DNA of 64,000 bases. Source: Siniperca chuatsi (taxonomy: Eukaryota > Chordata > Actinopteri > Centrarchiformes > Sinipercidae). Location: contig NC_058063.1 in NCBI RefSeq assembly GCF_020085105.1, positions 6,420,501 through 6,484,500 of the forward strand, written 5' to 3'. Positions 1 through 64,000 of the stretch are shown one piece after another (within the stretch, counting starts at the first letter, position 1; each line of letters starts with the position of its first letter). A model generated the notes under the pieces. It worked only from the letters and a program-made list of their open reading frames with translations, had not been told where the DNA came from and did no database searches. The translations under genes and the position numbers were made by a program.

Positions 1-517
1 ACCTTCAGCGGAAGACTCATCCCACCAAAAAGCACCACAGAGCGCCACAGGAAGTCATTCCTGCCTGTGGCCATCAAACTCTTTAACTCCTCCCTCTAAG
101 CGTTAGTCTGTATGACCCTTAGCCACTAAACTGGACATTGATCATTACATCTCTGCCATACTTGAATAATTGTGCAATATTCTGTGTATTACCTCCATTA
201 CTGCTGTGCAATATCTTAATAATCTCAATAAGCTACACTTAACTCGACAGTACATGCACCACTACTTATTACTTATATTATTACATTGTATTATTATACT
301 GTATTATCATCATCAACCGGTAAACCCACTTGGTACCTCACACTTATTTTATCTTATACTTATACCCACCTGGTACTTAATTTATTTTCTGACCTGTTTT
401 TATAGTGTATTATATTATATTTTTTGCTAGTACTTTCTCCTGTGTGCACTGACGTACAGGCGAGCTGCTGTAACAAAGAGTTTCCCTTCGGGGATCAATA
501 AAGTATTTCTGATTCTG
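1..517 (+). mobile_element. 3' end of a non-LTR retrotransposon (Rex1-like LINE)
   Basis: The first 100 bases translate as the C-terminal end of a fish LINE reverse-transcriptase ORF (RLIPPKSTTERHRKSFLPV, then a stop). An AT-rich 3' UTR follows, ending in a GGGATCAATAAAGT-type tail and short ATTCTG repeats near 505-525, as Rex1 elements end. The 5' part lies outside the window. The family name is from memory of such tails. Confidence 0.6.
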
Positions 518-525
518 ATTCTGAC

Positions 526-1028
526 AAAATGTGGCATTTGGGTATTTCAAAATTCAAGGCAGAGTTTAAAATGATTTCAAAATTGAGGATCATTTGGATC
601 CCACCTCAGAGGTGGATGTGACATAGATTGACAAATAGCCTAGGCTTCTCTTTTCCAAGATATTGTTACCCAAGATGTTCATTACATTTAAATTCTAATT
701 TGAATGTGCCCGACAAATGTGAAAGGGTTTTAGTTCTAACAGAACCAACATTAGCCCAGTCTGAAAGTCAAGAGAGCAGCAAACAAGACTGTCCTTTCAC
801 TGTGTTTGCAGTGTAATAAAATCATCTGGCACCAGAATGGAAGTCCTCATTCAATGTATGTGTAACACACTTCATTGAGTGTAAATCATTTTGACTTACT
901 GAGTGCTATATTAACGGGAAAATTTATTTGAAAATCAGTGTGTTGTAAGCCGACCTCATCGGGTATCAATCCAACAATTATCACCTATGTATTGGCTGTA
1001 TGCTTACACATTCCTCATTCCTAATACA
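526..1028. other. No recognised feature
   Basis: AT-rich sequence. A 62-codon open frame at 628-816 has no recognisable domain and no splice context; I see nothing else. Confidence 0.5.
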
Positions 1029-1172
1029 CTGTGGTAAATGTGGGCAGATTGAATCTCAGACCACCATTTCTGTTCAAAGAGGGGTTTTCTTTTTTTCAAG
1101 AAGCCATTTTTGTGAGTTCCCGGTCCATTTTTCACATTTGAGAATGACTCCCGGATGAGAGCCAATATATCT
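1029..1172. mobile_element. Penelope-like element fragment, inverted junction
   Basis: Bases 1029-1110 are the reverse complement of the GIY-YIG nuclease C-terminal region seen at 21080-21190. They are followed directly, on the plus strand, by the element's terminal sequence (TTCCCGGTCCATTTTTCACA, then a GAATGACT...CGGATGAGAGCC motif) also seen near 15050, 18500 and 21420. Two oppositely oriented pieces meeting in this way fits the inverted copies that Penelope-like elements often leave. Confidence 0.6.
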
Positions 1173-1499
1173 ACAATAGATCAGCAGAAATGTTAAAACA
1201 ATCAATTGATTACAGAATGGAAATACCTGTTAAATTGCACTGATAGCAGTCACACACAAAACACCCCAACAATTAAGAAAGCCATATGCAAAACAGGAAA
1301 TGGCCAATATAGCCTGGTGGCAAAGGATGGACAGTCTTAATAAATGGTGCTGGAGCTATTTGATAACCAAACCACAGACCCTTTTACAGCCGACATCATA
1401 TGCATGCTCATGTTGGCAACCACAGTAGCATTCTGCCCCAGCCATCCAGACAAGTTAGCAAGCTTTAAACATTGAATTAAAACTTTTACCAGCATCAAA

Positions 1500-2255
1500 A
1501 TGTCTGGTTTTTGCATGTTCGGTTGTCAGAATCGATATTCCAACAGCGGACTCAAGTTCTACAGAATTCCGACAGGATCATGGCTGCAAGTTATTAAACA
1601 TGTTGACTGCCACTAAACTGAGGACACGATCAAAAATGCTGTCATTTATATCAGGTAAGGTTATCTATCTACTCTTTTATTTCACTGGAAAGCCTGGTTT
1701 ACATAAACAATTGTCGGTCAAATGTAGACTAATATTCTAATGTGGCTAAAGTTTGGTAACCAGTGTTAGCTGGTATTAGATTTGGCTAGTAAACAATGGG
1801 GTGTGTGTGTGTGTGTGTGTTTAATTTTCAGGTGAGGTGTCAATGGACTTGAGTAGTCCTGATTTTGTGCCTTCTGTGTTTGTACACAAAACAAAGTCAG
1901 AAACCCCAGGCAAAGATGGATAGGTACGAATAATTAGGCCTGCCGCCTCTTAATCGTTTTTAAATTTAAAATAAAGCAACTATGAGTATCATAGTTGCTT
2001 TATTTTAAATTTAAAAACGATTAAGAGGAGGAGCCTATGGCGGAAAAACCTAAGAAGTCCAAGAAAAGTTTCTGATACTCCAGATAAAAAAGAAACTCGG
2101 CATTCAGAGGAAGAACTACTGTCAAAAAATGAAAGCAATCGATGGTGAGGACAAACACAGATAACTATTGGTGTCGCTTTTCCTCATTGGAGAGCCTGAG
2201 AGAAGGGACTGAGGGCAGACACGGATGATGCGTTACTGCTCTTGGACAGGTTGGT
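1500..2255 (+). pseudogene. Broken THAP-domain gene, probably transposase-derived
   Basis: The ATG at 1500 opens MSGFCMFGCQNRYSNSGLKF, the start of a THAP C2CH zinc finger (Cys-x3-Cys). The match continues through TEDTIKNA to a plausible donor near 1655. A second exon from about 1832 gives EVSMDLSSPDFVPSVFVH, the usual end of this domain type. The stretch at 2040-2255 resembles the downstream region of fish THAP genes (ITIGVAFPHWRA...DDALLLLDR). The second half of the finger (Cys-x2-His) is missing, and there are in-frame stops, so it is dead. THAP domains are shared by host genes and P-element-like transposases; which one this came from is undecided. A palindrome at 1935-2036 interrupts it. 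Confidence 0.6.
1935..2036. repeat. Near-perfect 40-bp-arm palindrome
   Basis: Bases 1946-1985 and 1989-2028 are exact reverse complements separated by 3 bases. The pairing extends imperfectly outward to about 1935 and 2036. The arms are AT-rich in the centre (TTTAAATTTAAAATAAAG) and CCTCTTAATCG at the outer ends. It could be a small foldback element or a hairpin MITE; I recognise no family. Confidence 0.8.
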
Positions 2256-2559
2256 ATTTGTAAAATATTTGGAGTAGGCTATGTAGCTATTACGTTTACT
2301 GTACAAAATAATGCTAGAAGGGTTGAGACAAAATTTTTGCACTCCAGCTTTAAAACTGTTGTCTCATTTATATATCTTCTGGGCAGAAACCATTCTTGGT
2401 CATAGCAGATTGTCTTTGTTTCCCACTTGCTTTTTTCCCACTTTCCCACTAACTTTAAAAATCTACCCAACCCTAACCCCCACCATCTAGTGAGTTTGTA
2501 TTTCTAACATTCCTCCTGTAACACATTTTCTGAACCTGAGTGACTGAAATGTCTTGGGT

Positions 2560-4032
2560 CTGTGAGCTGGCCATCCAGGAATGTGATACAGTATGTGGTG
2601 TGACAGTCCTGAATCAGGGCTACATTTTAAGTTGCCCTCTGAGTCCAGAATCTAGTTGCAGCATAAATATACATGTTGGAAATACAGCGGGGCTGGGTTC
2701 TGTTGACCAGTCTGAACCAGATTACCTGAGTTGAAGAAGCGGAAAAGTTGCAGCACAACAGCGTCACTTCTTCACCAGACTGGACCTCCACAGTCTGAGA
2801 TTCAGAAACTGAGACAAAGAGCCAGCCTGAAACAAAGAGCAGAGAGATTTAGTTATCAGCTGATAATGCAACAAACGGATAACAATGCCCCTAAACAATT
2901 GTAGTAGCAACTTAACACTAGAACGGCCACAACGGTCATTTTGACCGTTTTGAAATTTATATGTGCAATAACTTTGTTGAATAAAAAAAATACACTCTTG
3001 CTGGCACCTGACTTTTCCTAAAAGTGTTTGTATTTTTATTTACAATAGGTTTTATATAAATTACACAAAAGGCAAAGAAAATATGATTACCTATTTCGGC
3101 CATACACGGTCATATTGACCGCAGTGAATTTCGAGCTATTCTTTTGTTCTATTGTGCTGGCCCCACAGCACACGAAGCGCAACATCGGAGATGCGCTCAC
3201 AGCCTTCTTGTGTGTGTTTGTGACAATTTTGGGTGGCTGTGGATGTCATTTCAAAATACATGCTGAACGGGGCTCCGTTTCTGGGAAAAGAGGAGACGCT
3301 GAGCAGAGGTCAGCTCGTGGGAGAGAGTGTGGAGCTGAAACTGGGGAGCCATTCCTGGGGAAGGGAAGAAATATTACCAGATAATTTCTTCACTTCTCTC
3401 AAACTGGCCACCGCTTTACAGGCCAAGAAGACCAGCCTGGTTAGCACCCTGTGGAAAACTAAGCGTGAGTCGCCCCCCTCCTCAAAAGAGCAAGCGGAGC
3501 TGTTCAGCACAAAAAGGTGTTAAATGTGAAGATGCGACGCTCACCATCTACCAGGGAAAGCCGAGGAAGAATGTATGTATTCTGAGCTCCGTGCACACAA
3601 GCGTGGGCATCACCGATGGGCTGAAGGCAAAGCGGGAGTCGGTGACACTGGTGTGAATATAGCGTATGCAATAATTCCGGTTTACTATATGCAATGATAT
3701 GAATATTGATAAATGTAAAATTTTACTTTTTTAAATGTATATTTTGGTGTTATTTGTTTTTTTAAAAGATATCCTAACACAATAAATGCATTAATCTCCC
3801 ATTTGGGTAATTTATCATTAGAGATTATAGAGTTTGGAATTTAGTGGTCAAAATGACCGCTTACGGCAATTCTAGTAAGTTTGGAATTCTGGCACCTCTA
3901 GTGTTAATTCAGTTTTGCCTGTGGTTATTAAACTAAACACAAGTTAGCCATGGATATTTTGAGACTAATTCAATGCCAGTACTTACTGAGGCTGCAGAGA
4001 AGTAAAGCTGTTATCCTAGTAAAGCTCATCAT
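2560..4032 (-). pseudogene. Old broken copy of the single-V Ig receptor
   Basis: A leader exon at 4032-3987 (MMSFTRITALLLCSLS, donor intact) and the first half of a V exon starting at 2826 match the intact genes at 8-26 kb. The V part reads [20 protein letters not shown] and WFRLVNRTQPRCISNMY, then diverges and stops near 2650. No second half of the V domain, no transmembrane exon and no tail can be found downstream. A piggyBac element sits in the intron between the two exons. It is the most diverged copy in the array. Its leader-to-V intron phase (1) is unchanged. Confidence 0.75.
2912..3907 (+). mobile_element. Internally deleted piggyBac DNA transposon
   Basis: TTAA target duplications lie at 2912-2915 and 3904-3907, with terminal inverted repeats CACTAGA/TCTAGTG just inside. 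Subterminal GGTCATTTTGACCG-type motifs lie near both ends. The interior holds piggyBac transposase fragments: DNFFTSLKLATALQAKKTSL around 3380-3440 and IYQGKPRKNVCILSSVHTSV around 3547-3606. At about 1 kb it is far shorter than a full element and has lost most of the catalytic core. It lies in the intron of the broken Ig copy, so it inserted into that gene or its remains. Confidence 0.85.
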
Positions 4033-6600
4033 TATGCGTATGATCTTCGTACTGCAATGGAGCTTAAAATCTCTGCGTTCCAGGAAGGAACTCAACTGCA
4101 TATAGAACCAGGCCTTTATTTGAAACTGGCTTAGAGACATGCCTTTATTACCAATTTCCCCTGTTTTCCCTACTCAATTTGATAACATTTTAGAAAACCT
4201 CTCCTTGTTTGTTGATTTGCTATTGTTTCAATTTGCTGTCAATGCTGTTTGTTGCAATGCATACTCAAAATGTCCTCTATGTTGATAAATTCAGGATAGT
4301 TTACATGTCTGTCAGTACAACAATAAAGTCATGCCATACTCTGTTCCCATGAGTTTTTGTCTTTAACAGCAGGACTGTTTCACTAACCAATTAATTCCAG
4401 TTGGTTGTACTTTGCCACTTATTGTACTTTAAGTTACTGTCACTGAACTCAACACTTTGGTATTGTGCTTTCCATTCAGCCTTTCACAATCGTCATGGCC
4501 GCTCAGTTTGACAAGTCTCTTGTAATATCACCTTCTTGAAGACTTAGCTGTTTGGGGATCACCAAATGGAAGAGTAGAAGCCTGAGTATGTTGTCCAAAC
4601 ACTAATGTGAGGCTCTTATGTCAGCCTGTATTTTGAATGGGCTTCAGTTTACAATTAAATCCCAATATCTTCAGAGATCACCAGAGAGACAGATGCTGTC
4701 TCCCTGGGCAGCCATGTGAAGCACGATAACTGTTTCACATGTGGAAAATATAAAACATATAAATATAAACCAGTTACATGCTGTTGTCTGCTCCTGTAAC
4801 CAACTCAGTAAACAGCTCTCAACATTTTTAATAATAATAGATAAGACGTTCAAAATGGCCCCTGTTTTTTTTTTCAAATTCTATATCTGTTTAGCTGTAC
4901 TGTAAAAGAGTGAAATGAGTGTGGGGAAATTGGTTAGTGTGGTGTGTATATAAGGTGACAATTTGAGAAGAGATGGATTTACTCCTGATAGGATTCTAAC
5001 TAATTGCATTTCTACATATACATCAAACATGTCTTCACATTTTAAAAGAAAGTAGTTATGCTTTTGTGTGAAAGCTTTTGTGTTAAAGTAGTACAGTTTT
5101 TGTTGCATGTGGTTTTATTGCAGAGAGCTGAAGGCCAGTCCTCCTGCGGCTTTCGGTTTGGCTGATACACATAGCGTTTACACCACAGTGGAAAATGAGA
5201 CTTGTTGCTTGCCCACATGTGCATGAAAGCTACAGGACAGAAAGCTACAGCTTTTTATTTTAATATACACAGTAACTATGTCAGACAAGTATAAAATTAA
5301 TAAAACTCAGTATAGTCAAATAGAGAAAAATACAGTCTTGTGGAAATATGTTTTACATTTGTGAATGTTGTCTCCTAAACCTTAATACAAATGTAGCCTC
5401 ATGACTCATGATCTTCAGCTCAGATGTGTACTTCGCTCACTCCTCCCTGCTTGCAGACTCTCCCTATAAGGACATTTGACAGTCATCAGTGTCCTTTGCT
5501 GGCTCCTCCTCCAACAAACCACAAACAGGTTTTAGTTTTTCTTATCTTTAGATTACAATCAACGACAAACAATATAAATAAGACAGAGACTGAGAGCAGG
5601 AGAGAAAGAACCATGTGAGAATCAAAACTAGCACTGCCACTAGCAAGAAAATAATATATTTACCTTAATGTTGAATCTTTTTCACAAAATTAGATCTTAG
5701 ACAAATTGGTCTTAATGTCTCCCATCTGATACCCTATGCTTGCTATACTGGATATTTGCTGGAGCAAAAATGTATTGATGCTGTTGTATGCACCTGTTGA
5801 CAAATTAAAGGAACACCCACCTCTTCTGCAGACAGGCATTTGTATTTATCTGACTTCTTGCCGGATATAAATCAGTACTGATGGAAGTAATGATATGAAA
5901 GTAATGATATCACTAGTAGTGACCGTTGAAGCTTAAGTCTAATGCAGGCTACATGACATTCGCCACAATTTGCCTGTTCCATTTTTTTTAAACTCTCATG
6001 TTTGCATGGAATTCAGTGGTTACTCCAAAACAACATAAACAGTGTTCAACATGGCTTCTAAGAAGGTGAAAATGGACCCTAGTGTCGTCTGGACACAAGA
6101 GATGGAGAGGAAGCATTCTAGAATCTGGCACATCTCTCCAACTGGAATAATCTCGTAATCACTACCGGAATCTGAGATCACATGCTGATGGTGCCTTGTA
6201 ATGTAAACAATACATCAGTTCATTCCACAAATAAATGGCTTACTGTAACTCAGTCTTCAAAAAATTGTCAAGAAGATGATGATTTTTGGAAATTTTACAC
6301 CTCTGTAGCTTCTGTAGCTTCCATTATTTTTGTATCAGTCGACCCTGTTGCGCATTGTTGCTCACATAACAACCGAGGCATGGCAATATGAAGTGACTGT
6401 CTATCACACTCACTGAAAACTGGTCTTAAAACTTCACTTTGTGCCATCTAAGTTGTCCTTGGACTATTATTCATTACATGTGAGTCCACAGAGGTCAAAC
6501 ACTGTTGTCTTCTCCTGTTATGACATGTTGAGTCATACTGGGACTTTCTCTTTTACCTGCTGTTTGTGTTATCACAAGGAGCGAGATCAGAAATTCTCAG
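4033..6600. other. No gene recognised; remnants of duplicated flanks
   Basis: Mostly unique-looking AT-rich DNA. Bases 5405-5600 resemble 7435-7630 (shared GTCATCAGTGTCCTTTG and GACAGAGACT blocks). Bases 6200-6540 resemble 11140-11370, the upstream flank of the gene at 8104-10278. These look like decayed copies of the duplication unit rather than genes. No Ig exon was found in it. Confidence 0.5.
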
Positions 6601-6629
6601 AAACTGCTCCTGTAAATCGATCTGATGCA

Positions 6630-6870
6630 CAGTGGGGGTTGTAATAGTAAGACTAACTTTGGTCTTCTTAACACAAGGTCCCTCCCTAACAAATCCTTTA
6701 TCTGTCTTGACATCATCACTTAAAATAATATTTCTTTCTTTCAGATAACTGAGACCTGGCTCAGTGAAGGTCACTCTGATTCCCCTGATTGAATCCACAC
6801 CACCTAATTTTTTTTTAATAAATCTAGATCCTCAGGTAGAGGTGGGGGGCTGGCAGTCATCTATAAAAAA
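6630..6870 (+). mobile_element. L2-type LINE fragment (endonuclease start)
   Basis: Translates in pieces as the start of an L2 endonuclease ORF: GLLNTRSLPNKSFICLDIIT, then ITETWLSEGHSDSPD, then SGRGGGLAVI, with breaks between. Only this small part remains. Confidence 0.6.
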
Positions 6871-7012
6871 TATTGCACATATGTTTATGTGCATATCTGT
6901 GGTAAAGCATGTGTACAGAGTACATGTGCATGTGTACATTTATATATATACACGCCTGTGTGTGTGTATGTGTGTACATATTTATGTGCCTTTACGTATA
7001 TACATATTTGCT

Positions 7013-7130
7013 TTTATTCAATTAAATTTGATTTTATTTATACAGCACCAATTCCTAACAGAAGTTAACTCATTGTACTTTTCCTATAGAGCAGGTCTAG
7101 ACCGTACTCTTTATAATATTATTCTATTCT
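7013..7130 (+). repeat. Teleost interspersed repeat fragment
   Basis: Contains AACAGAAGTTAACTCA and TATAGAGCAGGTCTAGACCG, shared with 63425-63515. It belongs to the same high-copy fish repeat whose distal part lies at 61560-61965. Confidence 0.55.
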
Positions 7131-7149
7131 TTTATCACCTTTTATTATA

Positions 7150-7935
7150 TTAATACCATATTGTCATTGATATGTTTTGTGCTGCTCAGTTTTAATTGTT
7201 ATTTTATTTTTATTATTATTTCATTTACCTTGCTTTTACTGTCTTGTGAAACACTTTGTAACATCTGTTTTTCACATTTTTTCCAGTCTGTACAAATACA
7301 AAGGCTTATACTATTTAGTCAAAACCAATTAGGTCTGTTTCTTTTTTTTACTTTGCTGCAAAGCTTTCACTTTAAAGGCCTCGTAACTTTCGTCGGTTGT
7401 GCTCAGACCGCACTGTGCTGTCTCTTCCTGTTCAGTGATTTTTACCTCACTCACTCCTCCTGCCCCCTGACAGACCATTTGACTCTTCCTGTGAGTAAGC
7501 TTGCCAGTCATCAGTGTCCTTTGTGGCTCCTCCTCATGAAACATCAAAAATGTCCTTATTCCTCTCAGATGAAGATGGGACATGAGGCAGACAAAATACG
7601 AAAGACAGAGACTTTGGCTGAGAGAGAGACCGAAAACAGAAGAAAGAAATTAAAAACTGACCATGAATACAGGAACTTTATTAAAAAACATGTTGCCATT
7701 GACTCTTTCTTCCACTCATTACCCACATGTTTTTGCATGTTGGTAATTAAAATGAAAAATCATCAGTTACACAGTTGCAATTGATTCCTGAGTTTAATAG
7801 TTATTTTATTATTTTCATTATTACTTCATTTATCTTGCTTCTATTGTCTTGCGATGCACTTTCTAACATCTGTTTTGAAAAATGCTATATAAATAAAATG
7901 TATTAGTTTTTTATTATTCCATCATTATTTATTTT
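7150..7935 (+). repeat. Two L2 LINE 3' tails and a local duplication
   Basis: Bases 7170-7280 and 7795-7910 both end like L2 LINEs (GCACTTTGTAACATCTG-type motif; the second also has GCTATATAAATAAAATG). Bases 7275-7430 are repeated, diverged, at 7940-8090 (shared CCAGTCTGTACAAATACA and GCTCAGACCGCACTGTGC). The repeat is the 3' flank of the receptor gene that follows. Confidence 0.5.
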
Positions 7936-8103
7936 CTTTACAATTTTTCCAGTCTGTACAAATACAGAGGCTGATAGTATTCAGTCAAAACCAAGTAGGT
8001 CTGTTTCTTTTTATACTTTGCTACAAAGCTTTGACTTTAAAGGCCTCGTGATTTTCATGTCAGTTGTGCTCAGACCGCACTGTGCACAGGTTGCTTCCTG
8101 AGT

Positions 8104-10278
8104 CTATCTGCTGGCAACATAAATAACACGAGTTTCCATTTCTCTCTCTGATGCAGGCCTCCTGTTTCTTATCGTCTTTGGAAGGAACCGCAACATTGCA
8201 GAGTTCAGGTCATCAGAGCTCAGATTCTGTAAATCAAAATATTTAGGGTCACATACTGTATCTCATACACTGTAGCTGAGTTTGCCAAAAATCCATAAAA
8301 TTGGTGGATTTGTGGGTTGCACAGCAAAGCAATCATTTAAACTAAGTATAGTGTTAACCATAGTTTAGCGTAGTCTAATTTAAATGCTAAAACATGATTT
8401 TTAATTTCACAAGTTAAATTCAAACAAAGAAAAACTCTGTTTAATGATTCAAACTTAGGTTTTTCAAACAACAAAAGGATATAAGTCAGATTGTATGACA
8501 AAAGCCCATTAACAGAAATGGAATTGCTACGCCTTTAGTGGTTTTATATATATACCCAATGGCCAGAATAAAATGTATCAATTGTACGTTTCAGCAAACC
8601 ACAGATAACGTGCAATCTGTAACATTTAATCTCTACGTTTCAAACACTGTGGCTAAAGTCTGGTTAGGTTTAGATATGATACGTATTAGATACATTAAAA
8701 CGTACAGACTGCACCTATCTGTGATTAGTAGAAATGTTCAATTGACAAGAACAAATTCTGGCAGTTGGGCTGATATGCTGAATTTTCTTTTTCTTAACAA
8801 AATATCTTCTGGTTGAGCTGATGGAGCATTTTGATGTGTTTCTAGCAAAGTCATTAAATTTGCTAAAAAAATGCAGTTACTCTCAAGTTAATGAATGTCA
8901 ATTGTCCGTTTGACGTTTGAAGATGTTAGCTGAAATTACAGTTTATAAGTATGAATTAATGGGGATATTTTTTACTTGAGGTTAAAGAGCACTGTTATGA
9001 CTGCCTTTCTGAATTTGCTGTTTGATGCCACCTGCAGCAGCTCAGGACAAAGATCATTAACAGACTGTGTTTAAATGCAACTTTAAAACCAAAATATACA
9101 GTTTATATAAATAAATTGTGGGTTCACCTTGTTTCTTTCTGGCTGCGGTTCTTCATTCACAGCTAAATGGAAAAAGACAAACGCCTGATTAGTTAATTAT
9201 TACTGACCATATACTTTGCTTTGGATTTGTCCATCATGTTGGTACAATTTACAAGAGGATGGGTAAAAATCTACTGTACCTGTCTGAAGTTTCCTGATTT
9301 TAACAGCCAGAACAATGACGATTATAGTGAGGAAAACAGCCAGACCACCCAGGATCACGCTCAGTAGGTTTTTCATTCCATCAGGCTCCTCTACAAGAAA
9401 TATTATAGAATTACACTCAATTACACAATCTGGTGGATTTAGACATGGTTAAGATTGAAATGACTGACTCTATGGTAACTTGCACAATCTAATAAATCTT
9501 AAGAGAGGAAAGGAGAACCTTACTTTCAGCCTTAAAATCCACTTCATCAGATTCACCATTACCTTTAAACAAAGATGGAGGTTAAATCATTTGACACATA
9601 TTGGTTTCTTGTTTGTCTTTATGCTGTTTTCATACTACTGTGACAATACATTAGAGATATACTGTAAATATGATGAGAAAAAGAGATCTTTAAAAGAGGT
9701 AAGGCTTAACTACAATCTTACCTTGAACATTTAAATATGTTGCACTGGCAATGACTGTATGTTTGTTTATGTAAAATCCACAGAAATACAGTCCAGAGTC
9801 AGATAAATCCACTCGCTTGATTTTAAGAAAAACTGTGGTGACGTTGGCGCTCATTGCAAATTTTCCATTTTGAAATCCATCACAGAATGAAGCTTCGCTA
9901 CCAGACTCGTACATAGAGGAGATACAGCTGGGCTTGGTTCTGTTGATCAGTCTGAACCAATCTGTCTGAGTTGGATGTTTGGAAATGTTGGAGCACAGCA
10001 GTGTGACATCTTCACCAGGCTGGACCTCCACAGTCTGAGACTCAGAAACTGAGACAGAGATCCAGCCTGAAACAAACAGCAGAGACAACAAGAGATTTAT
10101 TCCTGAGCATATAATGCAACAGTTACTGTAATAAGGCAACAACAACAATTAATTCAGTTCTAATTTGCCAGTTTGAATTCTGGTAGGTTACTGGTTACAT
10201 GGTGCTGCGAAAAATCAAGTGCCATTACTTACTGAGACTGTAGAGAAGTAAAGCTGTTATCAAGGTAAATCTCCTCAT
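8104..10278 (-). CDS. Single V-type Ig domain receptor, copy A (232 aa, six exons)
   Basis: Exons (5' to 3'): 10278-10233, 10066-9722, 9562-9524, 9390-9280, 9162-9128, 8226-8104; sum 699 nt, one open frame, GT-AG throughout. The start MRRFTLITALLLYSLS is a signal peptide. The V domain (about residues 17-130) has the cysteine pair (LLCSN and GLYFCGF), a WFR core and [10 protein letters not shown], plus two extra cysteines (PSC, SFC). An acidic stalk exon follows, then a helix ([19 protein letters not shown], about 151-173), KIRK, and a tail. In copies B and D the tail has LNYAAL, an ITIM; here the same place reads LNSAML, with serine 201 for tyrosine. The distal VIYVAS is only YxxS. It is probably a leukocyte surface receptor; ligand and family name are unknown to me, and copy A may have lost inhibitory signalling. 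Confidence 0.8.
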
Positions 10279-10325
10279 TGTGCATTTAATCGTGTCACTG
10301 CAAGGTTAGTTTGTACCACTGAGCT

Positions 10326-10331
10326 CTTATA
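10326..10331 (-). promoter_or_regulatory. Putative TATA box of copy A
   Basis: Minus-strand TATAAG about 50 bases before the ATG at 10278. Copies B and D have a CCAAT box and TATAA at similar places. Confidence 0.4.
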
Positions 10332-10339
10332 AAGGGGTT

Positions 10340-11568
10340 TGGAGAGGCGTGGTGTCTTTTGTTTTTTATCTTTCCGCTCACACTGACCTGCCAATGCAAT
10401 GCCTTTGCATATATTTCCAACAACATAAACCCTGAAAATATGACTTCACAGGAAAAGGTGCTAGGAGACTCAAAATCTTGTGATACTACGTTATATCTGT
10501 GTCAGATGCAGTTTGAGACAAAAGTTGCCACAAAGAATTGCAGAGGCATAAAGAACGACTCCCCAGCGACTCCTGCAGTTTTATACAGCAATCCTTGAAA
10601 ACATCCTCACCTAATCCATAACAGTCTGGTATGACATATGAAATATGACAAGAAAACAAAACAAGGAACCTGTGGCGTTATATCTTTATGCTTGACGCTT
10701 GATCCAGTGTTAGGGTTCATTCTAAAGGTGATCAGTAGAACTGATATCATGTACCCTATGATCATCTATAAGGACCAGCTCCCATATAATAATGTTGTTA
10801 AAGGGTTCATTCACTCTGCTTTTGTGTTGATACTCAAATCTGCCCTTTGGACACCCATGACATGCCTTTACAAATTTATGTACCATTCTCAACTTATTTT
10901 AAGCCCTGTCAGTTGCTTCTCCATTTACATGAAAAGCAATTGTGGAAACTTGAGCTGTGGTTACATGTGCCTTTTTATGTAACAGCACATTACGAAACAG
11001 ACTGAGGCACATGGTTTCTATTTCTCAAGTCACTGGATTTAAATCTGTAATATGTGTAATATAGCAGTTGAGCCTTTCTTAGATTCCAACTAATCATATC
11101 AACAGTACAGATGCTTTATGGTAAATGGTTAAAATCCACATTGTCAATATCTTAAAGAAGAAGATGACAATTTTCATTTTTGGCATTCTACATCTCTGCA
11201 ATATCCATTAATTAGTTTATCAGGAAACCCAGTGGTGCATTATTGCTCATACCAACAGAAGATTGGTAAATTGTTCTCTAACAATTCTGAAAACTGGTCA
11301 TAACTTTGTGCCATCCAAGTTGTCCTTAGTCTCCACAAAGCCTTAACACTGTTGTCTGCTCCTGGCAAGTCATAAAATGCGTTTCCGTTCACCTGTGCAT
11401 TTTCAATATGTGTACAAACATGGTGGAAACACCAGGAATTTGGAAACAGAGGTGGAAAAGAGTATTGCAAAAAACAAAGTGCGACTACGTGAAATGGAAA
11501 CTGACTTAGTGAACAAATCATGATGTAAGTGAAGCATGTGACTTAAACATCACTCATCCCTGAAAAGA
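10340..11568. other. Upstream flank of copy A, no gene
   Basis: Bases 10480-10640 align with 16030-16170 and 26410-26530, upstream of copies B and D (TTTGAGACAAAA, AGTTTTATACAGC, TAACAGTCTG). Bases 11140-11370 are similar to 6200-6540. No Ig exon was found in it. Confidence 0.5.
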
Positions 11569-12047
11569 TGCCTATCATATTTAGGGATATGCATTGGCAG
11601 GGAAAACAATGACAATTCCTGGCCAAAAGCGCCATGGACACTGTCCAAAGAAAGGGCATGACTCATAAACACATGAAGCTAGAATCTTCAAACCACTTCT
11701 AGCACAATCCAAACAAATGTGTGCAACTTTCTATGCTGAATATATAATTCGCTATTATTGTTTGCAGTGCTGTTTTCAATAAAATAAATAAAAACTCAAG
11801 TTCTAGTTTTTTGTATAGAAGTCTTTATTGAGTGACATATATCATTGTCTGAAGTTGTTCTGATTCTGGGAATGATGAAATGTAATGATACTGTAAAAAA
11901 ACTACAACATAATATATATAATTTAAAAGGCAAAACACAAAGATATGCAAAAACGGAAAGGTCTTAATGTGGCACAACACTGCTACTAACTAGCAGCAGG
12001 GTAAGAATACGCAAAATTCGATCAAACTGCTGAAAGTCTGAGAGCTG

Positions 12048-12886
12048 GTCAAAATAACACCGCTATAATCTTCATGTGTGGCGTTGTGACGTTATAGCTT
12101 GCTGTTTTTCAACAGCTGAACAACTTCTTGGCACTAAACAAACATTTTGATGTCTTCCAGTCAGGATTTCGACCACACCACAGCACTGAGACTGCTCTTG
12201 TTAAGGTCTTCAATGACAAACACTTAAACACAGACTGTGGCAGAATTTCAGTTTAAGTATTACTGGATCTCAGTGCTGCATTTGATACGGTCGACCACAA
12301 CATATTAGTAGAACTACTGGAAAACTGCGTGGGACTTTCTGGCACAGTACTAAACTGGTTTGAATCCTAGGTCAGGGACTACTTTGTGTCTATTGGTAAC
12401 TACACATCTGAGCAGACAAAAATGACCACCAAATTACCAAGGGACTATAATCCCATACAAGTGCTGAGTAAGTGAATTGAACAAATCAACAATTAAAAGT
12501 TAGCACTCAGCTTCAGTAATGTTAAAAACCACAAACCAGGCCAGAAATCTAGGTGTAGTCATGAACTCAGACCTGAATTTCAATAGCCACATTACACTAA
12601 GACCAAAAAAGTGGATCACATCACTCCAGGTCTGAGGTCTTTACACTGGCTACCTGTCAAATAAGTGATTTGAATACAGCTGTAGGTTTATAAAGCACTG
12701 AATGGTTTAGGGCCAAAATACATTTCTGATCTTGTGCTACATTATGAACCATCCAGACCTCTCAGGTCGTCTGGGACTGGTCTGCTCTCAGAAAACTCTC
12801 AATTCTTTTAAATCAAGGCTGAAGACGTTTCTGTTTGCCGCTGCCTTTTATTAAATCAAATAATGATTCATTTCTTACACTGCACT
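12048..12886 (+). mobile_element. L2-type LINE reverse-transcriptase fragments
   Basis: Translates with breaks as RT motifs: [18 protein letters not shown], then [14 protein letters not shown], then the 3' part SLHWLPV and VYKALNGLGPKYISDLV, the typical end of L2 ORF2. It contains stops and a large internal deletion. It is absent from the partner duplication, which joins straight across. Confidence 0.75.
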
Positions 12887-13199
12887 GTAACTTTTACTCT
12901 CCTGTTTTTTTCTTTTTATGGGAGCAGTATTCTTGTACTCTGAGAATAGCAATGCCTTTGATGTTTGTGCTCATGGCTGACGTCTTCCTGTGGACTTTAT
13001 TTTTGACTTATACAGACAATGTCTGTCACCACAGGGGGTTGGTTCTAAATACAGCAGCTATTTACACCGTGTATGCTGACTGATAGGCAATGTTTAGTTA
13101 GCTAGCGTTAGCTGTAACATTATTCTCTGTAACATCGCTGATGCCATGTCATCTATGTTTTGTTGTTCACATCCCAAAGTTAATCCAGCCAGCGGTGGG

Positions 13200-13960
13200 A
13201 AAAAAAAAAAAAACTCGAAAGGCATCATGTATCAAGTTATCCCACAACAATCAAGCAGCCATGACAGTGATCTCTCTCTACGACTAATAACATGATCAAC
13301 ATCTTCTTCATAATCATTCAAGGCGTTGTCTGTCAGGAAGATCGTCCATGAGTGTAACAGTGGGATAGAATAACTTGTGAAGCCTGGCTGTATGTGTGCG
13401 GTTTGTGTGTTAACAGAGTCTCTAAACACCATGTAGTGGTCAGAAATTGGAATCAGAATCAGAAATAAATGTAAAAAATGGTTTTGGTCACTGAAAAAAC
13501 AATATATAAAAGCTGAAAGAAAACAACAACACTGTGGTTAGTGCACTTTGGTTTTGCATTGCTGCTAGAACCATTTAAGGCAATGCAAAGGCAGAGTGCA
13601 GTTAACTACATGTTTGGAGTCAAAGGTCAAATCAGCCGTCATGGTTTTTGGGCATAAAAATTACCTCATGAATACATGTACAATTAGTGCAATATCACGT
13701 ATATACCTATAACCCATTTGGCTGGCCAGTTAAATATTTTAAAGCAATGTTTCTGTTTTACCCTTTGCGTAGTTACTGCAGTTAGGCTTTCTATGGGCCT
13801 CACTTCTACCTCCACAGACACTTTGAGTGAGAAAATATATGAACATTATTGAAAATGTATTTTTTGCCAGTGAGTCCTTCCACCTGACCCACACACAAAA
13901 ACAAAACAGTAGATTAATATGATAAATCATCAGCTTCCACTCTGAGCTGCAGTTCCAGTT
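13200..13960. other. Flank of copy B, no gene recognised
   Basis: Sequence shared with 23760-24530 in the partner duplication. A 66-codon open frame at 13232-13432 (minus) is conserved in the partner at 23793-23993 with one residue changed, but recent duplication alone explains that. A run of about 14 A lies at 13201-13214. Confidence 0.5.
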
Positions 13961-13971
13961 GTTTCCTGAAT

Positions 13972-15921
13972 CTATCTGGTGGCAGCATACACAACATTTG
14001 GCTCCAGCTCTCTCTCCGGTGCAGGCCTGCGGTGTCTTTTTGCTTTTGCCTGGAAACTTAGAGCTGCGTAGTTCAGGTCATCTGAGCCCAGATTCTGTAA
14101 ATCAGTCATTTTATTATTCAAAATGTTTGCACTTTAAATTCAAACCAAGAAAAACTGATGTTTTAAATCGACGTTGTTCAAATGACAATAGCATATAGGC
14201 CAGATTGGCTCACATTCTGAGTAAGCCAGATACTAGCTAAATTTAGCTAGAAAATGCTGTTGTTTTTCAAGTTAATGACCTCAACTGTTTGAAGATGTTA
14301 GCTGAAATTACAGTTTAAAAGTATGAATTAATGGGGATATTTTTTACTTGAGGTTAAAGAGCACTGTTATGACTGCCTTTCTGAATTTGCTGTTTGATGC
14401 CACCTGCAGCAGCTCAGGACAAAGATCATTAACAGACTGTGTTTAAATGCAACTTTAAAACCACAATATACAGTTTATATAAATAAATTGTGGGTTCACC
14501 TTGTTTCTTTCTTGCTGCAGTTCTTCATTCACAGCTAAATGGCAAAAGACAAACGTCTGATTAGTTAATTATTACTTACTATACGCTTTACTTTAGATTT
14601 GTCCATCATGTTGACACAATTTACAAGAGGCTGGGTAAAAATCTACTGTACCTGTCTGAAGTTTCCTGATTTTAACAGCCAGAACAATGACGATTATAGT
14701 GAGGAAAACAGCCAGACCACCCAGGATCACGCTCAGTAGGTTTTTCATTCCATCAGGCTCCTCTACAAGAAATATTATAGAATTACACTCAGTTTTTTAA
14801 TCTGGTGGCTTTAGACATGGTTAAGATTGAAATGACTGACTCTATGGTAACTTGCACAATGTAACAAATCTTAAGAGAGGAAAGGAGAACCTTACTTTCA
14901 GTCTTAAAATCGACTTCATCATCAGATTCACCATTACCTTTAAACAAAGATGGAGGTTAAATCATTTGACACATTTGTAGAAAAGGTTTCAGTCGTAGTC
15001 ATCTGGACACTGTCCGGAAGTCATTCTCAATTGTGAAAAAATTTCCAGTTCCCGTCCAATTTTTTCACAATTGAGAATGACTTCCAGATGGGAGCCGAAA
15101 CGTCTTGATTCTGAAAACAGTGTCCAGATGACTACGACTGAAACCTTTTCTACGATAGAACACTCCTGGACGAATGAGGGACTACACCGTCTTATTTTGA
15201 AGCATTTGACACATATTGGTTTCTTGTTTGTCTTTATGCTGTTTTCATACTACTGTGACAATACATTAGAGATATACCGTAAATATGATGAGAAAAAGAG
15301 ATCTTTAAAAGAGGTAAGGCTTAACAACAATCTTACCTTGAACATTTAAATATGTTGCACTGGCAATGACTGTATGTGTGTTTCTGTAAAATCCACAGAA
15401 ATACAGTCCAGAGTCAGATAAATCCACTCGCTTGATTTTAAGAAAAACTGTGGTGACGTTGGCGCTCATTTCGAATTTTCCCTCTTGATATCCATCACAG
15501 AATAAAGCTTCGCTACCAGACTCGTACATAGAGGAGATACAGCTGGGCTTGGTTCTGTTGAGCATTCTGAACCATTCTGTCTGAGTTGGATGTTTGGAAA
15601 TGTTGGAGCACAGCAGTGTGACATCTTCACCTGGCTGGACCTCTACAGTCTGAGACTCAGAAACTGAGACAGAGACAGAGATCCAGCCTGTAACAAACAG
15701 CAGACCACAAGAGATTTACTCCTCAGCTGATAAAGCAACAACAATACCTCTAAATGAGTTCAATACTAACTCATTTGCAAGTTTTAAAAAAGTTTATAAA
15801 TAAAGGTGGGTTACTAGATAACAAAGAGAATAGAATTGTATTTTCTGCTCAGAATAATTCAGTGCCTGTACTTACTGAGGCTGCAGAGAAGAAAAGCTGT
15901 TATTAAGGTGAAGCTCCTCAT
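13972..15921 (-). CDS. Single V-type Ig domain receptor, copy B (235 aa, six exons)
   Basis: Exons: 15921-15876, 15687-15337, 14937-14896, 14762-14652, 14534-14500, 14094-13972; sum 708 nt in one frame. The signal peptide is [16 protein letters not shown]. The V exon is 6 nt longer than in copies A and D because of an extra VS in [10 protein letters not shown], and the stalk exon is 3 nt longer (an extra Asp). Cysteines and extra cysteines are as in copy A. The helix [19 protein letters not shown] is unchanged. The tail has LNYAAL (tyrosine about 204), matching the ITIM consensus, and a distal VVYAAT (YxxT). It is therefore expected to recruit SH2 phosphatases and inhibit. The intron between V and stalk exons carries a Penelope-derived insertion at 14975-15202 that spares the splice sites. 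Confidence 0.82.
14975..15202. mobile_element. Palindromic Penelope-like terminal repeat insertion
   Basis: It is flanked by a 12-base duplication CATTTGACACAT (14963-14974 and 15203-15214) that is single in copies A and D. The insert is an inverted pair: GTAGAAAAGGTTTCAGTCGT...GTCATCTGGACACTGT at the left is answered by its reverse complement at the right, with a second pair (AGTCATTCTCAATTGTGAAA) inside. The right half contains GGGAGCCGAAACGTCTTG, also seen at 21440. Confidence 0.75.
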
Positions 15922-15951
15922 TGTGCGTAAACTGTGTCATAGCAAGTGCAC

Positions 15952-15971
15952 TTATATCAGGCTTTCATTGG
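15952..15971 (-). promoter_or_regulatory. CCAAT and TATAA motifs of copy B
   Basis: On the minus strand CCAAT (15971-15967) is followed by TATAAG near 15956, 31-50 bases before the ATG. The same pair is at 26314-26333 in copy D. The short distance implies a very short 5' UTR if both are used. Confidence 0.4.
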
Positions 15972-16559
15972 AAAGGGGCGGGTATTGAATAGTTCAAGCA
16001 AAGAAGCTCAAACCTTTCACCACCAAATATCTGTACCTGATGTCATTTGAGACAAAACATGCCTCAAAGAATTTCAGATAAGTAATAATTCCTCTGTCTC
16101 TCTTACAGTTTTATACAGCCACCATGGAAGGTGTCCTCAACCTTATCTGTAACAGTCTGATACAACAGATCAGATATTCAGACATTCATAAATCACATGC
16201 AAGTTTGTTGTTATTCAGCTATATTCAAGTATGCAGTTGAACAAAATGTTGTTCCTCTCCGTGGACAAGGTGCACAGAAAAGCAACACAATAATACAGAC
16301 AAAACAGTTACCAAATAAGCAAGTCCCTGTGTAATGTAAAAACAAAAACAAATGTACAACTGCACATCATAAATGCATCATTAGATAATAAAATAAAAAA
16401 AACGTATGTATTAGCTTAAGACTAACAGGAGCGTGATTACAAACAGCAGCAGCACTGACATTTCAGTTTCCATACGAAGTGAAGCTGCTACGGTGCTTTC
16501 TTGGCATAGCTAATCGGCAGAATAGGTCATTTGCCACTGACTCCCAAAATGACATATAT

Positions 16560-17060
16560 GACCGTTGGAGAGTACCAGCGACAGGCGTACCGGACCTTCG
16601 TCGTCATGATTACGTAAATTAAGTTGTGTCACATGATTTGGTTAGGTTTAGAAAAACATCATGGTTTGGGTTAAAATAAGTACGTTACATACGTAAGTAA
16701 AGTAACATAAGTCATGTAAGTAAGTCACGTGACGTTACGTAAGTGACGTCACGTCACGTTGCTCACGTTAAAATAAGTCAGCGTTGACTTTTAGTTTCAC
16801 ACAGGACAAAAACTGCAGTCTTCCAGGTGAAAGTTCTGTGTTTGATCCATCCAACCACCCTGGCCTCCTCCCTACATGGACTTTGTCTCTTTTTATACTA
16901 CCTCACCTGACTTCCTCCTTTGCTCCTGTCATAATTGCTCAGTGCCATTAGAGGTCACCGCCTAACAAAAAACATAAATATAGGTCATTATAAGCTGCTT
17001 GCACAGACGATCTATACGGCCATATTTTTGGGGAGGACGGTCTGGTTCAGAACCCAGAGA
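16560..17060. repeat. Teleost interspersed repeat rich in ACGT motifs
   Basis: Contains the fish repeat segment TGGTTAGGTTTAGAAAAA, and then at 16680-16770 a run of ACGTAAGT/TCACGTGAC/TGACGTCA units, followed by a conserved block CCATCCAACCACCCTGGCC. It is repeated with changes at 26940-27450. I cannot name the family. Confidence 0.5.
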
Positions 17061-17342
17061 GAGAGAGAGGGGGAGGTGTTGACTACATGAATAGAACAAA
17101 CGCTGTCACTGACAGCACTTAAAGTACCCACAGCTTCTTTTATCAGACCCAGAGGTGTCATTGTGATCAGGTTATCCTCCAAGATAATCATCTCCTTCTC
17201 TAATCAACTGAATGACTGTACTATAAAAGTATTGCATAACCAAAAGTGCAGGTAAAATCATATCTGACTCCTGCGCACCACATATTTCAAGTTGTTGCCT
17301 CTAGGAGGCACTACAGATCTCTGTCTACCAAAACATTCTACT

Positions 17343-17934
17343 ATATACGATATACCGTAAATATGATGAAAAAAAGACATCTTTAAAAGAGGTAATGCTT
17401 AACTACAATCTTACCTTGAACATTTACATATGTTGCAGTGGCAATGACTGTATGTTGGTTTATGTAAAATCCACAGAAATACAGTCCAGAGTCAGATAAA
17501 TCCACTCGCTTGATTTTAAGAAAAACTGTGGAGACGTTGGCGTTCATTTCAAATTTTCCCTGTTGAAATCCATCACAGAATGAAGCTTCGCTATCAGACT
17601 CGTACATAGAGGAGATACAGCTGGGCTTGGTTCTGTTGATCAGTCTGAACCAGTCTGTCTGAGTTGGATGTTTGGAAATGTTGGAGCACAGCAGTGTGAT
17701 ATCTTCACCTGGCTGGACCTCCACAGTCTGAGACTCAGAAACTGAGACAGAGATCCAGCCTGAAACAAACAGCAGACAAGAGATTTATTCCTGAGCATAT
17801 AATGCAACAGTTACTGTAATAAGGCAACAACAACAATTAATTCAGTTCTAATTTGCCAGTTTGAATTCTGGTAGGTTACTGGTTACATGGTGCTGCGAAA
17901 AATCAAGTGCCATTACTTACTGAGTTGTTTTCCC
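17343..17934 (-). pseudogene. Orphan V exon of the receptor family (copy C)
   Basis: The V exon 17759-17415 is fully open (345 nt), with the acceptor and donor and all cysteines in place. Its 5' intron up to 17934 matches copy A almost base for base. At 17934 the homology stops inside the leader exon, at the last bases before the donor, where a Penelope fragment begins. Downstream the match ends near 17343 at the edge of the segmental duplication, so stalk, helix and tail exons are missing. Without leader or membrane anchor it cannot make the receptor. It could only be used by splicing into a neighbour, for which there is no evidence. Confidence 0.8.
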
Positions 17935-18560
17935 TGATCCTTTCACTAAGCATCTGGGTCAGATTTCTTCTCCAAATCCTCTCTGCTCTGTGTCTTTTTA
18001 CTGGTGGTTTAATTTGTAAACTCTTGGGAATAATCTTGCTCTGCCTGCATCTTAGATTAAAACGGAGATGGTTCCTGTGGTCTGCTAATTTCCTGGCTGT
18101 GTTTTCGAGTTCCCGAACCAGATCCAACCTTCTTCTTGTAGCCATTGGTTGGATCTCTTTTTGAGTTTTTGATATGCGGTTGTGTCTTCAAGAAGGTTGT
18201 TGACCTCGGTTTCATAATCGGCTGTGTTCAGTGCAGCGACCCTTGTCTGCTGGTAGAATGTTTATGCTGTGATCCAATCTGATCCAAGTTTACCACAGTG
18301 TATTAGCACCTTGGTCACACCAATCATATGCTAATCAGGTACTTAACAGTGATGAGGGAGGTGCAGCCAGAAAACAATAGGTCTGATTACTGATTACTGG
18401 GCCATCATGGAAACAATTAGGTCAGAGTAATCAAAAGATACTCAGGTAGACTCCTTCCTGAGGGCAGGGCTTAAGTAACATAGAGTAGCTTAAATTTCTG
18501 AGTTCCCGGTCCATTTTTCACAATTGAGAATGACTTCCAGATGGGAGCCGAAACTTGACT
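17935..18560. mobile_element. Penelope-like element, two inverted pieces
   Basis: On the minus strand 18145-17935 encodes the start of an ORF, MATRRRLDLVRELENTARKL, continuing into LADHRNHLRFNLRCRQSK, which I take as the N-terminal part of a Penelope-like protein. From about 18285 the plus strand repeats the region after the GIY-YIG domain seen at 21178-21450 (TTTACCACAGTGTATTA, CCAGAAAACAATAGG, GAGGGCAGGGCTTAA). It ends in the terminal motif GATGGGAGCCGAAAC at 18540-18554. The family assignment for the ORF start is partly inference. Confidence 0.6.
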
Positions 18561-18930
18561 AAAGAGGCATGTTTTTTTTTAGAGGGATGGCAATGTTGGT
18601 TGGTCGGTTGGTCAGTCTGTCCACCACTTTGGTCCTGAAATAGCTCAACAACTATTGGATGGATTGCCATGCAATTTTGCACATTAATGGTCCCAAGATG
18701 ATGAATCATAATGACTATGTAGATCCCCTGACTGCAGATCCCCTGATTTCTTGCACCATCATGAGGTTGACCTTTGTGGTTTTGAGCGAGATATCTCAGC
18801 AACTACTGGATGGATTATCATGAAATTGTATGACCCCTAACACTGATATTGTGACCATGTTAGCATGCTGACGTACCTAGCTTAAAGCCTTGCTGTGTGT
18901 AAGTACAGCCTCACAGAGCCACTAGCATGC
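18561..18930 (+). repeat. Teleost interspersed repeat of unknown class
   Basis: Has the phrase AACAACTATTGGATGGATTG twice in diverged form (near 18648 and 18799), with ATCCCCTGA and ATGAGGTTGACCTTTGTGG between. Sequence of this kind is common in fish genomes; I do not know its class. Confidence 0.5.
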
Positions 18931-19379
18931 CTGTAGACTCTTTGTCTTGTTTAACACCAACATTCTCCTTTATGCTGCTGTTTGTGCTCTTGATTATGAG
19001 AATACTAGTTACTCTGCTTCCTGCTTTCTTACGATGCAGGTGCTTTGCTGCTTGCTCTTGCCTCTGCTTGTATTTTTTTGCTGATATTCTTGGGGATTTT
19101 TTCTGCTAGAAATTATGAGCAGCGGCTCCTAGATACTTCTAGATAAATCATTGAGACTATCATTTATTTAGATAAAGTAGGATATCCTATGGGACTTCCA
19201 CACACTGCTACAAAAGATTACAGTGCTGGAAACCAAATTCCACTGGTTAGAAGTGAACAAGGAAGTGAATGGACCATGTGGGAATGAAACTACTTTACCA
19301 TGGACTCAAAACAGTAGACAAGAGCATGCTAACACACAGCTAATTAGCACCAACAAGACTAAGACTAAAGCCTCAAACT

Positions 19380-20265
19380 CATGGGTCACTTTGCTGTAAA
19401 AGATGTAACAAGCATGTGCTTTCCCAAGGATATGGTCTCTGACTTGGCAGAAAGAATCCTGCATATCGTGGCTACACATCCAACTGTGAAAAACATCATA
19501 GTGCACATAGGGACCAATGATGTTGTGAAACAACTCTCTGAAGTACTGAAACAAGACTGTATTGATCTGTTGAACACACTCAGCTCCTTGAATGCTGAGA
19601 TGTTTATCAGTGGCCCTCTGCCACCGGTCATAAGAGGAGTTGAGAGATTCAGCAGATTGTTGGCACTGCATTACTCTCAACTACATGTAGGCCTACCGTC
19701 CATTCAGTGCACTTTATTGACAATTTCAACTTTTTCTGGGACCGCAGACATCTTTTTAAAGCAGATGGACTTCACCTTAACAAGCCAGGAGTAAAATTGT
19801 TCATTTGTAACCGATTTTACTTCCTGCTTCAACCATCTGTTCCCTCTACCAGGACAAGAGACAAGAGGAATCAAAACAAGAAGAAGATATAACACAACGT
19901 GACAAAAGTTGAACCTTGAAAGAGAGCCACCTCAGCCCCCGCCTGAAGAGAGCTTTAATCATGAGAGATATAAGAGCTGAGAGGAAGAGTCTCCACAGAA
20001 AAACATTTGCATTTATAATTTAGAACTGAGAAGTGTAAGGCATTCCTTTTTCTCTGACATTGTTGCCAAAAACAATAATAATGCACGTGTCTTGATTGCT
20101 AGTGTCGACAGGCTAACAAACCCTCCTGTGTCGGTAGCCTCTGAACTTCTGTCCACCAGGTCCTGAAATGAATTTGCGTCCTTCTTCACTGACAAAATTC
20201 AGAAAATTAGACAGGCAGTCGGTGCCTCCATATCAGGCACAGGATATGTGTTGTCCCTGTGTCCA
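19380..20265 (+). mobile_element. L2-type LINE fragment with SGNH-like ORF1
   Basis: Bases 19381-19690 give KNIIVHIGTNDVVKQ and MFISGPLPPVIRGVERFSRL. A frame change leads to FNFFWDRRHLFKADGLHLNK (19720-19785). These are the GxND and DGxHxN blocks of SGNH/GDSL-type esterase domains found in ORF1 of L2 LINEs. Bases 20038-20260 read FFSDIVAKNNNNARVLIAS and FASFFTDKIQKIRQAV, an internal part of L2 ORF2. The element is frameshifted and internally deleted. Confidence 0.7.
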
Positions 20266-20780
20266 CTTAAAGGTACAATGTGTAATTGCAAAAAGAGTGC
20301 GTGAGTGTCATTAAAAACCCTGAAACCCATGGGGGCGTTATACGCTCCCAAATATCATGTTGTTTAGAGCATCATTACGCCTCAATGGGTTAAGCTCATA
20401 GACTGTATATATAGATGGACGAATCGTCTCCACTTCCTCCCCATAGACTATAATGAAGCCAAAATACCAACTATATCAAAACATAAGTTTGTATCTCTGC
20501 AGAACGGAGACTTTGAGAGGGCATGGTAACTGTCGGTCATTTTTTAATTCGGCCAATCAGAGGCTAACATTCCACTGTCGATCAAAAACGAATTTCACCA
20601 ATATGCCACCTGAACCAGTTGTCAGTCAGTTTTTAATCATCTTTCTCAAAGGAGAAGGGGGAGGTTCAACACAAAGAACGAGATACTACAGGCTGTGTGC
20701 AGTAAACACTAATCTCTAAACTCTAATATATTCATGGATATTAATAAAATTATTAATGTTTTCAAAATAGTTTATGGTGT
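20266..20780. repeat. MITE-like teleost repeats
   Basis: Starts TTAAAGGTACAATGTGTAA, the common TTAA-type start of a fish MITE. A second repeat follows from about 20395 (CATAGACTGTATATATAGAT, CACTTCCTCCCCATAGACTA). The matching far end of the first was not found. Confidence 0.45.
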
Positions 20781-20781
20781 A

Positions 20782-20907
20782 TTAACACTAGAAGTGCCAG
20801 AATTCCATAACTCCTAGAATTGCCGTACGCGGTCATTTTGACCGCTCGATTCCAAACTCTATATTCTGCAGTGATAAATACCTAAATGGGAGATTAATGC
20901 AGTTAAT
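20782..20907 (-). mobile_element. One end of a piggyBac element
   Basis: TTAACACTAGAAGTGCCAGA and the following 120 bases are the reverse complement of the right end of the element at 2912-3907, including the GGTCATTTTGACCG motif and GGGAGATTAATGCA. It breaks off into Penelope sequence at about 20907. Confidence 0.75.
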
Positions 20908-21547
20908 GTGTTTAACTGCAAAGAACGGTACATAGGTGAGACTAAACAGCCACTTCACAAAAGACTATCAGCACAGATGACACGCTAACTCGGGATTGCA
21001 GAGCGCCGTGCATTTGCATCTAAAAGCTACAAACCACACATTTGAATACAGTGAGGTGAAGATTCTAAGTAGAGAGAAAAGTTGGTTTGAAAGAGGAGTC
21101 AAAGAAGCCATTTTTGTGAAAAAAGAAAACCCCTCTTTGAACAGAAATGGTGGTCTGAGATTCAATCTGCCCAACGTTTACCACAGTGTATTAACACCTT
21201 GGTCAAGCCAATCATATGCTAATCAGGTACTTAACAGTGATGAGGGAGGTGCAGCCAGAAAACAATAGGTCTGATTACTGGGCCATCATGGAAACAAAGA
21301 AGGTCAGTTTCAGTTGAAACTAGGCAGGGTAAACAGCAGACACTCAGGAAGATTCCTCCCTGAGGGCAGGGCTTAAGCAACACAGAGTAGTTTAAATTTC
21401 TGAGTTCTCAAACCATTTTCACAATTGAGAATGACTTCCGGATGGGAGCCGAAACGTCTTGAATTTGAAAACATTGTCCAGATGACTACGACTGAAACCT
21501 TTTCTACGATGGAACACTCCTGGACGAATGAGGGACTACACCGTCTT
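20908..21547 (+). mobile_element. Penelope-like element: GIY-YIG nuclease end and 3' terminus
   Basis: Translates with a break as CKERYIGETKQPLHKRLSAQ, then EVKILSREKSWFERGVKEAI and ENPSLNRNGGLRFNLPNVYH, a GIY-YIG endonuclease as fused to Penelope-like reverse transcriptases. A 3' region with GAGGGCAGGGCTTAAGCAAC and the terminal repeat (GGGAGCCGAAACGTCTTG, GACTACGACTGAAACC) follows. The reverse-transcriptase part is absent. Confidence 0.8.
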
Positions 21548-21559
21548 AATCAATAACTT

Positions 21560-22580
21560 CACTTTAGTCTAATCTAAACACAATATGCATACAACAATCA
21601 GCAAGCACATAAGGTATGTGTGTATGTAGAGGTGTGGGTGTGTGTTTCTGTGTGGAATAATAGAGGGTGCTAGGCGGCAGACGTGACCACGTGGGTGGTC
21701 GCCATGCACAGAGCCAAAATGGCAGGTAGACCCGCAAACCTCAAACAAAGGGGACAGAGGGGAAAAGGAGGACAAGCTCTAATTGTCCTCAAGATAGCGG
21801 GCAGCTTAGCTAGCTATGCTTACATGCTGTCTGGGCATATAAGATGTTTGTGTAAGTGTATATGTACGTGTAAAGACGTGTGGGTTAGTGGAGAGGGAAG
21901 AGAAAGAAAGCACACAGAGTTAGGCGCAGGAAACCTCAAATGCTGTGGCAAAGTGCAATACCTGTCCCTTTTTCACACAGTAACCCATCGTTCATTCCCC
22001 AGCCGTGTTACTGGACTTTGGTCTGATAAAGTAGTTATTAGCTTCCTCAGTGGCTAAAATAACACAGTTAACATGTTATCCAGTGGAGTTTCTCTCAGGC
22101 TTGGATCCTGACGTGGCCGAGTCTGCACTGTCGGTTTCCACGGCGAAACTGTTCCTTCGAGGGGCAGCAAAGGGAAACAGCAGTCAACTTTTAGTGGGGA
22201 GAGAGAGAGGCTCAGTGGCGTTTTTTCTCTCTCTCTCTCTCTACTGTAAATCCATTTCTCTTCCTTCTGCAAGTACAGGATCATTAGGGGGAATAACGCT
22301 CAGGATCCAAAAGTGTGTTCAGCAAACACAAAACGGTGTGTCGCTTGTCCAGCGAGTTAAAACTTCCTAGGAAAATAAAAGTTCAACGTTGAAGCGTCTC
22401 CTGAAGTGACCAAGGTCACAGTGGAAAGACGACGAGCAGTGTTTTGCGGCAGGCTTTATAGAAGTGATGACGTCATAGCTGTACGCCAGGATTCCCTACG
22501 CTGTGGCTAGTGTCTTGTCCAATAGGAATCCAGTGTTTGGATTCAAGCTCAAATTATCACATCTGAATGTGAATTAACAG
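21560..22580. repeat. Unrecognised, repeat-like region
   Basis: Contains a GT-rich stretch (21614-21656), a CT run near 22230, and a GC-richer region from 21680 to 22500 with short open frames that match nothing I know. It has the look of a high-copy element, possibly an old terminal repeat, but I cannot place it. Confidence 0.3.
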
Positions 22581-22689
22581 CGCTGTTTTTTTGTCTGGTC
22601 TTAGCCTAGCCTTAATTTTTTCCAACTTGGCTGCTGTCTTTGTCTCCCCACACATGGTGAGGCCCAACACAGATACAAAGATACAAAGA

Positions 22690-22990
22690 TATGGCAAAAA
22701 AGACATTTAATGCAGCTGAGGCATTGGAGCGTATTTTTCAAGGTGTGCATTTTAAACAAGGCTTTGAGTAATTATTACTGATTATTACAGTACAATAGTA
22801 GTTTTATTTGTTTACTTTCATATGTTATAGTGTGTATACTGATGAGGTGGGCCACTAACAGAGTGGAAGGAAAAGAATAGGAAAGGCTGTCACCACCTGA
22901 CCAACCACAAATATCCCCGCCGCGACCAGGAAGAATACCCCATTCTGTTGCAAGGTATGCCAGATGCCCTCTGTGTGCAATTGTGGACAG
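22690..22990 (+). mobile_element. Possible piggyBac-like transposase remnants
   Basis: Begins MAKKTFNAAEALERIFQ (22691), like the start of PGBD4-type transposases. Bases 22905-22975 give IPAATRKNTPFCCKVC, like their C-terminal cysteine-rich end. Nearly all the middle is missing. Tentative. Confidence 0.4.
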
Positions 22991-24549
22991 GAACTACAAT
23001 GATGCCTATCATATTTAGGGATATGCATTGGCAGGGAAAACAATGACAATTCCTGGCCAAAAACATGACTCATAAACACATGAAGCTAGAATCTTCAAAC
23101 CACTTCTAGCACAATCCAAACAAATGTGTGCAACTTTCTATGTTGAATATATAATTCGCTATTATGGTTTGAAGTGCTGTTTTCAATAAAATAAATAAAA
23201 ACTCAAGTTCTAGTTTTTTGTATAGAAGTCTTTATTGAGTGACATATATCATTGTCTGAAGTTGTGCTGATTCTGGGAATGATGAAATTTAATGATACTG
23301 TAATGATACTGTAAAAATAATATATATAATTTAAAAGGCAAAACACAAAGATATGCAAAAACGGAAAGGTCTTAATGTGGCACAACACTGCTACTAACTA
23401 GCAGCAGGGTAAGAATACGCAAAATTCGACCAAACTGCTGAAAGTCTGAACTTTTACTCTCCTGTTTTTTTTCTTTTTATGGGAGCAGTACTCTTGTACT
23501 CTGAGAATAGCAATGCCTTTGATGTTTGTGCTCATGGCTGACGTCTTCCTGTGGACTTTATTTTTGACTCATACAGACAATGTCTGTCACCACAGGGGGT
23601 TGGTTCTAAATACAGCAGCTACTTACGCCGTGTATGCTGACTGATAGACAATGTTTAGTTAGCTAGCGTTAGCTGTAACATTATTCTCTGTAACATCGCT
23701 GATGCCATGTCATCTATGTTTTGTTGTTCACATCCCAAAGTTAATCCAGCCAGCGGTGGGAAAAAAAAAAAAAACTCGAAAGGCATCATGTATCAAGTTA
23801 TCCCACAACAATCAAGCAGCCATGACAGTGATCTCTCTCTACGACTAATAACATGATCAACATCTTCTTCATAATCATTCAAGGCGTTGTCTGTCAGGAA
23901 GATCGTCCATGAGTGTAACAGTGGGTTAGAATAACTTGTGAAGCCTGGCTGTATGTGTGCGGTTTGTGTGTTAACAGAGTCTCTAAACACCATGTAGTGG
24001 TCAGAAATTGGAATCAGAATCAGAAATAAATGTAAAAAATGGTTTTGGTCACTGAAAAAACAATATATAAAAGCTGAAAGAAAACAACAACACTGTGGTT
24101 AGTGCACTTTGGTTTTGCATTGCTGCTAGAACCATTTAAGGCAATGCAAAGGCAGAGTGCAGTTAACTACATGTTTGGAGTCAAAGGTCAAATCAGCCGT
24201 CATGGTTTTTGGGCATAAAAATTACCTCATGAATACATGTACAATTAGTGCAATATCACGTATATACCTATAACCCATTTGGCTGGCCAGTTAAATATTT
24301 TAAAGCAATTTTTCTCAGTTTTACCCTTTGCGTAGTTACTGCAGTTAGGCTTTGTAGGTACCTCACTTGCTGCTCCCTCCACAGACACGTTGAGAGAAAC
24401 ATGAGTGAAAAAATATATGAACATTATTGAAAATGTATTTTTTGCCAGTGAGTCCTTCCACCCGACCCACACACAAAAACAAAACAGTAGATTAATATGA
24501 TAAATCATCAGCTTCCACTCTGAGCTGCAGTTCCAGTTGTTTCCTGAAT

Positions 24550-26283
24550 CTATCTGGTGGCAGCATACACAACATTTGGCTCCAGCTCTCTCTCCGGTGC
24601 AGGCCTGCGGTGTCTTTTTGCTTTTGCCTGGAAACTTAGAGCTGCATAGTTCAGGTCATCTGAGCCCAGATTCTGTAAATCAGTCATTTTATTATTCAAA
24701 ATGTTTGCACTTTAAATTCAAACCAAGAAAAACTGATGTTTTAAATTGACGTTGTTCAAATGACAATAGTATATGGGCCAGATTGGCTCGCATTCGCTCA
24801 CATTCTGAGTAAGCCAGATACTAGCAAAATCACAAATTTAGCTAGAAAATGCTGTTATTTTTCAAGTTAATGACCTCAACTGTTTGAAGATGTTAGCTGA
24901 AATTACAGTTTAAAAGTATGAATTAATGGGGATATTTTTGTTAAAGAGGACTATAATGACTGCCTTTCTGAATTTGCTGTTTGATGCCACCTGCAGCAGC
25001 TCAGGACAAAGATCATTAACAGACTGTGTTTAAATGCAACTTTAAAACCACAATATACAGTTTATATAAATAAATTGTGGGTTCACCTTGTTTCTTTCTG
25101 GCTGTGGTTCTTCATTCACAGCTAAATGGCAAAAGACAAACGTCTGATTAGTTATTTATTACTGACCATATACTTTGCTTTAGATTTGTACATCATGTTG
25201 GTACAATTTACAAGAGGCTGGGTAAAAAATCTAAATCTACTATACCTGTCTGAAGTTTCCTGATTTTAACAGCCAGAACAATGACGATTATAGTGAGGAA
25301 AACAGCCAGACCACCCAGGATCACGCTCAGTAGGTTTTTCATTCCATCAGGCTCCTCTACAAGAAATATTATAGAATTACACTCAGTTTTTTAATCTGGT
25401 GGCTTTAGACATGGTTAAGATTGAAATGACTGACTCTATGGTAACTTGCACAATGTAACAAATCTTAAGAGAGGAAAGGAGAACCTTACTTTCAGCCTTA
25501 AAATCCACTTCATCAGATTCACCATTACCTTTAAACAAAGATGGAGGTTAAATCATTTGACACATATTGGTTTCTTGTTTGTCTTTATGCTGTTTTCATA
25601 CTACTGTGACAATACATTAGAGATATACCGTAAATATGATGAGAAAAAGAGATCTTTAAAAGAGGTAAGGCTTAACAACAATCTTACCTTGAACATTTAA
25701 ATATGTTGCACTGGCAATGACTGTATGTTTGTTTATGTAAAATCCACAGAAATACAGTCCAGAGTCAGATAAATCCACTCGCTTGATTTTAAGAAAAACT
25801 GTGGAGACGTTGGCGCTCATTGCAAATTTTCCATTTTGAAATCCATCACAGAATGAAGCTTCGCTACCAGACTCGTACATAGAGGAGATACAGCTGGGCT
25901 TGGTTCTGTTGATCAGTCTGAACCAGTCTGTCTGAGTTGGATGTTTGGAAATGTTGGAGCACAGCAGTGTGACATCTTCACCTGGCTGGACCTCTACAGT
26001 CTGAGACTCAGAAACTGAGACAGAGATCCAGCCTGTAACAAACAGCAGACCACAAGAGATTTACTCCTCAGCTGATAAAGCAACAACAATACCTCTAAAT
26101 GAGTTCAATACTAACTCATTTGCAAGTTTTAAAAAAGTTTATAAATAAAGGTTATTCTCTTTGTTATCCAGTAACCCGGATAACAAAAAGAATAGAATTG
26201 TATTTTCTGCTCAGAATAATTCAGTGCCTGTACTTACTGAGGCTGCAGAGAAGAAAAGCTGTTATTAAGGTGAAGCTCCTCAT
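24550..26283 (-). CDS. Single V-type Ig domain receptor, copy D (232 aa, six exons)
   Basis: Exons: 26283-26238, 26032-25688, 25528-25490, 25356-25246, 25121-25087, 24672-24550; sum 699 nt, one frame, all GT-AG. It is the duplicate partner of copy B, but its V domain is closer to copies A and C (SFCDGFQNGKFAMSANV; FYINKHTVIA), while leader and flanks match B. That suggests exchange between copies. The V domain has the cysteine pair and two extra cysteines. The stalk is short, the helix is [19 protein letters not shown], and the tail carries LNYAAL (tyrosine about 201, ITIM consensus) and VVYAAT (about 228). The expected role is an inhibitory receptor on leukocytes. Ligand is unknown and family unnamed. 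Confidence 0.82.
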
Positions 26284-26313
26284 TGTGCGTAAACCGTGTC
26301 ATGGCAAGTGCAC

Positions 26314-26333
26314 TTATATCAGGCTTTCATTGG
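26314..26333 (-). promoter_or_regulatory. CCAAT and TATAA motifs of copy D
   Basis: Same spacing as in copy B: CCAAT at 26333-26329 and TATAA at 26318-26314 on the minus strand, 31-50 bases before the ATG. Confidence 0.4.
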
Positions 26334-27731
26334 AAAGGGGCGGGTATTGAATAGTTCAAGCAAAGAAGCTCAAACCTTTCACCACCAAATATCTGTACCT
26401 GATGCCATTTGAGACAAAACATGCCTCAAAGAATTTCAGATAAGTAATAATTCCTCTGTCTCTCTTACAGTTTTATACAGCCACCATGGAAGGTGTCCTC
26501 AACCTTATCTGTAACAGTCTGATACAACAGATCAGATATTCAGACATTCATAAATCACATGCAAGTTTGTTGTTATTCAGCTATATTCAAGTATGCAGTT
26601 GAACAAAATGTTGTTCCTCTCCGTGGACAAGGTGCACAGAAAAGCAACACAATAATACAGACAAAACAGTTACCAAATAAGCAAGTCCCTGTGTAATGTA
26701 AAAACAAAAACAAATGTACAACTGCACATCATAAATGCATCATTAGATAATAAAATAAAAAAAACGTATGTATTAGCTTAAGACTAACAGGAGCGTGATT
26801 ACAAACAGCAGCAGCAGTGACATTTCAGTTTCCATACGAAGTGAAGCTGCTACGGTGCTTTCTTGGCATAGCTAATCGGCAGAATAGGTCATTTGCCACT
26901 GACTCCCAAAATGACATATATGACCGTTGGAGAGTACCAGCGACAGGCGTACCGGACCTTCGTCGTTATGATTACGTAAATTAAGTTGTGTCACATGACT
27001 TGGTTAGGTTTAGAAAAAGATCATGGTTTGGGTTAAAATAAGTGCGTTACATACATAAGTAAAGTTACATAAGTAACGTAAGTAAGTCACGTGACATAAT
27101 GTAAGTCACGAGACGTTACGTAAGTCACGTAAGTCATTAAAATAAGTCAGCGTTGACTTTTGGTCTCACACAGGACACAAACTGCGGTCTCACAGGTGAA
27201 AGTTCTGTGTTTGACCCATCCAACCACCCTGGCCTCCTCCCTACATGGACTTTGCCGCTTTTTGTACTACCTCACCTGACTTCCTCCTTTGCTCCTCTCA
27301 TAATTACTCTGTGCCACTAGAGGTCGCCGCCTAACAAAAAACATAAATATAGGTCGTTATAAGCTGCTTGCACAGACGATCTATACGGCAGTATTTTTTG
27401 GGAGGACGGTCTGGTTCAGAACCCAGAGAGGGGGGGGGGGGGAGGTGTTGACCACATGGATAGAACAAACGCTGTCACTGACAGCACTTAAAGTACCCAC
27501 AGCTTCTTTTATCAGACCCAGAGGTGTCATTGTGCATGTACACACATTCTGTATGTGCAATCAGGTTATCCTCCAAGATCATTATCTCCTTCTCTAATCA
27601 ACTGAATGACTGTACTATAAAGGTATTGCATAACCAAAAGTGCAGGGAAAATCACATCTGACTCCTGCGCACCACATATTTCAAGTTGTCGCCTCTAGGA
27701 GGCACTACAGATCTCTGTCTACCAAAACATT

Positions 27732-28740
27732 CTGCTCTAAAAACAGTTTATTTCCCACTGCAATAAGTACTTTGAGCTCCACTTCTTAAATCCATTAATA
27801 CCTCTGCATTATGCAGTGTGTTACATGGATATGCGAAATGTCTTCCTGCTTGTTAAAACTGTAGTTTGAGTATGTGTTATACACTTTGTATGTTATTACT
27901 GAAGTTGTGAACTTAGTTTTCCTAACATGCTGCACCAAAAACTAATTTCGTTAACCTTGGCCTTGTAGTCATTCAATGACCCCTCACTCAAAAATGTATT
28001 TTGCTTATTGTTACCTCAGTTAGATGTTTGAGCTTCGCTGTGCAGAATGAAGGCTGTGTCAAACTCTGCTGAAGGGGGACAGTTTCTCTGTGCTCACCTT
28101 AAATGTCAGTTAAGACGTGTAAAGTGCGAGCATGGTTTTGTGACATCACAGCTAGTTTGAAAGCCAATCATGGTCCAATATGTAACTTACACAAGTGTTC
28201 AGGCACCCAGTGCAAACACTGAAAATTAACTTTTTTAGTGAAGTAGGCAACATCTTGTGTCCAGCAGTTAAACTTTTGAAATGTAAAATATCTGCATATT
28301 CATAGTTTTTTTAGTTTTGTTTCACTTTTAGCAAAAATTTAACTATAGGCAATCTTTAAGTTAAGTAATAAAAATATCTGTTTTATGTCACAAAATATTC
28401 ATAAGAAATAAATAATAAACAAGTATAATAATTGTAATAGAAGCAAATTGAATATTTTATGAAGCCTCATAGCCACTCTATAAAGCCTTCTTACTGTAAA
28501 AAACCAACCAAAACATTTAATGGTATTATGGTATTACTGAATTACTAAAGAACGTAAACAATTTCATAATGGAGCTTTTTGATACCACATGACAGAAAAT
28601 AAAGTTGCATAGCTTTGCTGCTACATTTTTGTTACAGAGTAAATGTCTGCCCTGACAGTGTGGCAAAGTAGAATAACCTGGATTTTACGTGTTCTGTCAT
28701 TTTCTACTGAGGCCAAGACGGATGTTAAAGTGTCACACAG
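27732..28740. other. Boundary region between the two receptor arrays
   Basis: AT-rich and apparently unique. It separates the minus-strand single-V array from the plus-strand NITR. No coding signal seen. Confidence 0.5.
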
Positions 28741-28757
28741 TTTGACCCTCTTAGCAA

Positions 28758-28762
28758 CCAAT
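28758..28762 (+). promoter_or_regulatory. CCAAT box of the plus-strand NITR
   Basis: CCAATCA lies 68-72 bases before the ATG at 28830, the same distance as in the minus-strand NITRs at 53-61 kb. Confidence 0.45.
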
Positions 28763-28829
28763 CAAATGTAACCACATTTTTAAGCTGAGGTCTGCTCTTT
28801 CTCATCGCTCAGTTCTTGAGACCTCTGAG

Positions 28830-30224
28830 ATGATGCACCTGTATATGATCCTCTGTGGAGTATGTAAGTGCCTTACTATTAGATATATTCAGTGTATGAT
28901 TTTAATTAATGCTTAAAATTGAATGTCAGCTTATGTTTCTATAATATCATGTCTTTTTGATATCTACAGTAGTTCGTCTGTCTGCAGTGATTCAGTCGGC
29001 AGCAGTCAAACAGGACACTGGGGTTATATCCGCCACTGTTGGGGACAATGTGACTTTACATTGCTTCTATGACAGCCAAGTGGCGATGCACTTCTCCTGG
29101 TACCAACAAACCTTAGGAGGTGGACCTGAGCTTGTGTCAAGTATTTACAAATATGATAAATTATCCAAAGTCTTCCACTGGATGGAGAAGAACCCTCGTT
29201 TCTCTGTGCAAAGGAAGGAAGGGATGAATCATCTACACATCTCTGACGTCCACCTCTCCGATTCAGCTACATACTTCTGTGGAAGCTCACACTCCAACAT
29301 AGTGGAATTTGGAGAGGGAGTCTTTCTAAGTGTCAAAGGTATTGTGCTTTTATTTTTCATTGTCTTTCACTGTAGATTGTAGAGATTAGCATTTCAAATA
29401 ATCTGATTTAAGTTTTTTTGTTTTTAAATCACGTGAAGTATTAGCAAAATTGCCGTGTTCATTTGCTTGGACGTTAGATCAAAATTATAGTGTTTAAATA
29501 AGTAAATATGCACCAGAGATTATAACGCTTAGTTTTAGGCATATACCTTTCATAAGGCTTATCGTTTTCAGTTATATTTTCACAGACAAATTATTGAAAA
29601 AAAGGCTAATACTCAAATTAAATACATAGAAATAATGCGATTTAATACAAAGAAAAATGTAAGACCCTAAATATATTATTTTTCCAAAACTGAAATATAA
29701 GAAAAGCCATTTAAAAAAAAAAAGAAAAAAAAAGGCTACAACCGATTCTCTGACCATTTTCTCTGTGGATTGTAGAAGCCAACCTCAAGAAAATAGTCCA
29801 GGGGCCAGCATCTGAGACCATCCAGCCAGGAGGCTCTGTGACTTTCAACTGTACAGTAAACACTGGGACCTGTGATGAAGGACACAGTGTTTACTGGTTC
29901 AGACATGGATTCCGCCAAGCAGTGCTTATTACACTCGGAGATGGGTGTAAACCCGTCTCTACACCAGGGCCTCCTGCACAGAACTGTGTCTACCATCTGC
30001 AAAAGACGAACCTGAGCTCCTCTGATGCTGGAACCTACTACTGTGCTGTTGCCTCCTGTGGGGAGATACTGTTCGGTAATGGAAGCAAGCTGCTCATCGA
30101 AGATGATGTTGAAGACCAAATGGCACAGATGAGAATCTTAATCTGGCTCGCCATAGTTAGAACTGGGCTTCTCTTGTCCTTTATAACTATTTGTCTCTTG
30201 TTTTACAACAATAAGTGCTGGTGA
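28830..30224 (+). CDS. nitr: Activating-type novel immune-type receptor (283 aa, three exons)
   Basis: Exons 28830-28863, 28970-29338, 29776-30224; sum 852 nt, one frame. The leader is MMHLYMILCGVLVRLSAV. The V domain (about 20-133) has LHCFYD, a WYQQ core, DSATYFCGSS and a J-like FGEGVFLSVK. The I domain (about 140-240) has NCTV, VYWFR, AGTYYCAVASC and FGNGSKL, with the six cysteines seen in the other NITR I domains here. The last exon runs on into a helix ILIWLAIVRTGLLLSFITIC (about 255-277) with arginine near 263, then only six residues. A basic residue in the helix with no tail is the known activating form (zebrafish Nitr9 pairs with Dap12). It is the only plus-strand receptor here. An alternative start is the second ATG at 28833. 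Confidence 0.85.
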
Positions 30225-30367
30225 AGTCCTTAATGCAGAGTTTGGCTCTCTTGTTCACTTAGTTAAGAATATATTTTACAGTTAAATGATATGTTATCAC
30301 AAATGACACAGAATGAATACCAATGTTAGACATAATTTTGTTGTTTGGCTGTATTACACTTTTCTTC

Positions 30368-30373
30368 ATTAAA
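30368..30373 (+). terminator. Polyadenylation signal ATTAAA of the plus-strand NITR
   Basis: ATTAAA 144 bases after the stop, followed by a TG-rich stretch. Confidence 0.5.
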
Positions 30374-30399
30374 GCAACTTTGACAAAGCTGTTGTCTCC

Positions 30400-31017
30400 T
30401 CGCACAGTGTCATTATTTAGTAATAGGATTCATAACATCTGTTATTATTGCTCACAAGCTGTGTGCGGTTAAACACAAAGAAACACACTGTGTTGTGGAG
30501 CATCAATTAACTTCTGCTTCTAAATATATAGCTAGATCACAAAAATAGGTTCCTGTGATCCTCTGAAAGTCGTGCGACAAATTGAAGACATCCTGCTTGA
30601 AACCACCTACAAACAACCAAACCAAACTTACTTACAAAAGTATAGAAAGTTCTCTTCTTTTACGGACGACCACAAGATTGCTTTAAAAAGACTGTTACAC
30701 CGAGACTGAAAGGTGTCTGAAAGGCCTGTTTTATGTGACAGGTGTGAAAAAAAAGCACAGAAACACTTTACTGTACTATACAAATATCTTTTTTATGGTA
30801 ATAAAGATGATTAAGTATTCTTAAGAGGCAGATCCCAGATAATAAGAAACTAATCATTAAATGTTGCCTCATTAGCATAGTAACAATATCATTCAAGATT
30901 GGGTTTTTGGATATTAATTAATGTTCTCTCCTTGCAAGGAAGGAGAGAACCATGACGTGTTACATTTATTTTTATTTAATTATCCAGGAAATGTAGATGG
31001 GCTAGACATTTTCAGCA

Positions 31018-31060
<43 letters not shown>

Positions 31061-31426
31061 AGTTTTTGGTAATGACAAATTTTAAACAAATGCAAATGAA
31101 TGTGATAAAAAAATATCAGGCGTTTGGAGATGGCAGTAAAATAAACAAATATGTGCCAGTCCAGGCAGGGTTAAACTGACGGTTTTCACATGTGACTGTC
31201 AATAGCCAGATGTTTTGAAAAGCTACTGAGCGTGGTCGGAACTCACATGAGAAAACGTTGATTTGTGAAAGATATGATTGGCGGTGTCGCTACATCCGTA
31301 AACATCCTGCCTGATCGGTGCTGCGCTGTCATAGTCAGCCACCATGCCCGTACGACCTCTGCAGGCTCTGGTGTGCTTTCCTCTCCTTGTGTGTCCTCTG
31401 TTTGTCTCGAGATGTATGTGTGTGTA

Positions 31427-31484
<58 letters not shown>

Positions 31485-31560
31485 TTCTGGTCTGACGCCC
31501 ATTACTCATCAGTCTCCACAGCATAAATACCTGGCTCTTCCACATGTCTCCCCACACTTG
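30400..31560. other. Intergenic, with poly-A and TG microsatellite
   Basis: Bases 30575-30605 (GAAGACATCCTGCTTGAAAC) echo the NITR 3' flank motif seen near 50060, 52590 and 58340. There is a run of 31 A at 31026-31056 and a (TG)n at about 31431-31483. Nothing else recognised. Confidence 0.6.
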
Positions 31561-31569
31561 TACGACATC

Positions 31570-32030
31570 TACGTAACGGCTCCCTTCTTGACTAAGTGAC
31601 TTACTATTGTAGTTCTTCCTAGTTGTCTCATTTTTGTGACTTTGGTTTGCTTCTGCCTCAGAACAACTCGTCGCCGGTGATCGCAGTCACGGTCTCCTCC
31701 CGGATCTCTGCCAACCTGTTTGCCTGTCTCATCTGCCACGCTATCCCTGCCAGCTACACCGCACGTGCCCCTACCACGCGGATCCGGTCTACTCCACTCT
31801 ACGGATCCACTGCCGGGCCTACACGAGCCAGGCCGGAACACACCTCCCCAGCCTCCATTCCTGGATCTTCGCAGTCAGCCCGGGATCGGACTTACCGCCT
31901 CCTCTGGGGCTACAGAAGACGCCGCCGGTTCTACCACTCTGGAGAAGTGCTATCTCCAGTCATCTCCTACTGTTAAAATAAATACTGACTTACCACTAAA
32001 CAATCTCATTGTGTTCTGCATTTTTGGGTT
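31570..32030 (+). mobile_element. Possible LTR-retroelement terminal fragment
   Basis: A GC-rich block (31660-31950) unlike its AT-rich surroundings, ending in a segment with AATAAATAC and TGTGTTCTGCATTTTTGGGT, as the ends of some fish Ty3/Gypsy-like terminal repeats look. No coding part is nearby. It is an old fragment, and the family is an inference. Confidence 0.3.
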
Positions 32031-32039
32031 CTCGGATCG

Positions 32040-33850
32040 TGCATTACGACATGCGCATGTGGAACTCTCAACAGAGATGAGAAGGAAGCGAGATGGCTCA
32101 CTCGTTAGCTACTTCCATACACTATATATGTAGGTTACTTATTTTGTCATATATCAGGTTGCTTCTGGGCTGGATGTGGCCCGCGGGACGCCACTTGAAT
32201 AGGCCTGCAGCGACTATCCAGACCAGCTGTTCTTTAAAGTAAAGTAGTATTCTTCTCCGGACATGCAGATTCACAAGTGAGAATATACAGTAACCCAAAT
32301 ATGTAAGCACAATGTCTGTTTTAGTTCAAATTTTTGTTTCTTCAAAAACTGAAAGCCACCACATTTACTGTGTATATGCAGTTTTATTTGGAATTACAAT
32401 GATTCACACAATCAGCACATTTACAGTTATAAGTAGCACTGCAGTAAAGTGCAATAAAATAACTAAAAATGAAGGTCGCAGGTTGTCTTTAGTTTTATTG
32501 ATGAATAACTAAAACTCAGTATTCTACATACTAAATATTAATTTAGTTCAATTTGGCTGTGTTTACATCCAACACTGATGTCACTACTGCTAAATCTGTG
32601 ATGGATATATTGGTTTGTTTAAGCCTTTGCATGAGTTTAGCTCTGTAATAATCCTACAAAGAATATTTTTTTCTGTAATTGTCTCACCACTAATGAAGCT
32701 CAGCGTAAGTTCAATCAGGAAGGCTAGTATTCATGCCTCATTCATTCACATCTCTCTCTCTCTGTCTCCTCTGTGTCTCTCTCTTCCCTCTTCTCCAATC
32801 AGCTGATATGGGCGTATACTCTTTCAGTAACCAACCAGATTTTGCCTCGATCTCCTTCAAGCCAATCATGTTGCTGCTGTCGAACTTAAATATGTCTCCT
32901 CTCTGCTCGCTGTCAGCTGCTGTGCGGAATCGTTGTGACTCACCTCCAGTTCCTCACATCATCAAGCTCGTCAGAAGTCCACTCCTCATCACATCAGATC
33001 TTCAACCATCGTTTCACCACCTCCACCAAGGCCTGGACTCCATCAGGGGGGAATCCTGTACTATTCACGGCTTTACTACCCCCACGAGGATGTCACAATG
33101 GAGTCTAATTGCCAAAGACTCTTCACATTTTTCATCTTTATAGTGTACATGTCAATACATTTCACTCATAATGAAGTCTCTCCTTATTTAATTAAATTCA
33201 ACCAACCCAGTTATGATTGTGTATCACAATGATTCTGCTTTACTCCATCATGTTGTTCCCCGTGTTGTTGTCAGACTGGACTACATGCTGAGACCATTAT
33301 TATTGACAAACTACAGTCATTCGCACCAACAGGCTTTTATTCCGCATATACTGAACAAAACCATATGTGTATGGTCATGCAAGACTAGGCTTGTCTTGGT
33401 CTTGTTTATTTTTAATTTGCAATTTTTAATTATCTAAAAATGTAACTTTTAAAAGACAAATGAAAGTACAATACTGAGAAGGTAATCAATTGGTTATATT
33501 AATAAACAAGGTTAAACAATAAAGGTGAACGCAGCAATTTAAGAATTTCATTTAATTTAAAAATACCAAGGTGAGTCATTAGCGTTGTACGCATTTGAAT
33601 TATTTCTTTTGTAAATTATTTCAACTCATGATAAAGTTGCTGTGTGTAAAATGATCATACACAATGGGAGTAATGATTTAGAAAATATTTTAAAACTCAA
33701 AAATACAAAATAATCTCTTTCTAACCTCTATTTTATTGAACAAGTCACTTTTGAAAACATAATATCAGACCACATTGCCAGAAGCCATCATATTGTTTCA
33801 GTTGGAAAGCTGGAAGCAAATAACAATAATAGCAAAGTGATTGCTGCCAC
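32040..33850. other. No gene recognised
   Basis: A short phrase at 32160-32215 (GGATGTGGCCCGCGGGACGC) looks repeat-derived, and a CT-rich run lies at 32746-32795. The rest is AT-rich with no supported coding region. Confidence 0.5.
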
Positions 33851-33875
33851 CCTGGAATCTTTATTTACAAGTCTG

Positions 33876-35666
33876 TCAGTCCTGTTGACAGAACCTGACA
33901 TCAGAATAAACTACAGTGTCTTGACTGTTTTTCAGCGGAGCTGGTCTGCAGGAGGAGCCTCTGGGAGCTGAACACACTGCTGCATAGACAACTGCATCGC
34001 CAGTCTGAAAGTCATGAAAATGCAAATATTTAGTTCTTGTTCCGAACATTTGGACAGACTATGCAGGAGCTCCTGCATAGACCTTATTAAGTTAGCATGT
34101 GGTACTGGGTGCTTGTGACAGAGAAATGCTTTATATTAAACTACATTAGAACGTTTAAAGGTATAGAACTGAAATTGTAATCAAAAACAAACCAAACAGG
34201 GCAATAAAAGCTAAAAGAAACAAATGAATTACCTGACTGCCTTCAAAAGATCCATCGCTGGATCTGGATGCTGCTGAAAACAAAGATAACTACTGTCAAT
34301 GCTAGTAACGGCATAAAATAATTTTTATTTAATTATTTAATTTTAATTCAGATATTCAATATAATACATAGTTATACATACGTGTGGGATTTTTCTGGTG
34401 TTTTTTGCAAAGCGTCCATACAAGTAGAAGTGTCACCATCCCAAGAACGGTGTTTGACAGCATCAGCGCGATGACAGTTGGACTCAGATCAACTGATTTG
34501 GTGAAGGCAATGTCTCCTTAAAACATATGCCAATGGACAAACAGTATTTAATTTAGATTTTGAAAACAAACTTTTTCATACTCTCTTGTAAATGACCACA
34601 AACATTTACTACATAAATCTTACTTACTTACAGGAGAATAAAACTTATTGATACAGCAGATTTTCTTGGACTGAAATCTTCCACTTATACTTTTACTGTC
34701 TTACTGTGAATATTAATCCTGGTCCCATTTCCAAACAGTATCTGTCCACATGAAGTCACAACACAGCAGTAGTTTCCAGCATCATCAGAGCTGAGGTTCC
34801 TCATGAGAAGGTTGTACACACAGGTAGGTTCTCCGCTCTCAGTCCTCTGGCAGATGCCGTTCTTACTTCCAGAGGAGTAAATCATTTCTGGAGCAGAATG
34901 ATCCGAGTTCTTCAGCCAAAAGACACCAGTGTGTTCTGCTGCACAGTGGCCAGTGTGAACAGAACAGCTGAGAGTCACGGAGTCTCCTGGCTGGACTGAC
35001 TGAGACTCTGGCTGCTGGGCGACAGAGTCACTGATCATCTTTGCACCTTGGGAAGAAAATCAAAGAAGAATAATCATTAGCATTATGCTCACATCCAGCT
35101 CAAATTACATAAATATCATTAAGAATGCATGAATAATTAACTACAGAGAATACATACCTTTTATCATCAAAAAGGTTCCTTGTCCAAACTGAATGTTGTC
35201 TAAGTTCATCACTCCACAGTAGTATGTGCCAGTGTCTTCCCACATTGTTGCAGATATGGTCAGATGACTGCTGATGCTGTCAGATATTACTGAATAATGG
35301 TGAGATTGATCTTTAAATGTTGTCAGATTATATAAAGTATCTGTAGAGGCCACCAGTTGTAGTCTCCTGCCAGTGTTTAGTTTGTACCATACCCTAGTTC
35401 TTACAGCGCTATGAATGTGACATGTAATAGTAACTGTGTGTCCTAGCTCCACTGCTTGGAAAGGAGCAGCCTGAGAGATGTCACTTAACAGTACTTCACC
35501 TGAAAGAAACCGAAAAAAACAAGGAGCCTAAATAATACAATCACCTTGATGTGTGTAAATCGGCATAAAAAGATCTCACAAGTGGATTTTTTTGTTACTT
35601 ACACACAGACAAGAGCAGGGAAATACTCAGAAGACACACCATCATCTTCTTTGCTTGTATCCCCAT
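33876..35666 (-). CDS. nitr: Inhibitory NITR with V and I on separate exons, gene F (350 aa)
   Basis: Exons: 35666-35603, 35499-35158, 35046-34705, 34516-34382, 34273-34233, 34004-33876; sum 1053 nt, one frame, all GT-AG. The signal peptide is MGIQAKKMMVCLLSISLLLS. The V domain has ITCHIHS, WYKL, DTGTYYCGVM and J-like FGQGTFLMIK. The I domain has SCSVHTGHC, FWLKN, CVVTSC and FGNGTRINI. The helix exon has TVIALMLSNTVLGMVTLLLV, then CKKH. The tail has AVVYAAV (tyrosine about 315) and TVVYSDV (about 341), both full ITIMs, so it should inhibit through SH2 phosphatases. It shares architecture and an almost identical I domain with the gene at 45644-47809, but a very different V domain. An AATAAA lies only 11 bases past the stop. 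Confidence 0.85.
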
Positions 35667-35766
35667 CTTCTACACAGCAGGTCTGACTTGCTAAAGTGAC
35701 AGCAGTCTCAGATTCAACATGCAGGACCAACTGGTGCGGAAGCATGTCAAATCTGTCAGGTATCTG

Positions 35767-35771
35767 ATTGG
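35767..35771 (-). promoter_or_regulatory. CCAAT box of gene F
   Basis: Minus-strand CCAAT within TCTGATTGGTTCAT, 101 bases before the ATG. The same phrase precedes the leaders at 47809 and 51226. Confidence 0.45.
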
Positions 35772-35799
35772 TTCATCTGTTTTTTAACTAGCCTCACCT

Positions 35800-38700
35800 G
35801 ATTGGCTGCTTGGTAAATCAAATCAAAATCATTTTGCTCACAATGGATCAAAAAAACCAACAAGTCTTCACAGTTAACATAGCTCTAGCAGAAGTTTTTT
35901 TTACATCAGCTGAGGATCATCATGTGTTTCTTACTGCCTCATATGATTACGTTTGCCTTCATGTTTCCATGTCCTATACACCTGACATGTGACCTGACCA
36001 CTCTGCCAAAGAAAAACCAAACCAAATATAAGTGACAAAATTTGGAAATACAAGAAATTAAAATAACAAAATTATTTATTCTCAGTTCACTAAAACTGAA
36101 GTCAACTTAAGCAAACTCCAAATAAAACTCCAAAAACTGAAGGCAGATTGCTGAAGTAACAGAAAATCTAAACAAATCTCTGATCTGTGATGTGGTGTTG
36201 GTGTTTCCTTAGGTGCCAATGTCTTTATTTAACAGTTTTTTTTACTCTTCTTACTTAGTGTTGCTGCTGTGTTACTGTCGTCCTGGTAGTTCACATCAAG
36301 ATGACCAGATGATTCTCAGCAGCATTGGCAATTAAATTATAGATAGTTTAACTAGCTGAAAAGTGGCAGCCTCTGTCGACCTCTTCACCTCCATTTAACA
36401 CTAGATGCTACAGAAAGTCCTCTGGACCCCTTTATGGCAGAAAACTTTGAAAAGTCAACTGTCACAGTACCACACACTTCAATTCCTTTGATTTAAGTTT
36501 CAGTTCATATGGAAGGTATGCTGACTGTTGTCAAAAGCGAGTTCAGCTGTTTTCTTCTTGCCCCTATAATGTGTAACAGGAAGGGGTGGAGGTGGGAAGG
36601 ACCCACATCCTTTTCATACTGACATTTTTGTAAAAACGCACTTGCCCATTGTCTTTTGTAAACTTGAAAGGTCTGTTTCTGTTAGAGGTCTGCACAGATC
36701 CAAACAGACGCAAGGATAATTCAATTCAATGACAGTCGGCCCGAACATACACTGATAAAGAGAGAACACCAACACTGGCAACAGCATGATGAGCTATTAA
36801 TTAACAAGCAGAAATAATGTCCTAAGAATTAATACGTAGTCATAGAAACTAGTTAGTTAGTTTTATGCTTCAAAAACTAATTTATAGGAATAATTAATAA
36901 TAAATAAATAATTATTATTTTAAAAATCAGTCTAATTTTAGCATTCTGCACCAACAATAAAACATTCTCTAGCCTGAGCGACAGATAGAAGATAATAATT
37001 TTCTAACCATCTTTTGTGAATCAAATCCCTAAAAGTAATTGTCGTTTAATAGAATACATTTTTTACATAGGCTTCTGATTTTCAAAAATATTTTTTCCTG
37101 CTGTGATTATGATGTACCAAGTTATATGTCTATTACCTGGATCCACTCGAGTATTAGACATACTGACATACAGACCTGAGACCCGTGATAGACCCAGATC
37201 CAAACAGAGTGTAATTTGTCGCGGTTTTTCAAAACCGAGTGGCATGATGGCATTCCTTATTATTTTGTCCTGGAACGAAGATACTTTAAAGGGTTATTGG
37301 TCTGACCAGCAGCCCAAAGATGTAGCATGTAGATCAAATGTAGCAGATACTCTCTCCTATTGTTTTTCTGCAGGACAATTTCATCAAGAAAGGGGGACTC
37401 TTGACTACCAGATGCATAAACCTCTGGAACAAAGACAGACCTCAACATACAATAAGCCAAAACGCTGACCAGTTAACTTGCAAATTAATTATGGGACCTA
37501 GACCCTCTTAAGAGCTGAGGAGTCCAACATAGAGACATAAATTTAGCCCTTAGTTGGATCAGTGAACACTCCACTGATTTAATGTGAACAGAAGTGCAGC
37601 TGCTTACAACGCGTCATGCTGTATATCTACATGACCAAGACGACCCTTTCGCATTTGTGGAAGCACTCACTGTTGAGATTAAACTAATGGGACATGACCT
37701 TTGTTGCATGTCACACATCTCTCTGCAGTAGTGGCTGAGATTTCCTGACTAAAAGCAGCATGTCAGCAGCATAGCAGCAGAAGCTTCAGTCCTCCTTCAG
37801 AGGAAGATGCGTTCAGGCACAGTATTGAGCGTCGGTCACCTGTGTTTTGGCAGCACTCAGAGCCAAATAAACAATGAAAGCTTATACTTGTGCTTTGGGT
37901 TGCAGTTACGTGCATGAAGCGTGAACAAAATGTGACCCGTCACGCGGCCTGTGTAGACGACTGACAAACACGGCTGAAACGCCTCCTGTGAAGACAAGAC
38001 GTTAGTCCCCAGCACAGGGTATATCACTTCCCACAATGCACCTGAATACTTTTTATTAGACCCTCCATGTCTGGTAAACGCCCACTTTTTCAAACACCAT
38101 ATGTAAAGTAGTCTTCAAAACGCTAGAAAACCTAGATGACATCATCAGGGTTATTTTCTCAGACTTGACAAAATTCCTCCAAAGCCACAGAAGACATCAT
38201 ACAACACAGGCTGATTAGTGCTGCTCATGATCTAACTGATCTTCATGTAAAAACTGTGTGAGTTCCCCTTTAAATGAAAACTTGAATGCAGTATTTTAGC
38301 TAATATTGTGGCATCTCTGCTTCTACCTTAGTAATTGATCTAAATACTTCTTTTACTGCTTATTTCTGTGATCTGCATAGACGTGGATAGGATCCATAGT
38401 TCAGATTCAGAGAAGAACTGAGAATCACTGATGTAGAGATATCGTGCCCGAAACCGCAGAAACAAAGACAAGACAGGGTCTTAGATCTCCTCTCTTTACT
38501 GTTAACTGCAAAGAGGTTACAAAAAGTGGCCTACATTCCAGGTCTGTGGTAACATGTACAATAAACAACCTACAAAGACTGTTCTGTGATGACTTTGGTC
38601 TGAACATGTGATGTCAATGATGCAGGGTTGGTTAGAATTGTGGAAACTCTCAGAGTAGCTAACCCCACCAGCACCACAGAAGTGTGAGTGCAGTTCTTTA

Positions 38701-38800
38701 AAGATGGCAACAAATGGTGCACTTGCATTGGAAATCACAGTATGTTTTGCAACTGGCATCACTTCAAAGAAAAACCCTTTGACAGAAGACGGGTGTTTTT
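35800..38800. other. No gene recognised
   Basis: About 3 kb of AT-rich DNA with only short open frames (the longest, 37103-37468 plus, shows no domain). Bases 38510-38900 are the 3' flank of the next NITR. Confidence 0.5.
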
Positions 38801-38819
38801 TTTCAGTGGAAGAACTTAG

Positions 38820-38825
38820 TTTATT
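38820..38825 (-). terminator. Polyadenylation signal of gene G
   Basis: AATAAA on the minus strand, 119 bases past the stop at 38944. Confidence 0.45.
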
Positions 38826-38943
38826 GCAAGAAAAGCCTTTATATTTATTGAACTTGGTGAAGTTAACTGTCCGTGCTTCAGAAAAGTTCAAATTACCTTA
38901 ATAAAAATGTATTGTAACACAGAAACAAAGTACAGAAACATGT

Positions 38944-41344
38944 TCAGCTGTACTGCCTCACACTGGAGTACACACATTCACTCTGGGTGTTGTTCATCTG
39001 TCTTCTTGATCTGTTGGCCCCGTGATCCCTTATAGCAGCGTAATGAAGGGTCTCTGTGTCTTGACATAACTGGTAACAAAATATAAAATGGTTATTCACT
39101 ATTATAAAAGATACAGATGAATCCTTCGTGTCCACTAATTAACAGAACATAAAATTAAACAATATTGTTAACACTGGTCAACAAAACATACAATTGTCAA
39201 GTTGTCAATGTAACTTATGTTTAAGGGTTGTCAAAGATTAGACACCTGCTGACAGGAAATAAAACATAAAGATATTGCTGTGCTCTTAAACTTCATTTAC
39301 TTTTCAATAGAAAATGATACTTACCACTGTATTCGGAGTAGAAGTTGCTGAAAATGTTACAGTAGACTCTGTTTGTGACACACAAAAGTCCTTTTTATTC
39401 AAATGCAATATGCACTCAATACTTGCTGTCAGCTTCAAAGAGTAACAATTACCTGTACATTGGCAGTTTCTTTTGTTCATCATGCACACTGAGAAAGCCA
39501 GTAAAACAACCAGGATGGTGGTGAATGCCAAAGTTGCACTCAAGAAATACACCAAGACAGAAGTGTCCACCTCATCTGTGGAGCCAGACACCAGGAGACA
39601 TTACAGAGCTTTAATTTTTTTTCCCCTGCTTAATATCTTCATTAAAGGATAGGTTTGGATTATTTCAAGTCTATCTTAAAAGAATACTGGCATGCTCATT
39701 TGTACATTGAAAGGGTTATTGGTCATTTTTGCTCCTACTGGCCACAAAGAGTTTCTTTCCTAAAGCGATTCAATGTAAGTAATAGGGGACAAAATCCACA
39801 GTCCTCATTATGTGAAAAAATGCATTCTAAAGTTGAACTGAAACTGGGATGAGGCCTCAGCAGTCTGAGTTAGAGAAATCAAGTGGGAATCTTCCAATAA
39901 ATACTCCAGGTGAAAGACATATTGGTCAACGGTTCACAGCCAGTGAAGAATCCTTCCTGGCACGACTGCTGTAAAAAATAGGGGACAAAACTCCCCATTT
40001 ATCTTCCAATATTAGTCCTTTTAGAACAAATCCCCTGTTTGTGTTTCCATGGAATTTGTTTCCTCGCTGAGCTGCGGAGAAGAGATGCTTGGTGGAGGAA
40101 TGGAGGTATGTTGCCAGGATGCATATTCCCACACGCAACTGCCAGGAAAAAGATATCCACTTGATTTGACTAACTCAGAATTATGAAGCCTCATATTAGC
40201 TTTAGCGAAACCTTGGAGTACATATTTGCACAAAACAAGGACTGTAGATCTATCTCCCGCAGTGGAGTTGTACCAGGAAGGAATTGCTTCATGGCCAGTA
40301 CAGACATAAGCAATGATTACAGTGACCAGTAATTCCTATTCGCATGTGTTGTATTTAAAAATACAAACCTATCCTTTAAGAAGTTATCATCCTCTACTAC
40401 TATTTATCAAATGAAACAACTTCTGCTAGAATGTTACTTACCTTCAAAGTCCAGCTTGGTCCCGTTTCCAAACAGTATGTGTCCACATGAGACAACAGCA
40501 CAGTAGTAGGTCCCAGCATGAGAAAGATTCAGACTCGTCAGTGGCAAGTTGTAGAAACAGGTGTGTGTTTGTGTGTTGGGTTTCCTCTCACACTGATCAT
40601 TCCTGCCTCCATGGGTGTACATGAGTCCTGGATGAGATTCTTCAGAGTTTCTGAACCAGTAAACGCTGTGTTCTCCATCACAGGTTCCAGTGTGTACTGT
40701 ACAGTTCAGAGTCACAGAGCCTCCTGGCTGGATGGTCTCAGATGCTGACTGATGGACCGAAGCTTGGATATTCAAACCTGAACCCTTTACACTGATAGTA
40801 GTGCCCTCGTAAAATTCAAAGTTGTAAAAATTGCTCCCTACACAGTAGTAAGTAGCGGAGTCTGAAATTTGCAAATCTGAAATCTTCAAGTGATTTTTCT
40901 GTTTTTCAGTATCCAATGAGAAACGTGGATTGTCTTTAAATTCATCATCAAAGGTGCCGTTATCATTATGTCTATATAATGTTGACACTAGCTTTGGTTT
41001 CTCTCCCAGAGTTTGCTTATACCAGTAAAGCATCACTGCTACATTATCTTCACAGAAGCATTGCAAAGTCACACCTTCCCCAACATTAGCTGATTTAAAA
41101 TGTAATGATGATTGTTTTAAAGTTGTCATATGAGCTGAGGAGAAAATGAAGAGACAAAGCAAATACACAAGTAATTTAAGGCTAGTATGTTGTAATGATC
41201 TGTATTACAGAATGCATGAAAACATGTTATAAGCACACTTAAGGTTATAGTTTAAAGTAAACAGCAGACAGTAGCAAAACACAACTTACCCATATTCGCC
41301 ACGAACAGACATGTGAAATACAAAGCAAAGTTTGGAGGTGGCAT
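38944..41344 (-). CDS. nitr: Inhibitory NITR with V and I on one exon, gene G (346 aa)
   Basis: Exons: 41344-41290, 41134-40442, 39575-39453, 39368-39325, 39069-38944; sum 1041 nt, one frame. The leader is MPPPNFALYFTCLFVANM. The single 693-nt exon carries the V domain (LQCFCED, WYKQTLGEKPKL, DSATYYCVGS, a J-like FYEGTTISVK lacking FGxG) and the I domain (NCTVHTGTC, VYWFRNSEE, YYCAVVSC, FGNGTKLDF). The helix is VLVYFLSATLAFTTILVVLL, about 256-276. The tail has LHYAAI (tyrosine about 315, a full ITIM) and CVYSSV (about 339, YxxV with Cys at -2). It is the most diverged V of its subfamily yet has nearly the same I domain. A TTAA-flanked MITE enlarges the intron before the helix exon. Confidence 0.85.
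39642..40379. mobile_element. TTAA-flanked MITE in an NITR intron
   Basis: TTAA at 39642-39645 and 40376-40379; inside these are inverted ends AGGATAGGTTTG and CAAACCTATCCT. The interior has GGGGACAAAATCCACAGTCC, shared with a second copy at 51785-52130. No transposase; it is probably mobilised by a piggyBac-type enzyme (inference from TTAA). Confidence 0.8.
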
Positions 41345-41409
41345 TGTGCTTCAAATGCTGTGATGAATGAATTGAATCTTTATACGTTCTCCACTCTTCA
41401 CAGAGTGCT

Positions 41410-41423
41410 TGATTGGCCAATCA
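41410..41423. promoter_or_regulatory. Palindromic CCAAT element of gene G
   Basis: TGATTGGCCAATCA, a perfect 14-base palindrome with CCAAT on both strands, 66-79 bases before the ATG. Confidence 0.5.
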
Positions 41424-41429
41424 GATTGA

Positions 41430-43265
41430 ATCTCCTATTTTGGAAACAGCCAACACCAAGAAAGCAATCTCTGGTGTTGTGAGAGACATTTTTAGCAACC
41501 AGGAAAGGCTTAACGGTCATATACAACTGGAAATATACAGTAACAAGCTATATTATACACTGGGGTCTACTATACATGTAAGAGCATGCAGGGTTTGACA
41601 CGTGAAAGTGTGTTCACATAGATACATACTTAGCTGACCAACAGTCAGAAGGGAATCATTTTCGTGATTTAGCAACACATACAGCCTACAAATCTGGCAA
41701 ATGAAAATAAAAACTAACTTTGAAAAACAAAAAGAAATTCACAAAACTGAATGCGTGCCAAAGTTGTGATCAATAATAAATTGGCATCTGTACATAAAGG
41801 TGCATGATGTTCATCCCAAATCGTGATGACATGGTGATGACATTTAAGACATTTGTGTGTCTTTTTTCTGTGTGAGCTCCTGCAGACACCAAATTATTTC
41901 TCACCGTTATCTGAGCCTGGAAACACTACAATAATTGAGTTGTTCTATACTTTATAATACATAATAGGCAACTGAATCAAGTAGTGTATGGTGTGTGATC
42001 ATAAGGAAAATCTAGATCCTTGGATCATAAAATCTAAGGAAAGCTTCACTCTGAAGAGAGTACTTCTTAACGTAAGATGAAACTCTGCCCTCACATCACA
42101 ATGTTAACCATTGAGTCCTTTCCTGGTGAAGGCGTGCATTTCCCATTTCTGTACATAGCATGTTATCTACATTTAAGATATGACCCTAATTTCACACAGC
42201 TGCCCTTTTAAAATGACTTGTCTTCGCTCTTGGCTTCTGTCTGAGCTGTTATACGCTGTGGCCTGGAGGCCACAGGCCAGTCTTCCTGTGTTAGCAAGCT
42301 AGGACTTAAGTTTCCACTAGCGGAAACCTGTACACTGAAGTTCACACCTTATTCACCACAGGAGTCAAAACAAGAATCAAAAGCCCCCCCCCGCTGACAT
42401 TTCTAGGTTAGAAGAAGGTATTGATAGATCCGAGGGGATTTTTGAGCATGCTCTGTCTATGTCTGCATCCAATGCTGCTATATTACAGCATTGTCTTTTG
42501 GTCTCCTCACTCCTCCGTCCTCCTGCCTGTGATCTCAGCGCGCCATCTTGAAGGACACCTCGAGGAGCGAGGAGACAGGAGGCTTGCCGGAGGAGCAATG
42601 AGCTAGGATACGCCGGTGTATCCTTTGCGGAAGGCTTTTTGGCACGTGTTGTACACAAGAGGGGTGACACACTGGAATATACAAACCATGGCAGGAGCAG
42701 GACTCTACGAGTGATCCTTTTGTATTCACAAGTTGTATTAATGACTATAATAATGAAGATGATCAAATACGCGATCAAACTTCCTGCCCCTCACCGTTTG
42801 TGTAGTTGTTGTTGCTGTTCTAACCGCATTCCTTAATGACATTTCACCTTGATATTATGTTTTTATCAGCTACACCCAATTTAACTGCTACTGTATAATC
42901 ATGACATGTTTACAAGTGCAAACAGCTGCTAACATCACATTATATCAACAAGAACATTCTCTTCTCAGCACTAATTTGCAGTATTTCATGTTGTCATATA
43001 GTCTATTGCCCATTATGTTGTCTGCAAATGTCATTCCAACAGCACAGTCCTGTGAGGACAGTTGCAGCTGGGGCTGTGGGCTGCATTTGAGATCAAATTT
43101 AATTAGTGTGTTTGTGTGTAGGCCTATATGATATACTGTAACCATATATCACATATATACTGTATATCCCTCAATCATATATATTATATAGTGTATGTCA
43201 CTTTATTTGTATAATACTTTTCATACCAACATTTGTAGTCCTTCACATAAAATATATGAAGCTAT

Positions 43266-43296
<31 letters not shown>

Positions 43297-45480
43297 TAAA
43301 TTAAAGAAAAAGTATGACATCCGTACATTCTTGTCACATTCTTTGACTAATATTTAAATTTGTTTGATGATCTGAAACATTTAACTGTGACAAACATGCA
43401 AAAAAATAAGAAATCAGGAAGGGGGCAAACACTTTTTCACACCACTGTATAAGTTGTCACTGTAACACTGTTACAATCCTCTGACAGAGATCATAAAATA
43501 CAGCGGTAGGTAAAACCATAGGGCTATAACAAAACAATGGACAGATGATGCAGCTGTGTTACACAACGTTTTTTAATTGACGGCGCTTTAAAATGACGGC
43601 TCCGAAGCAAGGATATCTCATTTCATTAAATGCCTGTTGCCTCGCTGCTCTTTTCTCGAGTCTCTTCCTCGCCTCTTTCGCCGCATCTCTTGTGGGAGGG
43701 ACTACGATGGGAGGGGTGGAACGAGGAGACGAATCGAGGCGGTACAAGTTGAGGAATGAGAAAGGCCTAATGTTACGGTGGTTGCTGTGTATAGCCCATA
43801 GACTGTATAAAAATAAGGTATAGCCGCTGTGTTTCTGGTTAACAGCACCGTGCAGGGCAGGTGACAGGTGTGTTTACAGTGTTTGTTCGTGCCGGAAAAG
43901 GGAAAATTAGCATTTCCACCAGGGTGTCATGTTTACATCACTGCCAATCAGAACCGGAGCCGATAAATACCCGTGACTACAGCAGAATCATTTGACCCAG
44001 GAGTGAATGCCAATTGTACCCTTTCCCACTGAAGACAAAAGCCAGATGTTAGCGGGTGTTAGCGGGTTTTTAGTCCAGTGTAAAAGGGTATAATATTCTT
44101 TTTTTGTTATTTGCAGCATTGGGCAATGTCACTTTTGCAACTTACTACTCACTTCATTCTGTTATTAGTCATAAATAGCAAACTTCATTCTTCAACAACA
44201 AACATTTTCTGTCCCAGGTGATGTGCACACTGTCCACACTCCTTTGTGAAGCAAAATGTAAATACTTTCACAATCATTACTTATGTTATTTTGTCAACTA
44301 CTGTTCACTCCCATGTCATGTTGTTTCGGTTTTATCTGCTGAAGTTTTGAGATATGCATCTCTGTGATTGGTGGTGCTACTGTACCCCAATACAATGGAG
44401 ATGAATATAATTTGTTTGTGTTGCTAAAAGCTTTGAAAATTTACATTTGATATTCCACAGACCTAGCTGTGAACAATGTTTATTGGAACTTCTTTACACT
44501 GAAGAAATAGTCCCCATTGCAACACTCACAGTGAGGTGTGTGAATTTTTCTAACAACATTGTTTTTGGAAAAACACTCTGCTGACGCTTTTATTCATTAT
44601 TTTAAGCTTTGTAAAGCACAAATGATTTTCTTTCACAATACGGTATTCACTCTATATTGGAGAGGCAGATATCTCAAAGGTTTGGCACATTAAACCAAAA
44701 CCGGACACTACAAGGGTTTTGTGACAAAAAATTGTTTTCTGTTTTGGGTGGAATGGCCCTTTAAAACTAATGAGGATTCTTAGTTGCTGTACAGTTACAG
44801 CATACCTGGTCAGACCACAAGACCTTTGTAACACATTCAATTATTCTTGAAGAAACACTTTCATTTTCAACCTTTTTCCCCCCACCTATTAGTCACAAGA
44901 GGAGCAAGACCTCCACAATACTGGCCATTGTTCTGTCTAATGTTGTAGCCAATTACAGGAAATTAGGTTTATTCTGTCTTTCATTGACTTCTGACTTTTA
45001 CAACTACTTTAAATAACTTGACTCAGCAGTCGCCTTAATGCAGCAGTCAAATGTCATTTAAAAACAACGATATCAACATCTTAAGTATGCCAGACAAATT
45101 CAGACTCAGCAATGCATTTGGTTATTTGTTATAGAGCACACAGGCCCAAGAATAAATGTGTACTGAATTCTAACAGTTTATTATTTTCATGTTCCGATAG
45201 AATGTGTAATAATCCACTGACTGACCTTTTGCCAAGTACCACAGCACAGCAAAATCTACAGTATGTCACATCGTACAGCACCACAAAAATATAGTAGTAG
45301 TAGTAAAAAGGAAGTGCTGCATTTAAATTCAAGAATACAACTAACAAAAAAACATTGCCATTGCTTAGTCCAGAGTAAGCTGCAGCAATCAATGCAAGAT
45401 ATTTACAACCCATTGCAGGTAAGCTTGCTGGTAAATATGACCATCACTGAAAATCTCACTATAGATTTGGCTGCAAAGAT
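41430..45480. other. Long stretch without a recognised gene
   Basis: Bases 42440-42680 and 43560-43830 are GC-richer blocks (GCGCGCCATCTTGAAGG; ATGACGGCTCCGAAGCAAGG) that look transposon-derived but match no family I know. A (GT)n lies at 43271-43296 next to AT-rich TATA repeats at 43125-43200. The rest is AT-rich with no coding signal. Confidence 0.5.
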
Positions 45481-45500
45481 GTGAAGTTACTGAGTGCAGC

Positions 45501-45506
45501 TTTAAT
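45501..45506 (-). terminator. Polyadenylation signal of gene K
   Basis: Minus-strand ATTAAA, 138 bases past the stop at 45644. Confidence 0.4.
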
Positions 45507-45643
45507 TATAGTCACGAAGAAATGCCAAGCTCCAGTGGCTGACTTGACGATAAAGAGCTCTTTGGGCATATTTTAAACTTGTTTATATACCACTAAACAG
45601 GAGATATAGGTACATTAGATTGTAGCAAGGCTTTCTTACTCCA

Positions 45644-47809
45644 TCAGTCTTCTTCCTCCCTGGTTTGTCTGCAGTCCCAAGACGAAACGTCTTGGTTCTG
45701 TTGACAATATCTGATGTCAGAATAAACTACAGAGTCTCCACTGCATTTCACTGTAGCTTGTCTGGGGGGTGGGAGTCTTCTGGGGGCTGAACACACAGCT
45801 GCATAGATAACTGCATCACTAGTCTGTGAGAAATAGAAATAATTAAGACTTGTTCGTATGCTTAACATAGAAAGAAGAAATGCAAATCAAACAAAAAGAT
45901 CACACACAGCTAACATATGACAGTGTTAGCTGTGGTAGACTGTGGGTGCTGCGACAAACTATTACCTGATTGCCTTCAAAAGATCCATCAGTTGCCTCTG
46001 AAGAAACAATCAAAGATAACTACAGTCAATTCCAGTTACTGCAAAATGTAACAGAATGTGGATCTTATTCTGCTGCAGATATACAGCTGATCAATACACC
46101 ATGTTTTAAATACCTGTGGAATCTTTCCTCCGACTCTTGCAAAGTGTCCATATAAGAATGAGTGTCACAATTCCAAGAATGATGTTTGACAGCATCAATG
46201 CAATAACAGTTGGACTTAGTTCAGCTGGCTCGGTGTCTGCGTTATACAGAAGAAAGTTAACAAATAGTGCTTAATTTAGTTAGTTATTTGACAAACAAAC
46301 AAATGTATTCTGTTACAACAAACTGTACCAGATACCTGCCTCCACCCAATACATCAGGCCAGTTTTCTAAGAATGCTTCCTGTTGCAGGATGTAACAGGA
46401 AGCTAACCCCTAAACCCTGACCCTAACCATGACCCAATTAAGTGTTTTTGTTCCCTAGCCTTAACCATACGTCAACCTAGTTTATTTGACATAACCACAA
46501 TCTTTACTTAACCATGATGTAGTTTCCACGGATAATTGCAGAAGCTGGAACCAGGGAGTGTTTAGTATTTTTGCTTTGAAACGACTTAAACTACTAATTG
46601 ATTATCAACATAGTGGCTGATTATTTTTCTGCCGATCGACAAAAAGATTTGTAGCATCGTTCTATACCAACGTTCTTGTCTGGTGATCGGGTTGAATACA
46701 GTAAAAGTGAACGTGGATTTGTTAGTGGGGCTGAAAGCACTGTCAAATTCCACAAATGTGTTATTTAAAAATCAACACTTGTTAATGTTGGAAACTTATC
46801 TCTGTCTATCTATCTGATCTATTTATCATTTATATTATTTTCTTAGAATTGGAAGCATTTCATAGTGACAGTTACTGTCTTACTGTGAATATTAATCCTG
46901 GTCCCATTTCCAAACAGTATCTGTCCACATGAAGTCACAACACAGCAGTAGGTTCCAGCATCATCAGAGCTGAGGTTCCTCATGAGAAGGTTGCACACAC
47001 AGGTAGGTTCTCCGCTCTCAGTCCTCTGGCAGATGATGTTCTTACTTCCAGAGGAGTAAATCATTTCTGGAGCAGAATGATCCGAGTTCTTCAGCCACAT
47101 GACATCGGTGTGTTCTGCTGCACAGTGGCCAGTGTGAACAGAACAGCTGAGAGTCACGGAGTCTCCTGGCTGGACTGACTGAGACTCTGGCTGCTGGACT
47201 ACAGAGTCACTGATCATCTTTGCACCTTGGGAAGAAAATCAAAGAACTATGATTGTTAGCATTATATTCACAGTCAGCTGAAATTACAATGAGATGCAAT
47301 TTAGGTGCTTTAATGATAAAATACAGAAAATGAATACCTTTCACCATCAGAAAGGTTCCTGATCCAAATGTAATGTTGTTTAAGTACATTACTCCACAAA
47401 AGTATGTTCCAACCTCCTCCCATGTTGTTGCAGATATGGTCAGATGACTGCTGAATTTGTCAAATTTTAATGAATAACGATGAAGAAATTCATCAGGAAT
47501 TATACTCCGATTATAGTATGAATCAAATGCTGCCACAAGCTGTAGTCTTTTCCATGTAGTGAATTTGTACCATACTCTTTTTTTCAATTCACTCTGTATG
47601 TGACATTCAATAGTAGCTGAGTCTCCGAGGTTCGCTGTTTGGAAAGAAACAGGCTGAGAGATGTCACTGAACTGTGCCACACCTGAAATATACAGACAGG
47701 ATATAATCAGCTTTGTGTGTGAAGACGCTCATGAAAAGATTCCATGAGTGAATTTTTGTTACTCACACAAAGACCAGAGCAGGAAAACATTCACAAAGTA
47801 CATCATCAT
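45644..47809 (-). CDS. nitr: Inhibitory NITR with V and I on separate exons, gene K (354 aa)
   Basis: Exons: 47809-47767, 47682-47338, 47225-46884, 46236-46114, 45997-45966, 45823-45644; sum 1065 nt, one frame. The leader is MMMYFVNVFLLWSLC (three ATG in a row; the first was chosen). The V domain has IECHIQS, WYKFTTWKRLQ, VGTYFCGVM and J-like FGSGTFLMVK. The I domain has SCSVHTGHC, WLKNSDHS, CVVTSC and FGNGTRINI. The helix is TVIALMLSNIILGIVTLILI, then CKSRRK. The tail has AVIYAAV (tyrosine about 302) and SVVYSDI (about 329), both ITIMs, and ends with an acidic extension (CRQTREEED) absent from gene F. The intron before the helix exon holds an unnamed repeat near 46330-46600. Confidence 0.85.
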
Positions 47810-47922
47810 CTTGTCTGCTTCTCTAGTCCTGCTTCTTCTCCACAGTAGTTCTGACCTACTGAAGCAACGGAACACGTATCAGATTCACACACTCCTACCT
47901 TCGGCTACATCTGTCAGGTCTG

Positions 47923-47927
47923 ATTGG
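47923..47927 (-). promoter_or_regulatory. CCAAT box of gene K
   Basis: Minus-strand CCAAT in TCTGATTGGTTCAT, 114 bases before the ATG. A second ATTGG lies at 47955-47959. Confidence 0.45.
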
Positions 47928-47999
47928 TTCATTGTCCTCACCCTGCAGAACATGATTGGCTGGTTCACAGTGAAGCAAAAAGCCCCTTCAGCATGGCCT

Positions 48000-48780
48000 G
48001 TTTTGATCAGTGTCTGTGTCAGCAGTTTGAAATAGGTTGAAGATTTGTTGAAATACTCTCTCTGTGCTTGCTCTATGTATAGAGACAATAACTCAACTTA
48101 TATTATAACTTTATATAAAATGGCAACACACAGGTAAACCACAATGAGGTTGGCTAAATGGAAACTACAATTTAGTTGCATACTTTCCAGAAGAATGGAA
48201 GACCTAGATTTTTGTTGAATTATCAAAGGGATTGCACAGATTTCATGAGTCACACATAGCGTCCTCAAAATTACCATAATACTTGGTTGCACCAACCACA
48301 AACCTAGATGAGCAAAGTGGGGAACTACAACATTTTAGAAATTAAAAAAACTCAACCCAGTCACTCTGGATAATCCACAGAACAAACTGTATCACTAACT
48401 AAATTCCGTTCAACCTTATTGCATTGGGGTGGAGGCAGAAATCCTAGAGACAAATATTGCTAAACTGTGACAAATAAAACTATCTACATGGCTAGATCCC
48501 ATTAGAGGTAAACAAGGAATTATGCTTTTTGTAATTTGTGTGAACTGACTCTTTGATCATGCATTTTCTGATGACACATTCTTGTAAAGTCAGTCCTCTT
48601 TAGATTAAGATTAATACTATTCCTTAACCTTTACTAATAACTATTCTTTTGCATGCTTAGACTTGTAGGTTATTTCTCATACCATCCTCCTCTCACACAT
48701 GCTAAATCATAATTTCCTGCTGTCATTATCTGGGGCTGTCAGTTGTGATATCAGCTGTTCTCATCAGCTGGTCACATCTA
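48000..48780. other. Intergenic, no feature
   Basis: AT-rich DNA upstream of gene K. No domain or repeat recognised. Confidence 0.5.
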
Positions 48781-48784
48781 TCCA

Positions 48785-49620
48785 ATAGCGCATTTGGATG
48801 TTTTTGCTCAGAACAGGTTTCATGCATATTTATCTGAAAGAACACAGGCAATCTGTACTGATGGTCTCAAAACAACCTCCCTTGGGATAAATAAGGGGGT
48901 ACCACAAGCTTCAATGCTGGGTCCTTTACTATTTACACTCTACATAAACAATGTTATCACTCCAACGCATTTGGCACCAGCTCAAGAGGATAATTCCAAT
49001 TCCCATTTCCATGCCATCCATACACTTAATGGTACTGAAATTGAAATTGTCCAATCTTATAAATACCTGGGAATTTGGCTAGACAAGCATTCACTTTTAA
49101 ACAGCATGTGGAGCAACTGGCACAGAAACTAAAGATAAAAATGGGTTTCTTGTATAGGAATAAAGCATATTTCTGTCTTGAGGACAGGAAAATGGGTGTA
49201 CAGTCAACCATCAAGTCTGTGCCTGACTCTAGGGTTATTCTTAATTCTCATGCTGCTTGAATCTATTTAGTGATGTCTATGACGTCTCTGATGCAGTGTG
49301 TGCAAATTTAAAACCACTGCTCACCAGAGCAGATTTCAGGACTGTTTAACTCTAGTTACCCCCTTGCGTAAATACTGAACTTTGCACCTTATGAATTGAA
49401 TGAATTACATAGCATTTTAAAACTTTAAGCGTCTAATCCCACTGTTTTTAAACCTTGAATCTATTTAGTGATGTCTATGGTTGCCTCTGATGCAGTGTGT
49501 GCCTTTGTTTGTCAGGATGTTAGTTGTATTTATTTGTCCTTTTGTTATATGTGGCTATGTTTGTGTTTTATTTTCATCTGCTGTATTCAGGTCCCTCTTG
49601 CAAAATATGAGATGAGATTA
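48785..49620 (+). mobile_element. Non-LTR retrotransposon reverse-transcriptase fragment
   Basis: The ORF from 48794 gives FHAYLSERTQAICTDGLKTT, LGINKGVPQASMLGPLLFTL and YINNV (RT motifs around the PQG box, here PQA). After a deletion that removes the catalytic YxDD region it gives EIEIVQSYKYLGIWLDKHS. The downstream frame has KQHVEQLAQKLKIKMGFLYR. A 3' part with a duplicated phrase (GAATCTATTTAGTGATGTCT at 49259 and 49457) follows. It is a dead LINE of a CR1/Rex-type clade (clade inferred). Confidence 0.7.
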
Positions 49621-49649
49621 GCTGTTTAAATAAATATTATATACAGTAT

Positions 49650-50390
49650 GTCATAATTCTGTTGTATCAGGCTTCCTGGCCTCTGCTGTGCCCTATTGAC
49701 CCAGAGCACCCCTAAATTTCTGTACTCTAACGGAAAACTCACTTGCTCCCAGACCTCTCGGAGAATGATCAAGGCCCCTCACCTGGAAACCATAGAGCCG
49801 TTTAAATGAGTGGAACAATAATTTCTCAGTTTACTGGTTTCATACAATGCAGTTATCATGAAGAGCCCTTTCTTAGCTTTATTTAAAGAATTATTTTTAC
49901 TTAAATATTAAAAATTTTCACAGTTCACATTGTTCTTACTACACCAGCAGATAACATTTGTCAGGCACACGGCATCATTGAGCTAACTGTATTAGTTTGA
50001 TCCTTAAACAGTCACAAATACTTTATTATACTATAAAAGCATTTGGTTCCCTCTGTGGAGACATCCTGCTTGAAACCTCAAACACACAATGAAAAAAAGT
50101 ACAGATTGTCTTAATTATATGTGGATATGTATATGGCACTTCTTTTAGTTTTGCTGTCAGGAAATCAGTACAATAGCTAACAGTACCAGAGTCACTGAGG
50201 TAAGTCTGTTGCAACCTATTGGCACAGATAGAGTGGAAATCATTGCATGTCTTTGGAAAAGCTTGTTTGATGAGTTTATTGCAGGGTAAGGCTTTACTTT
50301 AATCATATTTAGATGAATTAATGTTTACAAAACTGGTTGAGGAAATACACTAATACACTAATAATGTCCTGTTATGCAGAGACAAAGACA
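49650..50390. other. Duplicated NITR 3' flank
   Basis: Bases 49665-49880 are similar to 52190-52370 and 57690-57910. Bases 50045-50100 and 50260-50330 are similar to 52580-52620 and 53020-53080. These are intergenic parts of the tandem NITR unit. Confidence 0.6.
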
Positions 50391-50404
50391 AAACATGTTC
50401 AACT

Positions 50405-51226
50405 CTACTGCTTTACACTAAAGTACACACATTCACTCCAGGTGTCATCTCTCTGTGTGATCTTGTTCTCCCTTATATCGGTGTGTAGGACATTAACTTC
50501 ATCTTGGTAACCCATAAGAAGCAGTAAATCACAATTTGGTACTGTGCAAGACAGAAATCAAAACCAATTCCACAGATGAAATTTTAATCATAATGGAAAT
50601 GGTCATCGAAACAGCAGATACCTCTGCATTGGTTGTGGAGGGAGCAGAAAATCCTGCACGAGACTCTGAAAAACAAAGAAAAACTTTCTTAGTATGTAAT
50701 GCTATGTTGAGTGAACAGACAATATACAGTAGATACCAACAGTACCAGATACATGTACAGTGGCAGCAGGTTCTCTTAATGAACATGCACACCAAGTAAG
50801 CCAGTAGAACTCACAGGATGGGTGCCAAAGCTCCACTACTGACATGTACTATGTCAACTATTGACATACTGTATATGTCAACTGTTAACATGAAAGTCCA
50901 TATCATATCCAAACCCAGACATTAGGAGACATTACATTGCATTCATTTGGCAGACACTTTTGTCCAAAGTGACTTAGAATAAGTGCATTACATAGCAGCT
51001 TTTGTTCATTTTAAGTTTGATTAGGGAGAAACCATAACCTTTTATCAGATGAGAGAAATTCTACTAAAAGTTACTTATCCTCATGGTCCAGCTTGGTCCC
51101 ATTTCCAAACAGTATCTGGCCACATGAAGTCACAACACAGAGGTCTCAGAGGTCTGGTCCTCAGATTCCACAAGTACATTTTTGTCACTTACACAAACAC
51201 AGGAAAACATTCACAAAGTACACCAT
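50405..51226 (-). pseudogene. nitr: Chimeric NITR wreck (F/K-type leader, G/H-type body)
   Basis: The leader exon 51226-51193 (MVYFVNVFLCL, donor intact) and its upstream sequence match gene K. Immediately below, at about 51140-51075, only the end of an I domain remains (CVVTSCGQILFGNGTKLD), so the V domain and most of the I domain are deleted. A helix-exon relic (about 50835-50752) has an in-frame stop. The next exon (50665-50622, ESRAGFSAPSTTNAE) is intact. The last exon (50512-50405) reads GYQDEVNVLHTDIR to a stop, with threonine where the ITIM tyrosine sits in other copies, and its acceptor AG is changed to TG. Not functional. Confidence 0.8.
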
Positions 51227-51339
51227 CAGCGTGTCTGCTTTAGCAATTCTGACTGATTGAAGCAACAACAGATTCACCAGCTTGTCCTATATCTGTCAGG
51301 TCTGATTGGTTCATCATCTGCACCAGCTTTGTGTTTCCA

Positions 51340-51780
51340 TTACAGATTTCATAGATAGTGAACCTCACTGTGTTGCATGAATGTGTCATCCTTGCTAGAA
51401 CCAACATGAATGACGTGAGCCAGGTGAGGTTCTGGGCTGCGGCCCAGACCTCCTGGACCTGGAGCAAAAAGGGTCAGTTCACCCCATGTAGGTCTATTGT
51501 ATCAGACCATTTTGGCTTCCTCTCTTTAGATTATGAGATATCTGTCTGAGTTTCTGCTGCCAGCCCAATACAGTGACGTTTATTGAGTTTATGTTGCTTA
51601 CATTTAAAAACAGTAAACCACAACATCTCTGTACAGAAGTAGTATCCTTATTACGCTTGATAATCCATACAAAAAACTGTCAACAGTTTCCAAAGACTAT
51701 TTGTTCAGATAGTAGAAATTAGGTCCACTGAAAACTGTTCACAGTGAGTGGGAAAGTCTCATTAACCTTGTCTTAATTAA
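51340..51780. other. Intergenic, no feature
   Basis: Bases 51360-51550 hold a short open frame with no domain. Nothing else recognised. Confidence 0.45.
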
Positions 51781-51784
51781 TGGC

Positions 51785-52130
51785 TTAAAGGATAGTTTAA
51801 CAATTTTCAAGTCTGTCACATTCACTTGCTCATATGTACACTGAAACAGTTTTTGGTTGCTGCAATTGTCCCTACTCTTTATACTGGCCATGAAGAGATC
51901 CCTGAATGTAAATGACAGGGACAAAATCTACAGTCCTCGTTCTGTGCAAAAATTAATTTGAAAGTTCAGCTGAATCTAATAGAGGCTTCAGCAGTCTGAG
52001 TTATTCAAATCAAGTCTTCCAAAGTTGTCTTTAAGTGTGAAATCCCCTCTTCGCGTTGCTATTCCTCCACTGCAGCTCAGCAAGGAAACACTGTCCAAGG
52101 ATACACAAAGATGTTTTTGTACCAAAAAGG
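51785..52130. repeat. Partial second copy of the TTAA MITE
   Basis: Starts TTAAAGGATAGTTTAACAAT and shares GGGACAAAATCTACAGTCCT and TTCAGCAGTCTGAGTTA with 39642-40379. The far inverted end was not found, so it is truncated or decayed. Confidence 0.65.
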
Positions 52131-52189
52131 GTTTAACTTGATTGACTAACACAGACATATTTTTCACGGGTTAATATTCTGTATTAAGG

Positions 52190-52620
52190 CTCCTGAACTC
52201 TGCAAAGCCTTCCTGTAATCTTATGCAAATGTGACTTCCTCCCAGACCCTTTCTGAGAATAATCTGAGGCGCTCTTACCTGGAAATCACAGAGCAGTTTA
52301 AAGGAGAATTGTGTCTCTCAGCATGATTTTACTGTTTTCCATACAACCAATTTTTTGTAAAGAACACCAATTAAGCTCGGTCCAGTTTTTTTAATCAGTT
52401 CTTATTTTACTCACCAAACTTCCCGATAACATTTTTGGTTTGTAGAGTGCACACACACATATTCTCAAGTTCAACGTGTTGCAGTAGCTCGACACACAGT
52501 ATAATTTGCATTGGCTGTATTAGTTTGATCACGAAAAGATCACACAGAATTTAATCTGATCTGCTATAAAAATTGTTGTTACACATTTTGGAGACATCCT
52601 GCATGAAAACACACAAACAA

Positions 52621-52662
<42 letters not shown>

Positions 52663-53020
52663 GACAAGAAGTGAAAATAGTTGTTAACATGAAAATGACC
52701 AAACCTTACAAAACCATCAATAGATTTTATTTCAACTGACCACATGGAAAATATATAGCTGTTTACTGCAGCTACTGATAGCTGTAGTCTGTTTGAGTAA
52801 AGACAATGATGAAAGCTTGGGTTTATGAAAATGTTAAATGTGCTTTGACAGGTTGTACATCTTCCACTGTGAACTGAATTCAGTTCAGCACTTTCTTACT
52901 TTATAATTGTGGAAGCCCTCAGTACTGTAGCTAATGGCACCAGAAACAGAGAAGTCTATTGCAACCTTTTGGCACAGAAATAGAAATCATTGCACTTTAT
53001 GTTTTCTCTTTGAAAAAGCT
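52190..53020. other. Duplicated NITR flank with CA microsatellite
   Basis: Bases 52190-52370 repeat the unit flank (see 49650-50390). A (CA)n lies at about 52624-52660. From 52761 on, the sequence is duplicated at 55066 onward. Confidence 0.6.
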
Positions 53021-54180
53021 TGTTTAATGAAATTACTGAGAGGTGAGGCCTTACATGAATCATTCTGAGGTAAAATCATATTTACAAAACTGCTCATGTT
53101 TCAGGAAAAGCAAAATGACACTTTTAGAGAGACGCTAAAGTGGTCACGTCTTATTTTGCAGAGAGAAAGATGTCCAGCTCTATTGCTTTACACTAAAGTA
53201 CACACATTCGCTCCAGGTGTCGTCTGTCTGCCTTCTTGATCTGTTGATCTTTATGTCTGTTAAAGCAATGTAATAGTCTTCTTTTTGGTAACCCTGGACA
53301 TGAGAAACAGTATTTTACAATGAGGCACATGGCAGAAATATAAACATTGTGCATTGAAAGTATTGTGCTATAAAAATGTGTTTGAGTGGTTATACAGTAG
53401 CTCATCTAAGAAGATAATACCTTTCTATTTGTTTTGGAGTAATCTACATATCTTGCTTGAGACTCTGAAAAACAGAACGAAACCATTACTACAATGCCAT
53501 GTTCAGCGAATACATGCTATAGACAGAAACAGTACCACTAACCTGTCCAAAGGCAGCTGTTTCTCTTGTTCATCATGCGCACTAAGAAAGCCAGTAAAAC
53601 ACTCAGGATGGTGGTGAATGCAAAAGCCCCATGCCAGAAATACACCAACACAAGAGACTCTTCCTCATCTGCAGAGAGACAGAAACTAGGAGACATTTGC
53701 AGCAGTGTTTTTTTACTCTGTGATCATCTTGTGTTTGTTTGATTGTTTGAGGAATTAATCATAACTATTTATCAGATAAAACAACTTCTCCTAGAAAGTT
53801 ACTTACGCTCAAAGTCCAGCTTGGTCCCGTTTCCAAACAGTATGTGTCCACATGAAGCAACAGCACAGTAGTAGGTCTCAGCATGAGAAAGATTCAGGCT
53901 CGTCAGTGGCAAGTTGTAGAAACAGGTGTGTGTTTGTGTGTTGGGTTTCCTCTCACACGGATCATTCCTGCCTCCATGGGTGTACATGAGTCCTGGATGA
54001 GATTCTTCAGAGTTTCTGAACCAGTAAACACTGTGTTCTCCATCACAGGTCCCAGTGTGTACTGTACAGTTCAGAGTCACAGAGCCTCCTGGCTGGATGG
54101 TCTCAGATGCTGACTGATGGACCGAAGCTTGGATGTTCAAACCTGAACCCTTTACACTGACAGTAATGCCCTCTGCCAAT
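52761..54180. repeat. Recent tandem duplication, copy 1 (partner 55066-56490)
   Basis: Bases 52761-54180 and 55066-56490 are nearly identical, covering the 3' flank, tail, stalk and helix exons and the I-domain half of the large exon. Beyond, in the V half, similarity drops. Confidence 0.85.
53023..53028 (-). terminator. Polyadenylation signal of gene H
   Basis: Minus-strand ATTAAA, 152 bases past the stop. The same place in the partner copy (about 55330) reads without it. Confidence 0.45.
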
Positions 54181-54713
54181 TCCAATATTATTGAAAAGCT
54201 ACTTGCACAGTAGTACGTAGCTGAGTCTGAAATGTGTAAATCTGAGATTTTCAAGTGATTTTTATGCTTTTCATTATCCAGTGTGAAGCGTGGATTGTTC
54301 TTGAATTCATCATAAAAAGTGCCATTTTTATTAAAAGTGTAGAAAGTAGAGATGAGTCTTGGTTTCTGTCCCAGAGTTTGCTTGTACCAGAAAAATCTTG
54401 CTACCACGTCACCTTCATAGAAACATCGCAAAGTTACGCTGTCACCAACATTAGCTGATACAAAACCACTCTCTTGACGAACTGATGAGATCAGATTAGT
54501 CATCTGAGCTGAAGTGACAGGAGAGACAAAGCAAATACACAATCAATTTAATGTGACAGTAAGTATATTATACTGAAAAATGATTAGAAGCAATGACACT
54601 TAGAGTGACCATACACTCTAAAAGATACAAATGGAGGCAAAAAAACACAACTCACCCATTTTCCCCAAGAACAAACATGCCAGATAAAAAACAAACGTTG
54701 GAGATGTCATCAT
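53180..54713 (-). CDS. nitr: NITR with V and I on one exon, gene H (347 aa)
   Basis: Exons: 54713-54656, 54508-53807, 53668-53543, 53464-53421, 53293-53180; sum 1044 nt, one frame. The leader is MMTSPTFVFYLACLFLGKM. The V domain has LRCFYEGDVVARFFWYKQTL, DSATYYCASS and a J-like LAEGITVSVK without FGxG. The I domain has NCTVHTGTC, VYWFRNSEE, YYCAVASC and FGNGTKLDF. The helix is VLVYFWHGAFAFTTILSVLL. The tail reads DYYIAL (tyrosine about 318) and CVYFSV (about 342): YxxL and YxxV are kept, but position -2 is Asp or Cys, so neither is a full ITIM. Signalling may be weakened. It is expressed if the CCAAT and poly-A signals seen are used. Confidence 0.83.
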
Positions 54714-54784
54714 GTTTGAATTGCTGACTTGAGTGAAAAGAATCTCGATACTTTCTCCACTCTTCACAGACAAGACTGTGTGTG

Positions 54785-54789
54785 ATTGG
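54785..54789 (-). promoter_or_regulatory. CCAAT box of gene H
   Basis: Minus-strand GGCCAATCA, 72 bases before the ATG. Identical placement in gene J. Confidence 0.5.
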
Positions 54790-55487
54790 CCAACCTGAAG
54801 TGACACTGTATGTCCTATTAAGGAAACATGATCACATGCTCACTGCAACATATAGTGTCAATTTTGGTTCTTGAGAAGACTCACTTGGTGAGATGTATAT
54901 GACAAACATAAAGGCTCCTTGACTTGACATTAGATTTTAAATCACCTAAATATAAGCAACTATACATCCACACCCATTGAACACCATATTGATCTTACCG
55001 ATGGACCATTTTCACACGGAAACTATTAAAATGTATTGCTAAGTGTGTGACACATAGTCACCATGTTTACTGCAGCTACTGATAGGTGTAGTCTGTTTGT
55101 GTAAAGACAATGATGAAAGCTTGGGTTTATGAAAATGTTAAATGTGCTTTGACAGGTTGTACATCTTCCGCTGTGAACTGAATTCAGTTCAGCACTTTCT
55201 TACTTAATAATTGTGGAAGCCCTCAGTACTGTAGCTAATGGCACCAGAAACACAGAAGTCTATTGCAACCTATTGGCACAGAGATAGCAGAAATCATTGC
55301 ACTTCATGTTTTCTCTTTTAAAAAGCTTGTTAAAATGAAATTACTGAGAGGTGAGGCCTTACATGAATCATTCTGAGGTAAAATCATATTTACAAAACTG
55401 TTTATGTTTCAGGAAAAGCAAAATGACACTTTTAGAGAGACGCTAAAGTGGTCACGTCTTATTTTGCAGAGAGAAAGATGTCCAGCT

Positions 55488-57023
55488 CTATTGCTTTACA
55501 CTAAAGTACACACATTCGCTCCAGGTGTCGTCTGTCTGCCTTCTTGATCTGTTGATCTTTATGTCTGTTAAAGCAATGTAATAGTCTTCTTTTTGGTAAC
55601 CCTGGACATGAGAAACAGTACTTTACTTACTGAGGCTCATGACAGAAATATAAACATTGTGCATTGAAAGTATTGTGCTATAAAAATGTGTTTGAGTGGT
55701 TATACAGTAGCTCATCTAAGAAGATAATACCTTTCTATTTGTTTTGGAGTAATCTACATATCTTGCCTGAGACTCTGAAAAACAGAACGAAACCATTACT
55801 ACAATGCCATGTTCAGCGAATACATGCTATAGACAGAAACAGTACCACTAACCTGTCCAAAGGCAGCTGTTTCTCTTGTTCATCATGCGCACTAAGAAAG
55901 CCAGTAAAACACTCAGGATGGTGGTGAATGCAAAAGCCCCATGCCAGAAATACACCAACACAAGAGAGTCTTCCTCATCTGCAGAGAGACAGAAACTAGG
56001 AGACATTTGCAGCAGTGTTTTTTTACTCTGTGATCATCTTGTGTTTATTTGATTAGCCAGTAACCATAACTATTTATCAGATAAAACAACTTCTCCTAGA
56101 AAGTTACTTACGCTTAATGTCCAGCTTGGTCCCGTTTCCAAACAGTATGTGTCCACATGAGGCAACAGCACAGTAGTAGGTCTCAGCATGAGAAAGATTC
56201 AGGCTCGTCAGTGGCAAGTTGTAGAAACAGGTGTGTGTTTGTGTGTTGGGTTTCCTCTCACACTGATCATTCCTGCCTCCATGGGTGTACATGAGTCCTG
56301 GATGAGATTCTTCAGAGTTCCTGAACCAGTAAACACTGTGTTCTCCATCACAGGTCTCAGTGTGTACTGTACAGTTCAGAGTCACAGAGCCTCCTGGCTG
56401 GATGGTCTCAGATGCTGACTGATGGACCGAAGCTTGGATGTTCAAACCTGAACCCTTTACACTGACAGTAATGCCCTCCGCAAACTCAAAAATAAATGTA
56501 TAGCTACTTGCGCAGTAGTATGTAGCTGAGTCTGAAATACGCAAATCTGTGATCAGCAAATTATTTTTTACCTTTTTCAGTATCCAGTGTGAAGCGTGGA
56601 TTGTTCTTGAATTCATATTTAAAAGTACCATATATTTCATACTTATAGAAGGTAGAGATAAGTCTTGGTTTCTGTCCCAGACTTTGCTTATACCAGTAAA
56701 GCCTTGCTGCATCTCCTTCATAGAAACATCGCAAAGTAACCTTGTCTCCAACATTAGCTGATATAAATCCACTCTCCTGATGAACAGATGAGGCCAATTT
56801 CAGTTCAGTTGTCTGAGCTGAAATGAAATGAGAAGCAAAGCAAATATGCAGTTTGTTTCATGTGATAGAGTTTAGTGCAATGAACACAGAAAATGATAAC
56901 TGATATTGAACATGATAACTGACTATACACTCTATAAAATAAAAATTGTCACCAAAAACATAACTCACCTATTTGTTCTAAGAAGAGACATGTCAAATAA
57001 AAAACTAATATCAGAGGCGTCAT
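55488..57023 (-). pseudogene. nitr: NITR, V and I on one exon, frameshifted (gene I)
   Basis: Exons: 57023-56969, 56817-56112, 55978-55853, 55774-55731, 55601-55488. The leader is MTPLILVFYLTCLFLEQI. The V domain is open through TLDTEKGKK and then meets a stop: a run of six A (56569-56564, minus strand) stands where paralogues have five. One base fewer restores NNLLITDLRISDSATYYCAS and the rest. The I domain, helix and tail exons are nearly identical to gene H. The CCAAT box is changed to CCAGT (57091-57087), and the poly-A ATTAAA present in H is gone. Together these argue for a real pseudogene, although a homopolymer read error could explain the frameshift alone. Confidence 0.75.
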
Positions 57024-58133
57024 CGTGTTCAAATTCTTGTGTCGAAAATATAGCCTTTCTCCACTCTTCTGACAAGACTGTGTTTGACTGGCAAACCACA
57101 GGTGACATCTATTGTCCTGTTAAGGAAACATGCTCACATGCTCACTGCACTTAAAATGTCAAGTTTAGCTCTTGAAAAAATAAATAACCACAGACATCCT
57201 CACTTGTGTAACGACATGTACTCACGCTGATCTCACTGATGGGCTGTACTCACTTTAAAGTTGTGGTTATTTTTCTTTTTCTAAAATGAAATTGATTTGC
57301 CCATTTGGTGTGATTGATCCAACATTTGCAGTCTTGAGTTAACATTAACAACAACATATTGGACAGTGGAGTTCACTTATTCTCAACCTTTGTCAATGAA
57401 TCATTATGTCAAGCAAATATCATACGGGCATAATTATTTAGTAAAATACACTAAGAATGCAGCATGGCGATCATTTGTTAGATTTCTCCTGTTACACTTG
57501 CTGATAACAAATGGCTCTTGGAAATGATGGTCCTCTGATAGATGGCTCAGCGATGAAGAGAACTAAAACTGTTAAGTGCTTTTCATTAACCTCCTCTTTA
57601 ATCCCTTAAAGTAATGACTAATACACTGCCTCATTTGTTTAAAACTATTGTGATCCCACCTCGGATTTGTTGCAGGCTAATCTATTATATCAGGCTTCCT
57701 GACATCTGGAGTGTTTCCTAACCCCTGAGCAGATCTTACCCCTACTTTACTCTAATCTGAAGCAAATTCACTTCAAGTCACTTCCTACCAGACCTTTTCT
57801 TAGAACGATGTGAGGCCCCCTTATCTTGAAACCACAGAGCAGCTTAAATGAGTACAATTGTAAATCTCTCAGCTATATTTTCCTGGTTTCATGTGGCGCC
57901 ATGTTTGTTAAGAACCCCTGTTAATAATAATACTATATACATAAATTGGTTTATATAGCACTTTTCAAAAACAAGTTTATATTGTGCTTAACAGTCATAA
58001 TAAACCGCAGATTATCTGAATATTCATGAATGAAGCATCCTGACTTGTGAGTTAATGTTGTCCTCACCACCCTAGTAGAAAAAAATGTATGGTTTGTGGG
58101 TGCACACACAATTATACACACATATTCTCAAGC

Positions 58134-58240
58134 AGCAAAGGGCCGCGGGCTGGACCCGAACCCGGGCTGCTGCAACAAGGGCCCAGCCTTGTACATGTCA
58201 CGCGTACTGTACCAGGTGAGCTACCGGGGCACCCCAGCAT
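58134..58240 (-). mobile_element. tRNA-derived SINE head
   Basis: The minus strand has an A-box-like TAGCTCACCTGGTACAG and a B-box GGGTTCGGGTCC at tRNA spacing, followed by CCCGCGGCCCTTTGCTGC. Fish SINE heads have this form. It lacks clear acceptor-stem pairing, so it is not a working tRNA gene. Confidence 0.65.
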
Positions 58241-59190
58241 TATTGAATTTGAGCTAAGTGTATTAGTTTGATCCCAAAAAAGATCCCAAAGGATTTTTTT
58301 CTGATCTACTTTAAAATCTGTTGTTTCACTCTGTGGAAACACCCTGCTTGAAAGCACACACACACAATGAGAAATCGTTTAGATGGTCCTACATATGCAC
58401 AGGACAAAACCATAGAGACATTTTATCATTACACTGTCGAACATGGAAACTATAGAAAAGAGTTTAGGTTTCAAGTACTCAATCAACACAATTATTACAA
58501 GTACTGATAGCTGTGATCGCTGTTTGAGATGACTCTACATATGTATTTGCATTAGCCGTCACTTTAAAAAAAAATCATTACACTTGCACTTTGCACTGCA
58601 GCCCTCATAACCTAATCTTAAACTACATTGTAAAATAAATGATGGTCTGTTCATTTGCATGTCTCCACTGCCACACTAAATGATAAGGTCACAGGTGATT
58701 CAGATGAGTAGTTGTGGTAATTTTACCTCTAAGGCAGTTGCATTTTACAAAGGCAGCAAAAAGCCTCACCTTTATCCAACATTTTGCAATCTGTGGAGTA
58801 GAGTTCAAAATGGATTCATATATTACGTCTCAGATGGTGAGTCGTATCCATTCAGCACGACTCACTGGTTTACTCCATTTTTCATCAACAAAGAACAATC
58901 AAAGAACAATATCCTACATTACTGATAAATCAATTGAGCAGAGTCACAGCGCATTTTAAGAACTCACTCCACTGTAGTACAAGGCATGCCCTGTTGCACT
59001 TATATACTGTGATTATTGAATTTGAATTTGGACAGATCATCAACAATTTAATGTTTTTCCCCATGATAAGTAGCAAGTAGCTAACAGCACCAGAAAAAAA
59101 AATGATGTAAGGTCATTGCAACCCATTTGCACAGAGAAAGTGGAAATCATGTACTTCATATATTGCCATTGTTAGAGCTTCTTTAGTTAG

Positions 59191-59196
59191 TTTATT
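59191..59196 (-). terminator. Polyadenylation signal of gene J
   Basis: Minus-strand AATAAA, 155 bases past the stop at 59351. Confidence 0.45.
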
Positions 59197-59350
59197 ACAA
59201 AGTAAAGCTTTAAATTAAACAGTTTTAGGTGAAATAATGTTGAAAAAATTATTCCTGCTTTTGAAAAAGACAAATTACAAATTACACTTTAAAAGACAGT
59301 AATGGGCTCATGTCCTGTTACACAGAGACAAAGATGGAATATGTCCAGCT

Positions 59351-60872
59351 TTATTGCTTTACACGGGAGTACACACATTCACTCCAGGTGTCGTCCCTCT
59401 GTCTTCTTGATCTGCTGGCCTTGTTCACCCTTACAGCAGCGTAATGGAGATTATCCTCATTTTTGTAATCCTAGCAATGAAATATCACAATATGGTACAC
59501 GACAGACATGAAAACCAATTCAACAAAAATTGTTATGATGTAAAATATATATTTAAATGGTAATAGAATTGTTAATCTCGAAAGAAAATACCTCTGCATT
59601 TGTTGTGGAGGAAGCTGAAAATCTCACGCAAGATTCTGAAAAACAATTTTAAAGCTGTGATTCTATAATGACATGTTCAGCAATTACATGCTGTAGATAC
59701 AAACAGTACCATTTACCTCTACATTGGCCGCTGTTTCTCTTACTCATAATGTACAGTGAGAAAGCCAGTAAAACACTCAGGATGGTGGTGAATGTCAAAG
59801 CGCCAATCAAGAAATACACCAAGACAAGAGAGTCTTTCTCATCTGCAGAGACGGAGACATTACACAGGAGATATTTTTAAAACGTTGTGTTCATCTTAAG
59901 TTTAGTTAGAGAGTAACCAAAATTATTTATCACATAAAACAACTTCTGCTAGAAAGTTACTTACGATTAAAGTCCAGCTTGGCCCTGTTTCCAAACAGTA
60001 TGTGTCCACATGAGGCAACAGCACAGTAGTAGGTCCCAGCATGAGAAAGATTCAGGCTCGTCAGTGGCAAGTTGTAGAAACAGGTGTGTGTTTGTGTGTT
60101 GGGTTTCCTCTCACACTGATCATTCCTGCCTCCATGGGTGTACATGAGTCCTGGATGAGATTCTTCAGAGTTTCTGAACCAGTAAACACTGTGTTCTCCA
60201 TCACAGGTCCCAGTGTGTACTGTACAGTTCAGAGTCACAGAGCCTCCTGGCTGGATGGTCTCAGATGCTGACTGATGGACCGAAGCTTGGATGTTCAAAC
60301 CTGAACCCTTTACACTGACAGTAATGCCCTCTGCCAATTCCAATATTAGTGAAAAGCTACTTGCACAGTAGTATGTAGCTGAGTCTGAAATGTGTAAATC
60401 TGAGATTTTCAAGTGATTTTTACCTTTTTCAGTATCCAATGTGAAGCGTGGATTGTTCTCGCATTCATCATAAAAAGTGCCATTTTTATTAAAAGTGTAG
60501 AAGGTATAGATGAGTTTTGGTTTCTGTCCCAGTGTTTGCTTATACCAGGAATATCTTGCTACCACAGCACCTTCATAGAAACATCGCAAAGTTATGTTTT
60601 CACCAACATTAGCTGATACAAAACCACTCTCTTGACGAACCGATGAGGACAGATCAGTCATCTGAGCTGAAGTGATAGGAGAGACAAAGCAAATACACAA
60701 TTAATTCAATGTGAGAGTAAGTATATTATACTGAAAAAATGATTAGAAGCAATGACACTTAGAGTGACCATACACTCTAAAAGATACAAATGGAGGCAAA
60801 AAAACACAACTCACCCATTTTCCCCAAGAACAAACATGCCAGATAGAAAACAAACGTTGGAGATGTCATCAT
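59351..60872 (-). CDS. nitr: Inhibitory NITR with V and I on one exon, gene J (349 aa)
   Basis: Exons: 60872-60815, 60666-59965, 59842-59717, 59635-59592, 59470-59351; sum 1050 nt, one frame. The leader MMTSPTFVFYLACLFLGKM equals that of gene H. The V domain (LRCFYEGAVVARYSWYKQTL, DSATYYCASS, LAEGITVSVK) is the closest to H. It has an added cysteine (YDECENN for YDEFKNN), which may be unpaired. The I domain matches the others, except its J-like end reads FGNRAKLDF where all others have FGNGTKL. The helix is VLVYFLIGALTFTTILSVLL. The tail has LHYAAV (tyrosine about 320, a full ITIM) and CVYSRV (about 344). It should be inhibitory. Of the H/I/J trio it is the one with an intact canonical ITIM. 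Confidence 0.85.
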
Positions 60873-60943
60873 GTTCAAATTGCTGACTTGAGTGAAAAGA
60901 ATCTTGATCTTTTCTCCACTCTTCACAGACAAGACTGTGTTTG

Positions 60944-60948
60944 ATTGG
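60944..60948 (-). promoter_or_regulatory. CCAAT box of gene J
   Basis: Minus-strand GGCCAATCA, 72 bases before the ATG. Confidence 0.5.
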
Positions 60949-61099
60949 CCAACCTGAAGTGACACTGTATGTCCTATTAAGGAAACATGATCACATGCTC
61001 ACTGCAACCTATAGTGTCAATTTTGGTTCTTTAGAAGACTCACTTGATGAGAGGTATATGATGAACATAAAGGCTCCTCGACTTGGAAATGGATTTAAA

Positions 61100-61555
61100 A
61101 TAGAAACGACCACACATCCTCACCCATTCAACACCATACTGATCTCACTGATGAGCCATTTTCACTTTACATGTTTGGTTAATATTTGCGTTCTTTAACA
61201 GTACAGGAAAAGAACATAAGGATGAGGACAAGGATAACAAAAAACTGTTATTTGAAAATGCTGCTTATTAAATAGGTATTCAGTGATGGAGGGGACTACA
61301 GGTGGTTACTTACAGTATTAACCTCTTTAATCCTCAGTTATAATTCTCAACATTTTCCTTAAATCAAATTATTTTTTGATACTATTTTGGTCAGCATTTT
61401 TTCTGTAATTGTCATTCAGTGTATTTACCTTCTGTAATTAACTCTGTATTCTAGTTAATTGGTAATGGCAGGGTCCCCCATTCTCATGCTGGATTCAAAT
61501 TACCTGTATATTTACAATGTATTCATGGGAAATGACGCATGCATGTAATCCAGCA
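61100..61555. other. Intergenic, no feature
   Basis: AT-rich DNA upstream of gene J; no coding signal or named repeat seen. Confidence 0.45.
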
Positions 61556-61559
61556 TTAC

Positions 61560-61965
61560 CATTTGTAACTGTCACCAAGAGCAAGCACTTTGGCAACAGT
61601 GGCAAGGAAAAACCTTCTTTTAAGGATCAGAAACCTCGAGCAGAATCAGACTCAGGGTGGGCGGCCATCTGCCGCTGCTGTGTTGGGTAGAGAGAGAGAG
61701 AGAGAGAGAGAGAGAGCATACAGTAACATAATGCAAATTCCACATAGGAATTTAAAATAATAATTATGTAATGGTAGTAATATTAATATTAATAAAACAA
61801 TAATAGTAAAAAAAAATATGATATGAATAATAATGATAATAATAGTAAAAAGACTAAAAATAATAATTGTAGTGTGGTTGTCAAGCAGGAACATGGGAGC
61901 AGTTGGAGGCCCGCAGTCATAGATCCTGACTCTGCAGGTCCGGATCCCTGCTGAATCCAACATTT
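61560..61965. repeat. Teleost interspersed repeat with GA microsatellite
   Basis: Contains AGTGGCAAGGAAAAACCTTC, AGAAACCTCGAGCAGAATCA and GGGCGGCCATCTGCC, then (GA)n at about 61690-61716, an AT-rich TAATAATA zone, and GGAGGCCCGCAGTCATAGAT. It is the distal part of the repeat whose proximal part is at 7013-7130 and 63425-63515. Confidence 0.6.
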
Positions 61966-62010
61966 CTTACTGCTGCTAGTTCACATTAAAAGCATTCAAC
62001 TGGCGAAGCG

Positions 62011-62290
62011 TATTTTCCTCAAGAACGAACATGTCAGATAGAAAACAAACTTTGGAGATGTCATTGTGACTGAGAGAAAAAAAAATCTTGATCTTTTCTC
62101 CACTCTTCACAGACAAGACTGTGTTTGGTTGGCCAACCTGAAGTGACACTCTATGTCCTATTAAGGAAACGTGATCACATGTTCACTGTCACCTATAGTG
62201 TCAAATTTGGTTCTTGAGAATCTTTGCATGGTGAGATGTATATGAAGAACATAATGGCTTCTCAACTTTGTCAACAATGACAGTAGCTTT
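62011..62290 (-). pseudogene. nitr: Orphan NITR leader exon and promoter
   Basis: Bases 62064-62011 encode MTSPKFVFYLTCSFLRKI, matching the leaders of genes H and J, and the 225 bases upstream match theirs as well. The homology ends at the donor, which is lost, and no V, I or tail exon follows. Its CCAAT box reads CCAAC (62132-62128). It is the relic of another unit of the array. Confidence 0.75.
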
Positions 62291-62599
62291 AAAATGACCA
62301 AAATGTTTTTAACCATAGTCATCATCACTAATGTAAGATTGTGCCTTAATGCTGATCTCACTGATGAGCCAAATCAACCCGTTCTCATTCCCAGGTCGTC
62401 ATATACTGACTTTTTGTCACGCCCCTTGGCATCTCATACAAATGCATGTGGTACTCTTTAGCATCTGTATGAGACGTATCAGGTTTTCAATTAAACTCCA
62501 ATGTAAAACCATCTGCGACAGTATTAGATGTTCAGAGGAACTGTCCCAGGCCGTCCATTCACTCCAATATTAACCTGACCGTGGCGCTATAAGACGCTG

Positions 62600-63345
62600 T
62601 GAGCATCAGTCCCATCGGAGAACCAAGGACCCACCGCCCAGAAGTATTTTCCTCACTGTTAATTCCCACGTTAAGGTTTGCTGTGTCTTCATCGGATTTG
62701 CTTTGAGGGGGGCAATTACTGAGATTGTGGGCTGCTCGTCCTCACACACGATAGCGGTCACAACTTTGACAGGTGCCATCTTTTTGACTATGTCTTCAGC
62801 GGTGCAGATGTAATTCTCATTAAGAGTGTTCACCTCCTCCCTTTTTCTGAGCTCTCTTGACATGAGTGTGGCAAAAACCAGTTTGTTGCTGCAAAAAGCG
62901 TTCTAGAATGTCATGGGAGCTGTCCCTTCAAGTGGAAACATCTTGAATGAGCTTGTGGGAAGGCAAAGCCAGTTGCTGCTTTTTCTCCCGTAGGATTACA
63001 GCTCTCCTTATGTTGCAATGTAAAAACCCAACCACCCTCCTCACTCTTCCCAGCAACTTTGGAGCAGTGTCCACTTGAAAGGCTTTCTGTGAGGCCAGAT
63101 TTAATGTGTAAGCAAAGCACCTGAGGTGAGGGGTCATCTCTGCTTCCACTTCAGCTACAATCATGTTTCTGGCATTATCAGTTCCCAGGGCTGGTTCTTT
63201 ATCAGCAATGTTCCAGTCAACACATGCTTCTTTCAATAAACTCCTATATTTTTCCCTGTGTATGATTCATTGAATACTCTCCTCTGTAAGACATGACACA
63301 GCATATCTTGGCAAACTAGAAAGTAAGCTGAATGTCCGTGGCCAA
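62600..63345 (-). mobile_element. hAT transposase fragments
   Basis: The minus strand gives ALGTDNARNMIVAEVEAEMT, then LRCFAYTLNLASQKAFQVDT and LPSHKLIQDVST, the catalytic-core region of hAT (ZBED-like) transposases. ICTAEDIVKKMAPVKVVTAI and TISVIAPLKANPMK (62860-62650) are a further part. Pieces are in different frames with the middle missing; no terminal repeats seen. Confidence 0.8.
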
Positions 63346-63424
63346 GTAATTTAATGTTATCTGGCACACAAATCGTGGCTGGAATTGTGTGGCTCGGTCC
63401 GAGCCATTTTGTTTATTTCCAATT

Positions 63425-63515
63425 TCCAATTCAGTTCAATTCAATATTATATTTATTTACCACCAATTCATAACAGAAGTTATCTCATTACACATTTCCT
63501 ATAGAGCAGGTCTGT
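63425..63515 (+). repeat. Teleost interspersed repeat fragment
   Basis: AACAGAAGTTATCTCATTAC and TATAGAGCAGGTCTG, the same family as 7013-7130. It breaks off at about 63515. Confidence 0.55.
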
Positions 63516-63524
63516 CACAGTAAT

Positions 63525-63990
63525 GCCAGGCCTCACCAGCCAGTAATCACATACACCTACTCCCAATCACACTCCTGCTCCACATCAGTCCCAATCACAA
63601 CATGCATAAAAGCACACAACTCACCTCATTCAGTGTCCGACCACATTCATATCTAGGACTCCTCATACCAGCCTCCAGTTCCGAGGCCCAGCCGCCGCCA
63701 GCCTCCAGTTCCGAGGCCCAGCCACCCGTTTCCAGCCCGGAGGCCCAGCCGCCCATTTCCAGCCCTGCTGTCCCGTCTCCAGAGTGTCCCAGCCTTCGCC
63801 GTCACCTCCCCGAGGTGACCAGCCTTTGCCCGGGTCCAAGCTCTGGGCCGTCCGCCCGAGGTGACCAGCTCCACCCGGGTCCAAGCTCCGGGCCGTCCGC
63901 CCGAGTTCCCAGGCGCCACTCCGGTATGGCAGGAGTGGCGCAGCAGGGCTGCCTTATTTTTGCAATGTTGCATAGGTGAAAAAAGGCAGT
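63525..63990 (+). mobile_element. Possible LTR-retroelement terminal fragment with tandem repeats
   Basis: Begins with a segment like the upstream half of some fish Gypsy-like terminal repeats (CAATCACA... then CATAAAAGCA). It continues into GC-rich tandem repeats: a unit with TTCCGAGGCCCAGCC about four times (63660-63765), and a roughly 50-base unit with CCCGGGTCCAAGCTC twice (63817-63905). It runs off the window end. The family is an inference; an old fragment. Confidence 0.3.
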
Positions 63991-64000
63991 CCTTGAAGTT

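Follow-up and report, generated by a model that had tools for sequence, protein, structure and literature searches.

The window analysed here is a 64,000-nt stretch of the Siniperca chuatsi genome, taken from one assembly (GCF_020085105.1, contig NC_058063.1, positions 6,420,501-6,484,500, forward strand). It harbours a cluster of genes, among them four here called G, H, I and J, which are teleost NITR-type receptor genes with a fused V-I exon. Teleost NITRs are described as combining V and I domains in single-exon and two-exon types, both found in medaka, and as having highly diverse V domains (PMC2442602); V and I domains, both exon types and diverse V domains are features of the present cluster as well. 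The relevant features are as follows, in window coordinates:

40442..41134, minus strand: fused V-I exon of gene G, with the joint (where the TCA codon of SGLNIQ starts) at 40781 and the block homogenised versus H at 40445-40794
53807..54508, minus strand: fused V-I exon of gene H, with the joint at 54146, a J-like V part and an I-like 3' part
56112..56817, minus strand: fused V-I exon of gene I, with the joint at 56451, a V part frameshifted by one base, an open I domain and the block homogenised versus J at 56135-56478
59965..60666, minus strand: fused V-I exon of gene J, with the joint at 60304 and the block homogenised versus I at 59988-60331
54174..54900, minus strand: stretch of gene H resembling J, comprising upstream sequence, leader, intron 1 and V
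52760..53878, minus strand: I-like tract of gene H (I-domain end, transmembrane and tail exons, 3' flank)
34705..35046, minus strand: gene F I exon, two-exon type, homogenised with N; ends inferred from GT/AG
46884..47225, minus strand: gene N I exon, two-exon type, partner of F; ends inferred from GT/AG
35141..35527, minus strand: open frame with the V exon of gene F (dS to N of 0.48 over the 110 codons compared)
47207..47728, minus strand: open frame with the V exon of gene N
28945..29382, plus strand: open frame with the V exon of gene P, apart from its I exon
29754..30224, plus strand: open frame with the gene P I exon, in which I codons 8-41 form a patch shared with G-J

The span in which the initial annotation had noted a contrast between V and I domains, 40442..60666, exactly fits the outer ends of two of these exons: the V-I exon of gene G ends at 40442, and that of gene J begins at 60666.

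A Pfam profile scan of G, H and J found two V-set stretches in each, together with general Ig families; gene I was aligned as DNA only. Six conserved cysteines are reported as a feature of the NITR I domain (PMC2442602), and six are present in the translated I domains of G, H, I, J and P, with extra ones in F and N. A J-like FGXGTXLXV motif, in the form FGNGTKLDF or FGNGTKLDI, closes the I domain in G, H and I; the corresponding end in gene J, FGNRAKLDF, is a misfit to this pattern. All four genes have predicted transmembrane-like frames, and their last predicted frames contain sequences that are ITIM-like but off consensus (CVYSSV in G, CVYFSV in H and I, CVYSRV in J). In a PDB search with gene J, the best 60 of 11374 matches were antibody-derived or engineered binders by name. 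The predicted structure of the H ectodomain had a mean pLDDT of 49 and was given no weight.

Across G, H, I and J, the I block is 96-98.5% identical at the nucleotide level, bearing out the near-identity of the I-domain halves initially proposed, whereas the V parts are 7-29% different. Between the I halves of G and H, alignment shows 3 amino-acid differences, close to the by-eye estimate of about 4, and the V halves of these two genes are, as had been claimed, strongly different. Divergence of V held for the other pairs but not for H-J, in which the V parts are just 7% different. The change had been placed near the SVKG/SGLNIQ joint with no intron there; we found the switch 13-27 nt upstream of the joint, with a frame unbroken through the joint in 4 of 4 genes. 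A two-rate fit located the best low-divergence block at 40794-40445 in G (versus H) and 56478-56135 in I (versus J), with 2dlnL of 119-184 in five pairs and 70 in H-J. Mismatches and synonymous divergence for each pair were as follows:

G-H: V part 90/340, I block 14/391; dS 0.77 in V, 0.08 in I
G-I: V part 101/343, I block 16/391; dS 0.82 in V, 0.08 in I
G-J: V part 95/340, I block 14/391; dS 0.69 in V, 0.05 in I
H-I: V part 68/370, I block 6/406; dS 0.42 in V, 0.03 in I
H-J: V part 26/373, I block 10/406; dS 0.11 in V, 0.013 in I
I-J: V part 68/370, I block 10/406; dS 0.35 in V, 0.013 in I

Synonymous as well as amino-acid sites are thus homogenised in I and not in V. Bootstrap intervals for the difference in dS, V minus I, exclude zero in all six pairs, and the same contrast appears at fourfold sites in G-H and G-J (changed in V versus I, 10/27 versus 1/50 and 9/26 versus 1/49, respectively), although in H-J it lacks significance (4/43 versus 1/49, p 0.18). 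This comparison of synonymous rates between the halves, which the initial annotation had suggested, bears directly on whether purifying selection on I and diversifying selection on V could have produced the pattern without gene exchange. V is the presumed ligand-binding part, dN/dS values of 0.14-0.36 in I for G versus the others indicate that some constraint acts there, and between subfamilies silent divergence is lower in I than in V in most pairs, possibly reflecting a slightly slower I or older exchange. However, by the criterion set in the initial annotation, a dS that is about 9-26-fold higher in V than in I refutes selection alone and supports recent exchange, and I-domain silent sites vary freely between subfamilies (dS 0.52-1.24), ruling out purifying selection as the sole cause. 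The changes remaining in I also lack a silent skew, with a replacement share about that expected without constraint, albeit in small numbers (silent/replacement, 1/6 in H-J, 1/6 in I-J, 2/4 in H-I and 2/8 in the two-exon pair F-N). As for V, dN/dS averaged over the whole V part, rather than single sites, is 0.30-0.56 in 6 of 6 pairs (for gene I, codons were counted in the J frame and gapped codons skipped), so the strong diversifying selection initially offered as an alternative is unsupported and, as a sole cause of V divergence, unneeded. Gene I, moreover, keeps the shared I domain despite its V frameshift. Collectively, these results make selection without exchange barely tenable. An antisense frame in the I domains (85 codons in J), considered as a constraint on silent sites, was rejected because its length is within chance, being matched by synonymous resampling in 888 (J), 464 (P) and 722 (F) of 2000 draws.

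The same pattern of homogenised I and diverged V is repeated in F-N, a pair with an intron at the V-I joint; neither this nor the mosaic make-up of gene H described below was noted in the initial annotation. For this pair dS is 0.478 in V and 0.028 in I, fourfold sites differ at 6/24 and 2/48, respectively, and the homogenised stretch takes in 21 nt of upstream and 12 nt of downstream intron, forming an island between diverged introns. Gene P, which lies in the opposite orientation to G-J, shares a shorter I-domain patch: over I codons 8-41, J and P differ at 1/34 third positions, compared with 34/71 outside. The patch, first spotted by eye and then scanned, gave p 0.0002, the minimum reachable with 5000 shuffles. 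In each of two distinct subfamilies the tract ends lie no more than a few tens of bases from the limits of the I domain, and a third, shorter tract joins oppositely oriented genes. The tract is flanked on both sides by diverged homologous sequence in G-J, I-J and F-N; in H-I and H-J it continues beyond the block on one side.

These tract boundaries also bear on unequal crossing-over and tandem duplication alone, by which the I and 3' parts would be young and V would have been swapped by crossovers, without conversion. Such products would be expected to share long one-sided tracts, as do H and I (1.4 kb, to 52760/55064) and H and J (about 0.7 kb upstream), and the H and I blocks lie in tandem, 2305 nt apart. 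A single crossover does not, however, yield islands such as those of I-J (97.5% identical in the I block) and G-J (96.4%), which are 18-27% and 25-35% different, respectively, in the 5' flank, V and transmembrane region; nor does this account fit the F-N island between diverged introns or a J-P patch that joins inverted genes. We consider it improbable as a full explanation.

The initial annotation had called for a gene-conversion test, and a home-made, GENECONV-like permutation test gave an answer that depended on the set of genes. With six genes, identity runs in G-H, G-J and F-N were each significant at a global p of 0.0005, the minimum reachable with 2000 shuffles, and remained so on third positions alone (0.0005, 0.0005 and 0.0015, respectively). 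In the same test, J-P had no global significance (0.41; third positions, 0.22) and H-J lost significance on third positions (0.40). With G, H, I and J alone, the I block was not singled out in 5 of 6 pairs: the significant fragments in G-H (p 0.0016), G-J (0.005) and H-J (0.0002) lay in the upstream, leader and V part, and only the H-I fragment (0.014) begins at the I block. We attribute this failure to the near absence of variable sites in the I block among these four genes.

Gene H is, if the assembly is right, a mosaic with a J-like front and an I-like back that switches inside the homogenised I block. At sites where H matches only I or only J, the counts at or above 54174 are 187 for J and 21 for I, and those at or below 53878 are 296 for I and 7 for J. 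The front tract matches J closely (15/392 mismatches over 54509-54900, about 96% identity upstream to about 54900, and 7% difference in V) and is 18-28% different from I; upstream of about 54900, H drops to about 20% difference from J. The back differs from gene I at 23/1042 positions over 52760-53806, and the two remain about 98% identical past the exon and through the tail exons to 52760/55064. Two sites in the I block at which H looks J-like, 54052 and 54015, reflect changes private to gene I and are uninformative on H. Topology tests rejected the H+I grouping in V (AU 0.0099) and, in the transmembrane region, both groupings other than H+I (0.0006 and 0.0011). In V, IJ|GH withstood the test (AU 0.076), as did all three groupings in the 5' flank. 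As for a possible origin of H by block duplication and then one crossover, front and back do not differ significantly in age (15/392 versus 23/1042, p 0.098), and the close similarity to J ends near 54900.

Four copies of a roughly 345-nt block at 97-98% identity are a probable place for a mis-join, and a herring study describes immune clusters, including NITR, as blind spots for short-read screens (PMC11088111). The I blocks could accordingly have been mis-joined or polished alike, making H a false chimera or inflating identity. Against this, the window has zero N, the copies retain private differences, F-N and J-P show exchange without H, and polishing is, in our judgement, unlikely to raise about 75% identity to 97%. 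An assembly artefact is therefore very unlikely.

We conclude that recent, short, non-allelic exchanges of the gene-conversion type very probably overwrote I segments between paralogues repeatedly while V mostly went on diverging. The proposal that conversion was confined to the 3' half of the exon stands in part: dS supports exchange of the I half, but the H-I tract runs through the tail exons and the similarity of G to the others extends about 40 nt into the next intron. Tracts may be confined because V and the introns are now too dissimilar for exchange to be efficient, and ongoing exchange would keep the I domains alike, with the shared I domain perhaps acting as a stem and V in ligand recognition. 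The I block could also serve as a site at which V fronts are recombined with signalling tails. A stronger version, in which the I domain acts as a pivot for germline recombination and is kept interchangeable between genes by conversion, exchanges within it re-pair V fronts with transmembrane and tail backs, and tract confinement in both the fused and the intron-split subfamily is a favoured feature rather than leftover similarity, appears doubtful; the gene H mosaic would be its example of shuffled recognition and signalling halves.

The medaka NITR study emphasises birth-and-death evolution and regards concerted evolution as a less likely primary force (PMC2442602). Our results qualify that view, with an I domain that was recently exchanged and a V domain that fits birth-and-death. 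Among openly available papers mentioning both NITR and gene conversion, none was a NITR study by title. The evolutionary style is a known one, seen here cleanly and more than once, and the cluster does not represent a new kind of system. Hybrid chicken BG genes, also immune receptor genes, combine a 5' end of one lineage with a 3' end of another, which is attributed to mid-gene recombination (PMC4046983), but their middle is reported to have lost phylogenetic signal, whereas here the middle is the homogenised I domain and there is one hybrid gene, H. Gene conversion on one domain exon is also described for most ruminant CEACAM1 paralogues (PMC7042247), where the exon affected encodes the V-like, ligand-binding N domain rather than, as here, the I domain. 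With two halves of one exon under different rules, V and I trees can disagree, whole-gene orthology calls can mislead for such NITR genes, and reagents such as antibodies or probes that target the I domain may fail to separate genes. Because the I domain is homogenised whether or not an intron lies at its border, the cluster is a natural case for studying what confines conversion to a single domain.

The clustered protocadherins are similar in that a discrete boundary falls inside one coding exon of paralogous genes, the 5' part is less alike than the 3' part, and the case was argued from silent sites. In the reported protocadherins, identity is 57-80% in the 5' part and >99% in the 3' part, with GC3 raised in the converted part. 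Unlike the genes studied here, they are adhesion genes, in which the boundary lies in EC4 or EC5 and the tract spans about 250-450 residues; in the present cluster the tract covers a single Ig domain and is seen again in an intron-split subfamily, and one gene is a front/back mosaic. Because of its frameshift, gene I did not enter the V codon comparisons of the six-gene and subfamily sets or the GC3 test. In that test, GC3 did not differ in gene P (60/120 versus 54/107) and was, as reported for converted protocadherin parts, higher in I than in V in the other five of six genes (p 0.003-0.03, uncorrected, in genes that are non-independent).

The window carries a cluster of teleost NITR-type immunoglobulin-domain receptor genes. 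Four of these (G, H, I and J) lie on the minus strand and have a V-type and an I-type domain within a single exon, whereas three others (P, F and N) have V and I on separate open frames. All data come from one haplotype. For the fused exons, the position of the SVKG/SGLNIQ joint is the first base of the TCA codon of SGLNIQ.

Exons of the NITR-type genes and joints of the fused exons
41134-40442, minus strand: gene G, fused V-I exon; joint at 40781
54508-53807, minus strand: gene H, fused V-I exon; joint at 54146
56817-56112, minus strand: gene I, fused V-I exon; joint at 56451
60666-59965, minus strand: gene J, fused V-I exon; joint at 60304
28.9-30.2 kb, plus strand: gene P, V and I on separate open frames
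34.7-35.5 kb: gene F, V and I on separate open frames
46.8-47.7 kb: gene N, V and I on separate open frames

In a Pfam scan, G, H and J each showed two stretches of V-set as well as matches to general Ig families. All four fused genes have six cysteines in the I domain and an ITIM-like CVYSSV, CVYFSV or CVYSRV in their last frames, and a J-like FGNGTKLD motif marks the I-domain end in G, H and I. The V frame of gene P reaches the same SVKG and then an inferred splice donor, where the fused genes continue into SGLNIQ; thus, the joint is an exon boundary in a relative. PMC2442602 describes V and I on one exon in pufferfish, on two in zebrafish and in both arrangements in medaka.

Alignment of the four fused genes bore out the initial annotation, in which their I halves were alike and their V halves diverged. 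Across the six pairs, the near-identical I segment (the I block) had 6 to 16 mismatches in 391-406 sites, and the V part before it had 26 to 101 in 340-373. Divergence of V held for most pairs but not for H-J, whose V parts are similar, and a V frameshift qualifies the pattern in gene I. The change, previously placed near the joint, occurs 13 nt (G versus the others) to 27 nt (I versus H or J) upstream of it. The tight block ends 3 to 23 nt short of the exon end (G with H, I and J; I with J), and weaker similarity extends through around 40 nt of intron.

Gene conversion and strong diversifying selection on V had both been proposed. Selection alone predicts equal synonymous divergence in V and I, but dS was unequal in all six pairs (V/I: G-H, 0.77/0.08; G-I, 0.82/0.08; G-J, 0.69/0.05; H-I, 0.42/0.03; H-J, 0.11/0.013; I-J, 0.35/0.013), with zero outside the bootstrap interval of the V minus I difference in each. 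Fourfold sites showed the same contrast for G-H and G-J, although not significantly for H-J. Between subfamilies, I dS reached 0.52 to 1.24, which excludes a general shortage of silent change in I, and silent divergence was still higher in V than in I in most pairs. GC3 in I exceeded that in V in five of the six genes compared (p 0.003-0.03, uncorrected), gene P being the exception. As V dN/dS was 0.30 to 0.56 among pairs of G-J, no replacement excess is needed to explain V, and strong diversifying selection is not supported. Constraint on I was seen between G and the others (dN/dS 0.14-0.36). The few remaining I changes among young copies had no silent skew (silent/replacement: H-J, 1/6; I-J, 1/6; H-I, 2/4; F-N, 2/8), unlike the expectation under strong purifying selection.

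An in-house permutation modelled on GENECONV was used to assess exchange. When six genes were included, global p was 0.0005 for G-H, G-J and F-N at all sites, and 0.0005, 0.0005 and 0.0015, respectively, at third positions alone; H-J gave 0.0085 with all sites and 0.40 with third positions, and J-P was not globally significant (0.41, 0.22). Run on G, H, I and J alone, the permutation failed to pick out the I block in five of six pairs and found significant fragments upstream of it for G-H, G-J and H-J, a result that we attribute to the near absence of variable sites in the block.

In F-N, in which an intron separates V and I, dS was 0.48 in V and 0.028 in I. The near-identical tract comprises the I exon with 21 identical intron nucleotides before it and 12 after, flanked by clearly diverged introns and V exons. 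P, which lies in the opposite orientation, shares a patch at I codons 8-41 with G-J: J and P differed at 1 of 34 third positions within the patch and at 34 of 71 beyond it (scan p 0.0002), and the G-P patch gave p 0.009 at third positions. The third-position scan found no patch for F-J (p 0.998) or F-P (0.095); at all positions, a weak G-F patch appeared at codons 94-104 (0.042). Crossing-over could hardly exchange sequence between inverted genes without an inversion; exchange of this kind points to conversion. These results show that I segments underwent recent non-allelic exchange in at least two gene sets, G-J and F-N; the patch in P is shorter.

In such receptors, V is generally presumed to mediate ligand recognition and I to form the stem. 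With V and introns diverged, efficient exchange would remain only where identity is high, and the I domain would thereby maintain its own likeness between genes; the I block could then supply homology for joining the V front of one gene with the tail of another. The V frameshift of gene I is accompanied by six consecutive A within 56560-56600 where J has five, and may reflect a genuine pseudogene or a sequencing error, depending on the assembly. This gene has an interrupted V yet keeps the common I domain; provided that the frameshift is genuine and not of very recent origin, this is more consistent with copying than with selection on the gene I protein.

Gene H is, in this assembly, a mosaic with a J-like front and an I-like back. 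Sites at which H matches I or J but not both were mostly J-like from 54174 upwards (187 J-like, 21 I-like) and mostly I-like from 53878 downwards (296 I-like, 7 J-like). Mismatches in the upstream, leader and first-intron sequence were 12/338 for H-J and 88/319 for H-I, and in the TM region 1/246 for H-I and 46/222 for H-J. Topology tests rejected grouping H with I in V (AU 0.0099) but not I with J (0.076); in the I block, HI was best, and HJ was rejected by AU (0.009) whereas KH and SH did not reject it; for the TM region, both groupings other than HI were rejected (0.0006 and 0.0011); and the 5' flank alone rejected none. The first derived change uniting H and I is at I-codon 91 (53878), and with the J-like side above and the I-like side below, the switch falls inside the homogenised block. 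Similarity between H and I continues as far as 52760/55064 and the H-J tract ends near 54900, with H-J divergence of about 20% farther out. Crossing-over, conversion or both may have produced the mosaic. The predicted structure of the H ectodomain had low confidence (mean pLDDT 49).

Gene H matches the hybrid chicken BG genes described in PMC4046983. In CEACAM paralogues, PMC7042247 places conversion at the V-like domain exon, whereas here it is the I domain. The medaka NITR authors (PMC2442602) considered it less likely that concerted evolution acted as a primary force. No title on I-domain conversion in NITRs appeared in the openly accessible literature searched. I-domain exchange in this NITR cluster is a fresh example of an already known phenomenon.

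Open frames also run antisense to the I domains of all four fused genes, but such lengths were common by chance in synonymous-codon resampling of J, P and F.

Antisense open frames, 85 codons each
40491-40748, plus strand: in gene G
53856-54113, plus strand: in gene H
56161-56418, plus strand: in gene I
60014-60271, plus strand: in gene J

A decayed NITR 3' remnant without an intact front lies at 50408-51142 (minus strand); it retains the C-terminus of an I domain (CVVTSCGQILFGNGTKLDHE) and a last frame that is ITIM-like (DDTWSECVYFSVKQ). An additional upstream/leader copy at 62012-62304 has around 80% identity to H 54658-54951, and the interval between it and J holds no match to V or I at E 1e-3. 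Open frames at 48749-49132 and 62606-63266 resemble a fragment of a reverse transcriptase and fragments of transposase. Elsewhere, 12.9-17.7 kb and 23.4-27.7 kb form a segmental duplication (offset around 10.4-10.6 kb; listed repeats 93-99% identical). Matches to single Ig domains occur in this region at 9.8, 15.4, 17.5 and 25.7 kb.
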